DNA from: Microterricola viridarii
GTDB lineage: Bacteria > Actinomycetota > Actinomycetes > Actinomycetales > Microbacteriaceae
Length of the DNA: 64,000 bases
Assembly (NCBI RefSeq): GCF_001542775.1
Contig: NZ_CP014145.1
Coordinates: 1,736,001 to 1,800,000 of the forward strand
Direction: 5' to 3'
The notes below the pieces were generated by a model that did no database searches, was not told the DNA's origin, and worked only from the letters and a program-made list of their open reading frames with translations. Below, one piece after another: positions 1 through 64,000 of the stretch. Within the stretch, counting starts at the first letter, position 1; the number at the start of each line of letters is the position of its first letter. A program made the translations under genes and the position numbers.

Positions 1-1485
1 GCCAACCCGCACACCGTCGAGATCGTCGCCCGCGGCGCCGAGCAGGGCATCCGTGACCTGGAGCGCTACGGCATGAACTTCGCGCGCGAAGACGACGGGC
101 GCATCTCGCAGCGCTTCTTCGGCGCCCACACCTTCCGGCGCACAGCGTTCGCCGGCGACTACACCGGCCTCGAGATCCAGCGCACCCTCGTGCGCCGCGC
201 CGAGCAGCTGAACGTGCCGATCCTCGACTCCGTCTACATCACCCGCCTGCTGGTGCGTGACAACCAGGTCTTCGGCGCCTACGGCTTCGACATCAACACC
301 GGCACCCGCTACCTGATCCATGCGGATGCCGTCATCCTCGCCGCCGGCGGCCACAACCGCATCTGGCGGCGCACCTCTTCCCGCCGCGACGAGAACACGG
401 GCGACTCGTTCCGCCTCGCCGTCGACGCCGGAGCGCGCCTCCGCGACCCCGAGCTGGTGCAGTTCCACCCGTCCGGCATCATCGAGCCGGAGAGCGCGGC
501 GGGCACGCTCATCTCCGAGGCCGCACGCGGCGAGGGCGGCATCCTGCGCAACGCCCTCGGCGAGCGCTTCATGGCCAACTACGACGCCGAGCGGATGGAA
601 CTCTCCACCCGCGACCGGGTGGCCCTGGCCGCCTACACCGAGATCAAGGAGGGGCGCGGCACCGACAACGGCGGTGTCTGGCTGGACGTCTCTGAGCTGC
701 CCCGGTCGGTGATCATGGAGCGGCTCCCCCGCGTCTACCAGACCATGATGGAGCTGCAGATGCTCGACATCACCGAGCAGCCGATCGAGATCGCGCCCAC
801 CGCGCACTACTCAATGGGCGGCGTCTGGGTGCGGCCGGAGGATCACAGCACCGATGTTGACGGCCTGTATGCGATCGGAGAGGCCTCCAGCGGTCTGCAC
901 GGCGCGAACCGGCTGGGCGGGAACTCGCTCATCGAGCTGCTCGTGTTCGGTCGCATCGTCGCCCGGGCCGCCGCTGCCTATTCGGCAGGGCTCGAGTCGC
1001 AGCCGCGCTCGGCCGCGGCGCTGGCCGGCGCCCGGGCCGAGATCACCGATCTGCTCGCCGCCGACGGCCACGAAAACGTGCGGGCACTGCAGCGCGCCAT
1101 CCGCAATATGATGACCGAGCACGCCGGCGTCGTGCGCGACGAGGCCGGCCTGAAGCAGGGCCTCACCACCCTCGACGAGATCGAGGCGCGCATGGCCGGC
1201 ATCGGCATCCACCCCGACATCGCCGGCTACCAGGACCTGGCGCACGCCTTCGACCTCAAGGCCTCGGCGCTGGCCGCCCGCGCCACGCTGGAGGCGGCGT
1301 TGGAGCGCCGGGAGACCCGCGGATGCCACAACCGCAGCGACTACCCGCAGACCGACCCCGCGCTGCAGGTCAATCTGGTCTGGTCACCGACCGCCGGCGT
1401 GGTGCGCGAGGAGATCCCGCCGGTGCCGGAGGAGATCGCCGCGCTGTTCAAGGAGGTCTCGACCGCCGGCAAGCTCGTCGAGTAG
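1..1485 (+). CDS. Succinate dehydrogenase/fumarate reductase flavoprotein subunit (5' truncated)
   Basis: Flavoprotein of the succinate dehydrogenase/fumarate reductase/L-aspartate oxidase family, which oxidises succinate or reduces fumarate at a bound FAD. The reading frame is open from base 1, so the gene begins outside the window; 494 residues are visible and the N-terminal FAD-binding motif is missing. Visible: FHPSGI and ARGEGGILRN of the catalytic core, STRDRVA with the family's catalytic arginine, the histidine of APTAHYSMGG, and the second FAD segment GLYAIGEAS followed by HGANRLGGNSL. The C-terminal helical domain is complete and ends in KLVE. Whether it is SdhA, a fumarate reductase or NadB cannot be settled because its partner genes are not in view; the downstream genes are unrelated. 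Confidence 0.88.
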   Translation, partial: ANPHTVEIVARGAEQGIRDLERYGMNFAREDDGRISQRFFGAHTFRRTAFAGDYTGLEIQRTLVRRAEQLNVPILDSVYITRLLVRDNQVFGAYGFDINTGTRYLIHADAVILAAGGHNRIWRRTSSRRDENTGDSFRLAVDAGARLRDPELVQFHPSGIIEPESAAGTLISEAARGEGGILRNALGERFMANYDAERMELSTRDRVALAAYTEIKEGRGTDNGGVWLDVSELPRSVIMERLPRVYQTMMELQMLDITEQPIEIAPTAHYSMGGVWVRPEDHSTDVDGLYAIGEASSGLHGANRLGGNSLIELLVFGRIVARAAAAYSAGLESQPRSAAALAGARAEITDLLAADGHENVRALQRAIRNMMTEHAGVVRDEAGLKQGLTTLDEIEARMAGIGIHPDIAGYQDLAHAFDLKASALAARATLEAALERRETRGCHNRSDYPQTDPALQVNLVWSPTAGVVREEIPPVPEEIAALFKEVSTAGKLVE

Positions 1486-1500
1486 CTCGCAGCCGCAAGC

Positions 1501-1532
1501 GGGCGGAGATTCTCCTCCATTTACCTCCGCCC
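1501..1532. terminator. Weak hairpin after the flavoprotein gene
   Basis: Arms GGGCGGAG (1501-1508) and CTCCGCCC (1525-1532) are perfectly complementary around a 16-base loop, just after the stop at 1485. There is no T-run, so termination is only a possibility. Confidence 0.3.
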
Positions 1533-1603
1533 CTTGCGCGCGCGGCGGCGCGGAACAAGGCTGAGTCCTGGTTTCACACCGCACAATCTGGAGGAGAAAG
1601 ACG

Positions 1604-3887
<2,284 letters not shown>

Positions 3888-3969
3888 CCTCGCGCGTTCG
3901 CGCTGGGTACCGTGCCGAGTGGAGTGCCGCCCGGCGCTGCGCCCGGCACCGCCCCAAGGAGTACCAACG

Positions 3970-4263
3970 ATGTCCTTCCAGGCCTACCTCGACACCATCG
4001 AGAAGAAGACCGGGCTCACGCCCCGCCAACTCGTCGACCTCGCCCACGAGCGCGGCTTCGACGCGAACACGAAGGCGGCGCCCATCCTGGCCTGGCTCGC
4101 CGAGGACTACGAGCTCGGTCGCGGGCATGGCATGGCGCTCGTGCACGTCATCACCAAGGGCGACCGCATCGACACCAAACACGTCGGCACGGAGGGCTCG
4201 CACAGCGACCCGTCCGAGCACCTCTGGCTCGACGGCATCGCCACCAAACCGGCGGGCTACTAG
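3970..4263 (+). CDS. DUF4287 domain protein
   Basis: A 97-residue cytosolic protein matching the DUF4287 family (function unknown, common in actinobacteria). It opens with SFQAYLDTIEKKTGLTPRQL, a helical segment, then PILAWLAEDYELGRGHGMAL, a signature of the family. A CAAGGAG ribosome site lies 8 bases before ATG 3970; a longer frame upstream lacks one. Its stop codon overlaps the convergent regulator gene by 4 bases, so the two transcripts collide tail to tail. Confidence 0.75.
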   Translation: MSFQAYLDTIEKKTGLTPRQLVDLAHERGFDANTKAAPILAWLAEDYELGRGHGMALVHVITKGDRIDTKHVGTEGSHSDPSEHLWLDGIATKPAGY

Positions 4264-4844
4264 ACCGCGTCGCTGGCCTCGGGCAGGTGCGCCCGCGCGC
4301 CGCTGCGATCAAACAGGCTGAGTATCTCGGCCGGTGCCGTGCCGGTGGCGCCGAACCAATGGGGCACCCGGGTGTCAAAATCCGCGACCTCGCCCGCGCC
4401 GAGCACGAGGTCCCGGTCGCCGACGATGAGCCGAACGCTGCCGGAGAGCACGTACAGCCACTCCGAACCGTCGTGCCTCTGCAACTCGACCGGCACGGGC
4501 TCGACCGGCAGCACCATCTTCCACGCCTGCACCGCGCCAGGGTTTCGCGTCAGGGGGATGACGACACGGCCGTTGCGCTGCAGCGGTCGCAGCCTCACCC
4601 GCGGGTCGCCGAACTCCGGCGCCCCCACGAGGTCATCCAGGCTGAGCCCGTAGGCCCGCGCCAGCGGGAAGAGCAATTCGAGGCTGGCCCGCCGCTGGCC
4701 GCTTTCGAGGCGTGAGATAGTGCTCGCCGAGGTGCCGGCCCGCTCCGCCACCTCCTGCAAGGTGAACCCGCGCTGTGTGCGGATGCGGTTCAGCCGAGGT
4801 CCGATCCCGGCCAGGGCGTTCGCGATGTCGCTGTGCTCGCTCAT
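4260..4844 (-). CDS. XRE-family regulator with C-terminal cupin
   Basis: A 194-residue transcription factor. An N-terminal helix-turn-helix (about residues 16-70, with GFTLQEVAERAGTSASTISR and LESGQRR) is joined to a C-terminal cupin (about 105-180, with RHDGSEWLYVLSGSVRLIVG) that probably senses a small ligand. This architecture is standard for MerR/XRE-cupin repressors of metabolic or detoxification genes. It is divergent from the flavoenzyme gene at 4921, and the 76-base gap holds a palindrome, so autoregulation and control of that neighbour are likely. The ligand is unknown. Confidence 0.85.
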   Translation of the reverse strand: MSEHSDIANALAGIGPRLNRIRTQRGFTLQEVAERAGTSASTISRLESGQRRASLELLFPLARAYGLSLDDLVGAPEFGDPRVRLRPLQRNGRVVIPLTRNPGAVQAWKMVLPVEPVPVELQRHDGSEWLYVLSGSVRLIVGDRDLVLGAGEVADFDTRVPHWFGATGTAPAEILSLFDRSGARAHLPEASDAV

Positions 4845-4864
4845 CTGCCCACCCGATCATGACT

Positions 4865-4895
4865 TTGCGGAAACCGCAAGAACAATTGCGGTTCC
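4865..4895. promoter_or_regulatory. Candidate operator between XRE-cupin regulator and flavoenzyme
   Basis: TTGCGGAAACCGCAA at 4865-4879 is a perfect 6-bp inverted repeat with a 3-base centre. TTGCGG recurs at 4886-4891, exactly 21 bases (two helical turns) further on, followed by TTCC. The position in the divergent promoter suggests binding by the adjacent regulator. Confidence 0.5.
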
Positions 4896-4920
4896 TGCCC
4901 GTGGCTGCGAGCGTTGGACC

Positions 4921-5841
4921 ATGAACAACTCGAACTTCGATGTGGCCATCATCGGCGGTGGTGCGGCCGGGCTCAGCGCTGCGTTGATCCTCGGTCGCTC
5001 CCTGCGGAGCGTTGTGGTCATCGACGCCGGCGCACCCCGCAACGCCCCGGCCGACCACATGCACGGCTTCCTCTCCCGCGATGGCCTGCCACCCGCCGAG
5101 CTGCTGCGGATCGGCCGCGATGAGGTGCGCCGCTACGGCGTACACCTCATCTCGGGGTTCGTGGCACAGGCGACGGGCGACCTCTCGACGGGCTTCCGCC
5201 TGACGACCTCCAGCGGGGAGACGCTCACGGCGCGGCGCGTCATTGTCGCCAGCGGTGTCGTCGACGAGCTCCCGCCGATCGTCGGGTTCCGCGAGGCCTG
5301 GGGCAGTTCCCTACTGCACTGCCCGTACTGCCACGGATTCGAGGTGCGCGAGCGACCGCTCGCCGTCTACGGCGGCGTACCGGGCGCGGCCGCCCAGGCG
5401 TTGCTCGTGCGGCAGCTCTCCGACGATGTGGTCTACCTGCCCGACGGCGCCCCGCTGGCCCCCGCCGACGAGGAGAAGCTCCGTGCCCGCGGCATCCGGA
5501 TTCACACCGGGCAGGTCGCCGCGCTCGAACTCGTCGGTGACGCCCTCGCTGGGGTCCGAATGGGCGATGGCGAACTGGTGCCGGTCTCGGCCGCCTTCAT
5601 CAAGCCCGCCTCTCGGCCGAATTCCGGCCTCCTTGCCGCGCTGGGGTGCACCCTCGACCACGCGGGGTTCCCCACACACGACGGGCGCGGTCAGACGGAT
5701 ACCGCCGGCGTATGGGTCGTCGGCAACCTGGTCGACCCGCGGGCCCAGGTCGTCACCGCCGCGGGGCAGGCCAACGCCACGGCGATGGACGTCAACGCGG
5801 ACCTGGTCGACGACGACGTGCGGCGGGCGCTTCGCGGCTAG
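4921..5841 (+). CDS. Thioredoxin-reductase-like FAD/NAD(P) oxidoreductase
   Basis: A 306-residue flavoenzyme of the low-molecular-weight thioredoxin reductase fold. FAD-binding VAIIGGGAAGLSAA is at residues 9-22, and a redox-active HCPYCHG motif has its cysteines at about 134 and 137. An NADPH-domain segment follows, with a terminal FAD motif TAGVWVVGNL. The NADPH motif reads YGGVPGAAAQA and lacks the usual GxGxxA/G, so cofactor preference may differ. It may be a thioredoxin reductase paralogue or a disulfide-forming enzyme acting on small molecules. The open frame extends 201 bases upstream into the regulator, but ATG 4921 gives the family N-terminus. Divergent from the XRE-cupin regulator and probably its target. 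Confidence 0.85.
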   Translation: MNNSNFDVAIIGGGAAGLSAALILGRSLRSVVVIDAGAPRNAPADHMHGFLSRDGLPPAELLRIGRDEVRRYGVHLISGFVAQATGDLSTGFRLTTSSGETLTARRVIVASGVVDELPPIVGFREAWGSSLLHCPYCHGFEVRERPLAVYGGVPGAAAQALLVRQLSDDVVYLPDGAPLAPADEEKLRARGIRIHTGQVAALELVGDALAGVRMGDGELVPVSAAFIKPASRPNSGLLAALGCTLDHAGFPTHDGRGQTDTAGVWVVGNLVDPRAQVVTAAGQANATAMDVNADLVDDDVRRALRG

Positions 5842-5958
5842 CCGGGCGCGGGGTGCCCACCTCCTGTCGGCAGGATGGGGCATCCGCTCCCGTGCGCACC
5901 GACCCGGGTGCACCTGTCGCCGTAAGCTGAATCCAGATGCGACGAACGGGAGGCTGCC

Positions 5959-6663
5959 ATGGCCGAAACGACTGTGCTCGAAACGACCGTGCTTGAAAAC
6001 TCCGTGGCCGAGGTCATGGCCGAGTTGGCCGCGCTTGAGGACCCCAAGTCGCGGGCTGTGAACGAGCGGCACGGCGATGACCACGGAGTGAATCTCAGCA
6101 AGCTGCGCGCCGTCGCCAAGCGCCTGAAGACGCAACAGGAGCTCGCGCTCGATCTGTGGGCGACGGATGACACCGCCGCTCAGCTCGTCGCCATCCTCAT
6201 CTGCCGGCCGAAATCGTTTGAAGCGGCCGAGCTCGACGTGCTGCTGCGGGAGGCCCGTTCGCCCAAGGTGATCGACTGGCTGACCAACTATGTGGTGAAG
6301 AAGACTCCCCACGTCGAGGAGCTGCGCCTGGCCTGGCTGAACGACGATGCCGAGGTCGTCGCGGCCGCTGGATGGGCACTGACCGCCGACCGCATCGCGA
6401 AGACGCCCGAGGGTATCGATCTGCCCGGCCTGCTCGACATCATCGAGGCCGAGATGAAAGAGGCTCCCGGCCGCCTGCAGTGGGAGATGAACCACTGCCT
6501 GGCCCAGATCGGCATCTCGCACCCCGCGCTGCGCGCCCGTGCCCTGGCCATCGGCGAGCGCTTGGAGGTGCTGAAGGACTACCCGACCCCGCCGAACTGC
6601 ACCTCACCGTACGCGCCCATCTGGATCAACGAGATCGTGAGCCGGCAGGACTCGACGGCGTAA
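5959..6663 (+). CDS. AlkD-like DNA alkylation repair HEAT-repeat protein
   Basis: A 234-residue helical protein resembling the AlkD/DNA_alkylation family, glycosylase-like proteins that scan DNA with HEAT-like repeats for alkylated bases. Supporting blocks are HGVNLSKLRAVAKRL (AlkD 'G(V)..LR.LAK'), LALDLWATDDTAAQLVAIL, and the motif around LTNYVVKKTP and AAAGWALTADRI. The N-terminus carries a 5-residue repeat (ETTVL, ETTVL, ENSVA) encoded by a near-exact 15-base DNA repeat, likely recent slippage. GGGAGG precedes the start. A second AlkD-like gene lies at 33626. The substrate is not known; some family members are not repair enzymes. Confidence 0.65.
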   Translation: MAETTVLETTVLENSVAEVMAELAALEDPKSRAVNERHGDDHGVNLSKLRAVAKRLKTQQELALDLWATDDTAAQLVAILICRPKSFEAAELDVLLREARSPKVIDWLTNYVVKKTPHVEELRLAWLNDDAEVVAAAGWALTADRIAKTPEGIDLPGLLDIIEAEMKEAPGRLQWEMNHCLAQIGISHPALRARALAIGERLEVLKDYPTPPNCTSPYAPIWINEIVSRQDSTA

Positions 6664-6860
6664 CCAACCCTCGGGTCGCGCACTCTAGTTCAGGGCGGGC
6701 GCCTTGGTAAGCCCGGTCTTGCTTGGCACCCTGCCGCGGCGAAGTGGTACTTGCGGACTACCCGCGACCGGCGCGGATGGGCACTCGGGAGGACGCGTCA
6801 GAGAGGCGCCCTCTTCTAGCGTGAGAACGCTTGAAGATTGCCGATCGAAGGATTCCCCCT

Positions 6861-9800
6861 ATGTCGCTGCTCACCCGCCTGAGCCTTGCCAACCGCGCCA
6901 TCGTCGCGCTGCTGAGCCTGCTCGTCGTCGCCATCGGCCTGTGGGCGACCGGTTCGATGAAGCAGGAACTGCTGCCGGCCATCGAACAGCCCACCGCTGT
7001 CGTCGTTGTGGCGAAGCCGGGTGCGTCGTCGGCCACCCTCGACCGCCAGGTCGTCGTGCCCCTCTCCCAGGCGCTCTCCTCCGTCGCTGGGGTCGACGAG
7101 GTGCGCTCCAACACGTCCAGCGGCTCGGCCGAGCTGAGCGTCACGTGGGGCTTCGGCGCCGACGGCGACAAGATCCTCGCCGACGTGAGGGCCGCCACGG
7201 CGAGCACCCTGGCCGCGGCCCCTGACGGCATCGTGTCGAACATCTTCGCGGGCAGCACGAGCGACATCCCCGTTCTCGCCCTCGCCTTGACGAGCGATGG
7301 TGACTCGGATGCCCTGGCCGAGCGTGTCGACGCCGTGCTGCTGCCCGTCATCAACAACGTGCCCGGCGTGCGCGATGTGCAGTTGGCCGGCCGGATGCAG
7401 CAGCGCGTCCTGGTCACCGCGAACCCGGCGGCCCTCGCTGAGCACTCCATCGACCAGGCCATGATCGGTGCGCTCCTGCGCACCGCAGGCACCATCGTCC
7501 CGGCGGGCACGAGCGTCGAGGGTGAGCAGTCCCTCGCGATCGAGGTCGGTCAGGAGAACACGACTCTCGCCGACATCGCGGCGCTCCCCCTGCCCACGCT
7601 GACCGGACCGGTGGCACTGTCGACCGTCGCGTCGGTCGAGCTCGTGCCTGTCGAGCAGACCTCGCTCTCCCGCGCCGATGGGCGCCCGTCAATCGGGCTG
7701 ACGATCACCAAGGTGCCCGACGCAAACGCCGTACAGGTCTCCCACGCGGTCTCGGATGCCGTCCAGGCGACTCTGGCCCAGCTGGGCTCCGGCGCGGCGA
7801 TGCACACCATCTTCGACCAGTCGACGATGGTCGAGCAGTCGATCCACGACCTCTCGGTGGAGGGCGGGCTCGGCCTGCTGTTCGCCGTGCTCATCATCCT
7901 GATTTTCCTGCTCTCCCCGCGTGCGACCCTCATCACGGCGATCTCGATCCCCATGTCGCTTCTGATGGCCGTCATCGCACTGCGGCTCGGCGGCTTCTCG
8001 CTCAACATCTTCACGCTCGCCGCGCTGACCGTGGCCGTCGGGCGCGTGGTCGATGACTCGATCGTGGTGATCGAGAACATCACCAGGCGCCGCGGTTCCG
8101 GCGGGCTCACCGTCGAGGGCGTCCGCGCCTCCGTTGCCCAGGTTGCCGGGGCCGTCACGGCCTCGACCCTGACCACCGTCGCCGTCTTCCTGCCCGTCGC
8201 GTTCGTCGGCGGTGTCTCCGGCGAGCTGTTCCGCCCCTTCGCGGTGACCGTCTCCGTCGCCCTGCTCGCCTCGCTCGTGGTCTCGCTGACCATCGTGCCG
8301 GTGCTCGCCTACTGGTTCATGCGCAAACCGTCCCGGTCGGCCAGAGCGGGCCAGCCCGAGACATCCGAGGCCGAGCAGGCCGAGCGCACCACCCGGATGC
8401 AGCGCGCCTACCTGCCCGCCCTGGCGTTCGCGCTGCGCCGACCGGTCGCGATGGTGCTCATCTCTGTCGTGGTGTTCGCCGGCACCCTGCTAGCCGCCGG
8501 GTTCCTCAAGACCGACATGCTCGGCAGCTTCGCCGACGCCCGCGCCGTGCAGGTGCAGCAGACCATGCCCATGAGCTCGACACTGGAGTCGGCGGACGCC
8601 GTGGCGGTCACGCTCGAGAAGGCCGTCGCCGGTGTCGACGACGTCGCGTCGTACCAGACCACGGTCGGAGCGCACGGAGCGCCCGTGCGCCTCGACCTGG
8701 TGATCGCGGCGGGCGCCGACCCGGATGCCGCCCTCGCCGGCATCCGCGATTCGGTCGCGTCCCTCACCCGCAGCGCCGACATCACGGTGTCGACGCAGGC
8801 CACGCAGACGACCAGCTCGAGCATCGACGTGATCGTGAAGAGCAGCGACGAGGCCGCGCTGGGCGCCGCCACGGAGGCGATCTCCGCGAAGCTGAGCGCG
8901 CTGGACGAGATCACAACCGTCACCAACGACCTCGCCGCCGCGCAGCCGGTGCTCAAGGTCTCGGTGGACCAGACGGCAGCCGCGGCCCAGGGCCTCAGCG
9001 TCGTCGAGGTCGGTGCCGCCATCGCCGCCGCGATCGAGGGCGAGCGCCTCGGCTCGGTGAGTGTCGACGGCGCAACGCACGACCTCGTTCTGCGCTCGCA
9101 GACCACGACGAGCGACCCGGCTGCCATCGGCGCGTTGCCGCTGCCCGTCACCGCACTGCAGCAGCAGCGCACCCAGAAGAGCGCCGTGGACGCGCTCACC
9201 GCCGAGCAGCAGCAGATCGCCGACGAGGTGCGCGCCGACGCGGAGCGTTCCGCCGACAAGCAGGTGGCGCAGCTCGTCGAGGCGCGCGAGCAGTCCACCC
9301 GCGATGTGGCGGCACTGCAGGCCCAACTGGCCGCACTGGTCGCCAACCCGCCTCCCGCCGACCCGAGCCCCGTGACGGGAGGGGTGCTCGGCGCACTCGA
9401 GCACCAGAAGCTGGTGTCGCAGCTCAGCGCGGCCGTCGAGGGGGCGAGCGCCGGCCTGGCCACGCTCGACGAACAGATCTCTGCGGCACGCACCGCCATC
9501 GCCGACGGCGCGGCGCAGCAGGCAGAGGCCGAACGCCTGGCCCAGGCGCAGCGCGACCTGGAGCACCTGCGGGCCGCCCCCGTGCATGTGAGCGACCTCG
9601 CGACCATCGCCGTCGTCGACGCACCGGCCACGATCACCCGTATCGACGGCGTCCGCGCCATCACCGTGTCGGCGACGCCGGCTGGCGGCGACCTCGGGGC
9701 CGCGGCGCTGGCCGTCGACACCACGGTGGCCGGGCTCGCCCTGCCGGACGGCGTGAGCCTGGACCAGGGCGGGGCCGCTGAGGAGCAGACCGAGTCGTTC

Positions 9801-10451
9801 GCGCAGCTCGGACTGGCGATGCTCATCGCCATCGCGCTGGTGTACATCGTGCTCGTCGCCACCTTCCGCTCACTCGTGCAGCCACTTCTGCTGCTCGTCT
9901 CGGTGCCGCTCGCGGCGACCGGCGCAATCCTCGGGCTGCTCGTCACCGACACCCCGCTCGGCATCCCGGCGATGATCGGCATGCTCATGCTGATCGGCAT
10001 CGTCGTGACCAACGCAATCGTGCTGATCGACCTCATCAACGAGTACCGGCGCCACGGCTCCGGCATCGACGAGGCCGTGACCCACGGGGCCCGGCTCCGC
10101 CTGCGCCCGATCATCATGACCGCCTGCGCCACGATCTTCGCCCTGCTGCCGATGGCGTTCGGGCTGACGGGAGGCGGCGCCTTCATCTCGAAGTCGCTCG
10201 CGATCGTCGTGATCGGCGGACTCCTCTCCTCCACCGTGCTCACGCTGCTGCTCGTTCCGGCGCTCTACGTGCTGCACGAGCGCCGCATCGAGCGCCGCGC
10301 GGCGAAGCGGTCGGCCCGGGCCGACGCGGCACAAGACGCTGACGCGGCAGGCGACGCCAACGCGGCCGACCTGTTCGAGGAGGCCCTGGAGGAACTCGAG
10401 GAGGACTCCGCGGAGGGCGCCGGGGCGGCGCGTGGGAGACTGGCACGGTGA
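6861..10451 (+). CDS. RND-family (HAE1-type) efflux transporter with coiled-coil insert
   Basis: A 1196-residue inner-membrane proton antiporter of the AcrB/SwrC type. TM1 is at about 11-31. A porter domain is followed by TM2-6 (about 330-490) with the proton-relay aspartates in GRVVDDSIVVIENI, then a second half with TM7 and TM8-12 near 970-1150. The second porter domain contains about 135 extra residues (about 767-903), rich in Gln/Ala/Glu and predicted coiled coil (for example AEQQQIADEVRADAERSAD), which typical AcrB-type pumps lack. AAGGA lies 8 bases before ATG 6861. The stop overlaps the GTG of the sensor kinase, so pump and two-component system form one operon and the pump is probably its target or its signal source. 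Substrate unknown. Confidence 0.88.
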   Translation: MSLLTRLSLANRAIVALLSLLVVAIGLWATGSMKQELLPAIEQPTAVVVVAKPGASSATLDRQVVVPLSQALSSVAGVDEVRSNTSSGSAELSVTWGFGADGDKILADVRAATASTLAAAPDGIVSNIFAGSTSDIPVLALALTSDGDSDALAERVDAVLLPVINNVPGVRDVQLAGRMQQRVLVTANPAALAEHSIDQAMIGALLRTAGTIVPAGTSVEGEQSLAIEVGQENTTLADIAALPLPTLTGPVALSTVASVELVPVEQTSLSRADGRPSIGLTITKVPDANAVQVSHAVSDAVQATLAQLGSGAAMHTIFDQSTMVEQSIHDLSVEGGLGLLFAVLIILIFLLSPRATLITAISIPMSLLMAVIALRLGGFSLNIFTLAALTVAVGRVVDDSIVVIENITRRRGSGGLTVEGVRASVAQVAGAVTASTLTTVAVFLPVAFVGGVSGELFRPFAVTVSVALLASLVVSLTIVPVLAYWFMRKPSRSARAGQPETSEAEQAERTTRMQRAYLPALAFALRRPVAMVLISVVVFAGTLLAAGFLKTDMLGSFADARAVQVQQTMPMSSTLESADAVAVTLEKAVAGVDDVASYQTTVGAHGAPVRLDLVIAAGADPDAALAGIRDSVASLTRSADITVSTQATQTTSSSIDVIVKSSDEAALGAATEAISAKLSALDEITTVTNDLAAAQPVLKVSVDQTAAAAQGLSVVEVGAAIAAAIEGERLGSVSVDGATHDLVLRSQTTTSDPAAIGALPLPVTALQQQRTQKSAVDALTAEQQQIADEVRADAERSADKQVAQLVEAREQSTRDVAALQAQLAALVANPPPADPSPVTGGVLGALEHQKLVSQLSAAVEGASAGLATLDEQISAARTAIADGAAQQAEAERLAQAQRDLEHLRAAPVHVSDLATIAVVDAPATITRIDGVRAITVSATPAGGDLGAAALAVDTTVAGLALPDGVSLDQGGAAEEQTESFAQLGLAMLIAIALVYIVLVATFRSLVQPLLLLVSVPLAATGAILGLLVTDTPLGIPAMIGMLMLIGIVVTNAIVLIDLINEYRRHGSGIDEAVTHGARLRLRPIIMTACATIFALLPMAFGLTGGGAFISKSLAIVVIGGLLSSTVLTLLLVPALYVLHERRIERRAAKRSARADAAQDADAAGDANAADLFEEALEELEEDSAEGAGAARGRLAR

Positions 10452-11677
10452 TCGAGACAATGCCACGCAGCATCGGGGTGGCAGCCCGTTTCGGCCAACG
10501 CCACCCGCGCCTGATCGATGCGCTCGTCGCCCTCAGCTGGGTGCTCATGACCACCCCGACGCTGCTGCTCACTGCATCGTCGCCCCGCTTCGGCTGGGCG
10601 GCCGGGCTCGCCTTCGGCGCCGTCGTGCTCGTGGTCGCCGCCTGCCTCTTCGCCTTTCGACGCCGCCGCCCGCTGTTCGCGTTCTGGGTCACCTTCGTTG
10701 TCACGCTGCCGCTGGTGATTGTCGGCCCCGATCTGCTCAACCTCGGCGCCGCGTACTGCGTCTTCGCGATCGCCGTGTACGACTCGGTGCGCAGGGCGTG
10801 GCTGGCCGCGTCGGCATCCGCCGCGATCACGGTCGTCGTCAGCCTGAGCTACCTGTGGATCGATCCCCCGGTGTCGATCCCGAACACCGGCGGCACGCGC
10901 ATCGGTGATGTCATCGCCTACGCCGTGACCGGCCTGCTGGTCTTGCTCGTGGCGCTGCTCTGGGGCCAGAACACGGGCAACCGGCGCCGCTACATCGAGG
11001 GGCTGCTCGAGCACGCCCGCCATCTGGAGCGCGAGCGCGATCAGCAGGCACAACTCGCCGCTCTCGCCGAGCGGTCCCGCATCGCCCGAGACGTGCACGA
11101 CATCGTCTCGCACTCACTCTCGGTGATCGTGCGGCTGGCCGACGGGGCGAACGCCGTGTTCGACAATGAGCCAGCGCGCGCCAAAGAGGCGATCGGACAG
11201 CTGGGCGCCGTCGCCCGCTCCTCGCTCACCGAGATGCGCCGGGTCATCGGCGTGCTGGAATCAACGCCCGGCGCAGCCTCACCGCAGGCCGGCACCGGGT
11301 TCGACGACCTGCCCAGGCTGGTCGAGGTTTACCGGGGCATCGGCCTGCCGGTCCAGCTCACCGTGATCGGCGACGCCCCACCGCAGCCCGGCGTGCAGGT
11401 GGCCGTGTTCCGTGTGGTGCAGGAGGCGTTGACCAACGCGCTGCGCCACGCCTCGACTCCGACGGTCGTGCAGGTTCTCGTGCGGACGGGTGACGACGTC
11501 AGCGTCACCGTGCTGAACGACGGCGCGCCGGCGCAGGGCGCGGCAGACGACCACGTGGGCCGCGGCCTGGTCGGAATGCGCGAGCGGGCGGCGCTCTACG
11601 GCGGCACGCTCGAGGCGGGGCTGGACGGCGACGGTCACTGGACCGTGAAACTGATTCTCCCGGGGGCAGGCCAATGA
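10448..11677 (+). CDS. Sensor histidine kinase (NarL-partner type)
   Basis: A 409-residue membrane histidine kinase. Six or so hydrophobic segments in the first 175 residues are followed by a short coiled coil (EHARHLERERDQQAQLA), a HisKA_3 dimerisation domain with phospho-accepting histidine in ARDVHDIVSHSLSVI (near residue 216), and an ATPase domain (VVQEALTNALRHA, then GRGLVGMRERAALYGG). GTG 10448 overlaps the RND stop by 4 bases and the gene overlaps the response regulator by 4, so the three are translationally coupled. The membrane sensor has no large extracellular domain, so it may sense envelope stress or a membrane ligand. Confidence 0.92.
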   Translation: MIETMPRSIGVAARFGQRHPRLIDALVALSWVLMTTPTLLLTASSPRFGWAAGLAFGAVVLVVAACLFAFRRRRPLFAFWVTFVVTLPLVIVGPDLLNLGAAYCVFAIAVYDSVRRAWLAASASAAITVVVSLSYLWIDPPVSIPNTGGTRIGDVIAYAVTGLLVLLVALLWGQNTGNRRRYIEGLLEHARHLERERDQQAQLAALAERSRIARDVHDIVSHSLSVIVRLADGANAVFDNEPARAKEAIGQLGAVARSSLTEMRRVIGVLESTPGAASPQAGTGFDDLPRLVEVYRGIGLPVQLTVIGDAPPQPGVQVAVFRVVQEALTNALRHASTPTVVQVLVRTGDDVSVTVLNDGAPAQGAADDHVGRGLVGMRERAALYGGTLEAGLDGDGHWTVKLILPGAGQ

Positions 11678-12360
11678 CCGACATCCGAGTATTGATCGCG
11701 GACGACCAGGCACTCATCCGCACCGGGCTGGCCATGGTGTTGGGCGCCGCGCCCGGCATCGAGGTGGTCGGTGAGGCCTCCGACGGCATCGAGGCGGTCG
11801 CTCTCGCCGCCGTGCTGTCCCCCGACATCGTGCTGATGGACGTGCAGATGCCGCGCATGGACGGTTTGGAGGCGACCAGGGCGATCACCGCGGCCAGTGG
11901 TGGTAGCCGGGTGATCATCCTCACCACCTTCGACATCGACGCCTACGCGTTCGGCGGGCTGGAGGCCGGCGCGAGCGGGTTCCTGCTGAAGGACTCCGAG
12001 AGCGACGACATCCTCGCGGCCGTGCGCGCCGTCGCCGCCGGCGACGCCGTGCTGGCACCCCGGGTCACCTCCGAGCTGCTCCGCCGCTACGGCGAGCTGA
12101 AACAGGTGCCGGATGTCGCGGCCGAGGCGCGGCGGGATTCCGAGCGGCGCGCGGCGCTCGAACGCCTGCAGGCGCTCACCGACCGCGAGCGCGAGGTGTT
12201 CGACGCACTCGTGCTCGGGCTCTCGAACGCCGAGATCGCCCAACAGCTGTGGCTCTCCGAATCCACCGTGAAGACCCATGTTGGCCGCATCCTGCAGAAA
12301 CTCGGCATGCGCGACCGCGTGCAGGCCGTCGTCTTCGCCTTCCGCAGCGGCGTCATCTAA
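11674..12360 (+). CDS. NarL/FixJ-family response regulator
   Basis: A 228-residue response regulator with an N-terminal receiver (acidic DD at 10-11, phospho-acceptor aspartate near 55 in IVLMDVQMP, lysine in LLKDSES) and a C-terminal LuxR-type helix-turn-helix (LTDREREVFDALVLGLSNAE then STVKTHVGRIL). The linker has about 20 extra charged residues (EARRDSERRAALE). ATGA overlap with the kinase marks it as the cognate partner. It probably controls the pump operon and perhaps the hydrolase gene that follows 79 bases later. Confidence 0.94.
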   Translation: MTDIRVLIADDQALIRTGLAMVLGAAPGIEVVGEASDGIEAVALAAVLSPDIVLMDVQMPRMDGLEATRAITAASGGSRVIILTTFDIDAYAFGGLEAGASGFLLKDSESDDILAAVRAVAAGDAVLAPRVTSELLRRYGELKQVPDVAAEARRDSERRAALERLQALTDREREVFDALVLGLSNAEIAQQLWLSESTVKTHVGRILQKLGMRDRVQAVVFAFRSGVI

Positions 12361-12439
12361 CCCCCGCACTTCTCCCTCCCTGCCGGTGAGCCCACGAGGC
12401 CCCCACCGGTGCCTTTTCCCACCCAAAAATTGGAAGAAA

Positions 12440-13447
12440 ATGAAGAAAATCATCAAAGTCCCTCTCATCACGATCGGTGCGATCGTCGGCGTCGTCGCGC
12501 TCACACTGGCCACGACAACCATCGTGAACGCCGTCGCGACGAGCAACGAGGCGCAGAACCTGCCCCGCTACGGCCAGCTCGTGCCCGTCGACGGCAAACA
12601 GATGAACGTGCTGATCAGCGGTGAGGGCGAGGAGACGATCGTGCTGCTGCCCGGCTTCGGCACGGCGGCCCCCGCTCTGGACTTCCAGCCCCTGATCACC
12701 GAGCTCGAGTCGAGCTATCGTGTGGTCGCGGTCGAGCCGTTCGGCTACGGCCTGAGCGACCAGACCGAGAAGGCCCGCACCACCGAGAACATCGTGAGCG
12801 AGGTGCACGAGGCGCTGCAGACGCTCGACATCGACCGATACACCCTGATGGGCCACTCCATCGCTGGCATCTACGGCATCGCCTACGCGAACACCTACCG
12901 CGATGAGGTCACCGCGTTCGTGGGGATCGACAGCAGCGTTCCCGAGCAGCCGGGCATGGACGAAGAGCTCCCCCTCAACACGATCAATGCCCTCCAGACG
13001 CTCGGACTCCTGCGCGTGCTGAACTCGCTCAACGACCCCTACGACGGCCTTCCCTTTGACGAGGAGACCAAGGGGCAGATGTTGGTCCTCTCCTCCCAGA
13101 ACTCGCTCTCCCCCACATACCTGAGCGAGGCGGAGCACATCGGATCCAACTTCGGCGCCGCCCTCGGCACCACATTCCCGCATGACCTGCCTGTGCTGCT
13201 CTTCGCGCAGGCCGACAGCCCCGACATTCCCACGTGGGCCGAACTGCACGAGAAGCAGGCGGCGAGCGTCGACAACGGCGAGGTCATCTTCCTCGACGGC
13301 GGGCACTACCTGCACCACACGCTGTCGAAAGAGATCGCCAGGGACACGGCGCGGTTCCTGTCTGAGCTGCCCGATGCTCCCGCTGGCGCGTCGGCATCCG
13401 GCATCGACGTCGCCGAGTACGCAGCGACCCCGGCAGCCACCCCGTAA
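12440..13447 (+). CDS. Membrane-anchored alpha/beta hydrolase
   Basis: A 335-residue alpha/beta hydrolase with an N-terminal lysine-rich start and a single hydrophobic segment (about residues 7-28), so it is probably anchored outside the membrane or secreted. The nucleophile serine is in MGHSIAGIYG (near 137) and the histidine in DGGHYLHH near the end of the domain. A Pro/Ala-rich tail follows. GGAAG sits close to ATG 12440; the frame extends upstream through the response regulator end, but the N-terminal signal supports this start. The start region is noticeably AT-rich compared with its surroundings. Substrate unknown; it may belong to the pump/two-component operon. Confidence 0.82.
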   Translation: MKKIIKVPLITIGAIVGVVALTLATTTIVNAVATSNEAQNLPRYGQLVPVDGKQMNVLISGEGEETIVLLPGFGTAAPALDFQPLITELESSYRVVAVEPFGYGLSDQTEKARTTENIVSEVHEALQTLDIDRYTLMGHSIAGIYGIAYANTYRDEVTAFVGIDSSVPEQPGMDEELPLNTINALQTLGLLRVLNSLNDPYDGLPFDEETKGQMLVLSSQNSLSPTYLSEAEHIGSNFGAALGTTFPHDLPVLLFAQADSPDIPTWAELHEKQAASVDNGEVIFLDGGHYLHHTLSKEIARDTARFLSELPDAPAGASASGIDVAEYAATPAATP

Positions 13448-13467
13448 ACCTCGCGCGCCGCGTTCCG

Positions 13468-13499
13468 CGTGCCCGCGGCCTCCCCCGGCGGCGGGCACG
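13468..13499. terminator. Hairpin after membrane hydrolase
   Basis: CGTGCCCGC (13468-13476) pairs perfectly with GCGGGCACG (13491-13499), 9 bp, 20 bases after the stop codon at 13447. There is no T-run. It is a plausible end of the RND/two-component operon. Confidence 0.45.
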
Positions 13500-13591
13500 T
13501 GGCTTTCTCGGCGCCAAGCCATGCCGGGCATCACCGGGTCCGGGGCGACCAGCCTGACCGTGCGTGGGCGCCCGACGCCCGCCCCAGGTGG

Positions 13592-14089
13592 TCAGCCGAG
13601 GGGAAGCTCGAGCTCATACCAGGTGCCCGGCTGACCGCCGAGACTCGCCGGCTCCGCGGGGCCTGCCGGAACGAAACCGGCGTTCGCCAGCACCTTCTGG
13701 GATGCGAGATTCCCGTCGGCGGTTACCGCCCGCAACGCACGGATGCCGTGTGAGGCCGCCGCCAGCAGGCAGATCTCGCGCACGGCTGCGCTGGCCACGC
13801 CGCGGCCGGCAGCGCGCTCGGCGACACGGTACCCCAGCTCTGCGCTGTCAGCATCGACGAAGACGAGGTTGAAGCGCCCCAGGATCGTGCCGTCATCCGC
13901 GATCAGCACGTAGTAGGCGCCGACACCGGCAGCGTGCTCCGCCAGCAACGCGTCGTGCCTGTCGGCGAACGCATCGAAGTAGGCCTCCCCGCGGTCCGGC
14001 ACCGATGCGGCGAAGTAGGAGCGGTTCTCCCGTTCGAAGGCGAGGATTTCCGAGGCGTGATCTGCGCGCAACGGCTGCATGGTGGGCAT
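13592..14089 (-). CDS. GNAT acetyltransferase (RimJ/RimL type)
   Basis: A 165-residue N-acetyltransferase resembling the RimJ/RimL branch that acetylates protein N-termini or small amines with acetyl-CoA. Visible: LGRFNLVFVDADSAELGYRV of the central sheet, the acetyl-CoA loop RAAGRGVASAAVREIC, and the C-terminal block NLASQKVLANAGFVPAGP typical of the family. The start is uncertain: ATG 14089 or ATG 14080; neither has a strong ribosome site. Substrate unknown. Confidence 0.85.
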   Translation of the reverse strand: MPTMQPLRADHASEILAFERENRSYFAASVPDRGEAYFDAFADRHDALLAEHAAGVGAYYVLIADDGTILGRFNLVFVDADSAELGYRVAERAAGRGVASAAVREICLLAAASHGIRALRAVTADGNLASQKVLANAGFVPAGPAEPASLGGQPGTWYELELPLG

Positions 14090-14127
14090 GATCCGATGCT
14101 ACCCAGCTGAGGGCCACTGCTCGTCGG

Positions 14128-14736
14128 TCAGCTGGCGCGCAGCCCCAGCCGGTACCACTGTGGGGAGGTGCGGTCCATCGGCCACCCCAGGCCGGCCGTC
14201 GGCGCCGGCCAGGCCGCCAGCATCTCCCACCCGGGGAGGGCGTCCTCTATCTCGTCGCGTGAAACCCCCTCGATCATCGACCGGAACCGCGTCCATCCGA
14301 AGGCGAACATGAGCAGCGTCGCGCCCGGGTTCGCGAGCGCTGTGACGCTGCACCCCATGGCCTCGCGCTGCTCGGCGCCCAACCCCTGGAAGCAGCCGAT
14401 GTCGACGAACAGGTCGAATCTGCCGAGGCCCGCCTCCTCAAGTTCTGTGACATCACCGATGACGTAGCGGATGCCGGCATCGCCACGTCGCTGCGCACCG
14501 GCGATCGCCTCGGGCGCGGCGTCGACGCCCACGGCATCCCAGCCCAGCCGTGCCAGCTCAGGCGTGTACGTTCCGCGGCCGCAGCCCAGGTCAAGGGCCC
14601 GGCCCGGAGGCTCGGCGCGACCCTCCAGCTCCTGCTGGAAGACCTCGGCAACCGCCGTGCCCGACACCTGCGCGTACCGTTCCCAGGGGGTGACACGTCG
14701 CCCATAACGGCGGTACGCCGAGGAATAGTTCACCAT
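14128..14736 (-). CDS. SAM-dependent methyltransferase, class I
   Basis: A 202-residue methyltransferase with the Rossmann SAM motif ALDLGCGRGTYTPELARLGW (motif I), an acidic VGVDAAPEAI (motif II), and FDLFVDIGCFQGL in the motif IV/V area. It resembles small-molecule methyltransferases of the UbiE/thiopurine group. An ATG 13 codons further upstream (14775) is possible, but GGAGG is placed 10 bases before ATG 14736. It lies 38 bases downstream of nothing co-directional except the acetyltransferase that follows, so the two could be co-transcribed. Substrate unknown. Confidence 0.82.
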   Translation of the reverse strand: MVNYSSAYRRYGRRVTPWERYAQVSGTAVAEVFQQELEGRAEPPGRALDLGCGRGTYTPELARLGWDAVGVDAAPEAIAGAQRRGDAGIRYVIGDVTELEEAGLGRFDLFVDIGCFQGLGAEQREAMGCSVTALANPGATLLMFAFGWTRFRSMIEGVSRDEIEDALPGWEMLAAWPAPTAGLGWPMDRTSPQWYRLGLRAS

Positions 14737-14927
14737 GCTCTTCGCCCCTCCACCCGGGAGTTTCTGTTGCTGCACGCACTGGGACCAGTATCGAACGGCG
14801 ATCGCACCCCCGCCAGCGCAGCACGGCGAGGTTCAGTGCTGACCCTGACATCTCCCGTGCCCCAACGCGCGGCAGCGCGAACGCGTCCCCGACCTCTGCA
14901 GATTCGCTCGCTGACTACACTGGTCCG

Positions 14928-15527
14928 ATGCTCTCCGCGGCCGACGCCCTCCCCCATCGCCCCCGCCGAGTCGCCGTGGCAGGGGTCTCCGGCACGGGAA
15001 AGACGACGCTCGCCGCGCGCATCGCCGTCGTCACCGGCGGCACGCACACCGAGATCGACGCCCTCTTCCACGGCCCCGACTGGGTGCCCCGGCCCGAGTT
15101 CCTTGACGACGTCCTCACCTTCACGGCGACGGAGTCCTGGACGACCGAGTGGCAGTACGACGCCGCCCGCCCGATCCTGAGCGAGCGCGCCGACCTGCTC
15201 GTCTGGCTCGACCTCCCGTTCGCACGGGTGACGCTTCCCCGTGTCGTGCGCCGCACGATCACGCGACGGGCACGGCGCGAACCGCTGTGGAACGGCAACG
15301 TCGAACCGCCGCTGTGGACGATCTTCACCGATCCGGAGCACATCATCCGCTGGGCGATCTCGACCAGGCGAAGATATCGCCAGAGCATTCCCGAACTCGA
15401 GGGCTTGCACCCGCAGCTGGTGATCGTGCGGCTGCGCTCGCAACGCGAAGCCGAGCACTGGCTGGCGACGATTCTGCCGGATGCCGTCCATGCCGGGGAC
15501 GGGCGGCCGGCGCCCGCGCCCCGCTGA
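14928..15527 (+). CDS. P-loop kinase, topology-modulation/adenylate-kinase-like
   Basis: A 199-residue P-loop protein with Walker A GVSGTGKTTLAARI (about 19-32), an acidic TEIDALFHGPDWVPRP segment as in 'topology modulation' FlaR-like kinases, DLLVWLDLPF as the Walker B strand, and an arginine-rich lid (VVRRTITRRARREPLWNGN). These are probably small-molecule kinases; substrates are not established. No clear ribosome site precedes ATG 14928. It converges on the DUF1801 gene with only 6 bases between stops. Confidence 0.8.
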   Translation: MLSAADALPHRPRRVAVAGVSGTGKTTLAARIAVVTGGTHTEIDALFHGPDWVPRPEFLDDVLTFTATESWTTEWQYDAARPILSERADLLVWLDLPFARVTLPRVVRRTITRRARREPLWNGNVEPPLWTIFTDPEHIIRWAISTRRRYRQSIPELEGLHPQLVIVRLRSQREAEHWLATILPDAVHAGDGRPAPAPR

Positions 15528-15533
15528 GCGCTC

Positions 15534-15974
15534 TTAGCTGACGCCTGCTGCCTTGCGGACGTACTCGGTGATCGTCTTCTCCGTCTTCGGCGTCAGCGCG
15601 AGCACGGCAAAAGAGGTGACCCAGAGATCTCCGTCATCGAGTTGAGCCGACTCCTCGAAGCCGAGGGTCGCGTAGCGGCTGGTGAACTTTGAGGCCGGCT
15701 TGAAGAACACGACGACCTTGCCGTCCGCGTCGGCGTACGACGGGAAGCCGTACCAGGTCTTCGGGAACAGGTGTGGCGCGACCTCGGTGACGATCCGGTC
15801 GATCCCCTCGGCGAGGGCGCGGTCCTCGTTCGGCAGTGCCGCGATCGCCTCGCGGATGGCCTGCTCCCCCGCGGCGCGCGTCTTGCCTGCCTTCGCCTCC
15901 GCGCGCAGCTCTGCGGCGCGGTTCTTGACGGCCTCGCGCTCGTCAGCGGAGAGTCCTGCGGTTTTCTCAGCCAT
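15534..15974 (-). CDS. DUF1801 protein
   Basis: A 146-residue cytosolic protein with the DUF1801/YdhG-like fold: IDRIVTEVAPHLFPKTWYGF then ADGKVVVFFKPASKFTSRYATLGF. The family is widespread and small and its function is unsettled (an iron-chaperone role has been proposed for some members). The N-terminal 45 residues are an Ala/Lys/Glu-rich helix. AAGGAG lies 8 bases before ATG 15974, so the start is well supported. Confidence 0.8.
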   Translation of the reverse strand: MAEKTAGLSADEREAVKNRAAELRAEAKAGKTRAAGEQAIREAIAALPNEDRALAEGIDRIVTEVAPHLFPKTWYGFPSYADADGKVVVFFKPASKFTSRYATLGFEESAQLDDGDLWVTSFAVLALTPKTEKTITEYVRKAAGVS

Positions 15975-16276
15975 GTGATGCTCCTTCTGCGATGAGTTCT
16001 GTTCGGTAGCCGTTGCGGCCTAGGAACACGTTACGGCTCGCTACCCGGGCGCGCTTCTCGAATCCTGCCCGATTCCAGCGGCGTGTTCGATTGCGCGTTA
16101 GAAAGGTGCGTCGTCGGGGTAGAGGATCCAGCGGCGGAGCGCGGCGCTCGGATGCCGTTGCGTCGGGTCCAGCAGCGGCGGCGTGCGATCGACCGTGTCG
16201 GTGAGAACTCGGCCAGGCACGCATCCAGCACCGGGTCGAACCCTGCCGGTGAGGGCGGCGCCTGGGCGGCCGCACC
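15975..16276. other. 302-base gap with one short open remnant
   Basis: Apart from the ribosome site of the DUF1801 gene and the leftward reading frame described at 16098-16220, I see no gene, RNA or clear promoter. The GC-rich sequence carries several accidental open frames on both strands. Confidence 0.5.
16098..16220 (-). pseudogene. Possible gene fragment, about 40 codons
   Basis: Read leftward, this stretch gives a protein-like tail (TDTVDRTPPLLDPTQRHPSA then LRRWILYPDDAPF and a TAA stop). A GTG at 16220 could start it, but no ribosome site is seen and the same frame stays open back to the ABC1 kinase stop. It may be the C-terminus of a decayed gene or a genuine micro-protein; I do not recognise the family. 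Confidence 0.2.
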
Positions 16277-17989
<1,713 letters not shown>

Positions 17990-17994
17990 CCTCG

Positions 17995-18540
17995 TCAGTC
18001 CTGCGCGAGGATCGAGTAGAGCCGGCGGCGGGCCTCGACGAGCACGGTGACCGCCTGCTGCACCTGCTCCGGAGTGCCGGTGCGGCCCACTTGGGCTGCT
18101 GCCTGGGCGAGTTCGACACCCGCCTTGGGCAGGGCGCCGAACCCGGGGGCGTCCGTCGACCCCGTCGCGCCCCACGGCGCAGATGCCCCAGCGGCGTCGG
18201 CCTCGGCCCGCCCCGCCTCGGTGAGTGCGTAGATCTTGCGGCCGTTCGCCTCCTCCGCGGCGATGAGCCCCTCATCCGAGAGCAGCTGCAGCGTCGGGTA
18301 CACAGAGCCGGCGCTGGGCTTCCAGCTGCCGCCGCTGCGATCCTCGACCTCACGGATGATCTGGTAGCCGTGCATGGGCTGCTCGGCGAGCAGCGCCAAT
18401 ACCGCCGCCCGCACGTCTCCGCGCCCCACACGTGAGCCGGCGCGCTTCTCGAACGTCGAGCGCAATTGCTCCATCACCTGCCAGATACCGTCGCCGGGAT
18501 TGCCGCCGCCGAATCCGCCGGCCGGGAATGATCCACCCAT
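17995..18540 (-). CDS. PadR-family transcriptional regulator
   Basis: A 181-residue PadR regulator: a glycine-rich N-terminus, then a winged helix with RAAVLALLAEQPMHGYQIIR and SAGSVYPTLQLLSDEGLI, and a C-terminal helical dimer arm (QVQQAVTVLVEARRRLYSIL). GGAGGAGG precedes ATG 18540. It is followed immediately by the ABC1 kinase gene, probably as one transcript. The promoter contains a TATCGTT direct repeat that could be the PadR site. Confidence 0.92.
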   Translation of the reverse strand: MGGSFPAGGFGGGNPGDGIWQVMEQLRSTFEKRAGSRVGRGDVRAAVLALLAEQPMHGYQIIREVEDRSGGSWKPSAGSVYPTLQLLSDEGLIAAEEANGRKIYALTEAGRAEADAAGASAPWGATGSTDAPGFGALPKAGVELAQAAAQVGRTGTPEQVQQAVTVLVEARRRLYSILAQD

Positions 18541-18563
18541 GATGACCTCCTCCGTGAAACGTG

Positions 18564-18580
18564 AACGATACTCAACGATA
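18564..18580. promoter_or_regulatory. Direct repeat in the padR promoter
   Basis: AACGATA occurs at 18564-18570 and again at 18574-18580, one helical turn apart and 24 bases before the padR start. A PadR autoregulatory site is plausible but unproven. Confidence 0.35.
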
Positions 18581-18697
18581 TGTCTCGATTCGGCTGAGCG
18601 ATAGGGCTGTCAGGGTCTTCTAAACACTCTCCGTCATCACCCCGTTCCCGCGGTAAATTCGATGGGGTTGCGCGAACCGCATGTCACGGCTCCCGCC

Positions 18698-18789
18698 GCA
18701 CACTTGAGCATGACCACGCCGCACACCCGAGCATGACCACGCAGCACACTTGAGCATGACCACGCCGCACACCCGAGCATGACCACGAC
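18698..18789. repeat. Four 23-bp tandem repeats upstream of the oxidase gene
   Basis: Four head-to-tail 23-base units (18698-18720, 18721-18743, 18744-18766, 18767-18789) share GCACAC-NN-GAGCATGACCACG. Units 1 and 3 carry TT and units 2 and 4 carry CC at the variable pair, so the array looks like a duplicated 46-base block. It ends 15 bases before the start codon of the oxidase gene at 18805. Confidence 0.9.
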
Positions 18790-18804
18790 GACAGGACCCA
18801 CACC

Positions 18805-19962
18805 ATGACGGAACGACTCGACACGATCGTGCTCGGCGGCGGCGCGATGGGATCGGCGACGGCCTGGGCGCTCGCCCAGCGCGGCCGCGCCGTGACCCTG
18901 CTCGAGCGTTTCGATCCCGGGCACCACTTCGGCGCATCGCACGGGGCCACTCGCAACTTCAGCCTCGGCTACGCGAACACCACCTACCTCGACATGCTCA
19001 CCGAGGCGCTCCCGCTCTGGGACGAGATCGAACAGCAGAGTGGCGAGAAGCTCTTCGCCCACACCGGCGTCGTGAACCACGGCCCCGACCGGAGCTACCC
19101 CGGCGTGCACGCGGCACTCAGCGCGGCCGGGCTCGAGTCGGAGTTCCTGCCGCTGGAGGAGGCGCACGAGCGGTGGGGCGGCATCCGTTTCGACAGCCAG
19201 GTGCTGTACACACCGCAAGGCGGCCAGCTCAACGCGGATGCCACGCTCCCCGCGCTGCAGCGGCTCGCGGCCGAGCGGGGCGCGATCGTGCGCCACCGCA
19301 GCCGGGTGCTGTCGATCCGCGTGCTGGGCGATGACGATGTCGTCGTGGAGGTGCAGACGGCCGACGGCATCGAGGTGCTGCACGCGCGCACCCTCGTCGT
19401 CACCGCGGGCGCCTGGACAAGCAAACTGCTCGACGGCGTCATTGGCCTGCCGCGTCTCAGCGTCACCCAGGAGCAGCCGGCCCACTTCGCAGTGGCCGAC
19501 ACCGAGGCGGTCTGGCCCGGCTTCAACCACCGCTTCACGCCCGGCGACCCCGGTTACGACTACTGGTGCTCTGCGATCTACGGCATGCTCACCCCCGGCG
19601 AGGGCGTGAAGGCCGGCTGGCACGCCGTCGGGCCGCTGACCGACCCGGATGCCCGGACGTTCACGCCGGAACCCGGCCAACTCGCCGCCCTGCAGCGCTA
19701 CGCGCGGGACTGGCTGCCCGGCGTCGACGCCGACTCGCTCGTCGACGTCAGCTGCACCTACACGCTGACCGCCGACGAGAACTTCGTGCTCGACCGGATC
19801 GGGCCCATCGTCGTCGGGGCGGGCTTCTCTGGCCACGGCTTCAAGTTCGTGCCGGTTGTCGGGCGCATCCTGGCCGATCTGGTGACGGGCGATGGCGCGG
19901 CGCCCGCCCTGTTCGCGGCGAACCGCACGACGGCGGGCTCGCTCTTCAAGATCACGGGTTAG
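18805..19962 (+). CDS. Monomeric sarcosine oxidase/N-methyltryptophan oxidase family enzyme
   Basis: A 385-residue FAD-dependent amine oxidase that resembles monomeric sarcosine oxidase and SolA, demethylating N-methyl amino acids with O2 to give formaldehyde and H2O2. FAD-binding IVLGGGAMGSATAWALAQRG is at 8-27 and SHGATRNF near 45-52 matches the family. The cysteine in SCTYTLTADENFVLD corresponds to the covalent flavin attachment site, and GFSGHGFKFVPVVGRILADL closes the flavin domain. Length is normal. The leader contains a 23-bp tandem repeat. Actual substrate (sarcosine, N-methyltryptophan or another secondary amine) is undetermined. It stands alone, convergent with the siderophore operon. 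Confidence 0.88.
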   Translation: MTERLDTIVLGGGAMGSATAWALAQRGRAVTLLERFDPGHHFGASHGATRNFSLGYANTTYLDMLTEALPLWDEIEQQSGEKLFAHTGVVNHGPDRSYPGVHAALSAAGLESEFLPLEEAHERWGGIRFDSQVLYTPQGGQLNADATLPALQRLAAERGAIVRHRSRVLSIRVLGDDDVVVEVQTADGIEVLHARTLVVTAGAWTSKLLDGVIGLPRLSVTQEQPAHFAVADTEAVWPGFNHRFTPGDPGYDYWCSAIYGMLTPGEGVKAGWHAVGPLTDPDARTFTPEPGQLAALQRYARDWLPGVDADSLVDVSCTYTLTADENFVLDRIGPIVVGAGFSGHGFKFVPVVGRILADLVTGDGAAPALFAANRTTAGSLFKITG

Positions 19963-19975
19963 CCGGCCCGAACGC

Positions 19976-19998
19976 GCGGGAGGGCGGTGCTCTCCCGC
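19976..19998. terminator. Hairpin between convergent oxidase and siderophore operon
   Basis: GCGGGAG (19976-19982) pairs with CTCCCGC (19992-19998) in the gap between the two converging genes. The stem is 7 bp and no T-run follows. Confidence 0.4.
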
Positions 19999-20015
19999 CC
20001 CTGCAGCCCCCGCCG

Positions 20016-20906
20016 TCAGAGTCCGAGCTGGTCCAGGCGCGACTCGAAACGGAGCTGGGTGTCTTCAGGCTCGTCGTCGCGCGCGTCCGACCAGATCGCA
20101 TCGAGCTCGCGCTGAACCTCCGGCGGCAGCGCGGCGTACTTCGAATCCCAGTTCTCGATCGGGCTCCAGTAGCAGACCACCTTGAACTGCGCGGCGGGCA
20201 AGCCCAGCTCTTTGCGCAGGTATTTGCGCACGTCGCGGAGCGCCACGGTCTCCCCGGCGACCCAGACGTACCCCTCGTCCAGCGGGAGCCGCTCGTCGAC
20301 GATGCTGCGCACGATGCGGCCCAGCGTGCTCGGCCCGGTGCCGTTGCCGCCGAGCACCCACGTGATCTCGACGCCCTCGCCGCTGGCGATGGCAATCCGG
20401 TCGCTCTCGTCGGTGATCTCGACAACGATGCGCGTGCGGATGCCCTCGGCCACCCGTGTTGCGATGCGCGCGACAGCGGGGAGCCCGGTGAGATCGGTCA
20501 CGAGCACCTGCCAGCTGGTCTGCGGCGGGGGCGCGTACAGCCCGGTCGGCGAGTTCAGGCCGATCACGTGCCCCGGCTCAGCGGCCGCCGCCCACGGGCC
20601 GGCGATACCGGCGCTGTGGAGCACGAAGTCGATGTCGACTTCGCCCACGTCTGGGCGCACCCCGCTGATCGTGTAGGTGCGCATCGGGGCTGTTGGCGCT
20701 CCCTCCGGCGATGCCCACCAGTCCCCGTCCGGCACCGGCAGTGAGACATCCGTCGGGTCGTCGCCGTGCGGGAAGAACACCCGCACGTACTCGTCGCCGA
20801 TGCCGGTGCTGAGGAAGTCGGTGACGCCGGCCCCGCCGAGTGTCACCCGACGGAGCACGGGAGTGAGCGGGATCGTCCTGCAGACGATGCCACGGTGGAT
20901 TTTCAT
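20016..20906 (-). CDS. Siderophore-interacting FAD reductase (SIP family)
   Basis: A 296-residue SIP/ViuB-type flavoprotein that reduces ferric siderophores in the cytosol to release Fe(II). An FAD domain has TPVLRRVTLGG and the FAD-binding MRTYTISGVR followed by GEVDIDFVLH. A NAD(P)H domain carries WVAGETVALRDVRKYLRKEL, typical of SIP. GAGAGGA precedes ATG 20906; the upstream extension of the frame lies in the ABC gene. The start overlaps the stop of the upstream ABC gene by 4 bases. It is the last gene of the operon, so import and reduction are produced together, much as IrtA fuses a SIP domain to an ABC subunit in mycobacteria. Confidence 0.92.
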   Translation of the reverse strand: MKIHRGIVCRTIPLTPVLRRVTLGGAGVTDFLSTGIGDEYVRVFFPHGDDPTDVSLPVPDGDWWASPEGAPTAPMRTYTISGVRPDVGEVDIDFVLHSAGIAGPWAAAAEPGHVIGLNSPTGLYAPPPQTSWQVLVTDLTGLPAVARIATRVAEGIRTRIVVEITDESDRIAIASGEGVEITWVLGGNGTGPSTLGRIVRSIVDERLPLDEGYVWVAGETVALRDVRKYLRKELGLPAAQFKVVCYWSPIENWDSKYAALPPEVQRELDAIWSDARDDEPEDTQLRFESRLDQLGL

Positions 20907-22690
20907 GGGGTCCTCTCTTGGGAGTGCTGGCCGGGGTCGGCCTGCTCGCTTTGTCTCGCTTGTTCTGTGCCCAGCTGGGCCGCCCACAAGCGCTGGTACT
21001 GGCCGCCACGCGCGACGAGCTCGGTGTGGGTGCCGCATTGAATCAGCTCTCCGTCGTCGAAGACGGCGATCTGATCTGCGGTGGATGCCTGATGAAGTCG
21101 GTGCGCAATCACGACGGCGGTTCGACCCTGCCGCAGCGCCACGATCGCGTCTTCGACCGCCTCCCGGTGGTGCAGCCCGACGTCGGCTGTCGCTTCGTCC
21201 AGAATCACGACGGCAGGGTCGGCCAGCAACGCTCTGGCGACGGCCAGCTGCTGGATCCGCCCCTCGTCCAGCGGCGTGGCTGTTCCCTGTGCGCCGATCA
21301 GCGCGAGAGACGGCACCGCCCAGCCGGCGCCGACCGACAGGAGCGCCGCCACAATCTGCTCATCGCTCGCGTCGGGCACCGCCAATCGCATGTTGTCGGC
21401 GACACCGCCCCTGAACTGGTGTAGCTCCTGCGAGATGTAATAGGGCGGCGTGCGCGGGTGGTCGAGGCGCAGGCTGCCGGACGACGGCGCGTAGTGCCCC
21501 GCGATGAGCCGCGCCAACGTGCTCTTGCCCGAGCCCGATGCTCCCACGCACGCCAGGGTGGTCTGCGGCTCCACGCGCAGCGTGACCGCGCTGATCCCGC
21601 GGCCGGTCGTTGGATAGCTGAAGCTGACCTCGCGGAGCTCGATCCCGCTCTGCTCCGCGGGCACGCCCACGGGCTCCTCCGAGTCCGTCGGGGGCGGGGC
21701 GAGCGAGATGACGCCCACCAGGCGCGCGAGCCCGATGGTCGCGCGTTGGATGTCGTCGAGGCCGAAGATCAGCTGACCGACCGGGTCGAAGAGGCGGTGG
21801 AAGACCAGGGCGGCCGTGGTGACCATGCCGACGCTGATGGCATCGCTCGCGAGCAGGACGAACCCGGTCGAGAGGATCGCGGCGAGGCCGACTGCCTCGC
21901 CCCCATTGATCCAGCGGAAGAGTCGATTGCTGACGCGAACGCCCTCGATCTGCACCCGAATCGATTCCTCGGCACGGCTCTGAACCCGTGCGAGCGCCTG
22001 GTCTTGCTCGTTGAGCGCCGTCAGGGTCTCCCTGCCCTCGACCGCTTCGAGAACCGCCTGGCTCCGCGCCGCCTCCCGGGCGCGCACCTCCCGGAACACG
22101 ATCCGCGAACGCCGCAGAAATGCCCGGCTGCCGATGATGTAGAAGGGGGCGCAGGCGATCCCGGCGAGCGCAAGCCAGGGGTTGAGCGCGGTGAGCGCCA
22201 GCACCGAGACCACGATCGCGAAGGTGGCCGACAGGAACGTCGGCACGACGCTTCCGCCCGCCTCGGCCACGGCGTCCACGTCGCCGGTGACGCGGGAGAG
22301 CAGGTCGGCGCTCTCGCCGTCATCGACGGTGCCGACGGGCAGGCGCATGGCGGAGGCGAACACGTCTTGGCGCAGGCTGGCGAGGGCGTCTTGCACCACC
22401 CCCGTCAAAATGCGCGCACCCCACATCGACACCAGCGCGGCGCCGAGGGCACCGAGTGCAGCACCGGCGACCCAGGCCGCAGCCGCCAGCGGCCCGGCGT
22501 CGGACGTGACGGCATCGACGATCCGGCCGAGGCACGCGGGCAGCGCGAGTCCCAGGGCGGATGCCACGAAGAACAGTGCGGCGACGGCCGCCGTTCTGCG
22601 TCGATGCAGGCGCAGCAGCTGGCCAACGACCGCACGCACCTCTCTGCCCGTCGCGATCGGGAGGAGCGGGTGTGCCGAGGTCTCAGCCAT
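20903..22690 (-). CDS. ABC exporter-fold subunit B (canonical Walker motifs, broken signature)
   Basis: A 595-residue half-transporter: six transmembrane helices (about 25-320) and an ATPase domain (about 350-585). It has a normal Walker A (GASGSGKSTLARLIAG), Q-loop (YYISQELHQF), Walker B (AVVILDEATADV) and H-loop (VIAHRLHQ). Its signature motif reads TPLDEGRIQQLAVA instead of LSGGQ. The partner gene upstream has the reverse pattern, so together they would form one working and one dead ATP site. Exporter-fold pairs beside SIP proteins include the mycobacterial siderophore importer IrtAB. Here the context (FepBDGC-type genes, SIP) supports ferric-siderophore movement across the inner membrane. 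Overlaps both neighbours by 4-8 bases. Confidence 0.88.
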   Translation of the reverse strand: MAETSAHPLLPIATGREVRAVVGQLLRLHRRRTAAVAALFFVASALGLALPACLGRIVDAVTSDAGPLAAAAWVAGAALGALGAALVSMWGARILTGVVQDALASLRQDVFASAMRLPVGTVDDGESADLLSRVTGDVDAVAEAGGSVVPTFLSATFAIVVSVLALTALNPWLALAGIACAPFYIIGSRAFLRRSRIVFREVRAREAARSQAVLEAVEGRETLTALNEQDQALARVQSRAEESIRVQIEGVRVSNRLFRWINGGEAVGLAAILSTGFVLLASDAISVGMVTTAALVFHRLFDPVGQLIFGLDDIQRATIGLARLVGVISLAPPPTDSEEPVGVPAEQSGIELREVSFSYPTTGRGISAVTLRVEPQTTLACVGASGSGKSTLARLIAGHYAPSSGSLRLDHPRTPPYYISQELHQFRGGVADNMRLAVPDASDEQIVAALLSVGAGWAVPSLALIGAQGTATPLDEGRIQQLAVARALLADPAVVILDEATADVGLHHREAVEDAIVALRQGRTAVVIAHRLHQASTADQIAVFDDGELIQCGTHTELVARGGQYQRLWAAQLGTEQARQSEQADPGQHSQERTP

Positions 22691-24311
22691 GCCCGAACCT
22701 CGATTCGGGGGCGGAAAGTTCGATGACTCGGTCGCAGGCCGCGAGGAGCACCGGCGAGGAGCTGATCACGACGGTCGTCGCGTCCCGTCGCGCCAGAGCA
22801 AGCGCGATCTGGGTCTCGGTGATGGTGTCGACCGCCGACGTCGGCTCGTCCAGAACCAGAATCTCCGCGCCGGAGTGCAATCCTCGCGCGAGGGCGATCC
22901 GTTGCCGCTGCCCTCCGGAGAGCCGCCTGCCCGCCTCGCCGAGTTGGGCGTCCCACCCGCCGAGCTCGGCGATCGCGTCGTGCAGGGCCGCGATCTCGAC
23001 AAGCCCGCACTGCGGGTCGGTGCTCGGCTCCTGGCCACACACCGCTTCGCGGAGTGTGCCGCTCATGATGGTGTGACGGTGGGGCAGCGCCACCACGCGT
23101 CGTCTGTACTCCACCGGGTCGAGATCGCTCTGATCGCGATGCGCCCCATCGATACGCACGCTCACCATGCCGCGTTCGGAGGGTGCCCGCATCCCCAGAA
23201 ACCTCGACAGCGCTCGCGCCGCGGCGCTGTCCGCTGGCTGGATGCCGAGCATCTCGCCGCGCCGAACCTCGACGTCACCGGCACCGGCGCGGAAGGCGAG
23301 GACGACGTCGTGGGAGCGAGCCACTGTTTCGCCGCTGCCGGGTGCGGCCAGAAGATCGTCGGCGTTGATCACCTGCGCGAGCCGCCGGGCGGAGGCCAAC
23401 TTGTGAGCCCAGTTCGACGGGAAGGAGCCAGCATAGGCGAGGGATCCGCTCATGAACTGGGCCAGCCCCAGCACCGTGATGAGCTCGCCGACGCTGATCT
23501 GGCCCTCCAGCGCGAACCACGCCGCGAGCGCTGCGAGCCCGCTCGTGGTGAGCGCGGCCAGCATGGCGCTCACGGCCTCGTAGCCGGCCAGGGATCGCCC
23601 TGCGGCGGAGGCCGCGATTCGCGACCGGTCGCTGGCGGCGACGTAGCGGCGAACGGCCTCTCCCCGCGCTCCCATGCCGACGAGCACGCGGTATCCGCTC
23701 ATGAAGTCGGCGGCGACAGCGCCCGCCTCCGTCGCCGCGGCCTGCTCGGCGAGGCCGCGACGCTCCAACGGCCGCGAGACGGCGTGCATGACGACCATCA
23801 TCGTGATCGCGGAGGCGAACACGACGAGTGTGGCGGTCGGCGAGATCACCAGCATCGCCAGAGCCGCACCGGCGAGCCCCGCCAGCGTGGCGCACTGCTG
23901 CGCAATCGACCAGGCGATCCCGGCAACCCGCGAGGTGTCGGAGGTGGCATGGATGAGCGCCTCACCCGGCGAGAGCACCTGCGCAGAGAGCCGAGGGCGC
24001 AGGATGCGGGAGAGCACGAGTTGGCGCACAGCCTGTTCGCCGCGGCCGTAGACCGACACCATCAGCCGAGACGCCGCCTGGTAGCTGGTCGTCAGAATGA
24101 GGAAGACCCCGATCAGGGCGCCGAGCCAGAGGCCGAGCGCCCCCGGATCCGCGGGCAGCAGTGCGCGATCGATCGTGGCCCCGATCAGCACAGGGACAGC
24201 GGCCTCCGCGAGGGCGTGCAGCACGAGCAGGCCGGTCGCTGCGGCCAGGGCGGGGCCACGGTTCCCGGCGAACAGCGCGATCGAGAACAGCTGGCGCGGC
24301 GCGACGGTCAC
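22683..24311 (-). CDS. ABC exporter-fold subunit A (lost Walker A, intact signature)
   Basis: A 542-residue half-transporter of the same fold, with six transmembrane helices in the first 310 residues. The ATPase domain lacks a Walker A lysine: the loop reads LGIQPADSAAARALSRFLG where GxxGxGKST is expected, and the H-loop histidine is replaced (VVISSSP). Walker B (ILVLDEPTSAVD) and the signature RRLSGGQRQRIALAR are intact. This is the mirror image of the downstream partner. Overlaps it by 8 bases and the upstream ATPase gene by 4, so all are translationally coupled. Direction of transport cannot be proven from sequence. Confidence 0.88.
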   Translation of the reverse strand: MTVAPRQLFSIALFAGNRGPALAAATGLLVLHALAEAAVPVLIGATIDRALLPADPGALGLWLGALIGVFLILTTSYQAASRLMVSVYGRGEQAVRQLVLSRILRPRLSAQVLSPGEALIHATSDTSRVAGIAWSIAQQCATLAGLAGAALAMLVISPTATLVVFASAITMMVVMHAVSRPLERRGLAEQAAATEAGAVAADFMSGYRVLVGMGARGEAVRRYVAASDRSRIAASAAGRSLAGYEAVSAMLAALTTSGLAALAAWFALEGQISVGELITVLGLAQFMSGSLAYAGSFPSNWAHKLASARRLAQVINADDLLAAPGSGETVARSHDVVLAFRAGAGDVEVRRGEMLGIQPADSAAARALSRFLGMRAPSERGMVSVRIDGAHRDQSDLDPVEYRRRVVALPHRHTIMSGTLREAVCGQEPSTDPQCGLVEIAALHDAIAELGGWDAQLGEAGRRLSGGQRQRIALARGLHSGAEILVLDEPTSAVDTITETQIALALARRDATTVVISSSPVLLAACDRVIELSAPESRFGHG

Positions 24312-25096
24312 GAGCTCCGCCGGCCGAGCGGCAGCACCAGCGGCGTGCCGGTGACAGGGTCGGTGATCACTCGGCAGGGCAGGTCGTAGACGGCCTCGAC
24401 GAGCTCGGCCGTGATGATCTCGCGCGGGTGCCCCTGTGCGACGATCACGCCATCGCGCATTGCAACGAGATGGCTGGCGTAGCGGGCAGCATGGTTCAGA
24501 TCGTGCAACACCGCGACGAGGGTGGTGCCCCCGCGATTCAGATCGGCAAAGAGTTCGAGCAGGTCGATCTGGTGGGCGATGTCGAGGAACGTCGTCGGCT
24601 CATCGAGCAGGAGGTGCTCGGTCTGCTGCGCAAGCGCCATCGCCACCCAGACCCGTTGTCGCTGGCCGCCGGAGAGCTCGTCGACGAGGCGCCGGGACAA
24701 TTCGGTGATGCCCGTCGCCGCCATGGCGTCCAGCACGCTGCGCTCGTCGCTGCGGCTCCAGGTGCGCATCGCGCTCTGGTGCGGAAAGCGGCCACGACCG
24801 ACGAGCTCAGCGACAGTGATTCCGTCCGGGGCGATCGAGGACTGCGGAAGCAGCCCCAGCCTCCGTGCGAGCTCCTTCGGTTTGAGGGAGCGCAGCTCGT
24901 CTCCGTCAAGGATGACGGTGCCGGTGCTCGGGCGTAGGAGACGCGCGAAGCCGCGCAGCAACGTCGACTTGCCGCAGGCATTGGGCCCGATGATGATCGT
25001 GAAGGATTTGTCGGGCACCTCCAGTGTCAGGTCCGAGATGATGCGGGTGTCTCCGTAACCCAAGGTCACGTCGCGAGCGAGAAGCGAAGCGGTCAT
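24308..25096 (-). CDS. Iron-siderophore ABC importer ATPase (FepC family)
   Basis: A 262-residue type II importer ATPase: Walker A GPNACGKSTLLRGFARLL, Q-loop LGLLPQSSIAPDGITVAELV typical of FepC/FecE, signature ELSGGQRQRVWVAMALAQ, Walker B HLLLDEPTTFLDI, H-loop LHDLNHA. It energises the two FecCD permeases encoded upstream. AAGGAAC precedes ATG 25096; the long in-frame extension upstream lies in the permease region and is spurious. Third from last in the operon. Confidence 0.95.
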   Translation of the reverse strand: MTASLLARDVTLGYGDTRIISDLTLEVPDKSFTIIIGPNACGKSTLLRGFARLLRPSTGTVILDGDELRSLKPKELARRLGLLPQSSIAPDGITVAELVGRGRFPHQSAMRTWSRSDERSVLDAMAATGITELSRRLVDELSGGQRQRVWVAMALAQQTEHLLLDEPTTFLDIAHQIDLLELFADLNRGGTTLVAVLHDLNHAARYASHLVAMRDGVIVAQGHPREIITAELVEAVYDLPCRVITDPVTGTPLVLPLGRRSS

Positions 25097-25107
25097 GGTT
25101 GTTCCTT

Positions 25108-26169
25108 TCATGCGCGTTGTGCGTACTGTGCGGCCAGCAGCCAGGCCAGATAGAGTCCGCCAACGGAGACGGTCACGACGCCGACCGGCACCATCAACAG
25201 TTGGGCTGCCATGTCGGAGACCACCACCAGGGCTGCACCGGTGAGCATCACCGGCAGCGTGCTCATGGGGGTGTTGGACCGGGTCAGACGCTGACAGATC
25301 TGAGGTGCCGCCAGGGCGATGAATGAGATCGGTCCGGCTGCGGCGGTGACGAGGGCGATCAACGCAACCCCCAGAACCAGAGCGGCCAGCCGCGTTCGCC
25401 CCGGTCTGATTCCCAGCGCCGTCGCCGCGTCGTCGCCCATCTCCAGCACGGGAAGGGTGCGGTTCAACGGCAGGGCGGCGACCATCACGACCGCGAAGAC
25501 GAGGGTGGCGGGAATGAGCTGGTCGAAACCGAGCGAGGCCAGCGACCCGGCACCCCAGGTGGCCGCCATCATTGCCTTCTCGACGCTGACCGAAATGAGG
25601 ATCCACGAGGTGAGGGAGCCGAGTCCCGCCGAGACGCCGATGCCCACGATGATCAACCGAAAGGAGGACATGGTCTTCGTCGTCGCCAACGCGTACACCA
25701 GCAGAGCGGTGATCAGACCGCCGATGAGGGCACCGGCCGCCTTGAACATGTAGGTGTTCAGCTCGAGCACGACCATGGTGAGCGTGACGCCGAATTGGGC
25801 ACCGATCCCGAAACCGATGATGTCTGGGGAGCCGAGCGGGTTTCGGGTGAGCGATTGGAAGATCCCGCCGGAGAGCGCGAGCGCCATCCCGCAGAGCACG
25901 GCGAACAGCACGCGGGGCAGACGCCAATCGAACACGACCTGGCGAGCATCTGGGTCGGATGCGGGGTCGAAGAGGGCGCGCAGCACGGATTCGAGGCTGA
26001 TGCTGTAGGCCCCGATGGTCATGGAGGTGAGCCCGGCCGCGAGGATCACGACGAGCAACACGGCGCAGACCACGAGTGAGCGAGTCGGGATGAGCGTGGC
26101 GATGCGCGCGTTGTCGATCCGCACGTGCTGGCGCCCGAAATCGACTGATTGCTGCTGCTGCACGCTCAC
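25108..26169 (-). CDS. FecCD-type siderophore permease, subunit 2
   Basis: A 353-residue polytopic permease of the FecCD family (about nine or ten transmembrane helices). Landmarks: VFDWRLPRVLFAVLCGMALALSG with FQSLTRNPLGSPDIIGFGIG in the first third, GPISFIALAAPQICQRLTRS near 270-290, and a C-terminal GGLYLAWLL. GTG 26169 overlaps the stop of the preceding permease by 4 bases; GTG 26163 is an alternative. Pairs with the other FecCD protein as the membrane channel. Confidence 0.92.
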   Translation of the reverse strand: MSVQQQQSVDFGRQHVRIDNARIATLIPTRSLVVCAVLLVVILAAGLTSMTIGAYSISLESVLRALFDPASDPDARQVVFDWRLPRVLFAVLCGMALALSGGIFQSLTRNPLGSPDIIGFGIGAQFGVTLTMVVLELNTYMFKAAGALIGGLITALLVYALATTKTMSSFRLIIVGIGVSAGLGSLTSWILISVSVEKAMMAATWGAGSLASLGFDQLIPATLVFAVVMVAALPLNRTLPVLEMGDDAATALGIRPGRTRLAALVLGVALIALVTAAAGPISFIALAAPQICQRLTRSNTPMSTLPVMLTGAALVVVSDMAAQLLMVPVGVVTVSVGGLYLAWLLAAQYAQRA

Positions 26170-27281
26170 AGTCCGCTCGCCTGCTTGCGGCGCACCAGGG
26201 CGACGAGCACCGGGGCGCCCAGGATTCCGGTGACGATGCCGACGCGGAGCTCGCCGTTGGGGAGGGCGACTCGGCCCAGGATGTCGGCCAGAAGCAGGAA
26301 GGTGGGGCCGACAACCATCGAGTATGCGAGCACCCACCGTTGGTCTGGGCCGGTGAACCAGCGGACCATGTGAGGGATCATGATGCCAACGAAGGCAATG
26401 GGGCCCGCGGCCGCGACGCTGGTTCCGGCCAGGAGCGTGACCGCAATCACCACCAGCATCCGGGTGACCCCGACCCGCGCGCCGAGCGCCTGCGCCAGGT
26501 CGTCGCCGAGGGCGAGGGCGTTCAGCGATCGGGCACACACGAGGCCGACGAGGAGTCCGGCCGAGATGAGGGGAATCGCCCAGGTGAGCTGGTCCAGGGT
26601 GCGCCCGCCGATGGAGCCGACTCCCCAGAACCGCATCACGTCGAGGGTGCCGTGGTTCTGCAACACGATCGCGGTGGTGAACCCGGTGAACGCAGCGCCG
26701 AGGGCGACCCCGGCGAGGGTGAGCTTCATGGGCGTGGCGCCCGAAGCTCCGAACGAGCCGAGCCCGTAGACCAGAAGCGTCAGGGCCAGCGCGCCGAAAA
26801 GCGCGAACGGCACGTACGAGCCGGGGGTGGTGAGGCCGAGAACGCCGACCGCGAAGGTGACGGCGAAGGAGGCGCCCGCGTTCACCCCGAGGATCCCCGG
26901 GTCGGCCAGGGGGTTGCGTGTGAACGCTTGGATGAGCGCGCCGCACACCGCCAGGGCGGCCCCGACCGCGATTCCGAGGATGGTGCGGGGCACACGAAGC
27001 TCGAGGACCATCATGTGCAGTGGATTCGCGTCGTCGTACGAGCCGAGCGCGGCGAGAACCGTCATCGGGTCGATGGCACGGGCCCCGATCGCCAGCGAGG
27101 CGATCGCGGCAAGCACCAGCACCACACCGGCGGCGAGGAGCCCGAGCAGACGCGACCGGGTGTGCTGGGGAAGACCGCCGAGAGAACGACGGCCTCCCCC
27201 ACCGATGTTCGAGGCGTCGGCACCGCCACCCGTTGCCGGCTGCGCCAGGAGCGAGCCCGATGCTGACACCTCTCTGATCAC
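26166..27281 (-). CDS. FecCD-type siderophore permease, subunit 1
   Basis: A 371-residue FecCD permease with a long, glycine-rich cytosolic N-terminus (about 42 residues). Marks: LELRVPRTILGIAVGAALAV, FTRNPLADPGILGVNAGASF, and AAAGPIAFVGIMIPHMVRWF. Starts at GTG 27281, which overlaps the binding-protein stop (GTGA). The pair of non-identical permeases is typical of catecholate/hydroxamate uptake systems such as FepDG. Confidence 0.93.
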   Translation of the reverse strand: MIREVSASGSLLAQPATGGGADASNIGGGGRRSLGGLPQHTRSRLLGLLAAGVVLVLAAIASLAIGARAIDPMTVLAALGSYDDANPLHMMVLELRVPRTILGIAVGAALAVCGALIQAFTRNPLADPGILGVNAGASFAVTFAVGVLGLTTPGSYVPFALFGALALTLLVYGLGSFGASGATPMKLTLAGVALGAAFTGFTTAIVLQNHGTLDVMRFWGVGSIGGRTLDQLTWAIPLISAGLLVGLVCARSLNALALGDDLAQALGARVGVTRMLVVIAVTLLAGTSVAAAGPIAFVGIMIPHMVRWFTGPDQRWVLAYSMVVGPTFLLLADILGRVALPNGELRVGIVTGILGAPVLVALVRRKQASGL

Positions 27282-28339
27282 TTGCCCGAGATCGTCGGCG
27301 TGCCCTGCAGGGCGGCGGCGAGGTCATCGACGTACTTCGGCAGCACGTACTTGAGCGAGAGCACGGTCGGCGCACTGATGGCAGAGGCCTGCGCGTCATC
27401 CGCGTAAATGACGTAGGAGTCCGCCGCGATCGGCTCCCAACGTGACACCACCTTGTTCTGCACGGTGTACTCGCCCTCGGCGGCGCTGCTCCCCCACGCC
27501 GCGAAGAGGTCGGCCTGCACGTCGTAGAGGTTCTCCAGGCTGACGCCGGTGTACCAGTTGTCGCCCTCGGCGGTGGAGAGGAACTGATCCATTGCGGGAG
27601 TGGATGTGAACCCCAGCGCTTCGGTGATGCGCACGCGTGCGTCGTACTCCAGGTAGACGCCGAGCTCCGTTCCGCCCTCGTTCAAGGTCAGGCCCCAGAC
27701 GAATGTCTTGCCGTCGAACTCCGGGTGCTCATCGGCGAGCGAGCTGACCATCTGCTCCGTCTCACTGATGAGCTGCTCGGCCTTGTCGTCCTCCCACATC
27801 GCCTTGCCCACCGTGCGCGTCATGTCCTCCCAGGTGCTGGGATTCCACGGGCCCTCGATGTAGGGGACGGTCGGGGCGATCTCGCTCAGCCGCTCGTATT
27901 CGATGTCTGTGATCCCGGAGTACAGTCCCAGGATGAGGTCGGGCTTGAGCGCTTTAATCGCCTCGAAGTTGGGGCCCTCTTCTGCGTACGGGATGATCTC
28001 GGGGGTCGAGCCGTACTCGGTCGTGACGAACTCCTCGAACCACGGCTGGAATCCGCTGTCGCCAGCGCCCCACACCTTCTCGACGCCAACCGGGTTGACG
28101 CCCAGCGCGGCGACGATATCGGGCGTCATCCAACTGAGAGCGACGATGCGCTCCGGCTTCTTCGGGATGAGAGTGGAGCCGTGGGCGTGTTCGATGACGA
28201 CACCGGTGCCGGAGTCACCGGAGGACGGCACGGCGTCTGCGGTTGGGGCGCACCCGGACAGGGCGAGGATGGCGGTGAGGGCGACGGCGGCCAGAGCTGA
28301 GAGTCGAGCTGCCTTCGGGCGCGCAGGGGCGTGCGGCAT
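27278..28339 (-). CDS. Iron-siderophore substrate-binding lipoprotein
   Basis: A 353-residue periplasmic-binding-protein-like lipoprotein (class III). The signal peptide ends in the lipobox LALSGC, with the acylated cysteine at residue 30. PERIVALSWMTPDIVAALGV and KALKPDLILGLYSGI are typical of FepB/CeuE-like binding proteins. It captures ferric siderophore outside the cell and hands it to the FecCD pair. AAGGAG lies 7 bases before ATG 28339. It is the first gene of the operon, 54 bases downstream of the DtxR box. Confidence 0.95.
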   Translation of the reverse strand: MPHAPARPKAARLSALAAVALTAILALSGCAPTADAVPSSGDSGTGVVIEHAHGSTLIPKKPERIVALSWMTPDIVAALGVNPVGVEKVWGAGDSGFQPWFEEFVTTEYGSTPEIIPYAEEGPNFEAIKALKPDLILGLYSGITDIEYERLSEIAPTVPYIEGPWNPSTWEDMTRTVGKAMWEDDKAEQLISETEQMVSSLADEHPEFDGKTFVWGLTLNEGGTELGVYLEYDARVRITEALGFTSTPAMDQFLSTAEGDNWYTGVSLENLYDVQADLFAAWGSSAAEGEYTVQNKVVSRWEPIAADSYVIYADDAQASAISAPTVLSLKYVLPKYVDDLAAALQGTPTISGK

Positions 28340-28392
28340 GGTTCTCCTTAGAAAGGGGTGGGGGAAGTGTGCCGCGTCGACGCGGCTGAAAG

Positions 28393-28411
28393 TTAGGTAA
28401 ACCTAACCTAA
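28393..28411. promoter_or_regulatory. DtxR/IdeR iron box
   Basis: TTAGGTAAACCTAACCTAA matches the known 19-bp DtxR/IdeR consensus at 16 of 19 positions, with perfect outer 6-bp arms. It sits in the leader of the siderophore operon, so the operon is expected to be repressed by iron-loaded DtxR. Confidence 0.9.
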
Positions 28412-28500
28412 GGAACGATGCTAGGCGGGAAAAGTCGGCGAAAGTGTCGCCAAACAGACGAATTCCGCCTCAAATTCGACGGAGCGGCGGCACGCGGCCG

Positions 28501-28530
28501 TGTGATCGCCAGAAATGTGATCGCCAGAAA
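28501..28530. repeat. Perfect 15-bp tandem duplication
   Basis: TGTGATCGCCAGAAA occurs at 28501-28515 and immediately again at 28516-28530, between the iron box and the 3' end of the AraC gene. No function is evident. Confidence 0.9.
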
Positions 28531-28552
28531 GTTGGCGCGCGGGATGCGCGAG

Positions 28553-29395
28553 TCAGCGCCAGTAGAGGTGGTGCGCAGCGTCGGCTTGCACCCGCGCGAC
28601 GTGCTGGCGCGGCGTCATCCCGAAGCGATCCTTGAATGCCGCAGAGAAGGCGCTCGTGGTGGAGTAGCCGCAGCGGTGCGCGGCAACCCCGACCGGGGTG
28701 CCGTCAACCATCAGCTGTGCCGCCAAGGTCAGGCGCACTCCGGTGCGCCATTGCCCAAAGCTCATGCCGACCTCCTGGCTGAACACGCGGAGCACCGTTC
28801 GCTCGTGGAGCCCGTGGGCGGCGACGATCGCCCCCAATGTTCGGGTGTCGCCCGGGTCGGCGAGCACGGCCTGCACGAGCGCGCGCACGCGTTCGTCTGC
28901 CGGCAGCGGAACCTCGCCCCACCCGCTCAGCGCGGTCGGCGCTGGCTGGTGGAGCATCTCGATGAGCACAGCCTGGATCCGCACGCGCAGACCTTCGTCC
29001 ATGTCGTTGATGCCGAGGTGCAGCAGCATCTCCTGCACCGCGCGCGGAACCAGCACCCGCGTGACGGCGCTGACCGGGGAGAGCAGGGCGTCGTCGGGGA
29101 TGTAGGTGTAGCACCCCGTCGAATCGCGTTCCTGTCGAGTGGTGTGCGCCGTATTCGCGGGGATCCAGACGCCCTGGCCCGGTGCGAGACGCCACATCGA
29201 TTCCTGCAGGTACACCCACACCGTTCCGCGGTAGCACCAGGCGAGCATTGCGTCGGGGTGCATGTGCGGCGGGGCGATCGCGCGCGATGGGCCCTCGTCG
29301 CCGGCTCCCACGCCGGTGGACATGAGATAGGGCGCAACGACCGTGGAAGGGTGCGCCCCGCTCGCGTCCCACTCATCCCGACGGTACGCGTTCAC
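28553..29395 (-). CDS. AraC-family regulator with N-terminal cupin
   Basis: A 280-residue regulator: an N-terminal cupin sensing domain (about 30-120, with PPHMHPDAMLAWCYRGTVWV) and a C-terminal AraC double helix-turn-helix (about 185-275, with VGVAAHRCGYSTTSAFSAAF then FGMTPRQH). The small cupin AraC proteins often sense aromatic compounds or siderophore-like ligands. GTG 29395 overlaps the TetR stop by 4 bases, so it is co-transcribed with TetR. It lies directly upstream of the siderophore operon, which it might activate, but nothing in the sequence proves that. Confidence 0.9.
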   Translation of the reverse strand: MNAYRRDEWDASGAHPSTVVAPYLMSTGVGAGDEGPSRAIAPPHMHPDAMLAWCYRGTVWVYLQESMWRLAPGQGVWIPANTAHTTRQERDSTGCYTYIPDDALLSPVSAVTRVLVPRAVQEMLLHLGINDMDEGLRVRIQAVLIEMLHQPAPTALSGWGEVPLPADERVRALVQAVLADPGDTRTLGAIVAAHGLHERTVLRVFSQEVGMSFGQWRTGVRLTLAAQLMVDGTPVGVAAHRCGYSTTSAFSAAFKDRFGMTPRQHVARVQADAAHHLYWR

Positions 29396-30003
29396 GTGCG
29401 CCGCGTCGGAGCCTCGGCACCGCCCTGCCGACCGGTGGGCGTGAAGAGGAAGCGGACGAGCTGTCGCAGCGATTCACCACTGTCGCTCTTCCTGCTGAGG
29501 GAGCGCACGATGATGGCACCGAAGATGGCATCGCCGATCTGTTCGATCGGGGCGTCCGCGGGCAGCTGGCCCTCGCGAACCGCGACCGCCAACCGGGCGG
29601 TGAGGCTGCGCTCGACGCCCAGGCTCTCGCTCAGCCCGTCGCCCACCGCGGGATCTTCAGCGGCAGCCGCGACGATGGAGCGCACCAGTTCGCCACCGTT
29701 GCGGGCTTCGAGGATCGTGAGCACGGTCGTCAGCCAGTGCTCGATGTCGCGCAGCAACTCCCCGGTGTTGGGCACCTCGAATTCGACGAGGAAGAGCCGG
29801 CCCTCGGTCAGGCAATCAGCGATCACCGCTCCGCGCGATGACCACCAGCGGTAGATGGTCTGCTTGCCCACTCCGGCCTCGCGGGCAATGCCCTCGATCG
29901 TCAGTTTGTCGTAGCCCTGCTCGTGGAACAGCCGCGTTGTCGCGGCGAGTACCGCCTCCCGTGCCGCCGCGCTGCGGACGGGACCGCTTCGGTGTTGGTT
30001 CAC
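29392..30003 (-). CDS. TetR-family repressor
   Basis: A 203-residue TetR regulator: helix-turn-helix at about 14-60 (AVLAATTRLFHEQGYDKLTI then AGVGKQTIYRWWSSRGAVI) and a C-terminal ligand domain of the TetR_C_11/16 type (ARLAVAVREGQLPADAPIEQ). Starts at GTG 30003 and is divergent from the MMPL exporter with 71 bases between starts, the usual repressor-pump arrangement. Confidence 0.92.
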   Translation of the reverse strand: MNQHRSGPVRSAAAREAVLAATTRLFHEQGYDKLTIEGIAREAGVGKQTIYRWWSSRGAVIADCLTEGRLFLVEFEVPNTGELLRDIEHWLTTVLTILEARNGGELVRSIVAAAAEDPAVGDGLSESLGVERSLTARLAVAVREGQLPADAPIEQIGDAIFGAIIVRSLSRKSDSGESLRQLVRFLFTPTGRQGGAEAPTRRT

Positions 30004-30042
30004 ACTCTCAGGCTAACGGCAGGAACTAGACGAGACGAGGCG

Positions 30043-30072
30043 TATGATCAAAAAGTCTGAAGGAGATTGATC
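30043..30072 (+). promoter_or_regulatory. Candidate MMPL promoter and operator
   Basis: TATGAT at 30043-30048 is a good -10 hexamer, placing the start of transcription about 20 bases before the GTG and just ahead of AAGGAG. GATCAA (30046-30051) and TTGATC (30067-30072) form an inverted repeat across it and could be a TetR site. No convincing -35 is seen. Confidence 0.35.
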
Positions 30073-30074
30073 GC

Positions 30075-32630
30075 GTGGCTTCACTTCTGTTCCGCCTGGG
30101 TTCGTTCGCTGCACGCCGCGCATGGGCGGTGATCGTGGCCTGGGTGGTGATCCTCGGCCTCGCGGTCGGCGCCTTCTTCGCGCTGGGTGGCGCACTGAGC
30201 AATAGTTTCGACATCCCGGGAACGGCCTCCGGCGCAGTGACCGAAGAGTTGGCGCAGAAGCTGCCCGCCACGGCCGGCGGCACCGGCACCGTCGTGTACA
30301 AGACGACCGACGGATCCCCGTTCACCGACGCGCAGAAGCAGGCCATCTCCGAGGCGGCGAGCAGCGCGAAGAACCTCGACGGCGTCGCAACCGTCATCGA
30401 CCCGTTCTCCGCCTCCGATCAGCAGGCCGCCCAGGCCCAGAAGATCGCCGACGGTCGCACCCAGTTGGACAACGGGCTCGCCCAACTGGACGCCGGGCAG
30501 GCGCAGCTCGACGCGGGAACCGCGCAGCTGGATCAGGCGCAGCAGCAGCTGACCGCCGCGCGTGACCAGGCCGTGGCCGCCGGGGCCGGCGCTGAGCAGC
30601 TGGCCGCCCTCGACGCACAACAGGCGCAGCTCGACGCGCAGCGCGCGGCCCTGCAGGCCCAGCAGAAGACGCTGGACACCTCACGGGCCGAGCTGGAAAG
30701 CGGAGCGGCGAAGTTGGATCTCGGCACCCAGCTCTTGGCCCTGTCGGACGGCCTCGGCGTCGTGTCGGCCGACGGGTCGACGGCAATCGTGAACGTCTCG
30801 TTCACCGAGCCCCGCCTGGAACTCTCCGAAGAGGTGAAGCAGGCAACGATCGACCACTTCGAGAGCACCCCCATCGACGGCGTCGAGGTCAGCTTCGGCA
30901 CCGACATCGCCCAGGGCGTGCCCCAGATCTTCGGCGTCGGCGAGGCGGTGGGCCTCGTCTTCGCCGCGGTCGTTCTGATCGTGATGCTCGGCTCGCTGCT
31001 GGCAGCCGCCCTGCCCATCGTCACCGCCCTCGTCGGTGTCGGCGTCGGCGTGACCGCGTCGTTGGCCTTCTCGGGCGTGGTCGACATGGCCTCGGTCACC
31101 CCTGTTCTCGGTGTGATGCTCGGCCTCGCCGTCGGTATCGACTACTCGCTGTTCATCGTCAACCGACACCGCAAACAGATCATCGGCGGCGTGCCCGTGC
31201 GCGAATCCATCGGGCTCGCCACCGGCACCTCCGGCACCGCTGTGGTGTTCGCCGGGGCGACGGTCATCGTGGCCCTGCTCGCCCTCAACGTGACCGGGGT
31301 ACCATTCCTCGGCCTGATGGGCACCGTCGGCGCGGTCTGCGTCGCCGTCGCCGTGCTGGTCGCGATCACCCTCGCGCCCGCCATCCTCGGCCTGCTCGGC
31401 CACCGCCTGCTGAGCCGCAAGGCCCGGGCGCGGATGGCCCAGGCATCCGGTTCGGATTCCGGCCAGAGCACCGAGGCGAAGCCTGTGAAGACCGCGAAGC
31501 CGGTGAAGCCCCTGTCGACGGTGCGGGCGATCGTCACGGTGCTGGTCAGCGTTGTCGCCCTGCTCATCGTGGCAATCCCGGCACTCTCCATGCGACTCGG
31601 GCTCCCGGACGGCTCGAGCGAGCCGGCCGATTCCACCAGCTACCAGGCCTTCCAGACTGTCGGCGACGAGTTCGGGGCCGGCGCCAACGGGCCGCTGCTG
31701 GTCACGGCAACGTTCCCAGCCTCGATCCCGGATGAGGAGCTGCTCGCCACCCAGGTCGAGATCGCCCAGGCGCTCTCGGCACAACCCGACGTGGTCGCCG
31801 TCGCCCCCATCGCGAACTCCTCCGACAACACCCTGCTCGCCTTCCAGGTGCTGCCGGCCGAGGGCCCGAACAGCGCCTCCACCGAAAAGCTGGTGCAAGA
31901 CATCCGGGCCATGCCGCCGGTCGGCGGCGACATCGAGCTCGGTGTGGCCGGTCAGGCCGCCACCAACATCGATATCTCCGAGGCGCTCAGCGCGGTGCTG
32001 CCGATCTACCTCGTCGTGGTCGTCGGGCTGTCGCTGCTGATCATGATCCTGGTGTTCCGCTCGCTGCTGGTTCCGCTGATCGCGACCGCCGGCTTCGTGC
32101 TGTCCCTGTTCGCGACCTACGGGCTGATCGTCGCCGTGTTCCAGTTCGGCTGGGGCGCGGATCTGATCGGCCTGCACAATCCCGGCCCGATCCTGAGCTT
32201 CCTGCCGGTCATCCTCGTCGGCATCCTGTTCGGGCTCGCCATGGACTACCAGCTGTTCCTCGCGTCAGGGATGCGGGAGGCCTATGTGCACGGCTCCCCC
32301 GCACGGCTCGCGGTCGCCCAGGGCTTCCGCGCCGGCCGGTCGGTCGTGATCGCCGCGGCGCTCATCATGGTCTCGGTCTTCGGCGGCTTCATCTTCTCTG
32401 AGTCGACCATCATCCGCTCGATCGGTTTCGGCCTCGCGTTCGGCGTGCTCCTCGATGCCTTCGTGGTGCGGATGCTGCTCATGCCGGCCCTGATGCACCT
32501 GCTCGGCGCCTCGGCGTGGTGGATCCCCCGCTGGCTCGACCGCATCCTGCCCAACGTCGACCTGGAGGGCGCGGCGCTGGAACGCGACCACCCGGGCCTG
32601 CAGACCGGCGGCGTGCCCACCGCCGTCTAG
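30075..32630 (+). CDS. MMPL-family transporter
   Basis: An 851-residue MMPL/RND-superfamily exporter. Twelve transmembrane helices fall in two sets: TM1 near 15-38 and TM2-6 near 290-430, then TM7 near 480 and TM8-12 near 640-830. Motifs include MLGLAVGIDYSLFIVNRHRK and LFGLAMDYQLFLASGMREAY with the membrane aspartates expected for proton coupling. The first extracytoplasmic domain contains a coiled coil with a QLD-x-G repeat (about residues 128-215), a feature shared with YhgE/Pip-like proteins. GTG 30075 with AAGGAG upstream. Under the divergent TetR gene. Substrate unknown; MMPL proteins export lipids, peptides or drugs. Confidence 0.9.
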   Translation: MASLLFRLGSFAARRAWAVIVAWVVILGLAVGAFFALGGALSNSFDIPGTASGAVTEELAQKLPATAGGTGTVVYKTTDGSPFTDAQKQAISEAASSAKNLDGVATVIDPFSASDQQAAQAQKIADGRTQLDNGLAQLDAGQAQLDAGTAQLDQAQQQLTAARDQAVAAGAGAEQLAALDAQQAQLDAQRAALQAQQKTLDTSRAELESGAAKLDLGTQLLALSDGLGVVSADGSTAIVNVSFTEPRLELSEEVKQATIDHFESTPIDGVEVSFGTDIAQGVPQIFGVGEAVGLVFAAVVLIVMLGSLLAAALPIVTALVGVGVGVTASLAFSGVVDMASVTPVLGVMLGLAVGIDYSLFIVNRHRKQIIGGVPVRESIGLATGTSGTAVVFAGATVIVALLALNVTGVPFLGLMGTVGAVCVAVAVLVAITLAPAILGLLGHRLLSRKARARMAQASGSDSGQSTEAKPVKTAKPVKPLSTVRAIVTVLVSVVALLIVAIPALSMRLGLPDGSSEPADSTSYQAFQTVGDEFGAGANGPLLVTATFPASIPDEELLATQVEIAQALSAQPDVVAVAPIANSSDNTLLAFQVLPAEGPNSASTEKLVQDIRAMPPVGGDIELGVAGQAATNIDISEALSAVLPIYLVVVVGLSLLIMILVFRSLLVPLIATAGFVLSLFATYGLIVAVFQFGWGADLIGLHNPGPILSFLPVILVGILFGLAMDYQLFLASGMREAYVHGSPARLAVAQGFRAGRSVVIAAALIMVSVFGGFIFSESTIIRSIGFGLAFGVLLDAFVVRMLLMPALMHLLGASAWWIPRWLDRILPNVDLEGAALERDHPGLQTGGVPTAV

Positions 32631-33418
32631 GGTCGGCCCGCGGTGCCCCGGCTGAACGCCGCGAGGCGCCCCTGCATCTGCCAGTAGGGCGTGGCCGCTG
32701 GCGGCTGCCGGCCGTCGCGCAGGGCCACCACGCTGTTGAGCGCCGCGTCGACGGCGGCGCGGTACGGCAGCGAGCCGGAGCTCACCCGCCTGACCCCGAG
32801 CTCGGCCAGCTGGGCCACGGTCAGGGTGGGATGCGCCAGCACGTTGACGGGCAGAGGGGTGCCGGCGGTGATGCCCCGGATGTCTTCCGCCTCCGCGACA
32901 CCGGGCACGAAAATGCCGTCGGCGCCGGCGTCGGCGTATGCCCGGGCGCGGAGCAGGACGGCATCCACCGTGGCCTGTTCGTCGAACCAGAAATTGTCGA
33001 CCCTGGCGTTGATGAAGACGCCGGGGGCGCGCCGTTTGACGGCGGCAACCTTGTCGGCGAAGGCGGCCGCATCCACCAGATGCCCGGCCACACTGTCCTC
33101 CATGTTGACCCCGGCAACGCCCAGCTCCGCCAACTCGGCGACGAATTCCGCAACCTCGGCGGGGTCGTTGGAGTAGCCGTCCTCGATGTCCACCGTCACG
33201 TAGACGGGCAGGCGGCAGAGCTGCGCAGCCAGAACGGCGGTGGCCGCCTGGCCGGAGCCGTCCCCGTCCGGGCGTCCGGCGCTGGCCGCGACGCCGAAAC
33301 TGGTGGTGCCGATGGCGGCGAATCCCGCATCTGCGAAGGCGAGGGCGGAGCCCAGATCCCACGCGTTGGGTAGCAGGAGCGGAGTATCGGCGAAGTGGAG
33401 CTCCCGAAAAGTGGCCAT
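32627..33418 (-). CDS. Isocitrate lyase/PEP mutase family protein
   Basis: A 263-residue TIM-barrel protein of the ICL/PEP-mutase superfamily, whose members cleave or rearrange C-C and P-C bonds of 2-hydroxy/oxo acids. It opens with LLLPNAWDLGSALAFADAGF and IGTTSFGVAASAG, has the metal-binding VTVDIEDGYSNDP, then GVNMEDS and INARVDNFW. A KKCGH-like catalytic cysteine motif of isocitrate lyases is not present, so it is a PEP-mutase-like member of unknown reaction. AGGA sits 6 bases before ATG 33418; ATG 33424 is too close to it. Overlaps the MMPL gene tail to tail by 4 bases. Confidence 0.85.
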   Translation of the reverse strand: MATFRELHFADTPLLLPNAWDLGSALAFADAGFAAIGTTSFGVAASAGRPDGDGSGQAATAVLAAQLCRLPVYVTVDIEDGYSNDPAEVAEFVAELAELGVAGVNMEDSVAGHLVDAAAFADKVAAVKRRAPGVFINARVDNFWFDEQATVDAVLLRARAYADAGADGIFVPGVAEAEDIRGITAGTPLPVNVLAHPTLTVAQLAELGVRRVSSGSLPYRAAVDAALNSVVALRDGRQPPAATPYWQMQGRLAAFSRGTAGRP

Positions 33419-33625
33419 AGCCATTCCTACCCCGTGCGGGCTTGTCGCACCACATCGAGAACGGCCGCGGAGACGAGCGCCGACCGCTCAACGTGAATGC
33501 CGTGAATGCCGTGACCACCGTGGGTGTCGGTGATGTAAGTGGCGTGCCAGGCCGGGGTGAGGGTGCCATGCGGCGCGGGCACGCTCGGCTGCTGGTTAGA
33601 CTCCCCTCACCGTCAAGGAGATGCC

Positions 33626-35556
<1,931 letters not shown>

Positions 35557-35563
35557 TCAAGGC

Positions 35564-36289
35564 ATGACAGCTTCGGACACACCCGGCCTGGCTCGCGCAC
35601 CGTACAGAAAGACCTCGCTGACCGCGGGAATCCTGTACGTCCTCACCTTCATTTCGATCCCGACCCTCGCCCTGTACGGGCCGGTCAAGGGCACCGACTA
35701 CGTGCTGGGGGCTGGCCCAGACACCGGGGCAATCACCGGCGGGCTGCTGGAGATCACGATCGCCCTCGCCGGCATCGGCACCGCCGTCGTGCTGTTCCCC
35801 ATCCTCAAGAAGCAGAATGAGGCGGCCGCGCTGGACCTCGTGGCCGCCCGAATCCTGGAATCCAGCACCATCTTCGTTGGCGTCGCGTTCATCCTCACCG
35901 TGGTGACGCTGCGGCAGGGCGGGGCCGGCGCAGACGCGTTGATCACGAGCAGCACCCTCGTCGCGCTCTACGACCGCATCTTCCTGCTCGGGCAGAGCTT
36001 CATGCCGGCCGTCTGCGACCTGATCCTGGGCATCCTGCTCTACCAGTCACGCCTGGTGCCCCGGGTTCTCGCCGTCATCGGGATCGTCGGTGCCGGCGCC
36101 CTGCTCATCGGCTACCTCGCCGTCATGACCGGTCTTATCGGGCAGCACGACCCGGCCGCGGCACTGTCCGCGCTCCTCGTCGCGGTGTTCGAGCTGGCGC
36201 TCGGCATCTGGCTCATCGTCAAGGGCTTCAACGCCCAGGCGGTGCGGGCCCTCGAGGCGCGGCAGCACGGAACGGATGCCGCCGGCTGA
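35564..36289 (+). CDS. DUF4386 membrane protein
   Basis: A 241-residue integral membrane protein matching DUF4386: a basic cytosolic N-terminus, GILYVLTFISIPTLALYGPV, then about six transmembrane helices with AARILESSTIFVGVAFI and FMPAVCDLILGILLYQS-type segments. The family's function is unknown. A weak AAGG lies just before ATG 35564. It is divergent from the aldo/keto reductase and 116 bases ahead of the P-type ATPase. Confidence 0.82.
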   Translation: MTASDTPGLARAPYRKTSLTAGILYVLTFISIPTLALYGPVKGTDYVLGAGPDTGAITGGLLEITIALAGIGTAVVLFPILKKQNEAAALDLVAARILESSTIFVGVAFILTVVTLRQGGAGADALITSSTLVALYDRIFLLGQSFMPAVCDLILGILLYQSRLVPRVLAVIGIVGAGALLIGYLAVMTGLIGQHDPAAALSALLVAVFELALGIWLIVKGFNAQAVRALEARQHGTDAAG

Positions 36290-36405
36290 CCCACTGCCCG
36301 ATCGGCGGATGGCGCCAGAGATACAGTGGTGCTGTGGCCCGCCGGCTCGCACGGGCAGGCTGCCCCATTGCTGGGACGAACCCTCACTCCGGAAGCGTGG
36401 TCGTG

Positions 36406-39231
36406 ATGCCGAACGAAACCGACATGACCAGGGCAGCCGATGACGCGTTCCTGCAGGACGCCGCGATCGTCGCGGCCCGGTTAGGCGTCGATCTGGAGAC
36501 CGGCCTGTCGGACGCGGAGGCCGCCCGCCGGCTCGCCGCCGACGGCCCGAACGAGCTGCGCGGCACACCGCCCGTCCCGATGTGGCGCAAGGTCCTGGCG
36601 CAGTTCCAAGACCCGCTGATCTACCTGCTGCTCGCCGCCGTGGTGGTCTCTCTCGTGGCCTGGTTCGTCGAGGGCGCCCACGGCGCGCCCGTCGACGCCA
36701 TCGTGATCGCCGCCATCGTCATCCTGAACGCGATTCTCGGCTACACCCAGGAGGCGAAGGCCGCGGATGCCGTCGCCGCCCTCAGCAAGATGACCGCCGC
36801 GACATCCACCGTGCTGCGCGGTGGCGAGCGCAAGAGCGTGCCGTCCAGCGAGCTGGTGCGCGGCGACGTGCTGGTGCTCGGCGAGGGCGACGCCGTCGGG
36901 GCGGATGCCCGGCTGTTCTTCGCCAGCGCGCTGCGCGTGCAGGAGGCGTCGCTGACCGGCGAGAGTGCCGCGGTCATCAAGAGCCCGGCCACGCTGGCGG
37001 CCCCCGCACCGCTCGGCGACCGCACCGACATGGTCTTCAAAGGCACCGCGGTGGCGCAGGGCGTCGGCCGCGCCATCGTCACCGAGGTCGCCATGGCGAC
37101 CGAGATGGGCGCGATCGCTGAGATGCTCGACGCGACCGTCGAAGACCCGACGCCGCTGCAGAACGAGATCAAGCTGATCAGCAAGGCGCTCGGCATCATC
37201 GTCGTGATCGTCGCGCTGGTGGTGATGATCACCGTCATCCTGATCCAGGGCATCACGGACCCGGCCGATCTCGTGGTCGTGCTGCTGCTCGGTGTCTCCC
37301 TCGCCGTGGCCGCGGTACCGGAGGGCCTGCCCGCGATCCTCTCGGTGATCCTGGCGATCGGCGTGCAGCGGATGGCCAAGCGCAACGCGGTCGTGAAGAA
37401 GCTCAGCTCGGTGGAGGCGCTCGGCTCCGCCTCGGTGATCTGCACCGACAAAACGGGCACGCTGACCCGGAATGAGATGACCATCGAACGGGTCGTCACC
37501 GCCTCGGGCCAGGCCGAGGTCACTGGCGTCGGGTACCGCCCGGAGGGCGCGGTGTACGGCGAGGACGGCCAGCTCTCCGGCGCACAGCACTTCGAGGTGC
37601 AGCTGGTGCTCGGCGCGGGAACACTCGCCAACGACGCCCAACTCACCGAGCACGATGGCGAATGGCAGATCCAGGGCGACCCGACCGAGGCTGCTTTCCT
37701 CGTGGCCGCGCGCAAGCTGGACGGCACCGCCAGTCGGTTGGACCGGTTCGAGCGGCGCGCGGAGATCCCGTTCACCTCGGAACGCAAGATGATGTCGACG
37801 CTGCACCAGGAGCGGCCGGACGGTGCCCACGTGCTGTTCAGCAAGGGCGCCCCCGACGTGCTGCTGGAGCGCTGCACCCGGCTGCAGGTGGGCGAGACGA
37901 CGGTGCCGCTCACCGACGAGCTGCGCCGGCGGGCACAGGATGACGTGCAGGCGCTGTCCGCACAGGCCTTCCGCACCCTGGGCGTGGCCTATCGCACGGT
38001 GGATGCCGTCGACCCGGCCGCCGAGGTCGACCCGTCGCTCGAGCAGGAGCTCATCTACGTGGGTGTCGTCGGGATCATCGACCCCCCGCGGGTCGAGGCC
38101 GCGGATGCCATCGCCGAGGCGCACCGGGCCGGCATCCGCGTCATCATGATCACCGGCGATCACCCGGCCACCGCCGTGCGGATCGCTGCCGACCTCGGCA
38201 TCGTCGAGCCGTCGGCCCGTGCGCTCACCGGCGCCGAGCTCGACACGCTGGACCCCGAGCAGCTGCGGGCCGTCACCCGCGAGGTGTCGGTGTACGCCCG
38301 GGTCTCGCCCGAGCACAAGCTGCGCCTCGTCGACGCACTGCAGTCGGATGGGCAGATTGTGTCGATGACGGGCGACGGCGTGAACGACGCCCCAGCGCTG
38401 AAGTCCGCCGATATCGGCGTCGCGATGGGCATCACCGGCACCGAGGTGACGAAGGAGGCGGCGCGGATGATCCTCGCCGACGACAACTTCGCCACCATCA
38501 TCGCGGCCGTCCGGCAGGGCCGGGTGATCTTCGACAACATCAGGAAGTTCCTGCGCTACCTGCTCTCCTCCAATGTCGGCGAGGTGCTCACCGTGTTCCT
38601 CGGCGTCGTCTTCGCTGGGCTGATCGGTCTGAACGACGCGAGCAACGAGGGGCTCGTGCTGCCGCTGCTGGCCACCCAGATCCTGTGGATCAACCTGATC
38701 ACCGACTCCACCCCGGCGCTCGCGATGGGCGTCGACCCCGAGGTGGACGACGTGATGGCCAGACGCCCACGCAAACTCACCGACAGCGCGATCGACGGGC
38801 GCATGTGGGGCGGCATCCTCTCTGTCGGTCTGGTGATGGCGCTGGTGACGCTGTTCGGCATCGACATGTTCCTGCCCGGCGGCCTCGTCGAGGGCAGCGA
38901 CAGCCTCGAGGTCGCCCGCACGGTCGGCTTCACCACGCTCGTCTTCGCCCAGTTGTTCAACGCGTTCAACGCCCGCTCCGAGACGAGCAGCGCGTTCCGC
39001 AAGCTGTTCTCGAACAAGTGGCTGTGGGGCTCTGTCGCGCTGGGCGTGCTGTTGCAGATCGCCGTCGTCGAACTCCCGTTCCTGCAGGTGGCCTTCGGCA
39101 CGGCCTCCCTGGACCTGGCCCACTGGGGCGCCTGCGTGGCGCTCGGATCCGTCGTGCTCTGGTACGACGAGATCCGCAAGATCATCCTGCGGGCGGTCGG
39201 CAGGCGGCACTCGGGAGAGTCGGCGCGTTAG
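36406..39231 (+). CDS. Calcium-type cation-transporting P-type ATPase
   Basis: A 941-residue P2-type ATPase with the SERCA/PMR1 layout. Cation_ATPase_N (about 10-80), actuator loop with LTGESAAV (about 181-188), TM4 with PEGLP (305-309), phosphorylation site DKTGTLTRNE (Asp 348), nucleotide domain with MITGDHP, and hinge TGDGVNDAPALK. TM5 has SSNVGEV and TM6 NLITDSTPALAMG (Asn 763, Thr, Asp), all residues used by SERCA to bind calcium. So Ca2+ efflux is the best guess; Mn2+ is possible. GTG codons lie upstream (36334, 36397) but ATG 36406 has GGAAG at a sensible distance. Overlaps the island's serine hydrolase tail to tail by 4 bases. Confidence 0.9.
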   Translation: MPNETDMTRAADDAFLQDAAIVAARLGVDLETGLSDAEAARRLAADGPNELRGTPPVPMWRKVLAQFQDPLIYLLLAAVVVSLVAWFVEGAHGAPVDAIVIAAIVILNAILGYTQEAKAADAVAALSKMTAATSTVLRGGERKSVPSSELVRGDVLVLGEGDAVGADARLFFASALRVQEASLTGESAAVIKSPATLAAPAPLGDRTDMVFKGTAVAQGVGRAIVTEVAMATEMGAIAEMLDATVEDPTPLQNEIKLISKALGIIVVIVALVVMITVILIQGITDPADLVVVLLLGVSLAVAAVPEGLPAILSVILAIGVQRMAKRNAVVKKLSSVEALGSASVICTDKTGTLTRNEMTIERVVTASGQAEVTGVGYRPEGAVYGEDGQLSGAQHFEVQLVLGAGTLANDAQLTEHDGEWQIQGDPTEAAFLVAARKLDGTASRLDRFERRAEIPFTSERKMMSTLHQERPDGAHVLFSKGAPDVLLERCTRLQVGETTVPLTDELRRRAQDDVQALSAQAFRTLGVAYRTVDAVDPAAEVDPSLEQELIYVGVVGIIDPPRVEAADAIAEAHRAGIRVIMITGDHPATAVRIAADLGIVEPSARALTGAELDTLDPEQLRAVTREVSVYARVSPEHKLRLVDALQSDGQIVSMTGDGVNDAPALKSADIGVAMGITGTEVTKEAARMILADDNFATIIAAVRQGRVIFDNIRKFLRYLLSSNVGEVLTVFLGVVFAGLIGLNDASNEGLVLPLLATQILWINLITDSTPALAMGVDPEVDDVMARRPRKLTDSAIDGRMWGGILSVGLVMALVTLFGIDMFLPGGLVEGSDSLEVARTVGFTTLVFAQLFNAFNARSETSSAFRKLFSNKWLWGSVALGVLLQIAVVELPFLQVAFGTASLDLAHWGACVALGSVVLWYDEIRKIILRAVGRRHSGESAR

Positions 39232-40748
39232 TCGGCCGCTGTGATATCGGCGGCCGTGATGTCGGGGGCCGCGATCTCGAGGGCCGTGATGTCGATGGCC
39301 TGCACGAGGGGCGTCTTGAGACCGATCACCTGGATCTCACAGAGCAGGGTGCCCCTCTCGCACTGGATGCCCCAGCTCAGTGCGCTGCCGTTCGCGCCGT
39401 TGCGGGTGCGGTCGCCCAGCGGCGCCTGGACTGTTGCGATCGCTCCGAGCGTCTCCAGCAGCTCGGCCACCCGCCGCTTCCGGATGTCGGCAGGCAGGTC
39501 GAGCAGTACGTTGTCGGCGAAGACGGCGGCGATCGTGTCGAGCGGCTCGTCCGCACGGAGTGCCGCATCGATCGTCGCCGCGTGCTCGAGGACTTCCGGC
39601 CACGGCTGCGCCAGGTCCGCCCCCACGCCCAGCCCGGCGAGCACGGCCGGGAGGCAGCGGGAGGCGAGTCGCTCGGCACCGAACTCATCGGAATTCCCGA
39701 ACACGACCACGCCCAGACCTGTCTGAGCGTGCCACCGCATGTGTGACGAGAATCCGGGGAGGCCGCCCGAGTGTTGCACGATGCGGCCATGGCGGCGATC
39801 GTGTTCGACCACGAGCCCCATGCCGTAGCCCTGTGCACTGAGGTCTTTGTCCGTGCGGCACGCATCAATCGGGAAAACGGTGTGCACCCGCTGCAGCTCC
39901 CGTCTGCTGGCCGCCGCGAGCACATCGCTGTGCGTCGGGGCCTCGCCGAAGGCCGAGGCGAGGAAGGAAGCCCAGGCGGCGACATCATCGAGCGTGCTGA
40001 ACAGCGCGCCGATGCAGGCGAGCGCGCCGGAGCCCACGTAGGGCTCCTCCGCGAAGATCGTCCCGCCGTCAAAGGTGCGATAACCCCGCGCGAGCGCCTC
40101 GGCCTCCAGATAGTCGGACGCCCGATATCTCGTGTTTACCAGGCCGAGCGGTTCGAGAAAGCGGCGTGCCACCTCGTGCTCGATCGTTCGCCCGGTGACG
40201 GCCTCGATCGCCCGACCGACGAGTGACATTCCGAGGTTGGAGTACTGGTAGCGCTCGCCGGGTTCCGCCGTGAGGCGGAAGCCATCGCTCGCAAGCAGTG
40301 CGATCTCCTCGCGCGAGGCGCCCAGCATCCTGTCGCCCCAGGCGTTGTCCTCCGGCATCCCGGAGCAATTGCTGAGGAGCTGACGCAGCGTGACCTCTGC
40401 CTCGCTGCCATCGAAGAGGAAGCGCGCTCCGGGAACGTACTCAGCGATCGCTCGATCAAGATCGAGTAGGCCGTCGTCTCGCAGGCCAAGCGCCGTCGCC
40501 GCCAGGAAGCTCTTTGACATCGAGGCGATCCTGAAGACGGTGTCGCGCTCGGTCGCGACCCCGTTGCGTCGAGGTTCGCCGACGCCGCGCCAGGCGATCA
40601 GACCGTTCCGGTCAAAGACCGCGGCGAGTGCGGCCGGCGCGGTGCGCAGATCGTGGGCGCTGAAGGCCGCAGCCAGCGCGCTCTCGGCCACGCGCACGGT
40701 CTCAGCGCGGGGAGAGTCGAGCCTCTGTTCCGCGTGCTGTGCGGTCAC
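39228..40748 (-). CDS. Class C beta-lactamase/D-aminopeptidase-like serine hydrolase
   Basis: A 506-residue penicillin-recognising serine hydrolase: SMSK with nucleophile Ser 76, YSN at 169-171, and HSGG (near 330) in place of KTG. This is the pattern of class C beta-lactamases, DD-peptidases and D-aminopeptidases. No signal peptide is present, so it is cytosolic and is unlikely to be a secreted beta-lactamase. The C-terminus (about 400-506) is an extra domain ending in a short repeat of the form DITAxEIA/DITAAD. GTG 40748 overlaps the amidotransferase stop. It is the last gene of the leftward island operon, so hydrolysis of D-residue peptides is the favoured role. Confidence 0.87.
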   Translation of the reverse strand: MTAQHAEQRLDSPRAETVRVAESALAAAFSAHDLRTAPAALAAVFDRNGLIAWRGVGEPRRNGVATERDTVFRIASMSKSFLAATALGLRDDGLLDLDRAIAEYVPGARFLFDGSEAEVTLRQLLSNCSGMPEDNAWGDRMLGASREEIALLASDGFRLTAEPGERYQYSNLGMSLVGRAIEAVTGRTIEHEVARRFLEPLGLVNTRYRASDYLEAEALARGYRTFDGGTIFAEEPYVGSGALACIGALFSTLDDVAAWASFLASAFGEAPTHSDVLAAASRRELQRVHTVFPIDACRTDKDLSAQGYGMGLVVEHDRRHGRIVQHSGGLPGFSSHMRWHAQTGLGVVVFGNSDEFGAERLASRCLPAVLAGLGVGADLAQPWPEVLEHAATIDAALRADEPLDTIAAVFADNVLLDLPADIRKRRVAELLETLGAIATVQAPLGDRTRNGANGSALSWGIQCERGTLLCEIQVIGLKTPLVQAIDITALEIAAPDITAADITAAD

Positions 40749-41467
40749 AGGGTGACCAGGGCGCGCGCGCGAACCTCGTCCCCGAAGGCCTCGATCAGCA
40801 GCCTGCTGGCGCGCGTGTTCTCCTCGTCGGCTGCATCGGCCGTGGCGATGAGCGCCGCGACGTCGTACCCCTCGCCGCGGAGGGCGGCGTCGTCCCAGGT
40901 CGCAAGGTTTGCGGCCGCCGCCTCGGGGTGGAACTGCACCCCGCGCACGTGCGAGCCGATCACGAAGGCCTGGTTCCGCACCGCGTCGCTACTGGCCAAC
41001 AGCACCGCACCGGTCGGCAGCCGGGTGATCTGGTCCTCATGGTTCTCGATCATCGGGGCGCACGTGCCGAGCGCAGACAGCACAGGGTCGTTCCTGCCCT
41101 CCGGCGTGGCACGGATGACGGTGCTGCCGCGCTCCTTCTCGCCGAAGCAGGCCCGCACCTCCCCGCCCGCGACGTCGGCGATGATCTGGGCGCCGAGGCA
41201 GATGCCGAGCGTCGGCAGATCCAGCTCGATGGCCTGCTCGGTGAGCCGGCGCTCGTCGTGCAACCAGGCGGCCTTCTCGTAGTCGTCCGGCATGAGGCCG
41301 CCGCCGAGGAGCACGAGACCGTCGAAACCCTCAAGCGAGTCGGGAAGGCCGTCTTCTCCGAGCCTCTCCACGACGTCAATGCCCTGCGCGGCGAGCCACG
41401 CGCCGAGGCGCCTGGGCCCGGAGCTCGCCGAGTTCACCACTGCGAGTACGCGGGGAGAAGCTGCCAC
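40745..41467 (-). CDS. Class I glutamine amidotransferase-like protein
   Basis: A 240-residue GATase1 domain with the nucleophile cysteine in LGICLGAQIIADVAGG and the catalytic histidine-glutamate in VQFHPEAAA. It stands alone, with no synthetase domain attached, like PuuD-type gamma-glutamyl hydrolases and other solo GATases that cleave gamma-glutamyl amides. In this operon it could release glutamine-type side chains or gamma-glutamyl peptides. GTG 41467 follows the dipeptidase stop by 2 bases. Substrate unproven. Confidence 0.85.
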   Translation of the reverse strand: MAASPRVLAVVNSASSGPRRLGAWLAAQGIDVVERLGEDGLPDSLEGFDGLVLLGGGLMPDDYEKAAWLHDERRLTEQAIELDLPTLGICLGAQIIADVAGGEVRACFGEKERGSTVIRATPEGRNDPVLSALGTCAPMIENHEDQITRLPTGAVLLASSDAVRNQAFVIGSHVRGVQFHPEAAAANLATWDDAALRGEGYDVAALIATADAADEENTRASRLLIEAFGDEVRARALVTL

Positions 41468-41469
41468 GG

Positions 41470-42579
41470 TCAACCTGCCTTCTGAATCGTCGTGTCGATC
41501 GCCGGCACGATGGCCAATGCTTCCGGCTCCCCGGCGTGACCGCTGAGGAAGCGGGTGTAGTCGGCATCGGATGCCCCGAGCACACGGAGCACATTCTCTG
41601 AGCCGAGGCCCCGCAGCTCGCCATCCGACCAACCGCGCCGCTCCAACTCGGCAAACAACGCGGGATAGCCGGCGACATCGCACAGGCCGAACGGCATCGC
41701 ATCGGTGCCGTCGTAGTCGGCGCCGAGGCCCACGGCGTGCACGCCCGCCACATCGCGGATGTGATCGAGGTGGTCGGCGACCTCTGCAACGCCGACAGGC
41801 GGCGGTTCACCTTCCTCTCCGGCTTCGACCCACAGGCGGCGCTCCTCCGAGAGGAAGGAGGGCACGAAGGCGAGCATCACGACGCCGTCGCCGTCGCCGA
41901 TGGCCCGCAGCACGTCATCCGGAACGTTGCGCGCGTGATTGCAGCGCTCCCAGGCACCAGAATGGCTGACCAGGACGGGTCGTCTGCTCTCGTCGAGGGC
42001 ATCGCGCATGGTGGCCGGGGCGACGTGCGCCAGGTCGACGAGCATCCCGATCCGGTTCATCTCCCGCACGACCCCTCGACCGAATGCGGTCAGCCCGTTG
42101 TGCCGCGCCGTGTCGGTCGCCGAATCCGCCCAGTCGGTGGTGCGCGACCAGGTCAGAGTCATATAGCGGGCGCCGAGGCGCGCGTACTGGCGGAGCGTTG
42201 CCAGCGAGTTGTTCAGCTGCTCACCGCCCTCGACGCCGATCAGCGAGGCGATTCGGCCGTCGGCCATCGCCGCGCGCACCTCGGCCGCGGTACGCGTCAG
42301 GCGCAGCTGCTCGGGATACGCGGCGACGAGTCGCTGCACGAAGTCGATCTGTTCAAGCGTCGCGACCACCTGCTCGGCGCCCCGCAGCTCTGGATCGACC
42401 CAGACCGACCAGAACTGGCCGGCCACGCCGCCGGCTGCGAGCCGGGGCAGATCGGTGTGCAGCGCCGGGGCACCGCCGTCGAGCCCAGCGACCGAGTAGC
42501 CTCGGGTTTCGCGGCAGGCCCAGGCCAGATCGTTGTGCCCGTCGATCACCGGATAGCGCGGTGCTGCCGAGGCGCTCAT
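41470..42579 (-). CDS. Membrane-dipeptidase-like (M19) zinc dipeptidase
   Basis: A 369-residue M19 dipeptidase. Metal ligands: HxD in IDGHNDLAWA (His 15, Asp 17), glutamate in LIGVEGGEQL, histidines in DLAHVAP and VSHSGAW, and aspartate in GLGADYDGTD. Family members hydrolyse L,L- and L,D-dipeptides, and some accept a D-residue at the C-terminal side. No signal peptide, so cytosolic. ATG 42579 overlaps the racemase stop by 4 bases. It fits the breakdown of imported dipeptides. Confidence 0.93.
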   Translation of the reverse strand: MSASAAPRYPVIDGHNDLAWACRETRGYSVAGLDGGAPALHTDLPRLAAGGVAGQFWSVWVDPELRGAEQVVATLEQIDFVQRLVAAYPEQLRLTRTAAEVRAAMADGRIASLIGVEGGEQLNNSLATLRQYARLGARYMTLTWSRTTDWADSATDTARHNGLTAFGRGVVREMNRIGMLVDLAHVAPATMRDALDESRRPVLVSHSGAWERCNHARNVPDDVLRAIGDGDGVVMLAFVPSFLSEERRLWVEAGEEGEPPPVGVAEVADHLDHIRDVAGVHAVGLGADYDGTDAMPFGLCDVAGYPALFAELERRGWSDGELRGLGSENVLRVLGASDADYTRFLSGHAGEPEALAIVPAIDTTIQKAG

Positions 42580-43718
42580 CGCTCTGCTCCGGCGAGCTCG
42601 GCGACGGAGGCCGAGTCGAAGACCCGGATAGCCTCGTGCGCAATGCGATCGGTGTCGACCACGAAGCCGAGGCCGGGTGTGCTCGGTACCGTGACCCGGC
42701 CGCCGCGCGCCCGGATCGGCGGGTCGATGATGTCGTGCTCGTAGTACTTGTCTGAACCGGAGACGTCGGAGGGGAAGAGGAAGTTGGGCAGGGAGGAGAT
42801 CGCGAGGTTGATCGCGCGCCCGACACCGAATTCGTGCATGCCTCCGCACCACACGGGCACCCCGGCATTCGCGGCGATGTCGTGCGCGCGTCGCGCTTGA
42901 CTGAGGCCGCCCATCCTGGAGACCTTGATGTTGAGCACCCGCCCGGCGTCCAGACGCAGCATCGTTTCCAGGTCCGCGACGGAGACAATGGATTCGTCGA
43001 GGCAGACCGGCGTCTCGATCCGCTGCTGCAGCTCGGCATGCGCCAGGAAGTCGCGCTGCTCAAACGGCTGCTCGATCATGGTCAGGCCGAAGCCGTCCAG
43101 CGCACGGAAGACGGCGAGGGAGTCCGTGTCGTTGGGGTACGCGCCGTTGGCATCGACGTGCAGTTCGACGGTGGGGAACGCCGCGCGGACTGCGGCGACG
43201 GCCGCGACATCCCAGCCGGGGGCGATCTTGAGCTTCACCCGGCCATAGCCCGCCTGCAGCTGCGCGCTGACCTGCTCGAGCAACGCGTCGATGTTGGCCT
43301 CGATGCCGAGGGAGACGCCCGTGGCCACGTCACTGCGGGTGCCGCCGAGGGCGGCCGCGAGCGACACTCCCTGCCGCCGGGCGTGCAGGTCCCACGCCGC
43401 GCCGGAGAATCCGGCCTTGGCGAACTCGTGGCCGCGCACCTTCGCCCACCCTGCCTCGAGCGTTTCCGGGAGTTCCCAGCCCGCGCCGAGCACCCGCGGC
43501 ACCAGATAGCGGGTCGCGATGTACCAGGCCGTCTCTGTGGTCTCTGCGCAGTAGAACGGATCGCTCGGTGACGCGATCTCGCCCCAGCCGATGGCACCGT
43601 CGGCATCCGTCAGCTCGACCAGGACATGTTCGATGCCCGACTTCCTGTGCGAACTCGTCTCAAAGCTGTGCAGGAGCGGGAGTCGGAAGTCGAAGAGCCT
43701 GACGCGCTCAATTCTCAC
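42576..43718 (-). CDS. N-succinylamino acid racemase/OSBS-family enolase enzyme
   Basis: A 380-residue muconate-lactonising-enzyme-like protein close to NSAR/OSBS (N-acylamino acid racemase). It has catalytic lysines in VKLKIAPG (162, 164) and IKVSRMGG (265), metal ligands Asp 189 (HVDANGAY), Glu 216 (IEQPF) and Asp 241 (LDESI), and the NSAR block CGGMHEFGVGRAIN followed by SLPNF and SDKYYEHDI. The usual GGMLETG reads GGMHEFG here, a specificity-loop change. No menaquinone genes are nearby, so racemising N-acyl amino acids is favoured over o-succinylbenzoate synthesis. GTG 43718 overlaps the SIS gene stop. It shares its promoter with the GNAT and faces the M20 deacylase gene. Confidence 0.88.
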   Translation of the reverse strand: MRIERVRLFDFRLPLLHSFETSSHRKSGIEHVLVELTDADGAIGWGEIASPSDPFYCAETTETAWYIATRYLVPRVLGAGWELPETLEAGWAKVRGHEFAKAGFSGAAWDLHARRQGVSLAAALGGTRSDVATGVSLGIEANIDALLEQVSAQLQAGYGRVKLKIAPGWDVAAVAAVRAAFPTVELHVDANGAYPNDTDSLAVFRALDGFGLTMIEQPFEQRDFLAHAELQQRIETPVCLDESIVSVADLETMLRLDAGRVLNIKVSRMGGLSQARRAHDIAANAGVPVWCGGMHEFGVGRAINLAISSLPNFLFPSDVSGSDKYYEHDIIDPPIRARGGRVTVPSTPGLGFVVDTDRIAHEAIRVFDSASVAELAGAER

Positions 43719-44425
43719 GACGGCTCCTCTGGTTGAACGTTCTCTGGGTGATGGCCCTCTGTGTGGTAGAGCCCGAGTTCCGCCGCGTAGCGGTCGCGGC
43801 CGGCGAGCCGGCGCCTGGCGCCCTTGGCGCTGGCCGTGGTGAGCGCGCTGAGCAGGTGGCAGACGGCGGCCACGGCGGTGGGCGAGTCTGCATAGGAGGC
43901 CGAACCCGTGTGCACCCGGATCAGCGCGCTGGCGAGCCCGGCGAGCGGGGCCTGTTCGCTGTCGGTGATGACGACGAGTTGGCCGCCCGCCTCGTGGAAG
44001 AGGCGACCGAGCCGGATTGTCTCCGCCCGGTAGCGGCGCATCGAGAAGACGATGAGCACATCGCTTGAGCGCACATCGGTGAGCACGGTGAGCGGCGACA
44101 GGCCACGGCCGTCGATCACGAACACATTCGACAGCGTGGTCGAGAGGTCGGCGTTCAGCAGCTGGGCGTAGGCGGCGCCCTTTCCCTCGCCGCCGATGTA
44201 GCGCCGGCGTGCGCCCAGAATGAGCGCGGCGGCCCGTGGAATCTCACCGCTCGCGCTGAGTTCTTCCAGCGTGAGCGCGAGCGAGCGCATCTCACTCTCG
44301 ATGACCCGGGCCTGGAGGGTCTCGGCTGAGAAGTTCGCCCGCAATCGTTCACCGTAGCGATCCTGCGGGGACTCGAGCGAGCGAGCCCGCTCGCTCTCGG
44401 TGATGCTCGCCGCACGATCGATCAT
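43715..44425 (-). CDS. SIS-domain protein, RpiR-like but without helix-turn-helix
   Basis: A 236-residue sugar-isomerase-fold protein. The SIS domain runs about 60-205 (ALILGARRRYIGGEGKGAAY, SDVLIVFSMRRYRAETI, LVVITDSEQAPL). RpiR/MurR regulators have about 75 residues of helix-turn-helix in front of this domain; only about 45 residues with no such motif are present, and the upstream sequence belongs to the GNAT gene. It may be a ligand sensor working with a separate DNA-binding protein, or an isomerase. ATGA overlap with the GNAT gene. A role as the regulator of the AGATACG sites is therefore doubtful. Confidence 0.75.
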   Translation of the reverse strand: MIDRAASITESERARSLESPQDRYGERLRANFSAETLQARVIESEMRSLALTLEELSASGEIPRAAALILGARRRYIGGEGKGAAYAQLLNADLSTTLSNVFVIDGRGLSPLTVLTDVRSSDVLIVFSMRRYRAETIRLGRLFHEAGGQLVVITDSEQAPLAGLASALIRVHTGSASYADSPTAVAAVCHLLSALTTASAKGARRRLAGRDRYAAELGLYHTEGHHPENVQPEEPS

Positions 44426-45267
44426 GCGATGTCCTTCCCTCTGCGCGGAACCGCGCGATACGCCGCGGTGTCGTCGTTGATTCTGGTGCAGCCGACCAGC
44501 ACACGGCCAGAGGCGAACGTCTCGGAGAGCGTTCCGGCCAGCCGCGACTGCAGCCGCGTGGTGTCGTCGGATGGTGCCTGCACCTCTGCGGGGATCGTGA
44601 TCCAGACGTCGTCACCGTCTGGGCTGGCCGTTCCCCAGTCGCTCCGGCCGAGCACGGGCGCACACGCGGCGTCCTTCTGCGCGCACCGCGTCTCGTGCGT
44701 CTTCGTGGTTCCCAGGGGCTGCTGCGCCTCGCCGAGCTGCCACTCGACGAGGATGCGGTCGGTGCCCGCCCGTGCGTAGTAGTCGGGCAGATAGTCGATC
44801 CCGACCGCACCGAGCGATTCGAGGTTGAAGTGTGCGTTGCGCGCAAGGATCGGGTCGAATGTCCACCGCATGGTGCTGTGCCCCCACTGCTTGGCAACCT
44901 CGGCCTGCAGCAGCTTCAGAGTGCGCCCGACGCCGCGGCCCTGGAACCGGGGATCGACCGTCGCGGCCTGGGAGTAGTGAAACTCGGTGCCGTCCCGGTC
45001 TCGTCCGGCGAAGCCGTAGGCGAATCCGATGAGTTCGTCCTGGGCGGTGAAGACGCCGACCGCCGAGCCGCCGTTCTGGCTGAGCGCGCTCAAGAGGTTG
45101 GGGTTGAGGGCGAACTCCGGGGCCTCGTACTGAAAGACGGTGACGTAGAGTGCGGCCGCGGCCCGGAATTCGCCGTACCCCTGCAGCTCACGCCCGAGCA
45201 AGCGCTGCGCGGTGCTCCCGTCCGCCGAAGATTCGACGGGCCGATCAAACAGCAAGGGTGAAATCAT
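44422..45267 (-). CDS. GNAT acyltransferase (COG3375-like)
   Basis: A 281-residue GNAT protein of the 'predicted acetyltransferase' COG3375 type. The CoA loop is VDPRFQGRGVGRTLKLLQ (105-122), followed by MRWTFDPILARNAHFNLE, a hallmark block of this group, and LPDYYARAGTDRILVEW. GNAT enzymes that N-succinylate D-amino acids are known partners of NSAR racemases. Its gene order here (GNAT, SIS, racemase, facing an M20 deacylase) suggests the same. The start codon overlaps a weak operator-like sequence. First gene of the leftward island operon. Confidence 0.85.
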   Translation of the reverse strand: MISPLLFDRPVESSADGSTAQRLLGRELQGYGEFRAAAALYVTVFQYEAPEFALNPNLLSALSQNGGSAVGVFTAQDELIGFAYGFAGRDRDGTEFHYSQAATVDPRFQGRGVGRTLKLLQAEVAKQWGHSTMRWTFDPILARNAHFNLESLGAVGIDYLPDYYARAGTDRILVEWQLGEAQQPLGTTKTHETRCAQKDAACAPVLGRSDWGTASPDGDDVWITIPAEVQAPSDDTTRLQSRLAGTLSETFASGRVLVGCTRINDDTAAYRAVPRRGKDIA

Positions 45268-45280
45268 ACGTTTCCTATAT
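45264..45280. promoter_or_regulatory. Weak AGATACG-type operator over the GNAT start
   Basis: TCATACGTTTCCTATAT agrees with AGATACG-NNN-CGTATCT at 10 of 14 defined positions and overlaps the GNAT start codon, in the region shared with the M20 promoter. Confidence 0.35.
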
Positions 45281-45340
45281 CTCGCACATTCTTCGTGAAT
45301 AGGACGACACTATAAGGGGGTTGTGCGCTTAGCAAGCCTC

Positions 45341-45357
45341 AGATACGTTTCATAACC
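45341..45357. promoter_or_regulatory. AGATACG-type operator before the M20 gene
   Basis: AGATACGTTTCATAACC has a perfect left half and 4 of 7 in the right half of the island's palindrome. It abuts the M20 start codon, and no ribosome site is visible there. A -10-like TATAAG lies at 45311-45316. Confidence 0.6.
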
Positions 45358-46494
45358 ATGAACAGTGCGCACGCACCAGGCCTCGACGGGGCGGCGGAGT
45401 TCGACTTCCTGCGTGAGCTCGTTGCCATCGAGAGCCCGTCGCTCGATCGCGCGGCGAGCGAGCGGGTCGCCGCGCCGATCGCCGAACGGCTCTCCGCCGT
45501 CGGCGGGAGGGTGCGGCTCGCCCGCACCGAAGCGGGAACGAGCATCGTCGCCGACTTCGCCGGCCCAGGCCACCCGCTCCTCCTCGTCGGCCACACGGAC
45601 ACGGTGTGGCCCGTCGGCACCCTGGAATCCTCACTGCCGTGGTCACACGAGAACGGGATCATCCGCGGGCCGGGAACGTACGACATGAAGAGCGGCATCG
45701 TGGTGATCTGCGCGGCACTGCAGCGACTGGACGGCAACCCGAGCCGCGCCGTGCGTGTCGTCCTGAACTGCGACGAGGAGGTCGGCTCCCCCACCACCGG
45801 CGAGCTCATACGCGCGCAAGCCGCCGACGCCATGGCGGCGATCGGCTTCGAGTCCCCGCACCCCGACGGCGCCTTGAAGGTCGGCCGCCGAGGCAGCACC
45901 AGACTCGCTGTCCATGCGCACGGGCGCGCCGCGCACGCGGCATTGAACCCCGAACTCGGCGTCTCGGCGATCGACGAACTCATTGATCAGCTCGCCGGCA
46001 TCCGCGAGATCACCGAAGACCCGCTCCTGCCTTCCGCCGTGCTCTGCAACGTCGGGGTGATCTCCGGTGGGACCCGTGCCAATGTCGTGCCTGAGTCGGC
46101 GCGCGCGGAGATCGGCCTTCGCTTCGTCGACAGCGAGACAGAGAGCCGTGTGCTCTCGGCGATTCGCGGGATCGTGCCCCGTCGCAGGAGTGCACGCATC
46201 GAGGTGGAGACCTTGAGCAGCAGGCCGGCCTGGCGGGCTTCAGCCGCCGACGCCGCACTTCTGGCGCAGCTCTCCGCAACCGCAGCGCTGCTCGGGCAGC
46301 GACTCGATGGCCGCCCGGCCGCCGGAGCCGGCGACACCAACATTCTGGGCAGTGTCGGAGTGCCGACCGTCGACGGCTTCGGTCCACTGGGCGGAGGGGC
46401 CCACGCCATCGACGAGCACATCGTCGCCGCATCGCTGCACCAGCGCATCGATCTCCTCTCCGCGGTCTTGGCGACACCACCGGTGCAACCCTGA
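45358..46494 (+). CDS. M20-family peptidase/N-acyl-amino acid deacylase
   Basis: A 378-residue zinc hydrolase of the CPG2/ArgE/DapE family. Metal and catalytic residues: HTDTVWP (His 79, Asp 81), GTYDMKSG (Asp 109), NCDEEVGS (Glu 140, 141), GRAAHAALNPELG, and GGGAHAIDE (terminal histidine). Members include N-succinyl-L-amino acid desuccinylases, carboxypeptidase G2 and ArgE. Divergent from the racemase/GNAT operon, with a palindrome just upstream. It is the natural third step (desuccinylation) of a D- to L-amino acid pathway. No signal peptide. Specificity is inferred from context. Confidence 0.9.
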   Translation: MNSAHAPGLDGAAEFDFLRELVAIESPSLDRAASERVAAPIAERLSAVGGRVRLARTEAGTSIVADFAGPGHPLLLVGHTDTVWPVGTLESSLPWSHENGIIRGPGTYDMKSGIVVICAALQRLDGNPSRAVRVVLNCDEEVGSPTTGELIRAQAADAMAAIGFESPHPDGALKVGRRGSTRLAVHAHGRAAHAALNPELGVSAIDELIDQLAGIREITEDPLLPSAVLCNVGVISGGTRANVVPESARAEIGLRFVDSETESRVLSAIRGIVPRRRSARIEVETLSSRPAWRASAADAALLAQLSATAALLGQRLDGRPAAGAGDTNILGSVGVPTVDGFGPLGGGAHAIDEHIVAASLHQRIDLLSAVLATPPVQP

Positions 46495-46532
46495 CGACAT
46501 CTCCCCGAAACATCGCGACCGTATCTTACGCG

Positions 46533-46549
46533 GATACGTTACGCATCAT
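46533..46549. promoter_or_regulatory. AGATACG-type operator, distal site for the ABC operon
   Basis: GGATACGTTACGCATCA matches 11 of 14 defined positions. An inverted half-site CGTATCT lies just before it at 46521-46527. It is 167 bases upstream of the binding-protein start. Confidence 0.5.
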
Positions 46550-46608
46550 CACCGCGTTTCAGCGCGGGTCTCCTAGCAGATCGCGTAACGATTCCAGCGT
46601 GGTTTCAA

Positions 46609-46625
46609 AGATACGAAACAAATCT
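46609..46625. promoter_or_regulatory. AGATACG-type operator, proximal site for the ABC operon
   Basis: AGATACGAAACAAATCT matches 12 of 14 defined positions with a perfect left half. The two sites are 76 bases apart (about seven helical turns), which would suit looping or cooperative binding. Confidence 0.6.
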
Positions 46626-46715
46626 ATTGACCATTTCGGCTTATTGGGGTTGCATGGGGAAACCGACCCGAGCTCCACTTGTCTGAAGAGGTCGTCAAAG
46701 AAGGGATGCCAGTAC

Positions 46716-48557
46716 ATGCTCACACCTCTCCGCACACATCGGCTCCGCGCACTCGCAATCGGCGCCGCCGTTGCCTGCGCTGCGATCACGATCGCGCCGG
46801 CAACGGCCTTTGCCGCGACTCCGGTGCCTGAAGCGACGCAAGGCGCGGAGGCCTCGGCAACGACGTTCCGCATCGCGACGTCGGGATTCGTTGACAGCTT
46901 CAACCCGTTCATCTCGATCTACCTGCTGCCGACGAACTCGATCCGCTACATGTACGAGTCGCTCGTGCAGAACAGTGCAGAGGACGGCTCCCCGACCGAG
47001 GGTCTCGCCGCGTCGTGGGAGACCGACGAGGACGGCAGGCAGTGGACGTACACGCTGCACAAGGACATGAAGTGGTCGGACGGTGAGCCGATCACCTCCG
47101 CCGACATCAAGTACACCTACGAGCAGATGATGACCGTGCCGGAGCTCGGCACCGCCAACGGCAACCTCGTCTCCAACTTCGACTCTGTTGAGGCGCCGGA
47201 CGACCTCACCCTCGTCATCAACCTCACCGAGCCCCAGGCGTCGAACCCTGGCTCAGAGATCCCCGTCGTGCCCAAGCACATCTGGGAGAAGATCGAAGAC
47301 CCCGCAACCTACGCCAACGACAAGGATGTCGTCGGCTCCGGCTCCTTCGTGCTGAAGAGCTACAAGGCGAACGAGTCCATCGTGCTCGACGCCAACCCGA
47401 ACTTCTGGCGCGGCGCACCGAAGATCGACAAGCTCCAGTACGTCTACTACACGAACTCAGACGCGCAGGTGCAGGCGCTGAAGGCCGGCGACGTCGACTT
47501 CGTCACATCGCTGACCCCGACCCAGTTCGCGGCACTCCAGAACGTCGACGGCGTGACCACCCACTCCGGAACCGGTCGTCGCTACCACTCGCTCTCCATC
47601 AACCCCGGCTTCCAGACCCGCGACGGTGTCGCATTCGGCACGGGCTCCGAGGCGCTGAAGGATGTCGCGGTTCGCCAGGCGCTCCGCCTCGGCACGGACA
47701 CCAAGACCCTGCTCGACAACGTGCTGGAGGGTCAAGGTGTGCTCGCGACGAGCTTCATTCCCGCGTCCTTCCCGAAGTGGACGCTGGCGACGGACAACGC
47801 GGCCGTCGTCGGCTTCGACCCGGAGGCCGCTCAGGCAAAGCTCGAGGGGGCCGGCTGGACCGTCGGCGCAGACGGCATCCGCGAGAAGGCCGGCACGAAG
47901 CTGCAGCTGCGGCTGCTGATTGACGCCGAGGACACCACCGAACAATCGATCTCAGAGTATTTCGTGCCGTGGATGAAGAACATCGGTGTGGGCATTCAGG
48001 TCGAGTCGACCGACTCGGACACGCTGAGCGCCAAGGCGACGGCGGCCGACTATGACATGTACTTCAGCGGATGGTCGGTCAACCCCGACCCCGACTACCA
48101 GCTCGGCATCAACACCTGTTTCAACCTGCCGTCCGGTGCGGACGGCACCGGCGGCACCTCGCAGGATGGCTACTGCAACCCGGAGTTCGACGCGCTGTAC
48201 AACCAGCAGCGCTCCGAGCTCGACGAGGGCAAGCGCCAGGCCATCGTGCAGGACATGCTCGCGATGAACTACACGGACACCGTGCAGGTCGCAACCTGGT
48301 ACGCCAACGGCCTGGAGGCGTACCGTTCCGACCGTTTCGACGGCTTCACCCTGCAGCCGGCGAAGGGTGGCATCATCGCCAACCAAGCCGGGTACTGGGG
48401 CTTCCTCACCGTTGCCCCCGTCGAGGGTGGTGAGACCTCAACCGGTCAGAGCTCCAACATCGGTCTCTACATCGTCGGCAGTGTGGTCGTGCTCGTCGTG
48501 ATCGGCGGCATCCTGTTCGCCCGCAACCGACGCAGGAAGCAAGCAGACGTCGAGTAG
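46716..48557 (+). CDS. Peptide ABC transporter substrate-binding protein, C-terminally anchored
   Basis: A 613-residue DppA/OppA-type (SBP_bac_5) solute-binding protein. The signal peptide ends AFA-ATP (cleavage near residue 33) without a lipobox cysteine. The mature part has IATSGFVDSFNPFIS, NSIRYMYESLVQ and WSDGEPITSADIKYTYEQ of the family. The C-terminus instead carries one transmembrane helix and a basic tail (YIVGSVVVLVVIGGILF then ARNRRRKQADVE), so it is held by a C-terminal anchor rather than a lipid. AAGGG precedes ATG 46716; the frame extends upstream into the promoter. First gene of the rightward operon, and expected to capture oligopeptides. Confidence 0.9.
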   Translation: MLTPLRTHRLRALAIGAAVACAAITIAPATAFAATPVPEATQGAEASATTFRIATSGFVDSFNPFISIYLLPTNSIRYMYESLVQNSAEDGSPTEGLAASWETDEDGRQWTYTLHKDMKWSDGEPITSADIKYTYEQMMTVPELGTANGNLVSNFDSVEAPDDLTLVINLTEPQASNPGSEIPVVPKHIWEKIEDPATYANDKDVVGSGSFVLKSYKANESIVLDANPNFWRGAPKIDKLQYVYYTNSDAQVQALKAGDVDFVTSLTPTQFAALQNVDGVTTHSGTGRRYHSLSINPGFQTRDGVAFGTGSEALKDVAVRQALRLGTDTKTLLDNVLEGQGVLATSFIPASFPKWTLATDNAAVVGFDPEAAQAKLEGAGWTVGADGIREKAGTKLQLRLLIDAEDTTEQSISEYFVPWMKNIGVGIQVESTDSDTLSAKATAADYDMYFSGWSVNPDPDYQLGINTCFNLPSGADGTGGTSQDGYCNPEFDALYNQQRSELDEGKRQAIVQDMLAMNYTDTVQVATWYANGLEAYRSDRFDGFTLQPAKGGIIANQAGYWGFLTVAPVEGGETSTGQSSNIGLYIVGSVVVLVVIGGILFARNRRRKQADVE

Positions 48558-48624
48558 TCGAGCGGTGGTGCCGCGGCTCGTCTGGGCCGCGGCACCACCT
48601 TCCCCTAAGCAGTGAGGAACACAT

Positions 48625-49668
48625 ATGTCGAACGTGGTGCCGCCATCGACATCGGCCATCGCGACTGAGGCCAACGCGGAGGAACGCCCTCGCGACCTCT
48701 CCGCGATCCGCTACTACCTGACCAAACTGGGCGGAGCGGCGCTCAGCCTCGCCATGGTCATCGTGCTCGGCTTCTTCGCCTTCAAGATTCTCCCCGGCGA
48801 CCCTGTCGCCTCGATCGCGCGCCAACGCCAGATGACATCGGAACAGATGGATCTGCTTCGCGAACAGTTCGGCTTGAACAAGCCACTCTGGCAACAGTTC
48901 ATCGACTACCTCGGCAACGTCTTCACCCTCAACTTTGGCGAGAGTTACGTCTATAAGACCTCGGTCGCCAGCCTCATCAGCCAGTATTTCTGGCCGACGA
49001 TCCTCCTCACCGGAACCGCGGCCATCCTGGCGATCGCGCTCGGTCTGTGGCTCGGCCAGAAGGCAGCGTGGAGACACGGCTCTGGTTTCGACAAGATGGT
49101 GTCCTCGACCTCGCTGGTGTTCTGGTCGGTGCCGACGTTCTGGCTCGGCCTCATCCTGCTGATGGTATTCGGCGGCACACTGCAGTGGTTCCCCACCGGC
49201 GGCATGCGCTCACCGAACCCGCCGAGCGATCCGCTCGGCGCCGCGGCGGACATCGCGTCGCACATGGTGCTTCCCGTCATCACCATGGTCGCCGTGGTCT
49301 ACGCCCAGTACCTCATGGTGATGCGCAGCTCACTCATCGAAGAGATGAGCGCCGACTACCTCACCACAGCGCGCGCCAAGGGCCTCCGCGATGATCTGGT
49401 GCGACGCCGCCACGCGGTTCCCAATGCCCTGCTGCCGACCGTGACGTTGATCTTCATGCATCTCGGCGGCCTCATCGCCGGTGCGGTCACCGTTGAGACC
49501 ATCTTCTCCTGGCCGGGCCTCGGCAAGCTGACCTACGAGGCGATCAGCGGACCGGACCTTCCCTTGTTGCAAGGCACCTTCGTGGTGTTCTCGGCGATCA
49601 TCATCGTGATGAACCTCATCGCCGACCTCATTTATCGCCAGCTTGACCCGAGAGTGAGGCGCGCGTGA
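48625..49668 (+). CDS. Peptide ABC transporter permease (DppB type)
   Basis: A 347-residue BPD_transp_1 permease with six transmembrane helices. A long cytosolic N-terminus precedes FFAFKILPGDPVASIARQRQ, the DppB signature. The EAA-like loop is YLTTARAKGLRDDLVRRRH, and ETIFSWPGLGKLTYEAI is typical. GAGGAAC precedes the start. Its stop overlaps the next permease by 4 bases. Forms the channel with the gene that follows. Confidence 0.95.
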   Translation: MSNVVPPSTSAIATEANAEERPRDLSAIRYYLTKLGGAALSLAMVIVLGFFAFKILPGDPVASIARQRQMTSEQMDLLREQFGLNKPLWQQFIDYLGNVFTLNFGESYVYKTSVASLISQYFWPTILLTGTAAILAIALGLWLGQKAAWRHGSGFDKMVSSTSLVFWSVPTFWLGLILLMVFGGTLQWFPTGGMRSPNPPSDPLGAAADIASHMVLPVITMVAVVYAQYLMVMRSSLIEEMSADYLTTARAKGLRDDLVRRRHAVPNALLPTVTLIFMHLGGLIAGAVTVETIFSWPGLGKLTYEAISGPDLPLLQGTFVVFSAIIIVMNLIADLIYRQLDPRVRRA

Positions 49669-50591
49669 CCACGACGCCCAGCACCACGCCCAGCCGCCAG
49701 CGCTCGCCGCGGCACTTCGCCTGGGCTCGCCGCCGAGCCGCGCTGCGCGACTTCAGGCAACAGTTCAGCCACCACCGCGCCGGCATGGTCGGCCTGAGCT
49801 TCCTGATGCTCGTCGCGCTGATCGCGATCCTGGCCCCGGTCATCGCACCGGCGCACATGCTCGACGTCACCACTCTCATCGGCACGGAGCGATTCGCTCC
49901 TCCGTCGCTGGAGCACCCGCTCGGAACAGACCACCTCGGCCGTGAAATCTGGGTCCGCATGGTCTGGGGTGCCCGCGTCTCGCTGCTCGTCGGCCTCGCC
50001 GCGACGGCGATGTCGATGCTCATCGGCGCGCTCGTCGGCATCGCGGCCGGTCACTTCACCGGGCTTCCCGGCAGCATCCTGATGCGCCTGATCGACTTCT
50101 TCCTGGTTCTGCCGTCGCTGATCCTCGCCATCGTGCTGTCGACGGTGCTCAGCCGCGGCGTACTCACCATCATCATCGCCATCGGCCTGACATCGTGGGC
50201 AGGCACGGCTCGGGTGGTGCGCTCGCAGACCCTCTCCGTCGAGTCCCGTGACTACATCGAGCGGTCCCGCGCTCTCGGCGCCGGGCACTGGCACATCATC
50301 GTGAAGCACCTCCTCCCCGGAGTGCTGCCTCTCGTCCTTGCCAACACCACGCTGACGGTCGGGTCCGCGATCATCGCCGAATCGACGCTGTCCTTCCTCG
50401 GCCTGGGTGATCCAACGGTGCAGTCGTGGGGCTCGATCCTGAAGAACTCGATGGACGTCTCGGCGGCGACCAGCGGCTACTGGTGGTATGTCCTCACCCC
50501 CGGCGTCGCCATCGTCCTGGTTGTACTGGCGTTCACCCTGATGGGCCGCGCGGTCGAGAACATCGTCAACCCCACGCTGAGGAGCCGTTGA
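49665..50591 (+). CDS. Peptide ABC transporter permease (DppC type)
   Basis: A 308-residue permease: HHRAGMVGLSFLMLVALIAI as TM1, the DppC landmark HPLGTDHLGREIWVRMVWGA, EAA loop YIERSRALGAGHWHIIVKHL, and STLSFLGLGDPTVQSWGSI. GTG start overlapping the previous stop (GTGA). Confidence 0.95.
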   Translation: MTTTPSTTPSRQRSPRHFAWARRRAALRDFRQQFSHHRAGMVGLSFLMLVALIAILAPVIAPAHMLDVTTLIGTERFAPPSLEHPLGTDHLGREIWVRMVWGARVSLLVGLAATAMSMLIGALVGIAAGHFTGLPGSILMRLIDFFLVLPSLILAIVLSTVLSRGVLTIIIAIGLTSWAGTARVVRSQTLSVESRDYIERSRALGAGHWHIIVKHLLPGVLPLVLANTTLTVGSAIIAESTLSFLGLGDPTVQSWGSILKNSMDVSAATSGYWWYVLTPGVAIVLVVLAFTLMGRAVENIVNPTLRSR

Positions 50592-50594
50592 GCC

Positions 50595-52241
50595 ATGCCT
50601 GATCTGAAATTCGAGAACGTGTCGATCATGTACAAGACCTCTGGCCGCAACGGCCGTGGCGAGGTTCCCGCCGTGAAGTCGGTCACCCTCGAGCTGCCGG
50701 CGGGCGGCACCCTCGGCATCGCGGGCGAGTCGGGCTCCGGGAAGTCGACCCTCGCCATGAGCGCGCTGCGCCTGTTGCCCAGCAATGCCCGTCTCGACGG
50801 ACGCGTGCTCGTCGGCGACACCGACGTGGCCGCGCTGAACTTCGGTCAGCTTCGGGCGCTGCGCTGGGCGCAGGCCTCCATCGTCTTCCAAGGTGCGATG
50901 CACTCGCTGAACCCGGTGCACACCGTCGGCGACCAGATCACAGAGGCACTGGTCATCCATGTCACAGACCGATGGAAGACGCAACAGGGCCGCGAGACGC
51001 GCGTGCGCGAGCTGCTCGACATCGTCGACCTCAGCCCGGAGAAGGCAAAGTCTTACCCGCACGAGCTCTCCGGCGGCCAGAAGCAGCGCGTCATGATCGC
51101 CATGGCGCTGGCCTGCGAGCCGGAGATCATCATCGCCGACGAGCCGACGACGGCACTCGACGTGATCGTGCAGAAACAGATCCTCGACATGATCTCCCGT
51201 CTCGTGACAGAGCGCGGCATCTCGCTTTTGATGATCAGCCATGACCTGTCGGTGCTGGCCACCGCCTGCGAACGCATCGCCATCATGCGCAACGGCGAGC
51301 TCGTCGAAGTGGGCGACGCGCGGATGATCTGCACAGAGCCGAACGATCCGTACACGCGCAAGCTCACCGACGCCTTTCCCACGATCGGCGACCCCGCGTC
51401 GCGGTTGCGGCCAGTGACCAGGCACGGCGCCGGCGCCGACGAACCGGGGATCTCGAAGCCGAGCGACGAAGTCTTGCTCTCCGCCCGGGGCGTGAACGTG
51501 ACCTATCACGGTTCCGGGCAGTTCCGCGCGGTGCGCGATGTGGACCTCGAGGTACGGCGCGGCGAGATCGTGGCACTCGTCGGCCAATCCGGTTCGGGAA
51601 AGACCAGCCTCGCCCGAGCGCTGATGGGCCTGCAGCCGACCGATCCGGGGAGCAGCATCACCTTCGGCGGGCAACCGCTGCCCACCAAGGGCAAGGCACT
51701 GAAGGCGTTCCGCCGCCGGATTCAACTGGTGCTGCAGGACCCATCCGCCGCGCTGAACCCGAAACTCACCGTCTACGAGTCGGTGGCCGAAGGACTGCGG
51801 GTGCAGGGCATGCCGGGAGACGAGCGCGAGCGCGTCGCGCAGAGCCTGATGGATGCCGAACTCTCACCGCCGGAGAACTACTTCGGTGCGATCCCCCAAG
51901 AACTCTCGGGCGGGCAACGCCAGCGCGTTGTCATCGCGGGGGCGCTCGCGCTGCACCCGGAAATGATCATCGCCGACGAACCGGTCGCGTCGCTCGATGC
52001 CTCGGTGCGCGGTGAGATCCTCGGTCTGCTGCTCTCTCTGAAACAGCGCTTGGGGCTCTCTGCGCTGGTGATCACCCACGACCTCGGCCTGGCCTGGAAC
52101 ATCGCCGACCGGGTCGCCGTGATGTACCGGGGCGAGATTGTGGAGCAGGGCTCGACAGAATCCGTGCTGCTCGATCCGCAGCACCCCTATACCCGCACGC
52201 TGCTTGCCGCAGCCCCGAGCGTCAAGGACTACGCCGCGTGA
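50595..52241 (+). CDS. Peptide ABC transporter ATPase, DppD-DppF fusion
   Basis: A 548-residue protein with two complete ATPase domains, equivalent to separate DppD and DppF in other bacteria. First domain (about 5-270): Walker A GESGSGKST, signature ELSGGQKQRVMIAMALA, Walker B IIIADEPTTALD. Second (about 295-545): Walker A GQSGSGKTSLARAL, signature ELSGGQRQRVVIAGALA, Walker B IIADEPVASLDASV. Two sites are both canonical, so this transporter is symmetric, unlike the siderophore pair. The stop overlaps the S66 peptidase by 4 bases, which ties uptake to peptide cleavage. Confidence 0.95.
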   Translation: MPDLKFENVSIMYKTSGRNGRGEVPAVKSVTLELPAGGTLGIAGESGSGKSTLAMSALRLLPSNARLDGRVLVGDTDVAALNFGQLRALRWAQASIVFQGAMHSLNPVHTVGDQITEALVIHVTDRWKTQQGRETRVRELLDIVDLSPEKAKSYPHELSGGQKQRVMIAMALACEPEIIIADEPTTALDVIVQKQILDMISRLVTERGISLLMISHDLSVLATACERIAIMRNGELVEVGDARMICTEPNDPYTRKLTDAFPTIGDPASRLRPVTRHGAGADEPGISKPSDEVLLSARGVNVTYHGSGQFRAVRDVDLEVRRGEIVALVGQSGSGKTSLARALMGLQPTDPGSSITFGGQPLPTKGKALKAFRRRIQLVLQDPSAALNPKLTVYESVAEGLRVQGMPGDERERVAQSLMDAELSPPENYFGAIPQELSGGQRQRVVIAGALALHPEMIIADEPVASLDASVRGEILGLLLSLKQRLGLSALVITHDLGLAWNIADRVAVMYRGEIVEQGSTESVLLDPQHPYTRTLLAAAPSVKDYAA

Positions 52242-53191
52242 GCGCGCACCGCACCAGCTATCTCACCACCGCCCCCCTCGTGGCCGGCGACACCGTCGCC
52301 ATCATCGCCCCCTCCGGACCGTGCACGCGGGCCGGGCTGCGGCGCGCTGTCGGCTACTACGAGTCGTGGGGCCTCAAAGTCGTCGTCGGCGAGCACGTGC
52401 TCGACCGGCACTCGCGCTCTCGCCACCTCGCCGGAGAGGACGACGCGCGACGGGCCGACCTGGTTGCCGCCTGGACCAACCCGGACGTGGATGCGGTGGC
52501 CTGCGTGCGCGGCGGCTACGGCGCAATGCGCCTGCTCGACGGCATCGATTGGGGCGCGATGCAGGACGGCATGCTGCGTCGCGACGGCCGCCCGACGCTG
52601 CTCACCGGCTCCTCCGACATCACCGCGCTGCACGAGGCGTTCCGGGTGCAGCTCGACGTGGCCGGCCTGTTCTGCCCGATGCCGAGCAATGATGTCTTCC
52701 GCGAATCTGAGTTCGTCAGGGCCGACGTGCACCGTTGGCTATTCGAGCCGTGGGCCGGGCGGGACCTGATCGGACCCAAGACCGAGGTCTTGGTTCCCGG
52801 CAGCACCGCCGGCCGGTTCAGCGGCGGCAATCTGAGCCTCGTTGCCGCGGCGCTCGGCGCGGCGGAGGCCGCGCAGAACCCCGGCGGCATCCTCTTCCTG
52901 GAGGACATCGATGAAGAGGTCTACCGGCTCGACAATCTGCTGGTGCAGTTGCAGCGGGCCGGGCGGCTCTCGAGCTCCTCCGGCATTGTGCTCGGATCGT
53001 GGCTCCACTGCGGTGATGCGGATGAGATCCAAGACCTCCTGGCCGAGTACCTCGGCGATCTCGACGTGCCCGTGCTCTGGGAGCAGGGTTTCGGGCATGA
53101 CCCGCACGCGCTCAGTGTTCCGATGAACATCGACGGCGTGCTCGACGCGAGCGGCCAGACACCGCGGCTGACCGTCTCGGGGCCGGCGTGA
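52238..53191 (+). CDS. S66-family LD-carboxypeptidase
   Basis: A 317-residue LD-carboxypeptidase (LdcA/MccF family): CVRGGYGAMRLLDGID, nucleophile Ser 126 in TGSSDITALH, glutamate in FLEDIDEEVYRLD and histidine in GFGHDPHALSVPM form the Ser-Glu-His triad. LdcA cuts the L-D bond before D-alanine in murein tetrapeptides; MccF variants cut peptide-nucleotides. No signal peptide, so it acts on imported peptides, matching B. subtilis YkfA beside a dpp transporter. GTG start overlaps the ATPase stop. Confidence 0.93.
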   Translation: MSAHRTSYLTTAPLVAGDTVAIIAPSGPCTRAGLRRAVGYYESWGLKVVVGEHVLDRHSRSRHLAGEDDARRADLVAAWTNPDVDAVACVRGGYGAMRLLDGIDWGAMQDGMLRRDGRPTLLTGSSDITALHEAFRVQLDVAGLFCPMPSNDVFRESEFVRADVHRWLFEPWAGRDLIGPKTEVLVPGSTAGRFSGGNLSLVAAALGAAEAAQNPGGILFLEDIDEEVYRLDNLLVQLQRAGRLSSSSGIVLGSWLHCGDADEIQDLLAEYLGDLDVPVLWEQGFGHDPHALSVPMNIDGVLDASGQTPRLTVSGPA

Positions 53192-54024
53192 TGAGCGAGT
53201 ACTGGACGCTGCCGACGCTCGATGACCGTGCGATCTGGAGCGTGCGAGTGCTCGACGCCGCGAGCGGCGCGCCCCTGCTCGAGCACAACCAGGACACCCA
53301 GTGTGAGACGGCCAGCATCGGCAAGATCTTCCTGCTCATCGAGGTCGCGCGGCGCATTGAGGACGGCACCCTGCAGCTCGGCCAACGGGTCCAGGTTCCG
53401 GCCGAGTTCGCCGTCGCCGACTCCGGCATCCTGTATCGGATGCGCGATCAGCTGCTCTGCGTCGATGACTTGGCGCTGCTCGTCGGTGCGTTCAGCGACA
53501 ACCTCGCCACCAACACCCTGCTGCATCTGTGCGGTCTCGAGACGGTGCGCATGGTGGCGCCGGGGCTCGGGTACCGGCACACCGCACTGCACGACTATCT
53601 GCGCGACGAACGCACGCCGGATCTGCCGTGGACGCCATCGTTCGGCACCGCCCGCGAACTGGCCGATGTGATGCTCAGGCTGGCTGCCGGTGACGTGCAC
53701 TCCCCCGCGGTCAGCGCGCGGGTGCTCGATTGGCTCGCCGCGAACGCGGACACCTCGCTGCTCGCCGACTCGTTCCTGGTCGACCCGCTCGCCCATGTCG
53801 ACGCCGATTATCAAGGCATCGTGCTGCGGCACAAGACGGGGTCGACCAATTTCGCGCGGATCGATGTCGGCCATGTGTCCGGACCGGCGGGGTCCGTTGC
53901 CTATGCGGTCGCGGCGAACTGGAAGAATCAGTCGGCCGATCTGCGCGCCCCCGTGATCGATGCGATGCGCGCCATCGGAGAACAGATCCGCGGCCACATC
54001 ACCGGCCGGCCTCGAGAGGAATGA
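53188..54024 (+). CDS. Cytosolic class A beta-lactamase-like hydrolase, copy 1
   Basis: A 278-residue beta-lactamase2-type serine hydrolase with SIGK (Ser 43, Lys 46), SDN (103-105) and KTGS (near 225), the three motifs of penicillin-recognising enzymes. No signal peptide precedes the catalytic serine at residue 43, so it is a compact cytosolic enzyme, unlike secreted beta-lactamases. GTG 53188 overlaps the S66 stop; ATG 53191 is the next codon. It probably cleaves D-containing peptides or amides. Paralogue of the next gene. Confidence 0.9.
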   Translation: MMSEYWTLPTLDDRAIWSVRVLDAASGAPLLEHNQDTQCETASIGKIFLLIEVARRIEDGTLQLGQRVQVPAEFAVADSGILYRMRDQLLCVDDLALLVGAFSDNLATNTLLHLCGLETVRMVAPGLGYRHTALHDYLRDERTPDLPWTPSFGTARELADVMLRLAAGDVHSPAVSARVLDWLAANADTSLLADSFLVDPLAHVDADYQGIVLRHKTGSTNFARIDVGHVSGPAGSVAYAVAANWKNQSADLRAPVIDAMRAIGEQIRGHITGRPREE

Positions 54025-54833
54025 CTCAGATGACCCCGCGCTTCTACTCCGAGCACGACACGCAGTGGTCGGTGCTCGCCGTCGACATCGACTCCGGAGA
54101 GGAACTCGTCCGGCTGGACGCCGAGCGCGTGCTCGACACCGCCAGCGTCGGCAAGATCTTCCTGCTGCACCGTCTGCTCAGCGAGGCCGACGCGGGGACC
54201 CGCTCGCTCGAGGAGCAGGTCACGCGCCGTCCCGTCGAGTGGATGGACAATTCCGGCCTCTGGTACCTGCTGCAGGCGGACACCCTGTCGCTCTATGACG
54301 CGGCCGCCCTCGTCGGCGCGGTGAGCGACAATGCCGCCACCAACACGCTCTGCCGCGTGATCGGCCTCCCCGTTGTGCAGGAGCACACGCGCGCGCTCGG
54401 CTACACCGAGTCGGCGCTCGACGATGTTGTGCGCTGGCCGCTGCCGCCCGGTGCCCCGCGGACGCTCTCGCACGCCAACGCGGAGGAGCTGGTGCGCTTC
54501 GTGCAGCGCACCGCCCGCGCCGAAGACCTCTCGCCGGCTTCCGCGGACACCCTGCAACGCTGGCTCGGTGCCGGCATGGACCTCTCCATGACGGCATCCG
54601 CCTTCGGCCTGGACCCGCTCGCCCACTACTACTTCGACCGCGACATCTGGCTCTGGAACAAGACCGGCACGATCTCCACCGTGCGCGCGGATGTCGGCCT
54701 GGTGATGAGTGGCGAACGGCGCATCGCCTACGCCGTCCTGGCGAATTGGCGCTCGGGCGCGGATGCCCGCGATGGCGTGCTCGCCTCGATGCGCGAGGTC
54801 GGCGAGGTCATCCGCGCGGCCCTGCGCGGCTGA
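54021..54833 (+). CDS. Cytosolic class A beta-lactamase-like hydrolase, copy 2
   Basis: A 270-residue paralogue of the preceding gene with the same layout: SVGK (Ser 42, Lys 45), SDN (102-104), and KTGT in LWNKTGTIS. No signal peptide. It diverges in the rest of the sequence, which argues for a different substrate rather than recent duplication. ATG 54021 overlaps the stop of copy 1 (ATGA) with GAGAGGA ahead. Last gene of the rightward operon, ahead of a strong hairpin. Confidence 0.9.
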   Translation: MTQMTPRFYSEHDTQWSVLAVDIDSGEELVRLDAERVLDTASVGKIFLLHRLLSEADAGTRSLEEQVTRRPVEWMDNSGLWYLLQADTLSLYDAAALVGAVSDNAATNTLCRVIGLPVVQEHTRALGYTESALDDVVRWPLPPGAPRTLSHANAEELVRFVQRTARAEDLSPASADTLQRWLGAGMDLSMTASAFGLDPLAHYYFDRDIWLWNKTGTISTVRADVGLVMSGERRIAYAVLANWRSGADARDGVLASMREVGEVIRAALRG

Positions 54834-54848
54834 GCCTGTAGCGTCACG

Positions 54849-54892
54849 CGGAACATCCGCCGCCCCGCCAGAGCGGGGCGGCGGATGTTCCG
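54849..54892. terminator. Strong bidirectional terminator hairpin
   Basis: A perfect 20-bp stem (54849-54868 with 54873-54892) closes a 4-base loop, between the convergent ends of the ABC operon (54833) and PepC (54894). TTT follows on the + strand. It can stop transcription from both sides. Confidence 0.85.
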
Positions 54893-54893
54893 T

Positions 54894-56252
54894 TTAAGCG
54901 AGCGCACCCATCGGGTCCCACGGGTCGAGCACGATCGGAACGTGCGTGAGCGCCGCGCGCAGCTCGGCCGGGAGCCGGTCCTTGCGCACGACGACCTCGA
55001 AGACGTACTCATCGAACCAGGAGTCGTCCATCGTGCAGAAGCCCTTGTCGAACTTCTCTGTTCCCCAGCTGTTCTCGACCCGCCAGCGCCGGGGCGCACC
55101 GTCCACGAGATCGACACCGGTGAAGAGCATCGCGTGCGTCATCGCCGAGTCGCCGTAGCGGACACGCTCCTCTTTCGTCGTGCTGAGATCGACTCCGTAG
55201 ACCGCCGAGTAGTCGATCAGGTCGGCGGCCCAGATGCCCTGGGACGCTTCCATCTGCGGGTCGACGTCGCAGCCGAACCAGACCGGCTCCCCCGCCACGA
55301 TGGCCTGCGCCGCGATGCGCTTCATCGTGTCGGCGTCGGTGTTCAGGTACAGCACCGGGTCGCCACCGACGACGTTGCCGAGATGCGCAACCGTGAGCGC
55401 GCGCCCCTTCGGGTGCTCCGCCCGAGGATCATCGACCAGGCAGACGTAGTCGCCCAGTGCGATCTCGGTGTACTCGTCGAGAAACTCGCGCGGGGTGAGC
55501 GTGCCGCCGTCGTGGAAGGCGCCGTCGTCGTCGTTCCACCGCCAGTCGAAGCTCTGCGGTGGCACCCCGAGATGGATGGTCAGAACCCGGTGGGTGTCGC
55601 GCAGGATCGCCTGCTTGAGCTCGTCGAGAGCTCCGTCGTGCGCCCCAGCGGCGGCGGCGTCGCGCAGCCGCCTGGCGCCCTTGCGCAACAGGGTGCGCAG
55701 CGAGGCGTTCATCCTGGACGTGTTCGATGACGACTCCGTCTCCGGCATCAGTGATTTCGGCACGACACCGTGCTTCTCGAACACCGCGACCTCCATGTTC
55801 CACTGGCCGCCGTCGTCGAGCACGTTGCCGAGCAGGAACATCGGAATCCGCTCGTCGGCGGCAGAGCCGGCGACGGCGATCATGTCCTCGAGGAAGAAGT
55901 TGGCGCGCTCGAGCTTGTCCCAGTACATGGCGTGGTTCTGGCTGAACTCGAAGTTCTTCACGCCGAGCTTCTTCCTGGCATCCGCGCGCAGGAGGTTGAG
56001 CGCGGCGAACAACCAGCACCGGCCCGACCGCTTCTGGTCGGCTGCATCCCAGTTGTCCAGCCGGTTCGACATACTCAGCTGCACGCCGAGCAACCGCCCC
56101 CGATCGACGGCGACCTCGTCGACCGAGGTGCGCGTCACGGCATTCATCGCGAGCCTCGCTGCGGCGTCCCCCGCGAAATCCGCGTGCAGGGCGCGCAACC
56201 AATCCGGCGTGAGAGTCCCCCTAATACGCTTCGTATCTTCAGTGATAGTCAT
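54894..56252 (-). CDS. pepC: Aminopeptidase C (bleomycin hydrolase family)
   Basis: A 452-residue C1B cysteine peptidase: catalytic glutamine and cysteine in QKRSGRCWLFAAL (Gln 73, Cys 79), then histidine in SAMTHAMLFTGV and asparagine in WRVENSWG. The C-terminal residues (GALA) reach into the active site in this family and define aminopeptidase activity. Cytosolic hexamer in homologues. ATG 56252; codons 6-10 fall inside an operator-like palindrome. Distinct promoter with two palindromes upstream, so it is part of the same proposed regulon. Trims short peptides. Confidence 0.93.
   Translation of the reverse strand: MTITEDTKRIRGTLTPDWLRALHADFAGDAAARLAMNAVTRTSVDEVAVDRGRLLGVQLSMSNRLDNWDAADQKRSGRCWLFAALNLLRADARKKLGVKNFEFSQNHAMYWDKLERANFFLEDMIAVAGSAADERIPMFLLGNVLDDGGQWNMEVAVFEKHGVVPKSLMPETESSSNTSRMNASLRTLLRKGARRLRDAAAAGAHDGALDELKQAILRDTHRVLTIHLGVPPQSFDWRWNDDDGAFHDGGTLTPREFLDEYTEIALGDYVCLVDDPRAEHPKGRALTVAHLGNVVGGDPVLYLNTDADTMKRIAAQAIVAGEPVWFGCDVDPQMEASQGIWAADLIDYSAVYGVDLSTTKEERVRYGDSAMTHAMLFTGVDLVDGAPRRWRVENSWGTEKFDKGFCTMDDSWFDEYVFEVVVRKDRLPAELRAALTHVPIVLDPWDPMGALA
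56222..56238. promoter_or_regulatory. AGATACG-type operator inside the pepC start
   Basis: TAATACGCTTCGTATCT matches 12 of 14 defined positions with a perfect 13-bp palindrome at its core. It covers codons 5-10 of pepC. Confidence 0.6.
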
Positions 56253-56286
56253 AGATGAAGCCTATTTATCAGGAGCGAGAAGCACC

Positions 56287-56303
56287 AGATACAAAACGTA
56301 TCT
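56287..56303. promoter_or_regulatory. AGATACG-type operator upstream of pepC
   Basis: AGATACAAAACGTATCT is the best copy of the palindrome, 13 of 14 defined positions. It lies 35 bases upstream of the pepC start and overlaps the end of the DmpA gene. Its centre is 65 bases (about six turns) from the copy inside pepC. Confidence 0.7.
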
Positions 56304-57384
56304 ATTGAACGCCGCCCCGGCGTAGACGCGCGACGACCTGGTCAATCGGGATTCCCCTGGCGGTGCGGCCCTGGAAGCCCTGCCGCGTCTCGGCCTGCAG
56401 GATCGAGTTCAACAGCGCCTCCTCCGTCGCTTCCATCGTGGCCAGGAACGCAGCAGAGAGCAGCCCGTCGTCTGGGGCCCGGTCGTCGCCGACCGAGAAG
56501 GCGATCGCGTAGTCACCGCTGCCCTCGGCGTAGTCGGAGCCGGTTGCCCGGAGCGCGAAGATCGCCCTGTTCGCGATCCGACCGAGCTGACGGGCGTCAA
56601 GCGGGGCGTCAGTGGCGACCACGATCATGCACGAGTTCCCGACGCCGACGGCCGGCTCCTCGGCGAGCAGGTCGCTGGCCGGCATCGAGACGCCGTCGAT
56701 GCGCAGCGTGCCGGAATAGTTGCTCTGCACGATCACGCCGAGCGTGTACTGCGCTTCGCCGATCGAGACGACCCGGGATGACGTGCCGATTCCGCCCTTG
56801 TAGCCCAGGGCCACCGTGCCGGCACCCGCACCGACACCGCCCTCAGCCACCGGGCCGGACGCGGCGGATTGGAGCGCCGCCCGCACCATCTCGTCACTGA
56901 CGGGGCGACTGCGGATGTCGGAGAGGTAGCCGTCGTTGGTCTCGCCGACGACCGGGTTCAGCGTCGTGGTCGTCTCGTGGCCGGGCTGCTCGAGCAGATA
57001 GCCGAGCAGCGCATCCGCGGCCTTGAAGGCCGAGAGCGTGCTGGTGAGCAGCACCGGCGTCTCGATCACGCCGAGTTCCTGCAACTGTGTTGCGCCGATC
57101 AGCTTGCCGTAGCCGTTGCCGACGGCCAGCCCGGCCGGCAGCCTGCGTCGCGAGGCCGTCAGGGCGTCGGGCACGATCGCGGTGACACCCGTGCTCAGGG
57201 TGTCGGTGAGAAGCGTGCAGTGGCCGATGCGCACCCCGGGCACATCGGTGATCGCGTTGCCCGGCCCGCGCGGCGCCGAGCCGGACGGGACGCCCAGATC
57301 ACCGAGCCTCGGTCGCGTTGTTGCGGCGGGTCGCGTTGTTGGTGCGTCTGGGCGCGCCGCGCCGAGCAGTTCGCTGTCGCTCAT
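56302..57384 (-). CDS. P1-family (DmpA/BapA) aminopeptidase
   Basis: A 360-residue S58 self-processing N-terminal-nucleophile peptidase. Autocleavage would occur before Ser 251 in GVGNSCMIVVATDAPLDARQ, giving two subunits, as in DmpA. NAITDVPGVRIGHCTLL and VNGYGKLIGATQL-type segments (VGNGYGKLIG) belong to the family. DmpA acts as an L-aminopeptidase and D-esterase/D-amidase, and BapA cleaves beta-amino acids. The N-terminal 35 residues (TTRPAATTRPRL) are a low-complexity extension. Spaced 35 bases from the amidohydrolase gene, so probably co-transcribed. Confidence 0.9.
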   Translation of the reverse strand: MSDSELLGAARPDAPTTRPAATTRPRLGDLGVPSGSAPRGPGNAITDVPGVRIGHCTLLTDTLSTGVTAIVPDALTASRRRLPAGLAVGNGYGKLIGATQLQELGVIETPVLLTSTLSAFKAADALLGYLLEQPGHETTTTLNPVVGETNDGYLSDIRSRPVSDEMVRAALQSAASGPVAEGGVGAGAGTVALGYKGGIGTSSRVVSIGEAQYTLGVIVQSNYSGTLRIDGVSMPASDLLAEEPAVGVGNSCMIVVATDAPLDARQLGRIANRAIFALRATGSDYAEGSGDYAIAFSVGDDRAPDDGLLSAAFLATMEATEEALLNSILQAETRQGFQGRTARGIPIDQVVARLRRGGVQ

Positions 57385-57419
57385 GTCTTGGTCCTTGGGT
57401 GTGCGCGTCTGACCGGTGG

Positions 57420-59012
57420 TCAGCGGTTCGAGGCGTAGACGACGTCGCCGTCAACGATGGTGGCCGCAGCGGAGATGGTGGCGAGGGCCGCAGGGTCGAC
57501 GGCGTGCGGGTCAGCGTCGAGAGCAACGAAGTCGGCGAAGTTTCCGGCCGCGATACGGCCGGTCACGGTCTCGAGGCCTGCGGCATACGCCGCCCCGGCG
57601 GAATAGAGTCCGAGCGCCTCATCCACGCCGAGCCGTTCGTCCGGCTCGAATCCCCCGACGGGTTCGGATGCCCGGTTCTGCCGTGTCACCGCGGCATGCA
57701 CGCCGTACATCGGGTTCGCGGGCTCGATCGGCGCGTCGGATCCGAAGGCAACGCGCGCGCCTGAATTGAGCAGGGAACGCCAGGCGTAGTTGGCCAGCGC
57801 ACGGTCGCCGAGGCGGCGCCGAGCGAGCCGGAAGTCGGTCGTGCAGTGCGTCGGCTGCAGGGAGGCGACAACGCCCAGCTCGGCGAAGCGCGCAATGTCG
57901 TCGCGGGCGATGTGCTGGGCATGCTCGATCCGGTTGCGCAGCCCCGCCGCCCGCGTGATGGCGACGGCCGCGGCATAGGCATCCAACACGTTCCGATTCG
58001 CCCTGTCGCCGATCGCGTGGGTGGCGACGGCGATCCCCCTGGAGTTCGCCCGCACGACCAGGGCCGCGAGCTCCTCGACGGGGAGCACCTCGACACCGTG
58101 ATTGCCGGGATCATCGGCGAAGTCGCTGAGCATGTGGGCACTGTGTGAGCCCAATGCCCCATCGGAGAAGAGCTTGACCGGTCCGGTCGTGATCCATCGA
58201 TCGCCGCTGCCCGTTCGCCAGCCCTCGTCGATGGCACGGTCGAGGTCCTCGTGCGGGATTCCCTTGTGCACCCGCAGCTTGAGGCGGCCCGCAGCACGCA
58301 TCGACTCGAAAGAGAGTCGCGTCGACTCGCCGTCGAGATCGGTCAGGTGCGTGAGCCCCATCGCCAGTAGTCGCTCCTGGGCACGCTCAAGCAGCGCGGG
58401 GAGCGCATCATTCAGCTCGCGTTCGGCGAGTTCGATCACGGCATCTGCGGCGCTCTCGCGAAGCACCCCGCTGGGTTCGCGACCGTCGGCGTCGCGCAGA
58501 ATGAGCCCACCGGCCGGGTCGGGGCTGGCGGCGTCGATACCGACCCGACGCAGGCCCAGGCTGTTCACCCAGATCGAGTGCCCGTCGAGGCTGGACAGCG
58601 CGACGGGGCGATCTGCGCACACCCGATCGAGGTCGTGTCTGCTCGGCAGGCCGCCCGGCCAGCCGTTGGCATCCCAGTACCCACCGGAGACCCAGCCGGT
58701 GCCCGGGCGCTCGGTGAGGTAGCCGCGGAGGGTGTCGAGCGCTTCCTGCTTGTGCCGCGCAGCGCGCAGGTCGACCGCGTCCATGTCACGGGCAACGCTC
58801 CCGGTATGGATGTGCGCGTCGTGGAACCCCGCGACGATGGCGGCGCCCGGCAAGGCGACCTCCCGCGCTGACGGTGCCGCGTCGCGGAGCGCTCGCCGCT
58901 CGCCGACGGCGGTGATCGTGCCCCGCTTCACGAGGATCGCGTCCGCGCGTTGTGCCCCCGGCGCGGTGCCCGGTAGGAGAATCCGGGGGTGGGTGTACAG
59001 CGTTGTGACCAT
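57420..59012 (-). CDS. Amidohydrolase-family (Amidohydro_3) metal enzyme
   Basis: A 530-residue metal-dependent hydrolase of the YtcJ/NfdA group. HDAHIHTG with the HxH pair, PVKLFSDGALGSHSA (metal-bridging region), ATHAIGDRANRNVLDA, and EHAQHIARDD and FGSDAPIEP. The group includes N-substituted formamide deformylases and other amide hydrolases. ATG or GTG start at 59012. Its place beside DmpA and PepC suggests deacylation of N-acyl or formyl amines. Substrate unproven. Confidence 0.88.
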   Translation of the reverse strand: MVTTLYTHPRILLPGTAPGAQRADAILVKRGTITAVGERRALRDAAPSAREVALPGAAIVAGFHDAHIHTGSVARDMDAVDLRAARHKQEALDTLRGYLTERPGTGWVSGGYWDANGWPGGLPSRHDLDRVCADRPVALSSLDGHSIWVNSLGLRRVGIDAASPDPAGGLILRDADGREPSGVLRESAADAVIELAERELNDALPALLERAQERLLAMGLTHLTDLDGESTRLSFESMRAAGRLKLRVHKGIPHEDLDRAIDEGWRTGSGDRWITTGPVKLFSDGALGSHSAHMLSDFADDPGNHGVEVLPVEELAALVVRANSRGIAVATHAIGDRANRNVLDAYAAAVAITRAAGLRNRIEHAQHIARDDIARFAELGVVASLQPTHCTTDFRLARRRLGDRALANYAWRSLLNSGARVAFGSDAPIEPANPMYGVHAAVTRQNRASEPVGGFEPDERLGVDEALGLYSAGAAYAAGLETVTGRIAAGNFADFVALDADPHAVDPAALATISAAATIVDGDVVYASNR

Positions 59013-59238
59013 TAGCTTTCCTCACGCTCCGCACCGGCATCCATGCACTAGAAGCAACACTAGGGCGGAGGCAACTCAATGCTCAACGGCGTTCGCGCCG
59101 GATGCGTCGGGGTGAGCGCAAGCGATGCTTATGTTGTCGCGATTCCCGTGCCGGGCGGGCGGGCGGGCCGCGACGACCTGCAGGCCGCCTGCCCGGGGGA
59201 AGAGGCGTGGGAAGAGCCGCCACCAGCGCAGCCGCACC

Positions 59239-59266
59239 GCGCGCCGGAGGAGATCTTCCGGCGCGC
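59239..59266 (-). terminator. Hairpin downstream of the small membrane protein
   Basis: GCGCGCCGGA (59239-59248) pairs perfectly with TCCGGCGCGC (59257-59266). It lies 16 bases past the 3' end of the leftward gene at 59282. No T-run is visible. Confidence 0.5.
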
Positions 59267-59281
59267 CTCACCCGATTTGTC

Positions 59282-59647
59282 TCAGCCCGGCGGCACGGGG
59301 CCGAGCGCGACCGCCAGCATCGCGAGCACTCCCCCGACGATGAAGATCAAAGTGCCCAGCTGCATGGTGCGCGTCTTGTTGCGGTTCGCTGTGGCCACGC
59401 TGACCTCGAGGATCGGGCAGCCAGACCAGCCCAGCAGCCCCAGGCTGAGCGCGACCAGCGCAGCGCCGGACCACCACAGCGCGGCGAGCCCCGCCGGCAG
59501 CACCGCCGGCCGCCAGCCCGACGCGAACAGCGTGCCCGTCGATACCGCGGACGCCCCGATCGCGACCGAGAACCAGACGGTTCCCGTGCGCATGATCCGT
59601 TGGACGTTTTCGCTGGCCCCCATCAGTTCTGCAGACTCACCCGACAT
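59282..59647 (-). CDS. Small membrane protein of unknown function
   Basis: A 121-residue protein with three or four hydrophobic segments (VWFSVAIGASAVSTGTLFAS, VLPAGLAALWWSGAALVALS and LIFIVGGVLAMLAVALGPVP). I do not recognise the family. GGGAAA lies just before ATG 59647; the frame continues upstream but without a ribosome site. Confidence 0.6.
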   Translation of the reverse strand: MSGESAELMGASENVQRIMRTGTVWFSVAIGASAVSTGTLFASGWRPAVLPAGLAALWWSGAALVALSLGLLGWSGCPILEVSVATANRNKTRTMQLGTLIFIVGGVLAMLAVALGPVPPG

Positions 59648-59838
59648 GGTTTCCCGGCTTTCTTGCGCACACCCCAATCCGCGAAAACTACCACCAACCC
59701 CCGGGAACTGGATCAATGCGAACGGATGCCTCCGCCTGCCTTCGGCCGCTCGAACGCACGGAGGAGATCGCCGCAGTGGCGTGCGCCCCGTACAGGGCAG
59801 TACCGTTCTGGCTGAACCCACAGAAAGAGGAGCCACCC

Positions 59839-60303
59839 ATGGCATCGAGCGCCACCCCGAGCATCCGGCCACTCGCCCCCGCCGATGAGGCCCGCTGGCG
59901 GGTGCTGTTCCGCGCCTACCGCGAGTTCTACGAACTGCCGGAATCCGAGGATGTCGTCTCGCGGGTGTGGGGCTGGCTGATGGATGCCAGCCACGAGTGC
60001 AACGCGCTCGTCGCCGAGGCAGACGGGGCAATCGCAGGGTTTGCGCACTACCGGCGCTTCTCCACGCCCTACACGGGCACGACGGGGATTTACCTCGACG
60101 ACCTCTTCACCGACCCGGCCGCGCGGGGTCGCGGCGTCGGCCGGGCGCTGATCGGGCGGCTCACCGAGATGGCCGCCGTGGAGGGCCACGAGGTGGTGGA
60201 GTGGGCGACCGCAGCCGACAACCACCAGGCCCAGGCCCTCTACGACACACTGGCCACCCGCACCAGCTGGGTGACGTACGAGGCCGAGCCGACCATCATC
60301 TAG
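59839..60303 (+). CDS. GNAT acetyltransferase
   Basis: A 154-residue GNAT: WRVLFRAYREFYELPESEDV, DDLFTDPAARGRGVGRALIG as the acetyl-CoA loop, and WATAADNHQAQALYDTLA. This is the eukaryotic-type GNAT seen in diamine and amino-acid acetyltransferases. AGAGGAG precedes ATG 59839, which is preferred to an upstream extension of the frame. Spaced 9 bases from the cupin gene. Confidence 0.88.
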   Translation: MASSATPSIRPLAPADEARWRVLFRAYREFYELPESEDVVSRVWGWLMDASHECNALVAEADGAIAGFAHYRRFSTPYTGTTGIYLDDLFTDPAARGRGVGRALIGRLTEMAAVEGHEVVEWATAADNHQAQALYDTLATRTSWVTYEAEPTII

Positions 60304-60312
60304 GGTGGCGGG

Positions 60313-60732
60313 ATGAGTGCATACGAAGTAATGGAAATGGGCGGGCTCGACGCGTGGGCCGAGTTCACCGGCGGCGTCGCGCCCGGCAAGCGGTTCGTCG
60401 AGAAGGAGCTGCCGCTGGAGTTCATCGGCATGTCGGCCACGGCCGCAGAGCCCGGCCAGCAGGCGCCGTTCTGGCACACGCACGAGAAGGTGGAGGAGCT
60501 CTACGTGTTCCTTGCCGGCCGCGGCCAGATGGGGTTGAACGACGACATCATCGACGTGCAGGCCGGAACCACCGTCCGCGTGCCGCAGGGCACGTGGAGC
60601 ACGTGGCGCTGCCTGCCCGACAGCCCGGAGGCGCTGCGTTGGCTCTGCATCCGCGCCGGCGGCGCCGCGCTGGCCGAGATCGGCCGCGACGGCGTGCTCG
60701 ACCGCGAACGCCCGATGCCCTGGGCCGAGTAG
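60313..60732 (+). CDS. Cupin-domain protein
   Basis: A 139-residue single cupin with the metal-binding HTHEKVEELYVFLAGRGQ and PQGTWSTWRC in motif 2. Cupins of this kind bind a metal and act on or sense small ligands; function unknown. Probably co-transcribed with the GNAT gene just upstream. Confidence 0.85.
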   Translation: MSAYEVMEMGGLDAWAEFTGGVAPGKRFVEKELPLEFIGMSATAAEPGQQAPFWHTHEKVEELYVFLAGRGQMGLNDDIIDVQAGTTVRVPQGTWSTWRCLPDSPEALRWLCIRAGGAALAEIGRDGVLDRERPMPWAE

Positions 60733-60777
60733 GCACTTTCCCGGTCTGCTCCAGCGAGCGGTGCGCCCCGGCGTTCC

Positions 60778-61047
60778 TCAGGTGCGCGGCGCGTCGTCAA
60801 CGTCGAGGGCGACCTCGATCTCGTCGCCCGCGCCCCTGCCGGTGGCGGCCCGCGTCTCGGCGTTGAACGAGATGAGGAATCGACCGCCCCTCGACGCGAT
60901 CGAGCTGCGGTAGGAGTAGTCGCCGTCGATGGTGACGACGACGGGCACGCGTTTGCCGCGTCCGAAGCCGAGAACGATCTCCTCGGGCACGACGATGCCA
61001 ACGTTGTTGCCGCCGGTCGACATCAGTGTTGTTCGAAAGCTGACCAC
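60778..61047 (-). CDS. DUF1905 domain protein
   Basis: An 89-residue stand-alone DUF1905 domain: NNVGIVVPEEIVLGFGRGKR then VPVVVTIDGDYSYRSSI and GGRFLISFNAETRAATG. Usually fused to a YdeI/OmdA domain; here it is alone. GTG 61047 with GAGAGGAGC ahead. Confidence 0.8.
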   Translation of the reverse strand: MVSFRTTLMSTGGNNVGIVVPEEIVLGFGRGKRVPVVVTIDGDYSYRSSIASRGGRFLISFNAETRAATGRGAGDEIEVALDVDDAPRT

Positions 61048-61093
61048 GGTTGCTCCTCTCCGAATGCCGATCGGGTGCGCTCGGCAGCTCAGA

Positions 61094-61666
61094 CTATGCC
61101 TCCGCGCGAGTCTCCAGGGCAGATGTCAGCGTGCGGATGCCGAAACTGAACGCCTCGTCGACGTCGCCACCGAGATTGAAGGCGCCGGCAAGCTCCATGC
61201 TGATGAACCCGTTGGCCCACGCCGTCACGGTGCGCGCGGCGTCGAGTGCATGAGCCGGGCCCGCGAGTGCGCCGGCCGCCTCCAGGATCGGCGCGCTCGA
61301 CGCGACGATCGTGTCGTGCGCCGGCCGTCTGCCGGCGGGGCCGGGCGCGAAGATGAGGTGGAAGCCGGCCGGGAACCGATGTGCGAAGGCGCGGAACGCC
61401 ACGGCGAGCGCGGCGACGCGCGCGGCGGCATCCGCCGGCTCGGCCGCGGCCAGGCGCAAATGGGCGCCGAGGTCAGTGATGGTGGCCTCGGCGATCAGTC
61501 GCACGAGCTCGTCGCGGTTGCGGATGCGCTTGTACAGCGACGGGGCTTTGACGCCCACTCGGCTGGCGACCGCCTGCATGGTCAGGCCGGCAAGCCCGTC
61601 TGCCTCCAAGATCTCGCGCCCGACGGCGAGGATCGCTTCGCGTGATGTGCGTTCCGGTGTTGGCAT
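61094..61666 (-). CDS. TetR-family repressor (WHG-domain type)
   Basis: A 190-residue TetR regulator: TREAIL-like opening (TSREAILAVGREILEADGLA), AVASRVGVKAPSLYKRIRNR as recognition helix region, and a C-terminal domain of the WHG type seen near drug and ligand response genes. GGGAG precedes ATG 61666; ATG 61696 lacks a ribosome site. Divergent from the metallo-hydrolase gene with two operators between. Confidence 0.9.
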   Translation of the reverse strand: MPTPERTSREAILAVGREILEADGLAGLTMQAVASRVGVKAPSLYKRIRNRDELVRLIAEATITDLGAHLRLAAAEPADAAARVAALAVAFRAFAHRFPAGFHLIFAPGPAGRRPAHDTIVASSAPILEAAGALAGPAHALDAARTVTAWANGFISMELAGAFNLGGDVDEAFSFGIRTLTSALETRAEA

Positions 61667-61707
61667 TGTGCTCCCGCGGCTCGACGTTGTGTGCATGACC
61701 GAACATG

Positions 61708-61728
61708 ATGGCTATTGACCATAGCCAT
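61708..61728. promoter_or_regulatory. TetR operator 1
   Basis: ATGGCTAT-TGACC-ATAGCCAT is a perfect 8-bp inverted repeat. It lies between the divergent TetR and metallo-hydrolase genes. Confidence 0.75.
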
Positions 61729-61729
61729 G

Positions 61730-61750
61730 ATGGCTATGTATCGTAGCCAT
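61730..61750. promoter_or_regulatory. TetR operator 2
   Basis: ATGGCTA-TGTATCG-TAGCCAT shares the ATGGCTA/TAGCCAT arms with operator 1, centre to centre 22 bases, i.e. about two helical turns, so two dimers could bind on one face. Confidence 0.75.
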
Positions 61751-61776
61751 GGTAGCAACGAGGAAGGATTCGGACA

Positions 61777-62481
61777 ATGCAACTCGCACCAGGGCTCCGC
61801 CGTGTCGGCAACGACATCGTGGCGTTCCACCTCATCGAGACACCCGCCGGCATCACCATGATCGATGCCGGACTCCCCGGCCATTGGGCCGATCTGCGTG
61901 CCGAGCTCGAAGACATGGGTCGCGACATCCGTGACATCCGCGGCGTCGTGCTCACTCACGGCGACAGCGACCACATCGGCATCGCGGAACGCCTGCGCCG
62001 TGACCACGGAATCCCCGTCTATGTGCACGCGGCCGATGCCGCGCGAGCGCGCGGGGAGGCAACCTCGCATGCCGCGGGCGGGCCCAAACGTTTCGGTGCC
62101 GTTCTCGGCTTCGGCGCGTACGCGCTCCGCAAGGGCGGCATGAAGAGCACGCACCTGACGTCGGTAATGGAGATGCAGGGCGGCGAGACGCTGCCCCTCC
62201 CCGGCTCGCCCCAGATCATCGGTATGCCGGGGCACTCACCGGGCAGTGTCGCGGTCTTCGTCCCCAGCGTCGACACGGTCTTCGTCGGGGATGCGCTCAC
62301 TACCCGCAATGTGCTGACCGGGGTGACGGGCCCGCAGCCGGCACCCTTCACCGACGACCCGGGCGAGGCGCTGCGCTCGCTCGACGCTCTCGCGGAGCTG
62401 CCCGCACACCGTGTCGTGCCCGGCCATGGCCCGGCCTGGTCCGGCTCGATGGCCGACGCCGTCGCCCAGATCCGCGCCTGA
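61777..62481 (+). CDS. Metallo-beta-lactamase-fold hydrolase
   Basis: A 234-residue MBL-fold protein. The zinc motif reads THGDSDHIG (HxDxDH rather than HxHxDH, a variant common in actinobacterial relatives). Further ligands are GMPGHSPGSV, FVGDAL, and VVPGHGP. GAGGAAGGA precedes ATG 61777. Two TetR operators lie in the gap, so it is probably induced by its substrate, likely a lactone or thioester. A decayed copy of its last 18 codons lies at 63139. Confidence 0.9.
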   Translation: MQLAPGLRRVGNDIVAFHLIETPAGITMIDAGLPGHWADLRAELEDMGRDIRDIRGVVLTHGDSDHIGIAERLRRDHGIPVYVHAADAARARGEATSHAAGGPKRFGAVLGFGAYALRKGGMKSTHLTSVMEMQGGETLPLPGSPQIIGMPGHSPGSVAVFVPSVDTVFVGDALTTRNVLTGVTGPQPAPFTDDPGEALRSLDALAELPAHRVVPGHGPAWSGSMADAVAQIRA

Positions 62482-62522
62482 GCCGGGGAAGGGTCGGGGC
62501 CGGAGCCTGCCGGGACCACAAA

Positions 62523-62553
62523 CGGCCGGCATCCGGTACACGGATGCCGGCCG
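62523..62553. terminator. Hairpin between hydrolase and PRC gene
   Basis: CGGCCGGCATCCG (62523-62535) pairs perfectly over 13 bp with CGGATGCCGGCCG (62541-62553). It lies 42 bases after the hydrolase stop and can serve the leftward PRC gene too. No T-run. Confidence 0.65.
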
Positions 62554-62613
62554 CTCCCCAGCTCAACGAGCGTGGTGCCTGGGTCGCCCGTTCAAGGGAT
62601 ACGGGCGCCGGGC

Positions 62614-62652
62614 GGTCAGATGCTGGGTGGTCAGATGCCGGCCGGTCAGATG
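62614..62652. repeat. Three 15-base-period repeats at the PRC gene end
   Basis: GGTCAGATG occurs at 62614, 62629 and 62644, 15 bases apart. The last copy contains the stop codon of the PRC gene (leftward TGA), so stops are present in each copy. Confidence 0.75.
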
Positions 62653-63005
62653 TAGTAGCCGCCGTAGTAGATGCCGATGCTCTCGCGGTACTGCGGGTCG
62701 GTCATGGCGATGCCCTCGACCAGCTCCGGAGAATCTTTGATCTGCTCCTTGGTGAGGTCGACGTACACCACCTTCTCGGCGTCATCGATGCGCTCGACGG
62801 TTCCGGCCGGCAGCACAACCTTGCGGCCGAAGATCCAGGGGCCGGTGTCGACGACGATGCTGGCGGCCCCGACCGCGTCGCTGGCCTCATCAATCTTGCC
62901 GATGTGGCCATCTGTGGCGTGCACCTTGTAACCGACGATGCCGGCGGAGTCCGGCGTGCGTCCTGTCGAATCCCGATAAGACCAGGGGTCCCATGTGTTG
63001 GACAT
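62646..63005 (-). CDS. PRC-barrel domain protein
   Basis: A 119-residue PRC-barrel protein: WDPWSYRDS, GYKVHATDGHIGKIDEASD, then GRKVVLPAGTVERIDDAEK and VYVDLTKEQIKDSPEL. PRC barrels bind partner proteins in RNA processing and photosynthesis, and many actinobacterial copies are stress-related. AAGGAACG precedes ATG 63005; the frame extends upstream without support. Confidence 0.9.
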   Translation of the reverse strand: MSNTWDPWSYRDSTGRTPDSAGIVGYKVHATDGHIGKIDEASDAVGAASIVVDTGPWIFGRKVVLPAGTVERIDDAEKVVYVDLTKEQIKDSPELVEGIAMTDPQYRESIGIYYGGYYI

Positions 63006-63138
63006 GTCCGTTCCTTTCTTCGTGACGGTCTGTGTACTTTTCAACCCTGCCGCACGGTGGACGATGACCACAGGGGGTTGTGAATGACGAACCGGCCTGT
63101 TATCACGGGCGCGCGGCGTGAAATCCGCGCCCTGAGGG

Positions 63139-63195
63139 AATGGCCCGGCCCGCGCCCGCTCGTTGGCCGACGCGGTTGGCCAGGTCCGCGCCTGA
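63139..63195 (+). pseudogene. Decayed 3' copy of the metallo-hydrolase gene
   Basis: These 57 bases align without gaps with 62425-62481, the end of the hydrolase gene (47 of 57 identical by eye), including the TGA. The encoded 18-residue tail NGPARARSLADAVGQVRA resembles HGPAWSGSMADAVAQIRA. A stop codon lies just upstream, so only a fragment remains. Confidence 0.65.
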
Positions 63196-63266
63196 ACAGG
63201 CGGGAGCTCAGTCGGGAGCTCAGACAGGGTCAGGCGCGATTCAGCCGCGCGCACTAGCCTTCCGGC

Positions 63267-63764
63267 ATGACCACCACCCGCCTGCAACACCACCGGATCC
63301 AGCCCGGCCCCGGCCAGGAATCCGTCTGGGACTATCCCCGGCCACCGCGCGTCGAACGGGTGGACCAGCGCGTCACCGTCGAGGTCGACGGGCAGCGTGT
63401 CGTCGACACCACCGACGTGGTGCGCGTCCTGGAGACCAGCCATCCGCCGGTCTACTACCTGCCGCGCGGCGCGTTCGCACCGGGCGTGCTGCAGCCGGCA
63501 CGTGGCCGCACGCACTGCGAGTTCAAGGGCGAAGCACGCTACCTCTCGGTGGGCAGCGCGGCCGGTGCGGCGTGGTATTACCCGGCACCTGCACCCGGCT
63601 ATGAGGCGCTGGCCGACCGGATTGCGGTGTACCCGGGCGCCATGGAGCGCTGCACTGTGGATGGGGAGACCGTCACCGCCCAGGCCGGCGATTTCTACGG
63701 CGGCTGGATCACCTCCCGCGTCGTCGGCCCGTTCAAAGGGGAAGCCGGAACGTGGGGCTGGTGA
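63267..63764 (+). CDS. DUF427 protein
   Basis: A 165-residue protein with the DUF427 (NTP-transferase-like) fold: ESVWDYPRPPRVERVDQRVT, VVRVLETSHPPVYYLPR, HCEFKGEARYLSVG and VTAQAGDFYGGWI. The family is widespread and its function unknown. No neighbour clarifies its role. Confidence 0.88.
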   Translation: MTTTRLQHHRIQPGPGQESVWDYPRPPRVERVDQRVTVEVDGQRVVDTTDVVRVLETSHPPVYYLPRGAFAPGVLQPARGRTHCEFKGEARYLSVGSAAGAAWYYPAPAPGYEALADRIAVYPGAMERCTVDGETVTAQAGDFYGGWITSRVVGPFKGEAGTWGW

Positions 63765-63797
63765 ATCGCGCGCCCCTGCGGTGAACAGCCGGGCGCG

Positions 63798-63849
63798 CAG
63801 GTAGCGACAGTGTGGCAGGTAGCGACAGTGCTGGCAGGTAACCACAGTG
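63798..63849. repeat. Three tandem 15-mers
   Basis: CAGGTAGCGACAGTG occurs at 63798-63812 and 63816-63830; a third copy, CAGGTAACCACAGTG, is at 63835-63849. The period is 18-19 bases. It ends 37 bases before the regulator gene. Confidence 0.85.
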
Positions 63850-63886
63850 CCTCCCGGGGCGGGATGCCGCGGCCTATCGTTGAGGA

Positions 63887-64000
63887 ATGGGAGACGTGCG
63901 CAGTGACATCCGGGAGTTCTTGAGTTCGCGGCGCGCCCGGATCTCGCCGGAGCAAGCAGGCCTTCCCGCGTACGGCGGCAACCGGCGCGTCCCCGGGCTG
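63887..64000 (+). CDS. MmyB-type XRE regulator (3' truncated)
   Basis: The first 38 codons of a helix-turn-helix regulator. DIREFLSSRRARISPEQAGL and PAYGGNRRVPGL are the characteristic N-terminus of MmyB-type regulators (XRE domain followed by a ligand-binding domain). ATG 63887 with TGAGGA just ahead. The rest is beyond the window. Confidence 0.8.
   Translation, partial: MGDVRSDIREFLSSRRARISPEQAGLPAYGGNRRVPGL

Follow-up and report, generated by a model that had tools for sequence, protein, structure and literature searches.

A putative D-peptide and D-amino acid scavenging regulon in Microterricola viridarii, with an operator shared among actinomycete relatives

Known systems and layout of the island

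The N-succinylamino acid racemase (NSAR) pathway of the Geobacillus kaustophilus type carries out an irreversible conversion of D- to L-amino acids, and members of the NSAR/OSBS family are known as promiscuous enzymes. Another system of interest is found in Bacillus subtilis, where YkfA-D are located next to dppB-E (PMC2954226). In the present study, we analysed an island in a window of 64,000 nucleotides from Microterricola viridarii (NZ_CP014145.1). This island has GNAT, NSAR and M20 in one cluster and the expected NSAR motifs in common with the Geobacillus-type pathway, but it adds a SIS gene in the operon and a conserved operator, and in Microbacteriaceae a peptide importer and a set of peptidases are joined to it. 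Compared with dpp-ykf, the island has the same adjacent peptide ABC transporter, S66 LD-carboxypeptidase and enolase-superfamily epimerase, but NSAR stands in the place of YkfB (L-Ala-D/L-Glu epimerase), and GNAT, M20, S12, M19 and GATase are added. We believe that the block is probably a scavenging regulon for D-peptides and D-amino acids (probability about 0.72).

Families were assigned by Pfam/NCBIfam. All the genes named in a sequence-only reading of this DNA were present at 39228-59012 with the families it gave; its list had omitted the SIS-domain gene. The features, in positions of the window, are as follows:

39228..40748, minus: S12 (class C-like) serine hydrolase; SMSK, YSN and HSG motifs; closest solved match by sequence is alkaline D-peptidase
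40745..41467, minus: GAT, solo class-I glutamine amidotransferase-like protein; GICLG and HPE found
41470..42579, minus: M19 dipeptidase, renal-dipeptidase type
42576..43718, minus: NSAR (NSAR/OSBS family); KLK, DAN, IEQP, DES and NIKVSR motifs
43715..44425, minus: SIS-domain protein, RpiR-type without helix-turn-helix (HTH); member of the module core
44422..45267, minus: GNAT-fold N-acyltransferase, predicted D-amino acid N-succinyltransferase
45358..46494, plus: M20 metallohydrolase, predicted N-succinyl-L-amino acid desuccinylase
46716..48557, plus: SBP, family-5 peptide-binding protein; signal-like hydrophobic N-terminus, C-terminal transmembrane anchor by eye
48625..49668, plus: DppB-type permease
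49665..50591, plus: DppC-type permease
50595..52241, plus: DppDF, fused DppD-DppF ATPase
52238..53191, plus: S66 LD-carboxypeptidase, LdcA type
53188..54024, plus: Bla1, class A-like serine hydrolase 1; SIGK, SDN and KTG, without ExxLN
54021..54833, plus: Bla2, class A-like serine hydrolase 2; SVGK, SDN and KTG, without ExxLN
54894..56252, minus: PepC (C1-like) aminopeptidase; counted in the regulon through its operator pair
56302..57384, minus: S58/DmpA aminopeptidase, peripheral; without operator
57420..59012, minus: AmH, Amidohydro_3 protein, peripheral; without operator

By coordinates, overlaps of 4 bp join S12/GAT, M19/NSAR, NSAR/SIS, SIS/GNAT, DppB/DppC, DppDF/S66, S66/Bla1 and Bla1/Bla2. 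The expected catalytic motifs were found in the nine hydrolases checked (S12, Bla1, Bla2, GATase, S66, M20, PepC, DmpA and M19), with one exception. Bla1 and Bla2 carry the SxxK, SDN and KTG of class A beta-lactamases, but ExxLN, the omega-loop motif for deacylation in those enzymes, is absent from both, and they score 49.6 and 41 bits with the beta-lactamase model (cut-off 200). Among the island proteins, a strongly hydrophobic N-terminal stretch was seen by a hydropathy window, which is not a signal-peptide predictor, in SBP and the two permeases only; this agrees with the earlier statement that the hydrolases lack signal peptides. The S66 protein scored up to 96 bits as LdcA-like and up to 55 bits as MccF-like, and a role as MccF-type immunity peptidase was rejected.

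The D-to-L enzymes and their conservation among relatives

The NSAR protein scored 276 bits, above the cut-off, with TIGR01928, and 67 and 64 bits with L-Ala-D/L-Glu epimerase models. Its matches among solved structures are N-acylamino acid racemases (E down to 3e-84), and the Lys/Lys base and metal-ligand motifs expected of the enolase fold (KLK, DAN, IEQP, DES and NIK) are in place. TIGR01928 is named for o-succinylbenzoate synthase, and together with the promiscuity of the family this might suggest a menaquinone enzyme beside unrelated peptide metabolism. We regard that reading as scarcely credible, since the same genome has a dedicated menC at 2918007 (464 bits, cut-off 288), and NSAR is steadily linked with GNAT and M20; NSAR as the sole menaquinone enzyme was rejected, unless that menC is inactive. 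The GNAT protein has weak sequence matches to solved structures (best E 0.009), and its fold is supported by a structure model. The closest solved matches of M20 are carboxypeptidase G2, and no cut-off was reached among the 25 NCBIfam models listed. The best reading of these three proteins is an N-succinyl D-to-L route, in which both the succinyl acyl group and the direction of flux are predicted.

For the comparison with relatives, we used the best 80 loci of 124 relatives, picked through one SIS peptide pattern. Since this one pattern chose the loci and 21 of the 80 are from Microbacterium, the counts are not independent; 18 loci are shorter than 18 kb. The divergent order S66-DppDF-DppC-DppB-SBP-M20 and GNAT-SIS-NSAR-M19-GAT-S12 was identical in 24 of the 80 named loci (4 genera, 20 loci from Microbacterium), and the recurrence of this 12-gene order exceeds chance. 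The core, M20 divergent from GNAT-SIS-NSAR, was kept in 65/80 loci and 19 named genera. A lack of conserved gene order in relatives had been named earlier as a refuting condition; the order proved to be conserved in some members of the family and also outside it, though not in the four genomes of the same genus. A search for DmpA in the same-genus genomes, made without positive control, returned none.

Around SIS, which had itself been used to choose the loci, conservation is highest for the D-to-L trio (NSAR in 76, GNAT and M20 in 74 each of the 80 loci) and not for the peptidases. In 38/80 loci, 7 of them on stretches below 15 kb, the core was present but no peptide transporter, M19, GAT or S12 was found. 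Two variants (G235 and G315) kept SIS, M19, GAT and the transporter, with the D-to-L trio missing. In a second NSAR branch, 3/16 loci, among them a second cluster of M. viridarii, combine the trio with an ABC transporter and an S12 hydrolase; with the M20 of the window as query, no M20 was found in the other 13.

Within 5 kb of SIS, 14/80 loci have an Amidohydro_3 gene read as D-aminoacylase-like (one representative tested). A DcuC-like permease lies near SIS in 10/80, and 5/80 have there a member of a family similar to D-amino acid dehydrogenase (one tested). The first two are shared with what we call actinomycete D-aminoacylase-type amidohydrolase clusters; the island core of the window differs in having no such gene, and its AmH did not match the 14 SIS-neighbouring Amidohydro_3 genes. 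In flanks that end at 10 kb, DmpA was near the block in 3/80 loci and AmH in 4/80 (one at 32% identity).

It is suggested that the ABC transporter would import short peptides that contain D-residues or are unusually linked, from which S66, S12, the two class A-like serine hydrolases, M19 and PepC would free amino acids in the cytosol. GNAT would N-succinylate the freed D-amino acids, NSAR would epimerise the N-succinyl amino acids and M20 would desuccinylate the L-form, making the D-to-L conversion effectively irreversible. The coherence of peptide import, cytosolic hydrolysis and an N-succinyl pathway, as proposed from the sequence alone, is supported by these data. No gene feature fixes D-peptides over unusual peptides in general as the substrate, for which murein or nonribosomal peptides had been put forward as a conjectural class.

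Recycling of murein peptides of the dpp-ykf type, with stem peptides L-Ala-D-Glu-DAP/Lys-D-Ala as the true substrates, would account for the Dpp-type transporter adjoining an LdcA-type S66, for M19 and two penicillin-fold hydrolases, and for the likeness to the YkfA-D and dppB-E neighbourhood (PMC2954226). We consider it unlikely as the main function, with the enolase-fold protein scoring as NSAR and not YkfB, no match to NlpC/P60 (the family of YkfC, a gamma-D-Glu-diamino acid endopeptidase) among the island proteins scanned, and so many loci keeping the core without the peptide genes. The likeness to dpp-ykf claimed earlier is therefore only partial, with the Dpp transporter and LD-carboxypeptidase present, and full membership was rejected on the YkfB comparison; murein peptides may be one substrate among several. 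Another possibility is that the block serves to detoxify or scavenge nonribosomal peptides and other unusual amides and that the conversion of D-amino acids is a side branch, which would suit the breadth of hydrolases (S12, S66, class A-like, DmpA and PepC). It is very improbable in view of the LdcA-like S66, the rarity of DmpA near the block and its lack of an operator, and the trio being better conserved than the peptidases.

The operator and the SIS-domain protein

A palindromic operator, ATACG-N3-CGTAT, often paired, was found at 67 of the 74 testable module promoters; at the internal genes M19, GAT, S12 and DppB it was found in 0/34, 0/34, 0/32 and 0/31. The 80 loci contain 115 sites matching at least 9/10, compared with 4 in a reversed-sequence control. 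In the window, the sites (no strand assigned) are as follows:

45266..45278: operator ATACGTTTCCTAT, 9/10, overlapping the GNAT start
45343..45355: operator ATACGTTTCATAA, 8/10, beside the M20 start, 77 bp from ATACGTTTCCTAT
46534..46546: operator ATACGTTACGCAT, 9/10, upstream of SBP
46611..46623: operator ATACGAAACAAAT, 8/10, 77 bp from ATACGTTACGCAT
56224..56236: operator ATACGCTTCGTAT, 10/10, within the opening codons of PepC; no other site in the genome matches perfectly
56289..56301: operator ATACAAAACGTAT, 9/10, upstream of PepC, 65 bp from ATACGCTTCGTAT

These sites mark GNAT, M20, SBP and PepC, with none at DmpA or the amidohydrolase, so that the last 2.7 kb are peripheral. Of the third of the three operons described earlier, only PepC has the operator in the window. 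In the relatives, operators were present at SBP promoters in 18/30 loci and at PepC promoters in 1/3. The pattern is not enriched overall in the M. viridarii genome (11 places with at most one mismatch, control 12); 4 of the 11 fall in the island, and the case within this genome rests on position. Among 14 genomes searched for perfect sites, 7 had any, and three (G078, G002 and G114) had one away from the module. Paired operators are commonly spaced by about 5, 6, 7 or 8 helical turns, and further peaks at 143-145 bp (12 pairs) and 322-323 bp (9 pairs) are not whole turns. The shared site suggests that the operator controls the module genes, which would then respond together.

The SIS gene, between GNAT and NSAR, is closest to RpiR regulators but the helix-turn-helix is missing. 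Its product shares the SIS domain with RpiR/MurR regulators, and its nearest folds are 3sho (top by both sequence and fold), RccR, then MurR among others. The SIS domain was detected in all 15 proteins scanned and HTH_6 in none, other matches being weak (one HTH_psq at E 0.17); in the window, the overlap with GNAT leaves no upstream room for an HTH. ASAKGAxRR, a motif on which the scan of relatives had itself selected, is invariant in 41 sequences, and basic stretches (SPxxRxGxR and ASAKGARRR) are conserved. The protein is apparently a former RpiR regulator that has lost its HTH. Five distant SIS matches in relatives, inspected in full, resembled, by eye, ordinary RpiR proteins with an HTH-like N-terminus. 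The SIS tree, weakly resolved and with long RpiR branches, was excluded from the counts. One genome (G517) with an NSAR cluster and no short SIS gene encodes a 340-aa SIS protein about 2 kb upstream of SBP; since Pfam detects no HTH in its N-terminal extension of about 110 aa or elsewhere and its branch is long, no conclusion on an RpiR ancestor is drawn from it.

Besides the core genes, no gene family within 6 kb occurred in more than 8 genera, bar one mixed cluster that spans 12 genera and is largely noise (of its 38 members, 27 are antisense to known genes and 11 were not identified). A linked HTH regulator was rejected on this basis; with crude gene calls and few families tested by Pfam, such a regulator might have escaped notice if short or local. 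The SIS protein is the sole linked candidate for binding the operator.

At somewhat less than even odds, the regulator that binds the operator is encoded elsewhere in the genome, and SIS is an enzyme (sugar-phosphate isomerase or lyase) or a structural partner. The missing HTH_6 speaks for this, as do seven genomes of one genus code (g72), where SIS has an S12 gene as its neighbour and no operator was found nearby, and a similarity to HxlB-type isomerases in 15/15 SIS proteins (best 2.5e-9; 21.8 bits for the window protein, cut-off 160). Against it stand the lack of any other widespread family nearby, the RpiR SIS domains as nearest structures, and the phosphate loop of SIS enzymes, SxSGxT, being mostly S-x-RRY in these proteins. 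Furthermore, the presence of the operator tracks with that of SIS. Neither the NSAR cluster of G114 nor that of G517, both without the short SIS gene, has a site of at least 9/10, and the same holds for 16/16 NSAR loci of the other branch; where SIS is present without NSAR, the operator occurs at L189 and L191, and as 8/10 pairs in G235 and G315.

In the scavenging regulon, SIS would most likely sense a pathway intermediate and govern the operators, alone or through an unlinked DNA-binding partner. A bolder and rather doubtful proposal is that the SIS-only protein binds the operator DNA itself and so regulates the module: an HTH-less RpiR descendant that would read ATACG-N3-CGTAT (ATACGNNNCGTAT DNA) in a new mode through SPxxRxGxR and ASAKGARRR. 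It would act as a tetramer spanning two operators, and its ligand would be an N-succinyl amino acid and not a phosphosugar. In the open-access papers searched, we found no paper linking RpiR or SIS-domain regulators with D-amino acids, nor one on Microbacterium with D-amino acid, dipeptide or RpiR.

Significance of the module

Overall, the module resembles a version of the NSAR pathway that is under regulation and that, in Microbacteriaceae, is combined with the uptake of D-peptides. Because the operator is a short, conserved and rare sequence, the regulon can be traced in these genomes, and a single reporter would suffice to test it. These findings raise the question of how a regulator-derived SIS domain without a recognised DNA-binding fold tracks an operator so closely. 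The literature consulted treats NSAR enzymes mainly as biocatalysts. For many actinomycete families, the module now places the pathway in a plausible natural context: D-peptides and perhaps N-acyl-D-amino acids as inputs, a regulon, and a candidate for the sensor.

Organization of the island

In the present study, all genes that the sequence-only reading had named were found at the D-peptide/D-amino-acid island (39228..59012), and their classes were correct by family assignment and coordinates, but that list had overlooked the gene of an RpiR-like SIS-domain protein without a helix-turn-helix (SIS). The island is arranged as follows.

45268-45357, divergent promoter: GNAT side minus, M20 side plus
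43715-44425, minus strand: SIS gene
Minus-strand arm, outward from the promoter: GNAT, SIS, NSAR (N-succinylamino acid racemase), M19 dipeptidase, GATase (class-I glutamine amidotransferase-like), S12 serine hydrolase
Plus-strand arm, outward: M20, then SBP, DppB, DppC and DppDF (peptide ABC transporter), S66 LD-carboxypeptidase, serine hydrolases Bla1 and Bla2
Beyond Bla2, minus strand: PepC, DmpA, AmH (Amidohydro_3 protein)
45266/45343 and 46534/46611: operator pairs, 77 bp each
56224/56289: operator pair, 65 bp

Strongly hydrophobic N-termini were absent from the island hydrolases, which agrees with the earlier statement that they carry no signal peptide; the SBP has a signal-like N-terminus and, judged by eye, a C-terminal membrane anchor. 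The expected motifs were present in the nine hydrolases examined, with Bla1 and Bla2 lacking ExxLN. These two class-A-like hydrolases (53188-54833), without the ExxLN loop, are likely peptidases rather than beta-lactamases. In addition, the same Microterricola viridarii genome carries a second NSAR cluster (2336000-2355900) with NSAR, GNAT, M20, a frame with S9 and S12 domains, a Dpp-type transporter and a PucR-type regulator; neither SIS nor an operator site of at least 8/10 was found there.

Conservation of the unit and its variable place

Named genomes were scanned with the SIS alignment, and the best 80 of 124 relatives were kept (23 named genera and 4 loci without genus assignment). Near SIS among these 80 we found NSAR in 76, GNAT and M20 in 74 each, M19 and GATase in 34 each, S12, S66 and SBP in 32 each, Bla2 in 24 and Bla1 in 22; the counts for AmH (4), DmpA (3) and PepC (3) are too low because the flanks stop at 10 kb. 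The core order, M20 divergent from GNAT-SIS-NSAR, was kept in 65/80 loci (from 19 named genera, plus 3 without genus assignment). In 38 loci the core genes occurred while the transporter, M19, GATase and S12 were all missing; 7 of these 38 lie on stretches shorter than 15 kb. Among the 73 loci in which a SIS frame was called, with automatic starts, GNAT and SIS overlap by exactly 4 bp in 45, and SIS and NSAR in 36; the other 7 loci gave no such frame. The coherent island proposed earlier is a real conserved unit sharing promoter sites.

The expectation that gene order would be kept in relatives held in part: the twelve-gene order occurs in 24/80 loci (20 Microbacterium, 2 Leucobacter, 1 Gordonia, 1 Pseudoclavibacter), but SIS (E<=1e-15), close NSAR and a DmpA match were each found in 0/4 same-genus genomes. 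Two of these (G001, G004) retain the left-flank ATPase, with right-flank pieces (window from 61.7 kb) about 15-26 kb away on the same contig in changed order; the site that the island occupies therefore seems to be variable. Separately, about 17.7 kb of the window (18600-36300) has no counterpart here in two same-genus genomes: its flanks are separated by 65 bp in G001 and by about 1.8 kb in G004.

Within Microbacteriaceae, SIS was detected in 26/398 genomes (E<=1e-15) and close NSAR in 18/398 (E<=1e-130), both together in 17. A class-level survey gave close NSAR in 18/394 genomes (E<=1e-100); at its loci besides G000 and G337, partly from the same genomes as the SIS scan, SIS sits between GNAT and NSAR in 15/16, G517 being the exception. 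None of the 16 loci from the other NSAR branch, whose identity is about 40-46%, had SIS. G235 and G315 lack the GNAT-NSAR-M20 trio, yet keep SIS beside the transporter and M19. In a quick tree, the SIS proteins of Gordonia amarae (L148) and Acidipropionibacterium (L159) group within Microbacteriaceae. This grouping points to a horizontal transfer of the module.

The SIS protein and the operator

RpiR regulators are described in one report as tetramers in crystals that bind DNA through an HTH and, save one, act as repressors (PMC12713135), so the composition of the island protein is striking: the SIS domain was present in 15/15 members scanned, whereas HTH_6 was found in 0/15. The protein is mostly 210-264 aa long; its predicted structure (pLDDT 88.3) is nearest to RpiR SIS domains, namely 3sho, RccR and then MurR among others. 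R73, R74, K82, R131, Y132, A198 to A203, R205 and R206 were invariant across 41 sequences, a count influenced by the homologue scan, which itself selected on ASAKGA[RG]RR. An RpiR-like gene with a weak SIS match was also seen at L028 (G012), beside what we take by eye to be a DUF1343 (NamZ-type) muramidase and a PIG-L deacetylase; a role in peptidoglycan recycling is possible for that locus.

The palindrome ATACG-N3-CGTAT (operator) was searched in the 80 loci (1,509,318 bases). Sites of at least 9/10 numbered 115 versus 4 in reversed sequences, and those of at least 8/10 numbered 299 versus 102. With a promoter scored positive for one site of at least 9, or two of at least 8 lying 50-90 bp apart, 67/74 module promoters were positive, and each of the seven misses had an 8/10 site. 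Upstream of internal genes, positives were 0/34 for M19, 0/34 for GATase, 0/32 for S12 and 0/31 for DppB. Other genes gave 1/76 for NSAR, 4/30 for S66, 6/80 for SIS and 18/30 for SBP. Perfect sites number 1, 2 and 2 in three f38 (Jiangellaceae code) genomes, one at the module each time. A second perfect operator-like site, common to two genomes with this code (L245 and L246; G584, G476), adjoins what by eye are an ArsR-like regulator and a FAD protein.

Sites of at least 9 were absent from 16/16 other-branch NSAR loci, from the island stretch of G114, which is without SIS, and from the stretch around the G517 cluster. L189 and L191 have SIS but no NSAR, and there the operator sits between the divergently oriented Bla and S66 genes. 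G235 and G315 each carry it as an 8/10 pair spaced by 76-77 bp. In seven g72 loci with SIS, no operator site was found near it. The operator is a candidate regulatory element of the module.

Spacings of sites of at least 8 cluster near whole helical turns at 53 (5), 64-65 (5), 75-77 (30) and 85-88 bp (8), and also, away from whole turns, at 143-145 (12) and 322-323 bp (9, Microbacterium only); the reversed control gave 6 pairs in total over spacings of 14-400 bp. Since the loci are related, helical phasing is a lead, not proof. In a Leucobacter genome (G398), PepC carries a comparable pair, 66 bp apart, including the sole perfect site of that genome. There and in the window one site lies within the first PepC codons, so the protein sequence may contribute to the match.

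The NSAR pathway and its possible inputs

A full GNAT-NSAR-M20 pathway is a D-to-L converter. The GNAT has a predicted GNAT fold (pLDDT 88.8) and a conserved stretch around RWTFDPxxARNxHFN, and the NSAR groups with racemases of known structure. Enzymes of this type are described as working with a lysine pair (PMC8142540) and as being combined with an L-succinylase to produce L-amino acids (PMC7431475).

Neighbors of the module in Kribbella, Actinomadura, Pseudonocardia and others include a DcuC-like permease in 10 loci (one representative tested) and, within 5 kb, an Amidohydro_3 gene in 14. We read the latter as D-aminoacylase-like, its one tested representative scoring 240 bits, below the NCBIfam cut-off of 340. 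N-acyl-D-amino acids as another input would fit these two neighbors. A C39-like peptidase family (one representative tested) occurs within 6 kb in 12 loci and in 14 overall. In five Actinomadura loci (L196, L197, L198, L200, L201), SIS lies about 4 kb from NSAR on the opposite strand with operator sites on both sides, an Amidohydro_3-family gene directly following SIS in 4/5. In Kribbella (L168, L169, L174, L175, L177, L180, L184, L190), a gamma-glutamyltransferase family gene (Pfam, one representative) lies about 3 kb from SIS.

Overall, the island is probably a new form of the NSAR pathway, joined to D-peptide uptake. The SIS protein and the operator are its unexpected features, and the sequence-only reading had missed both.
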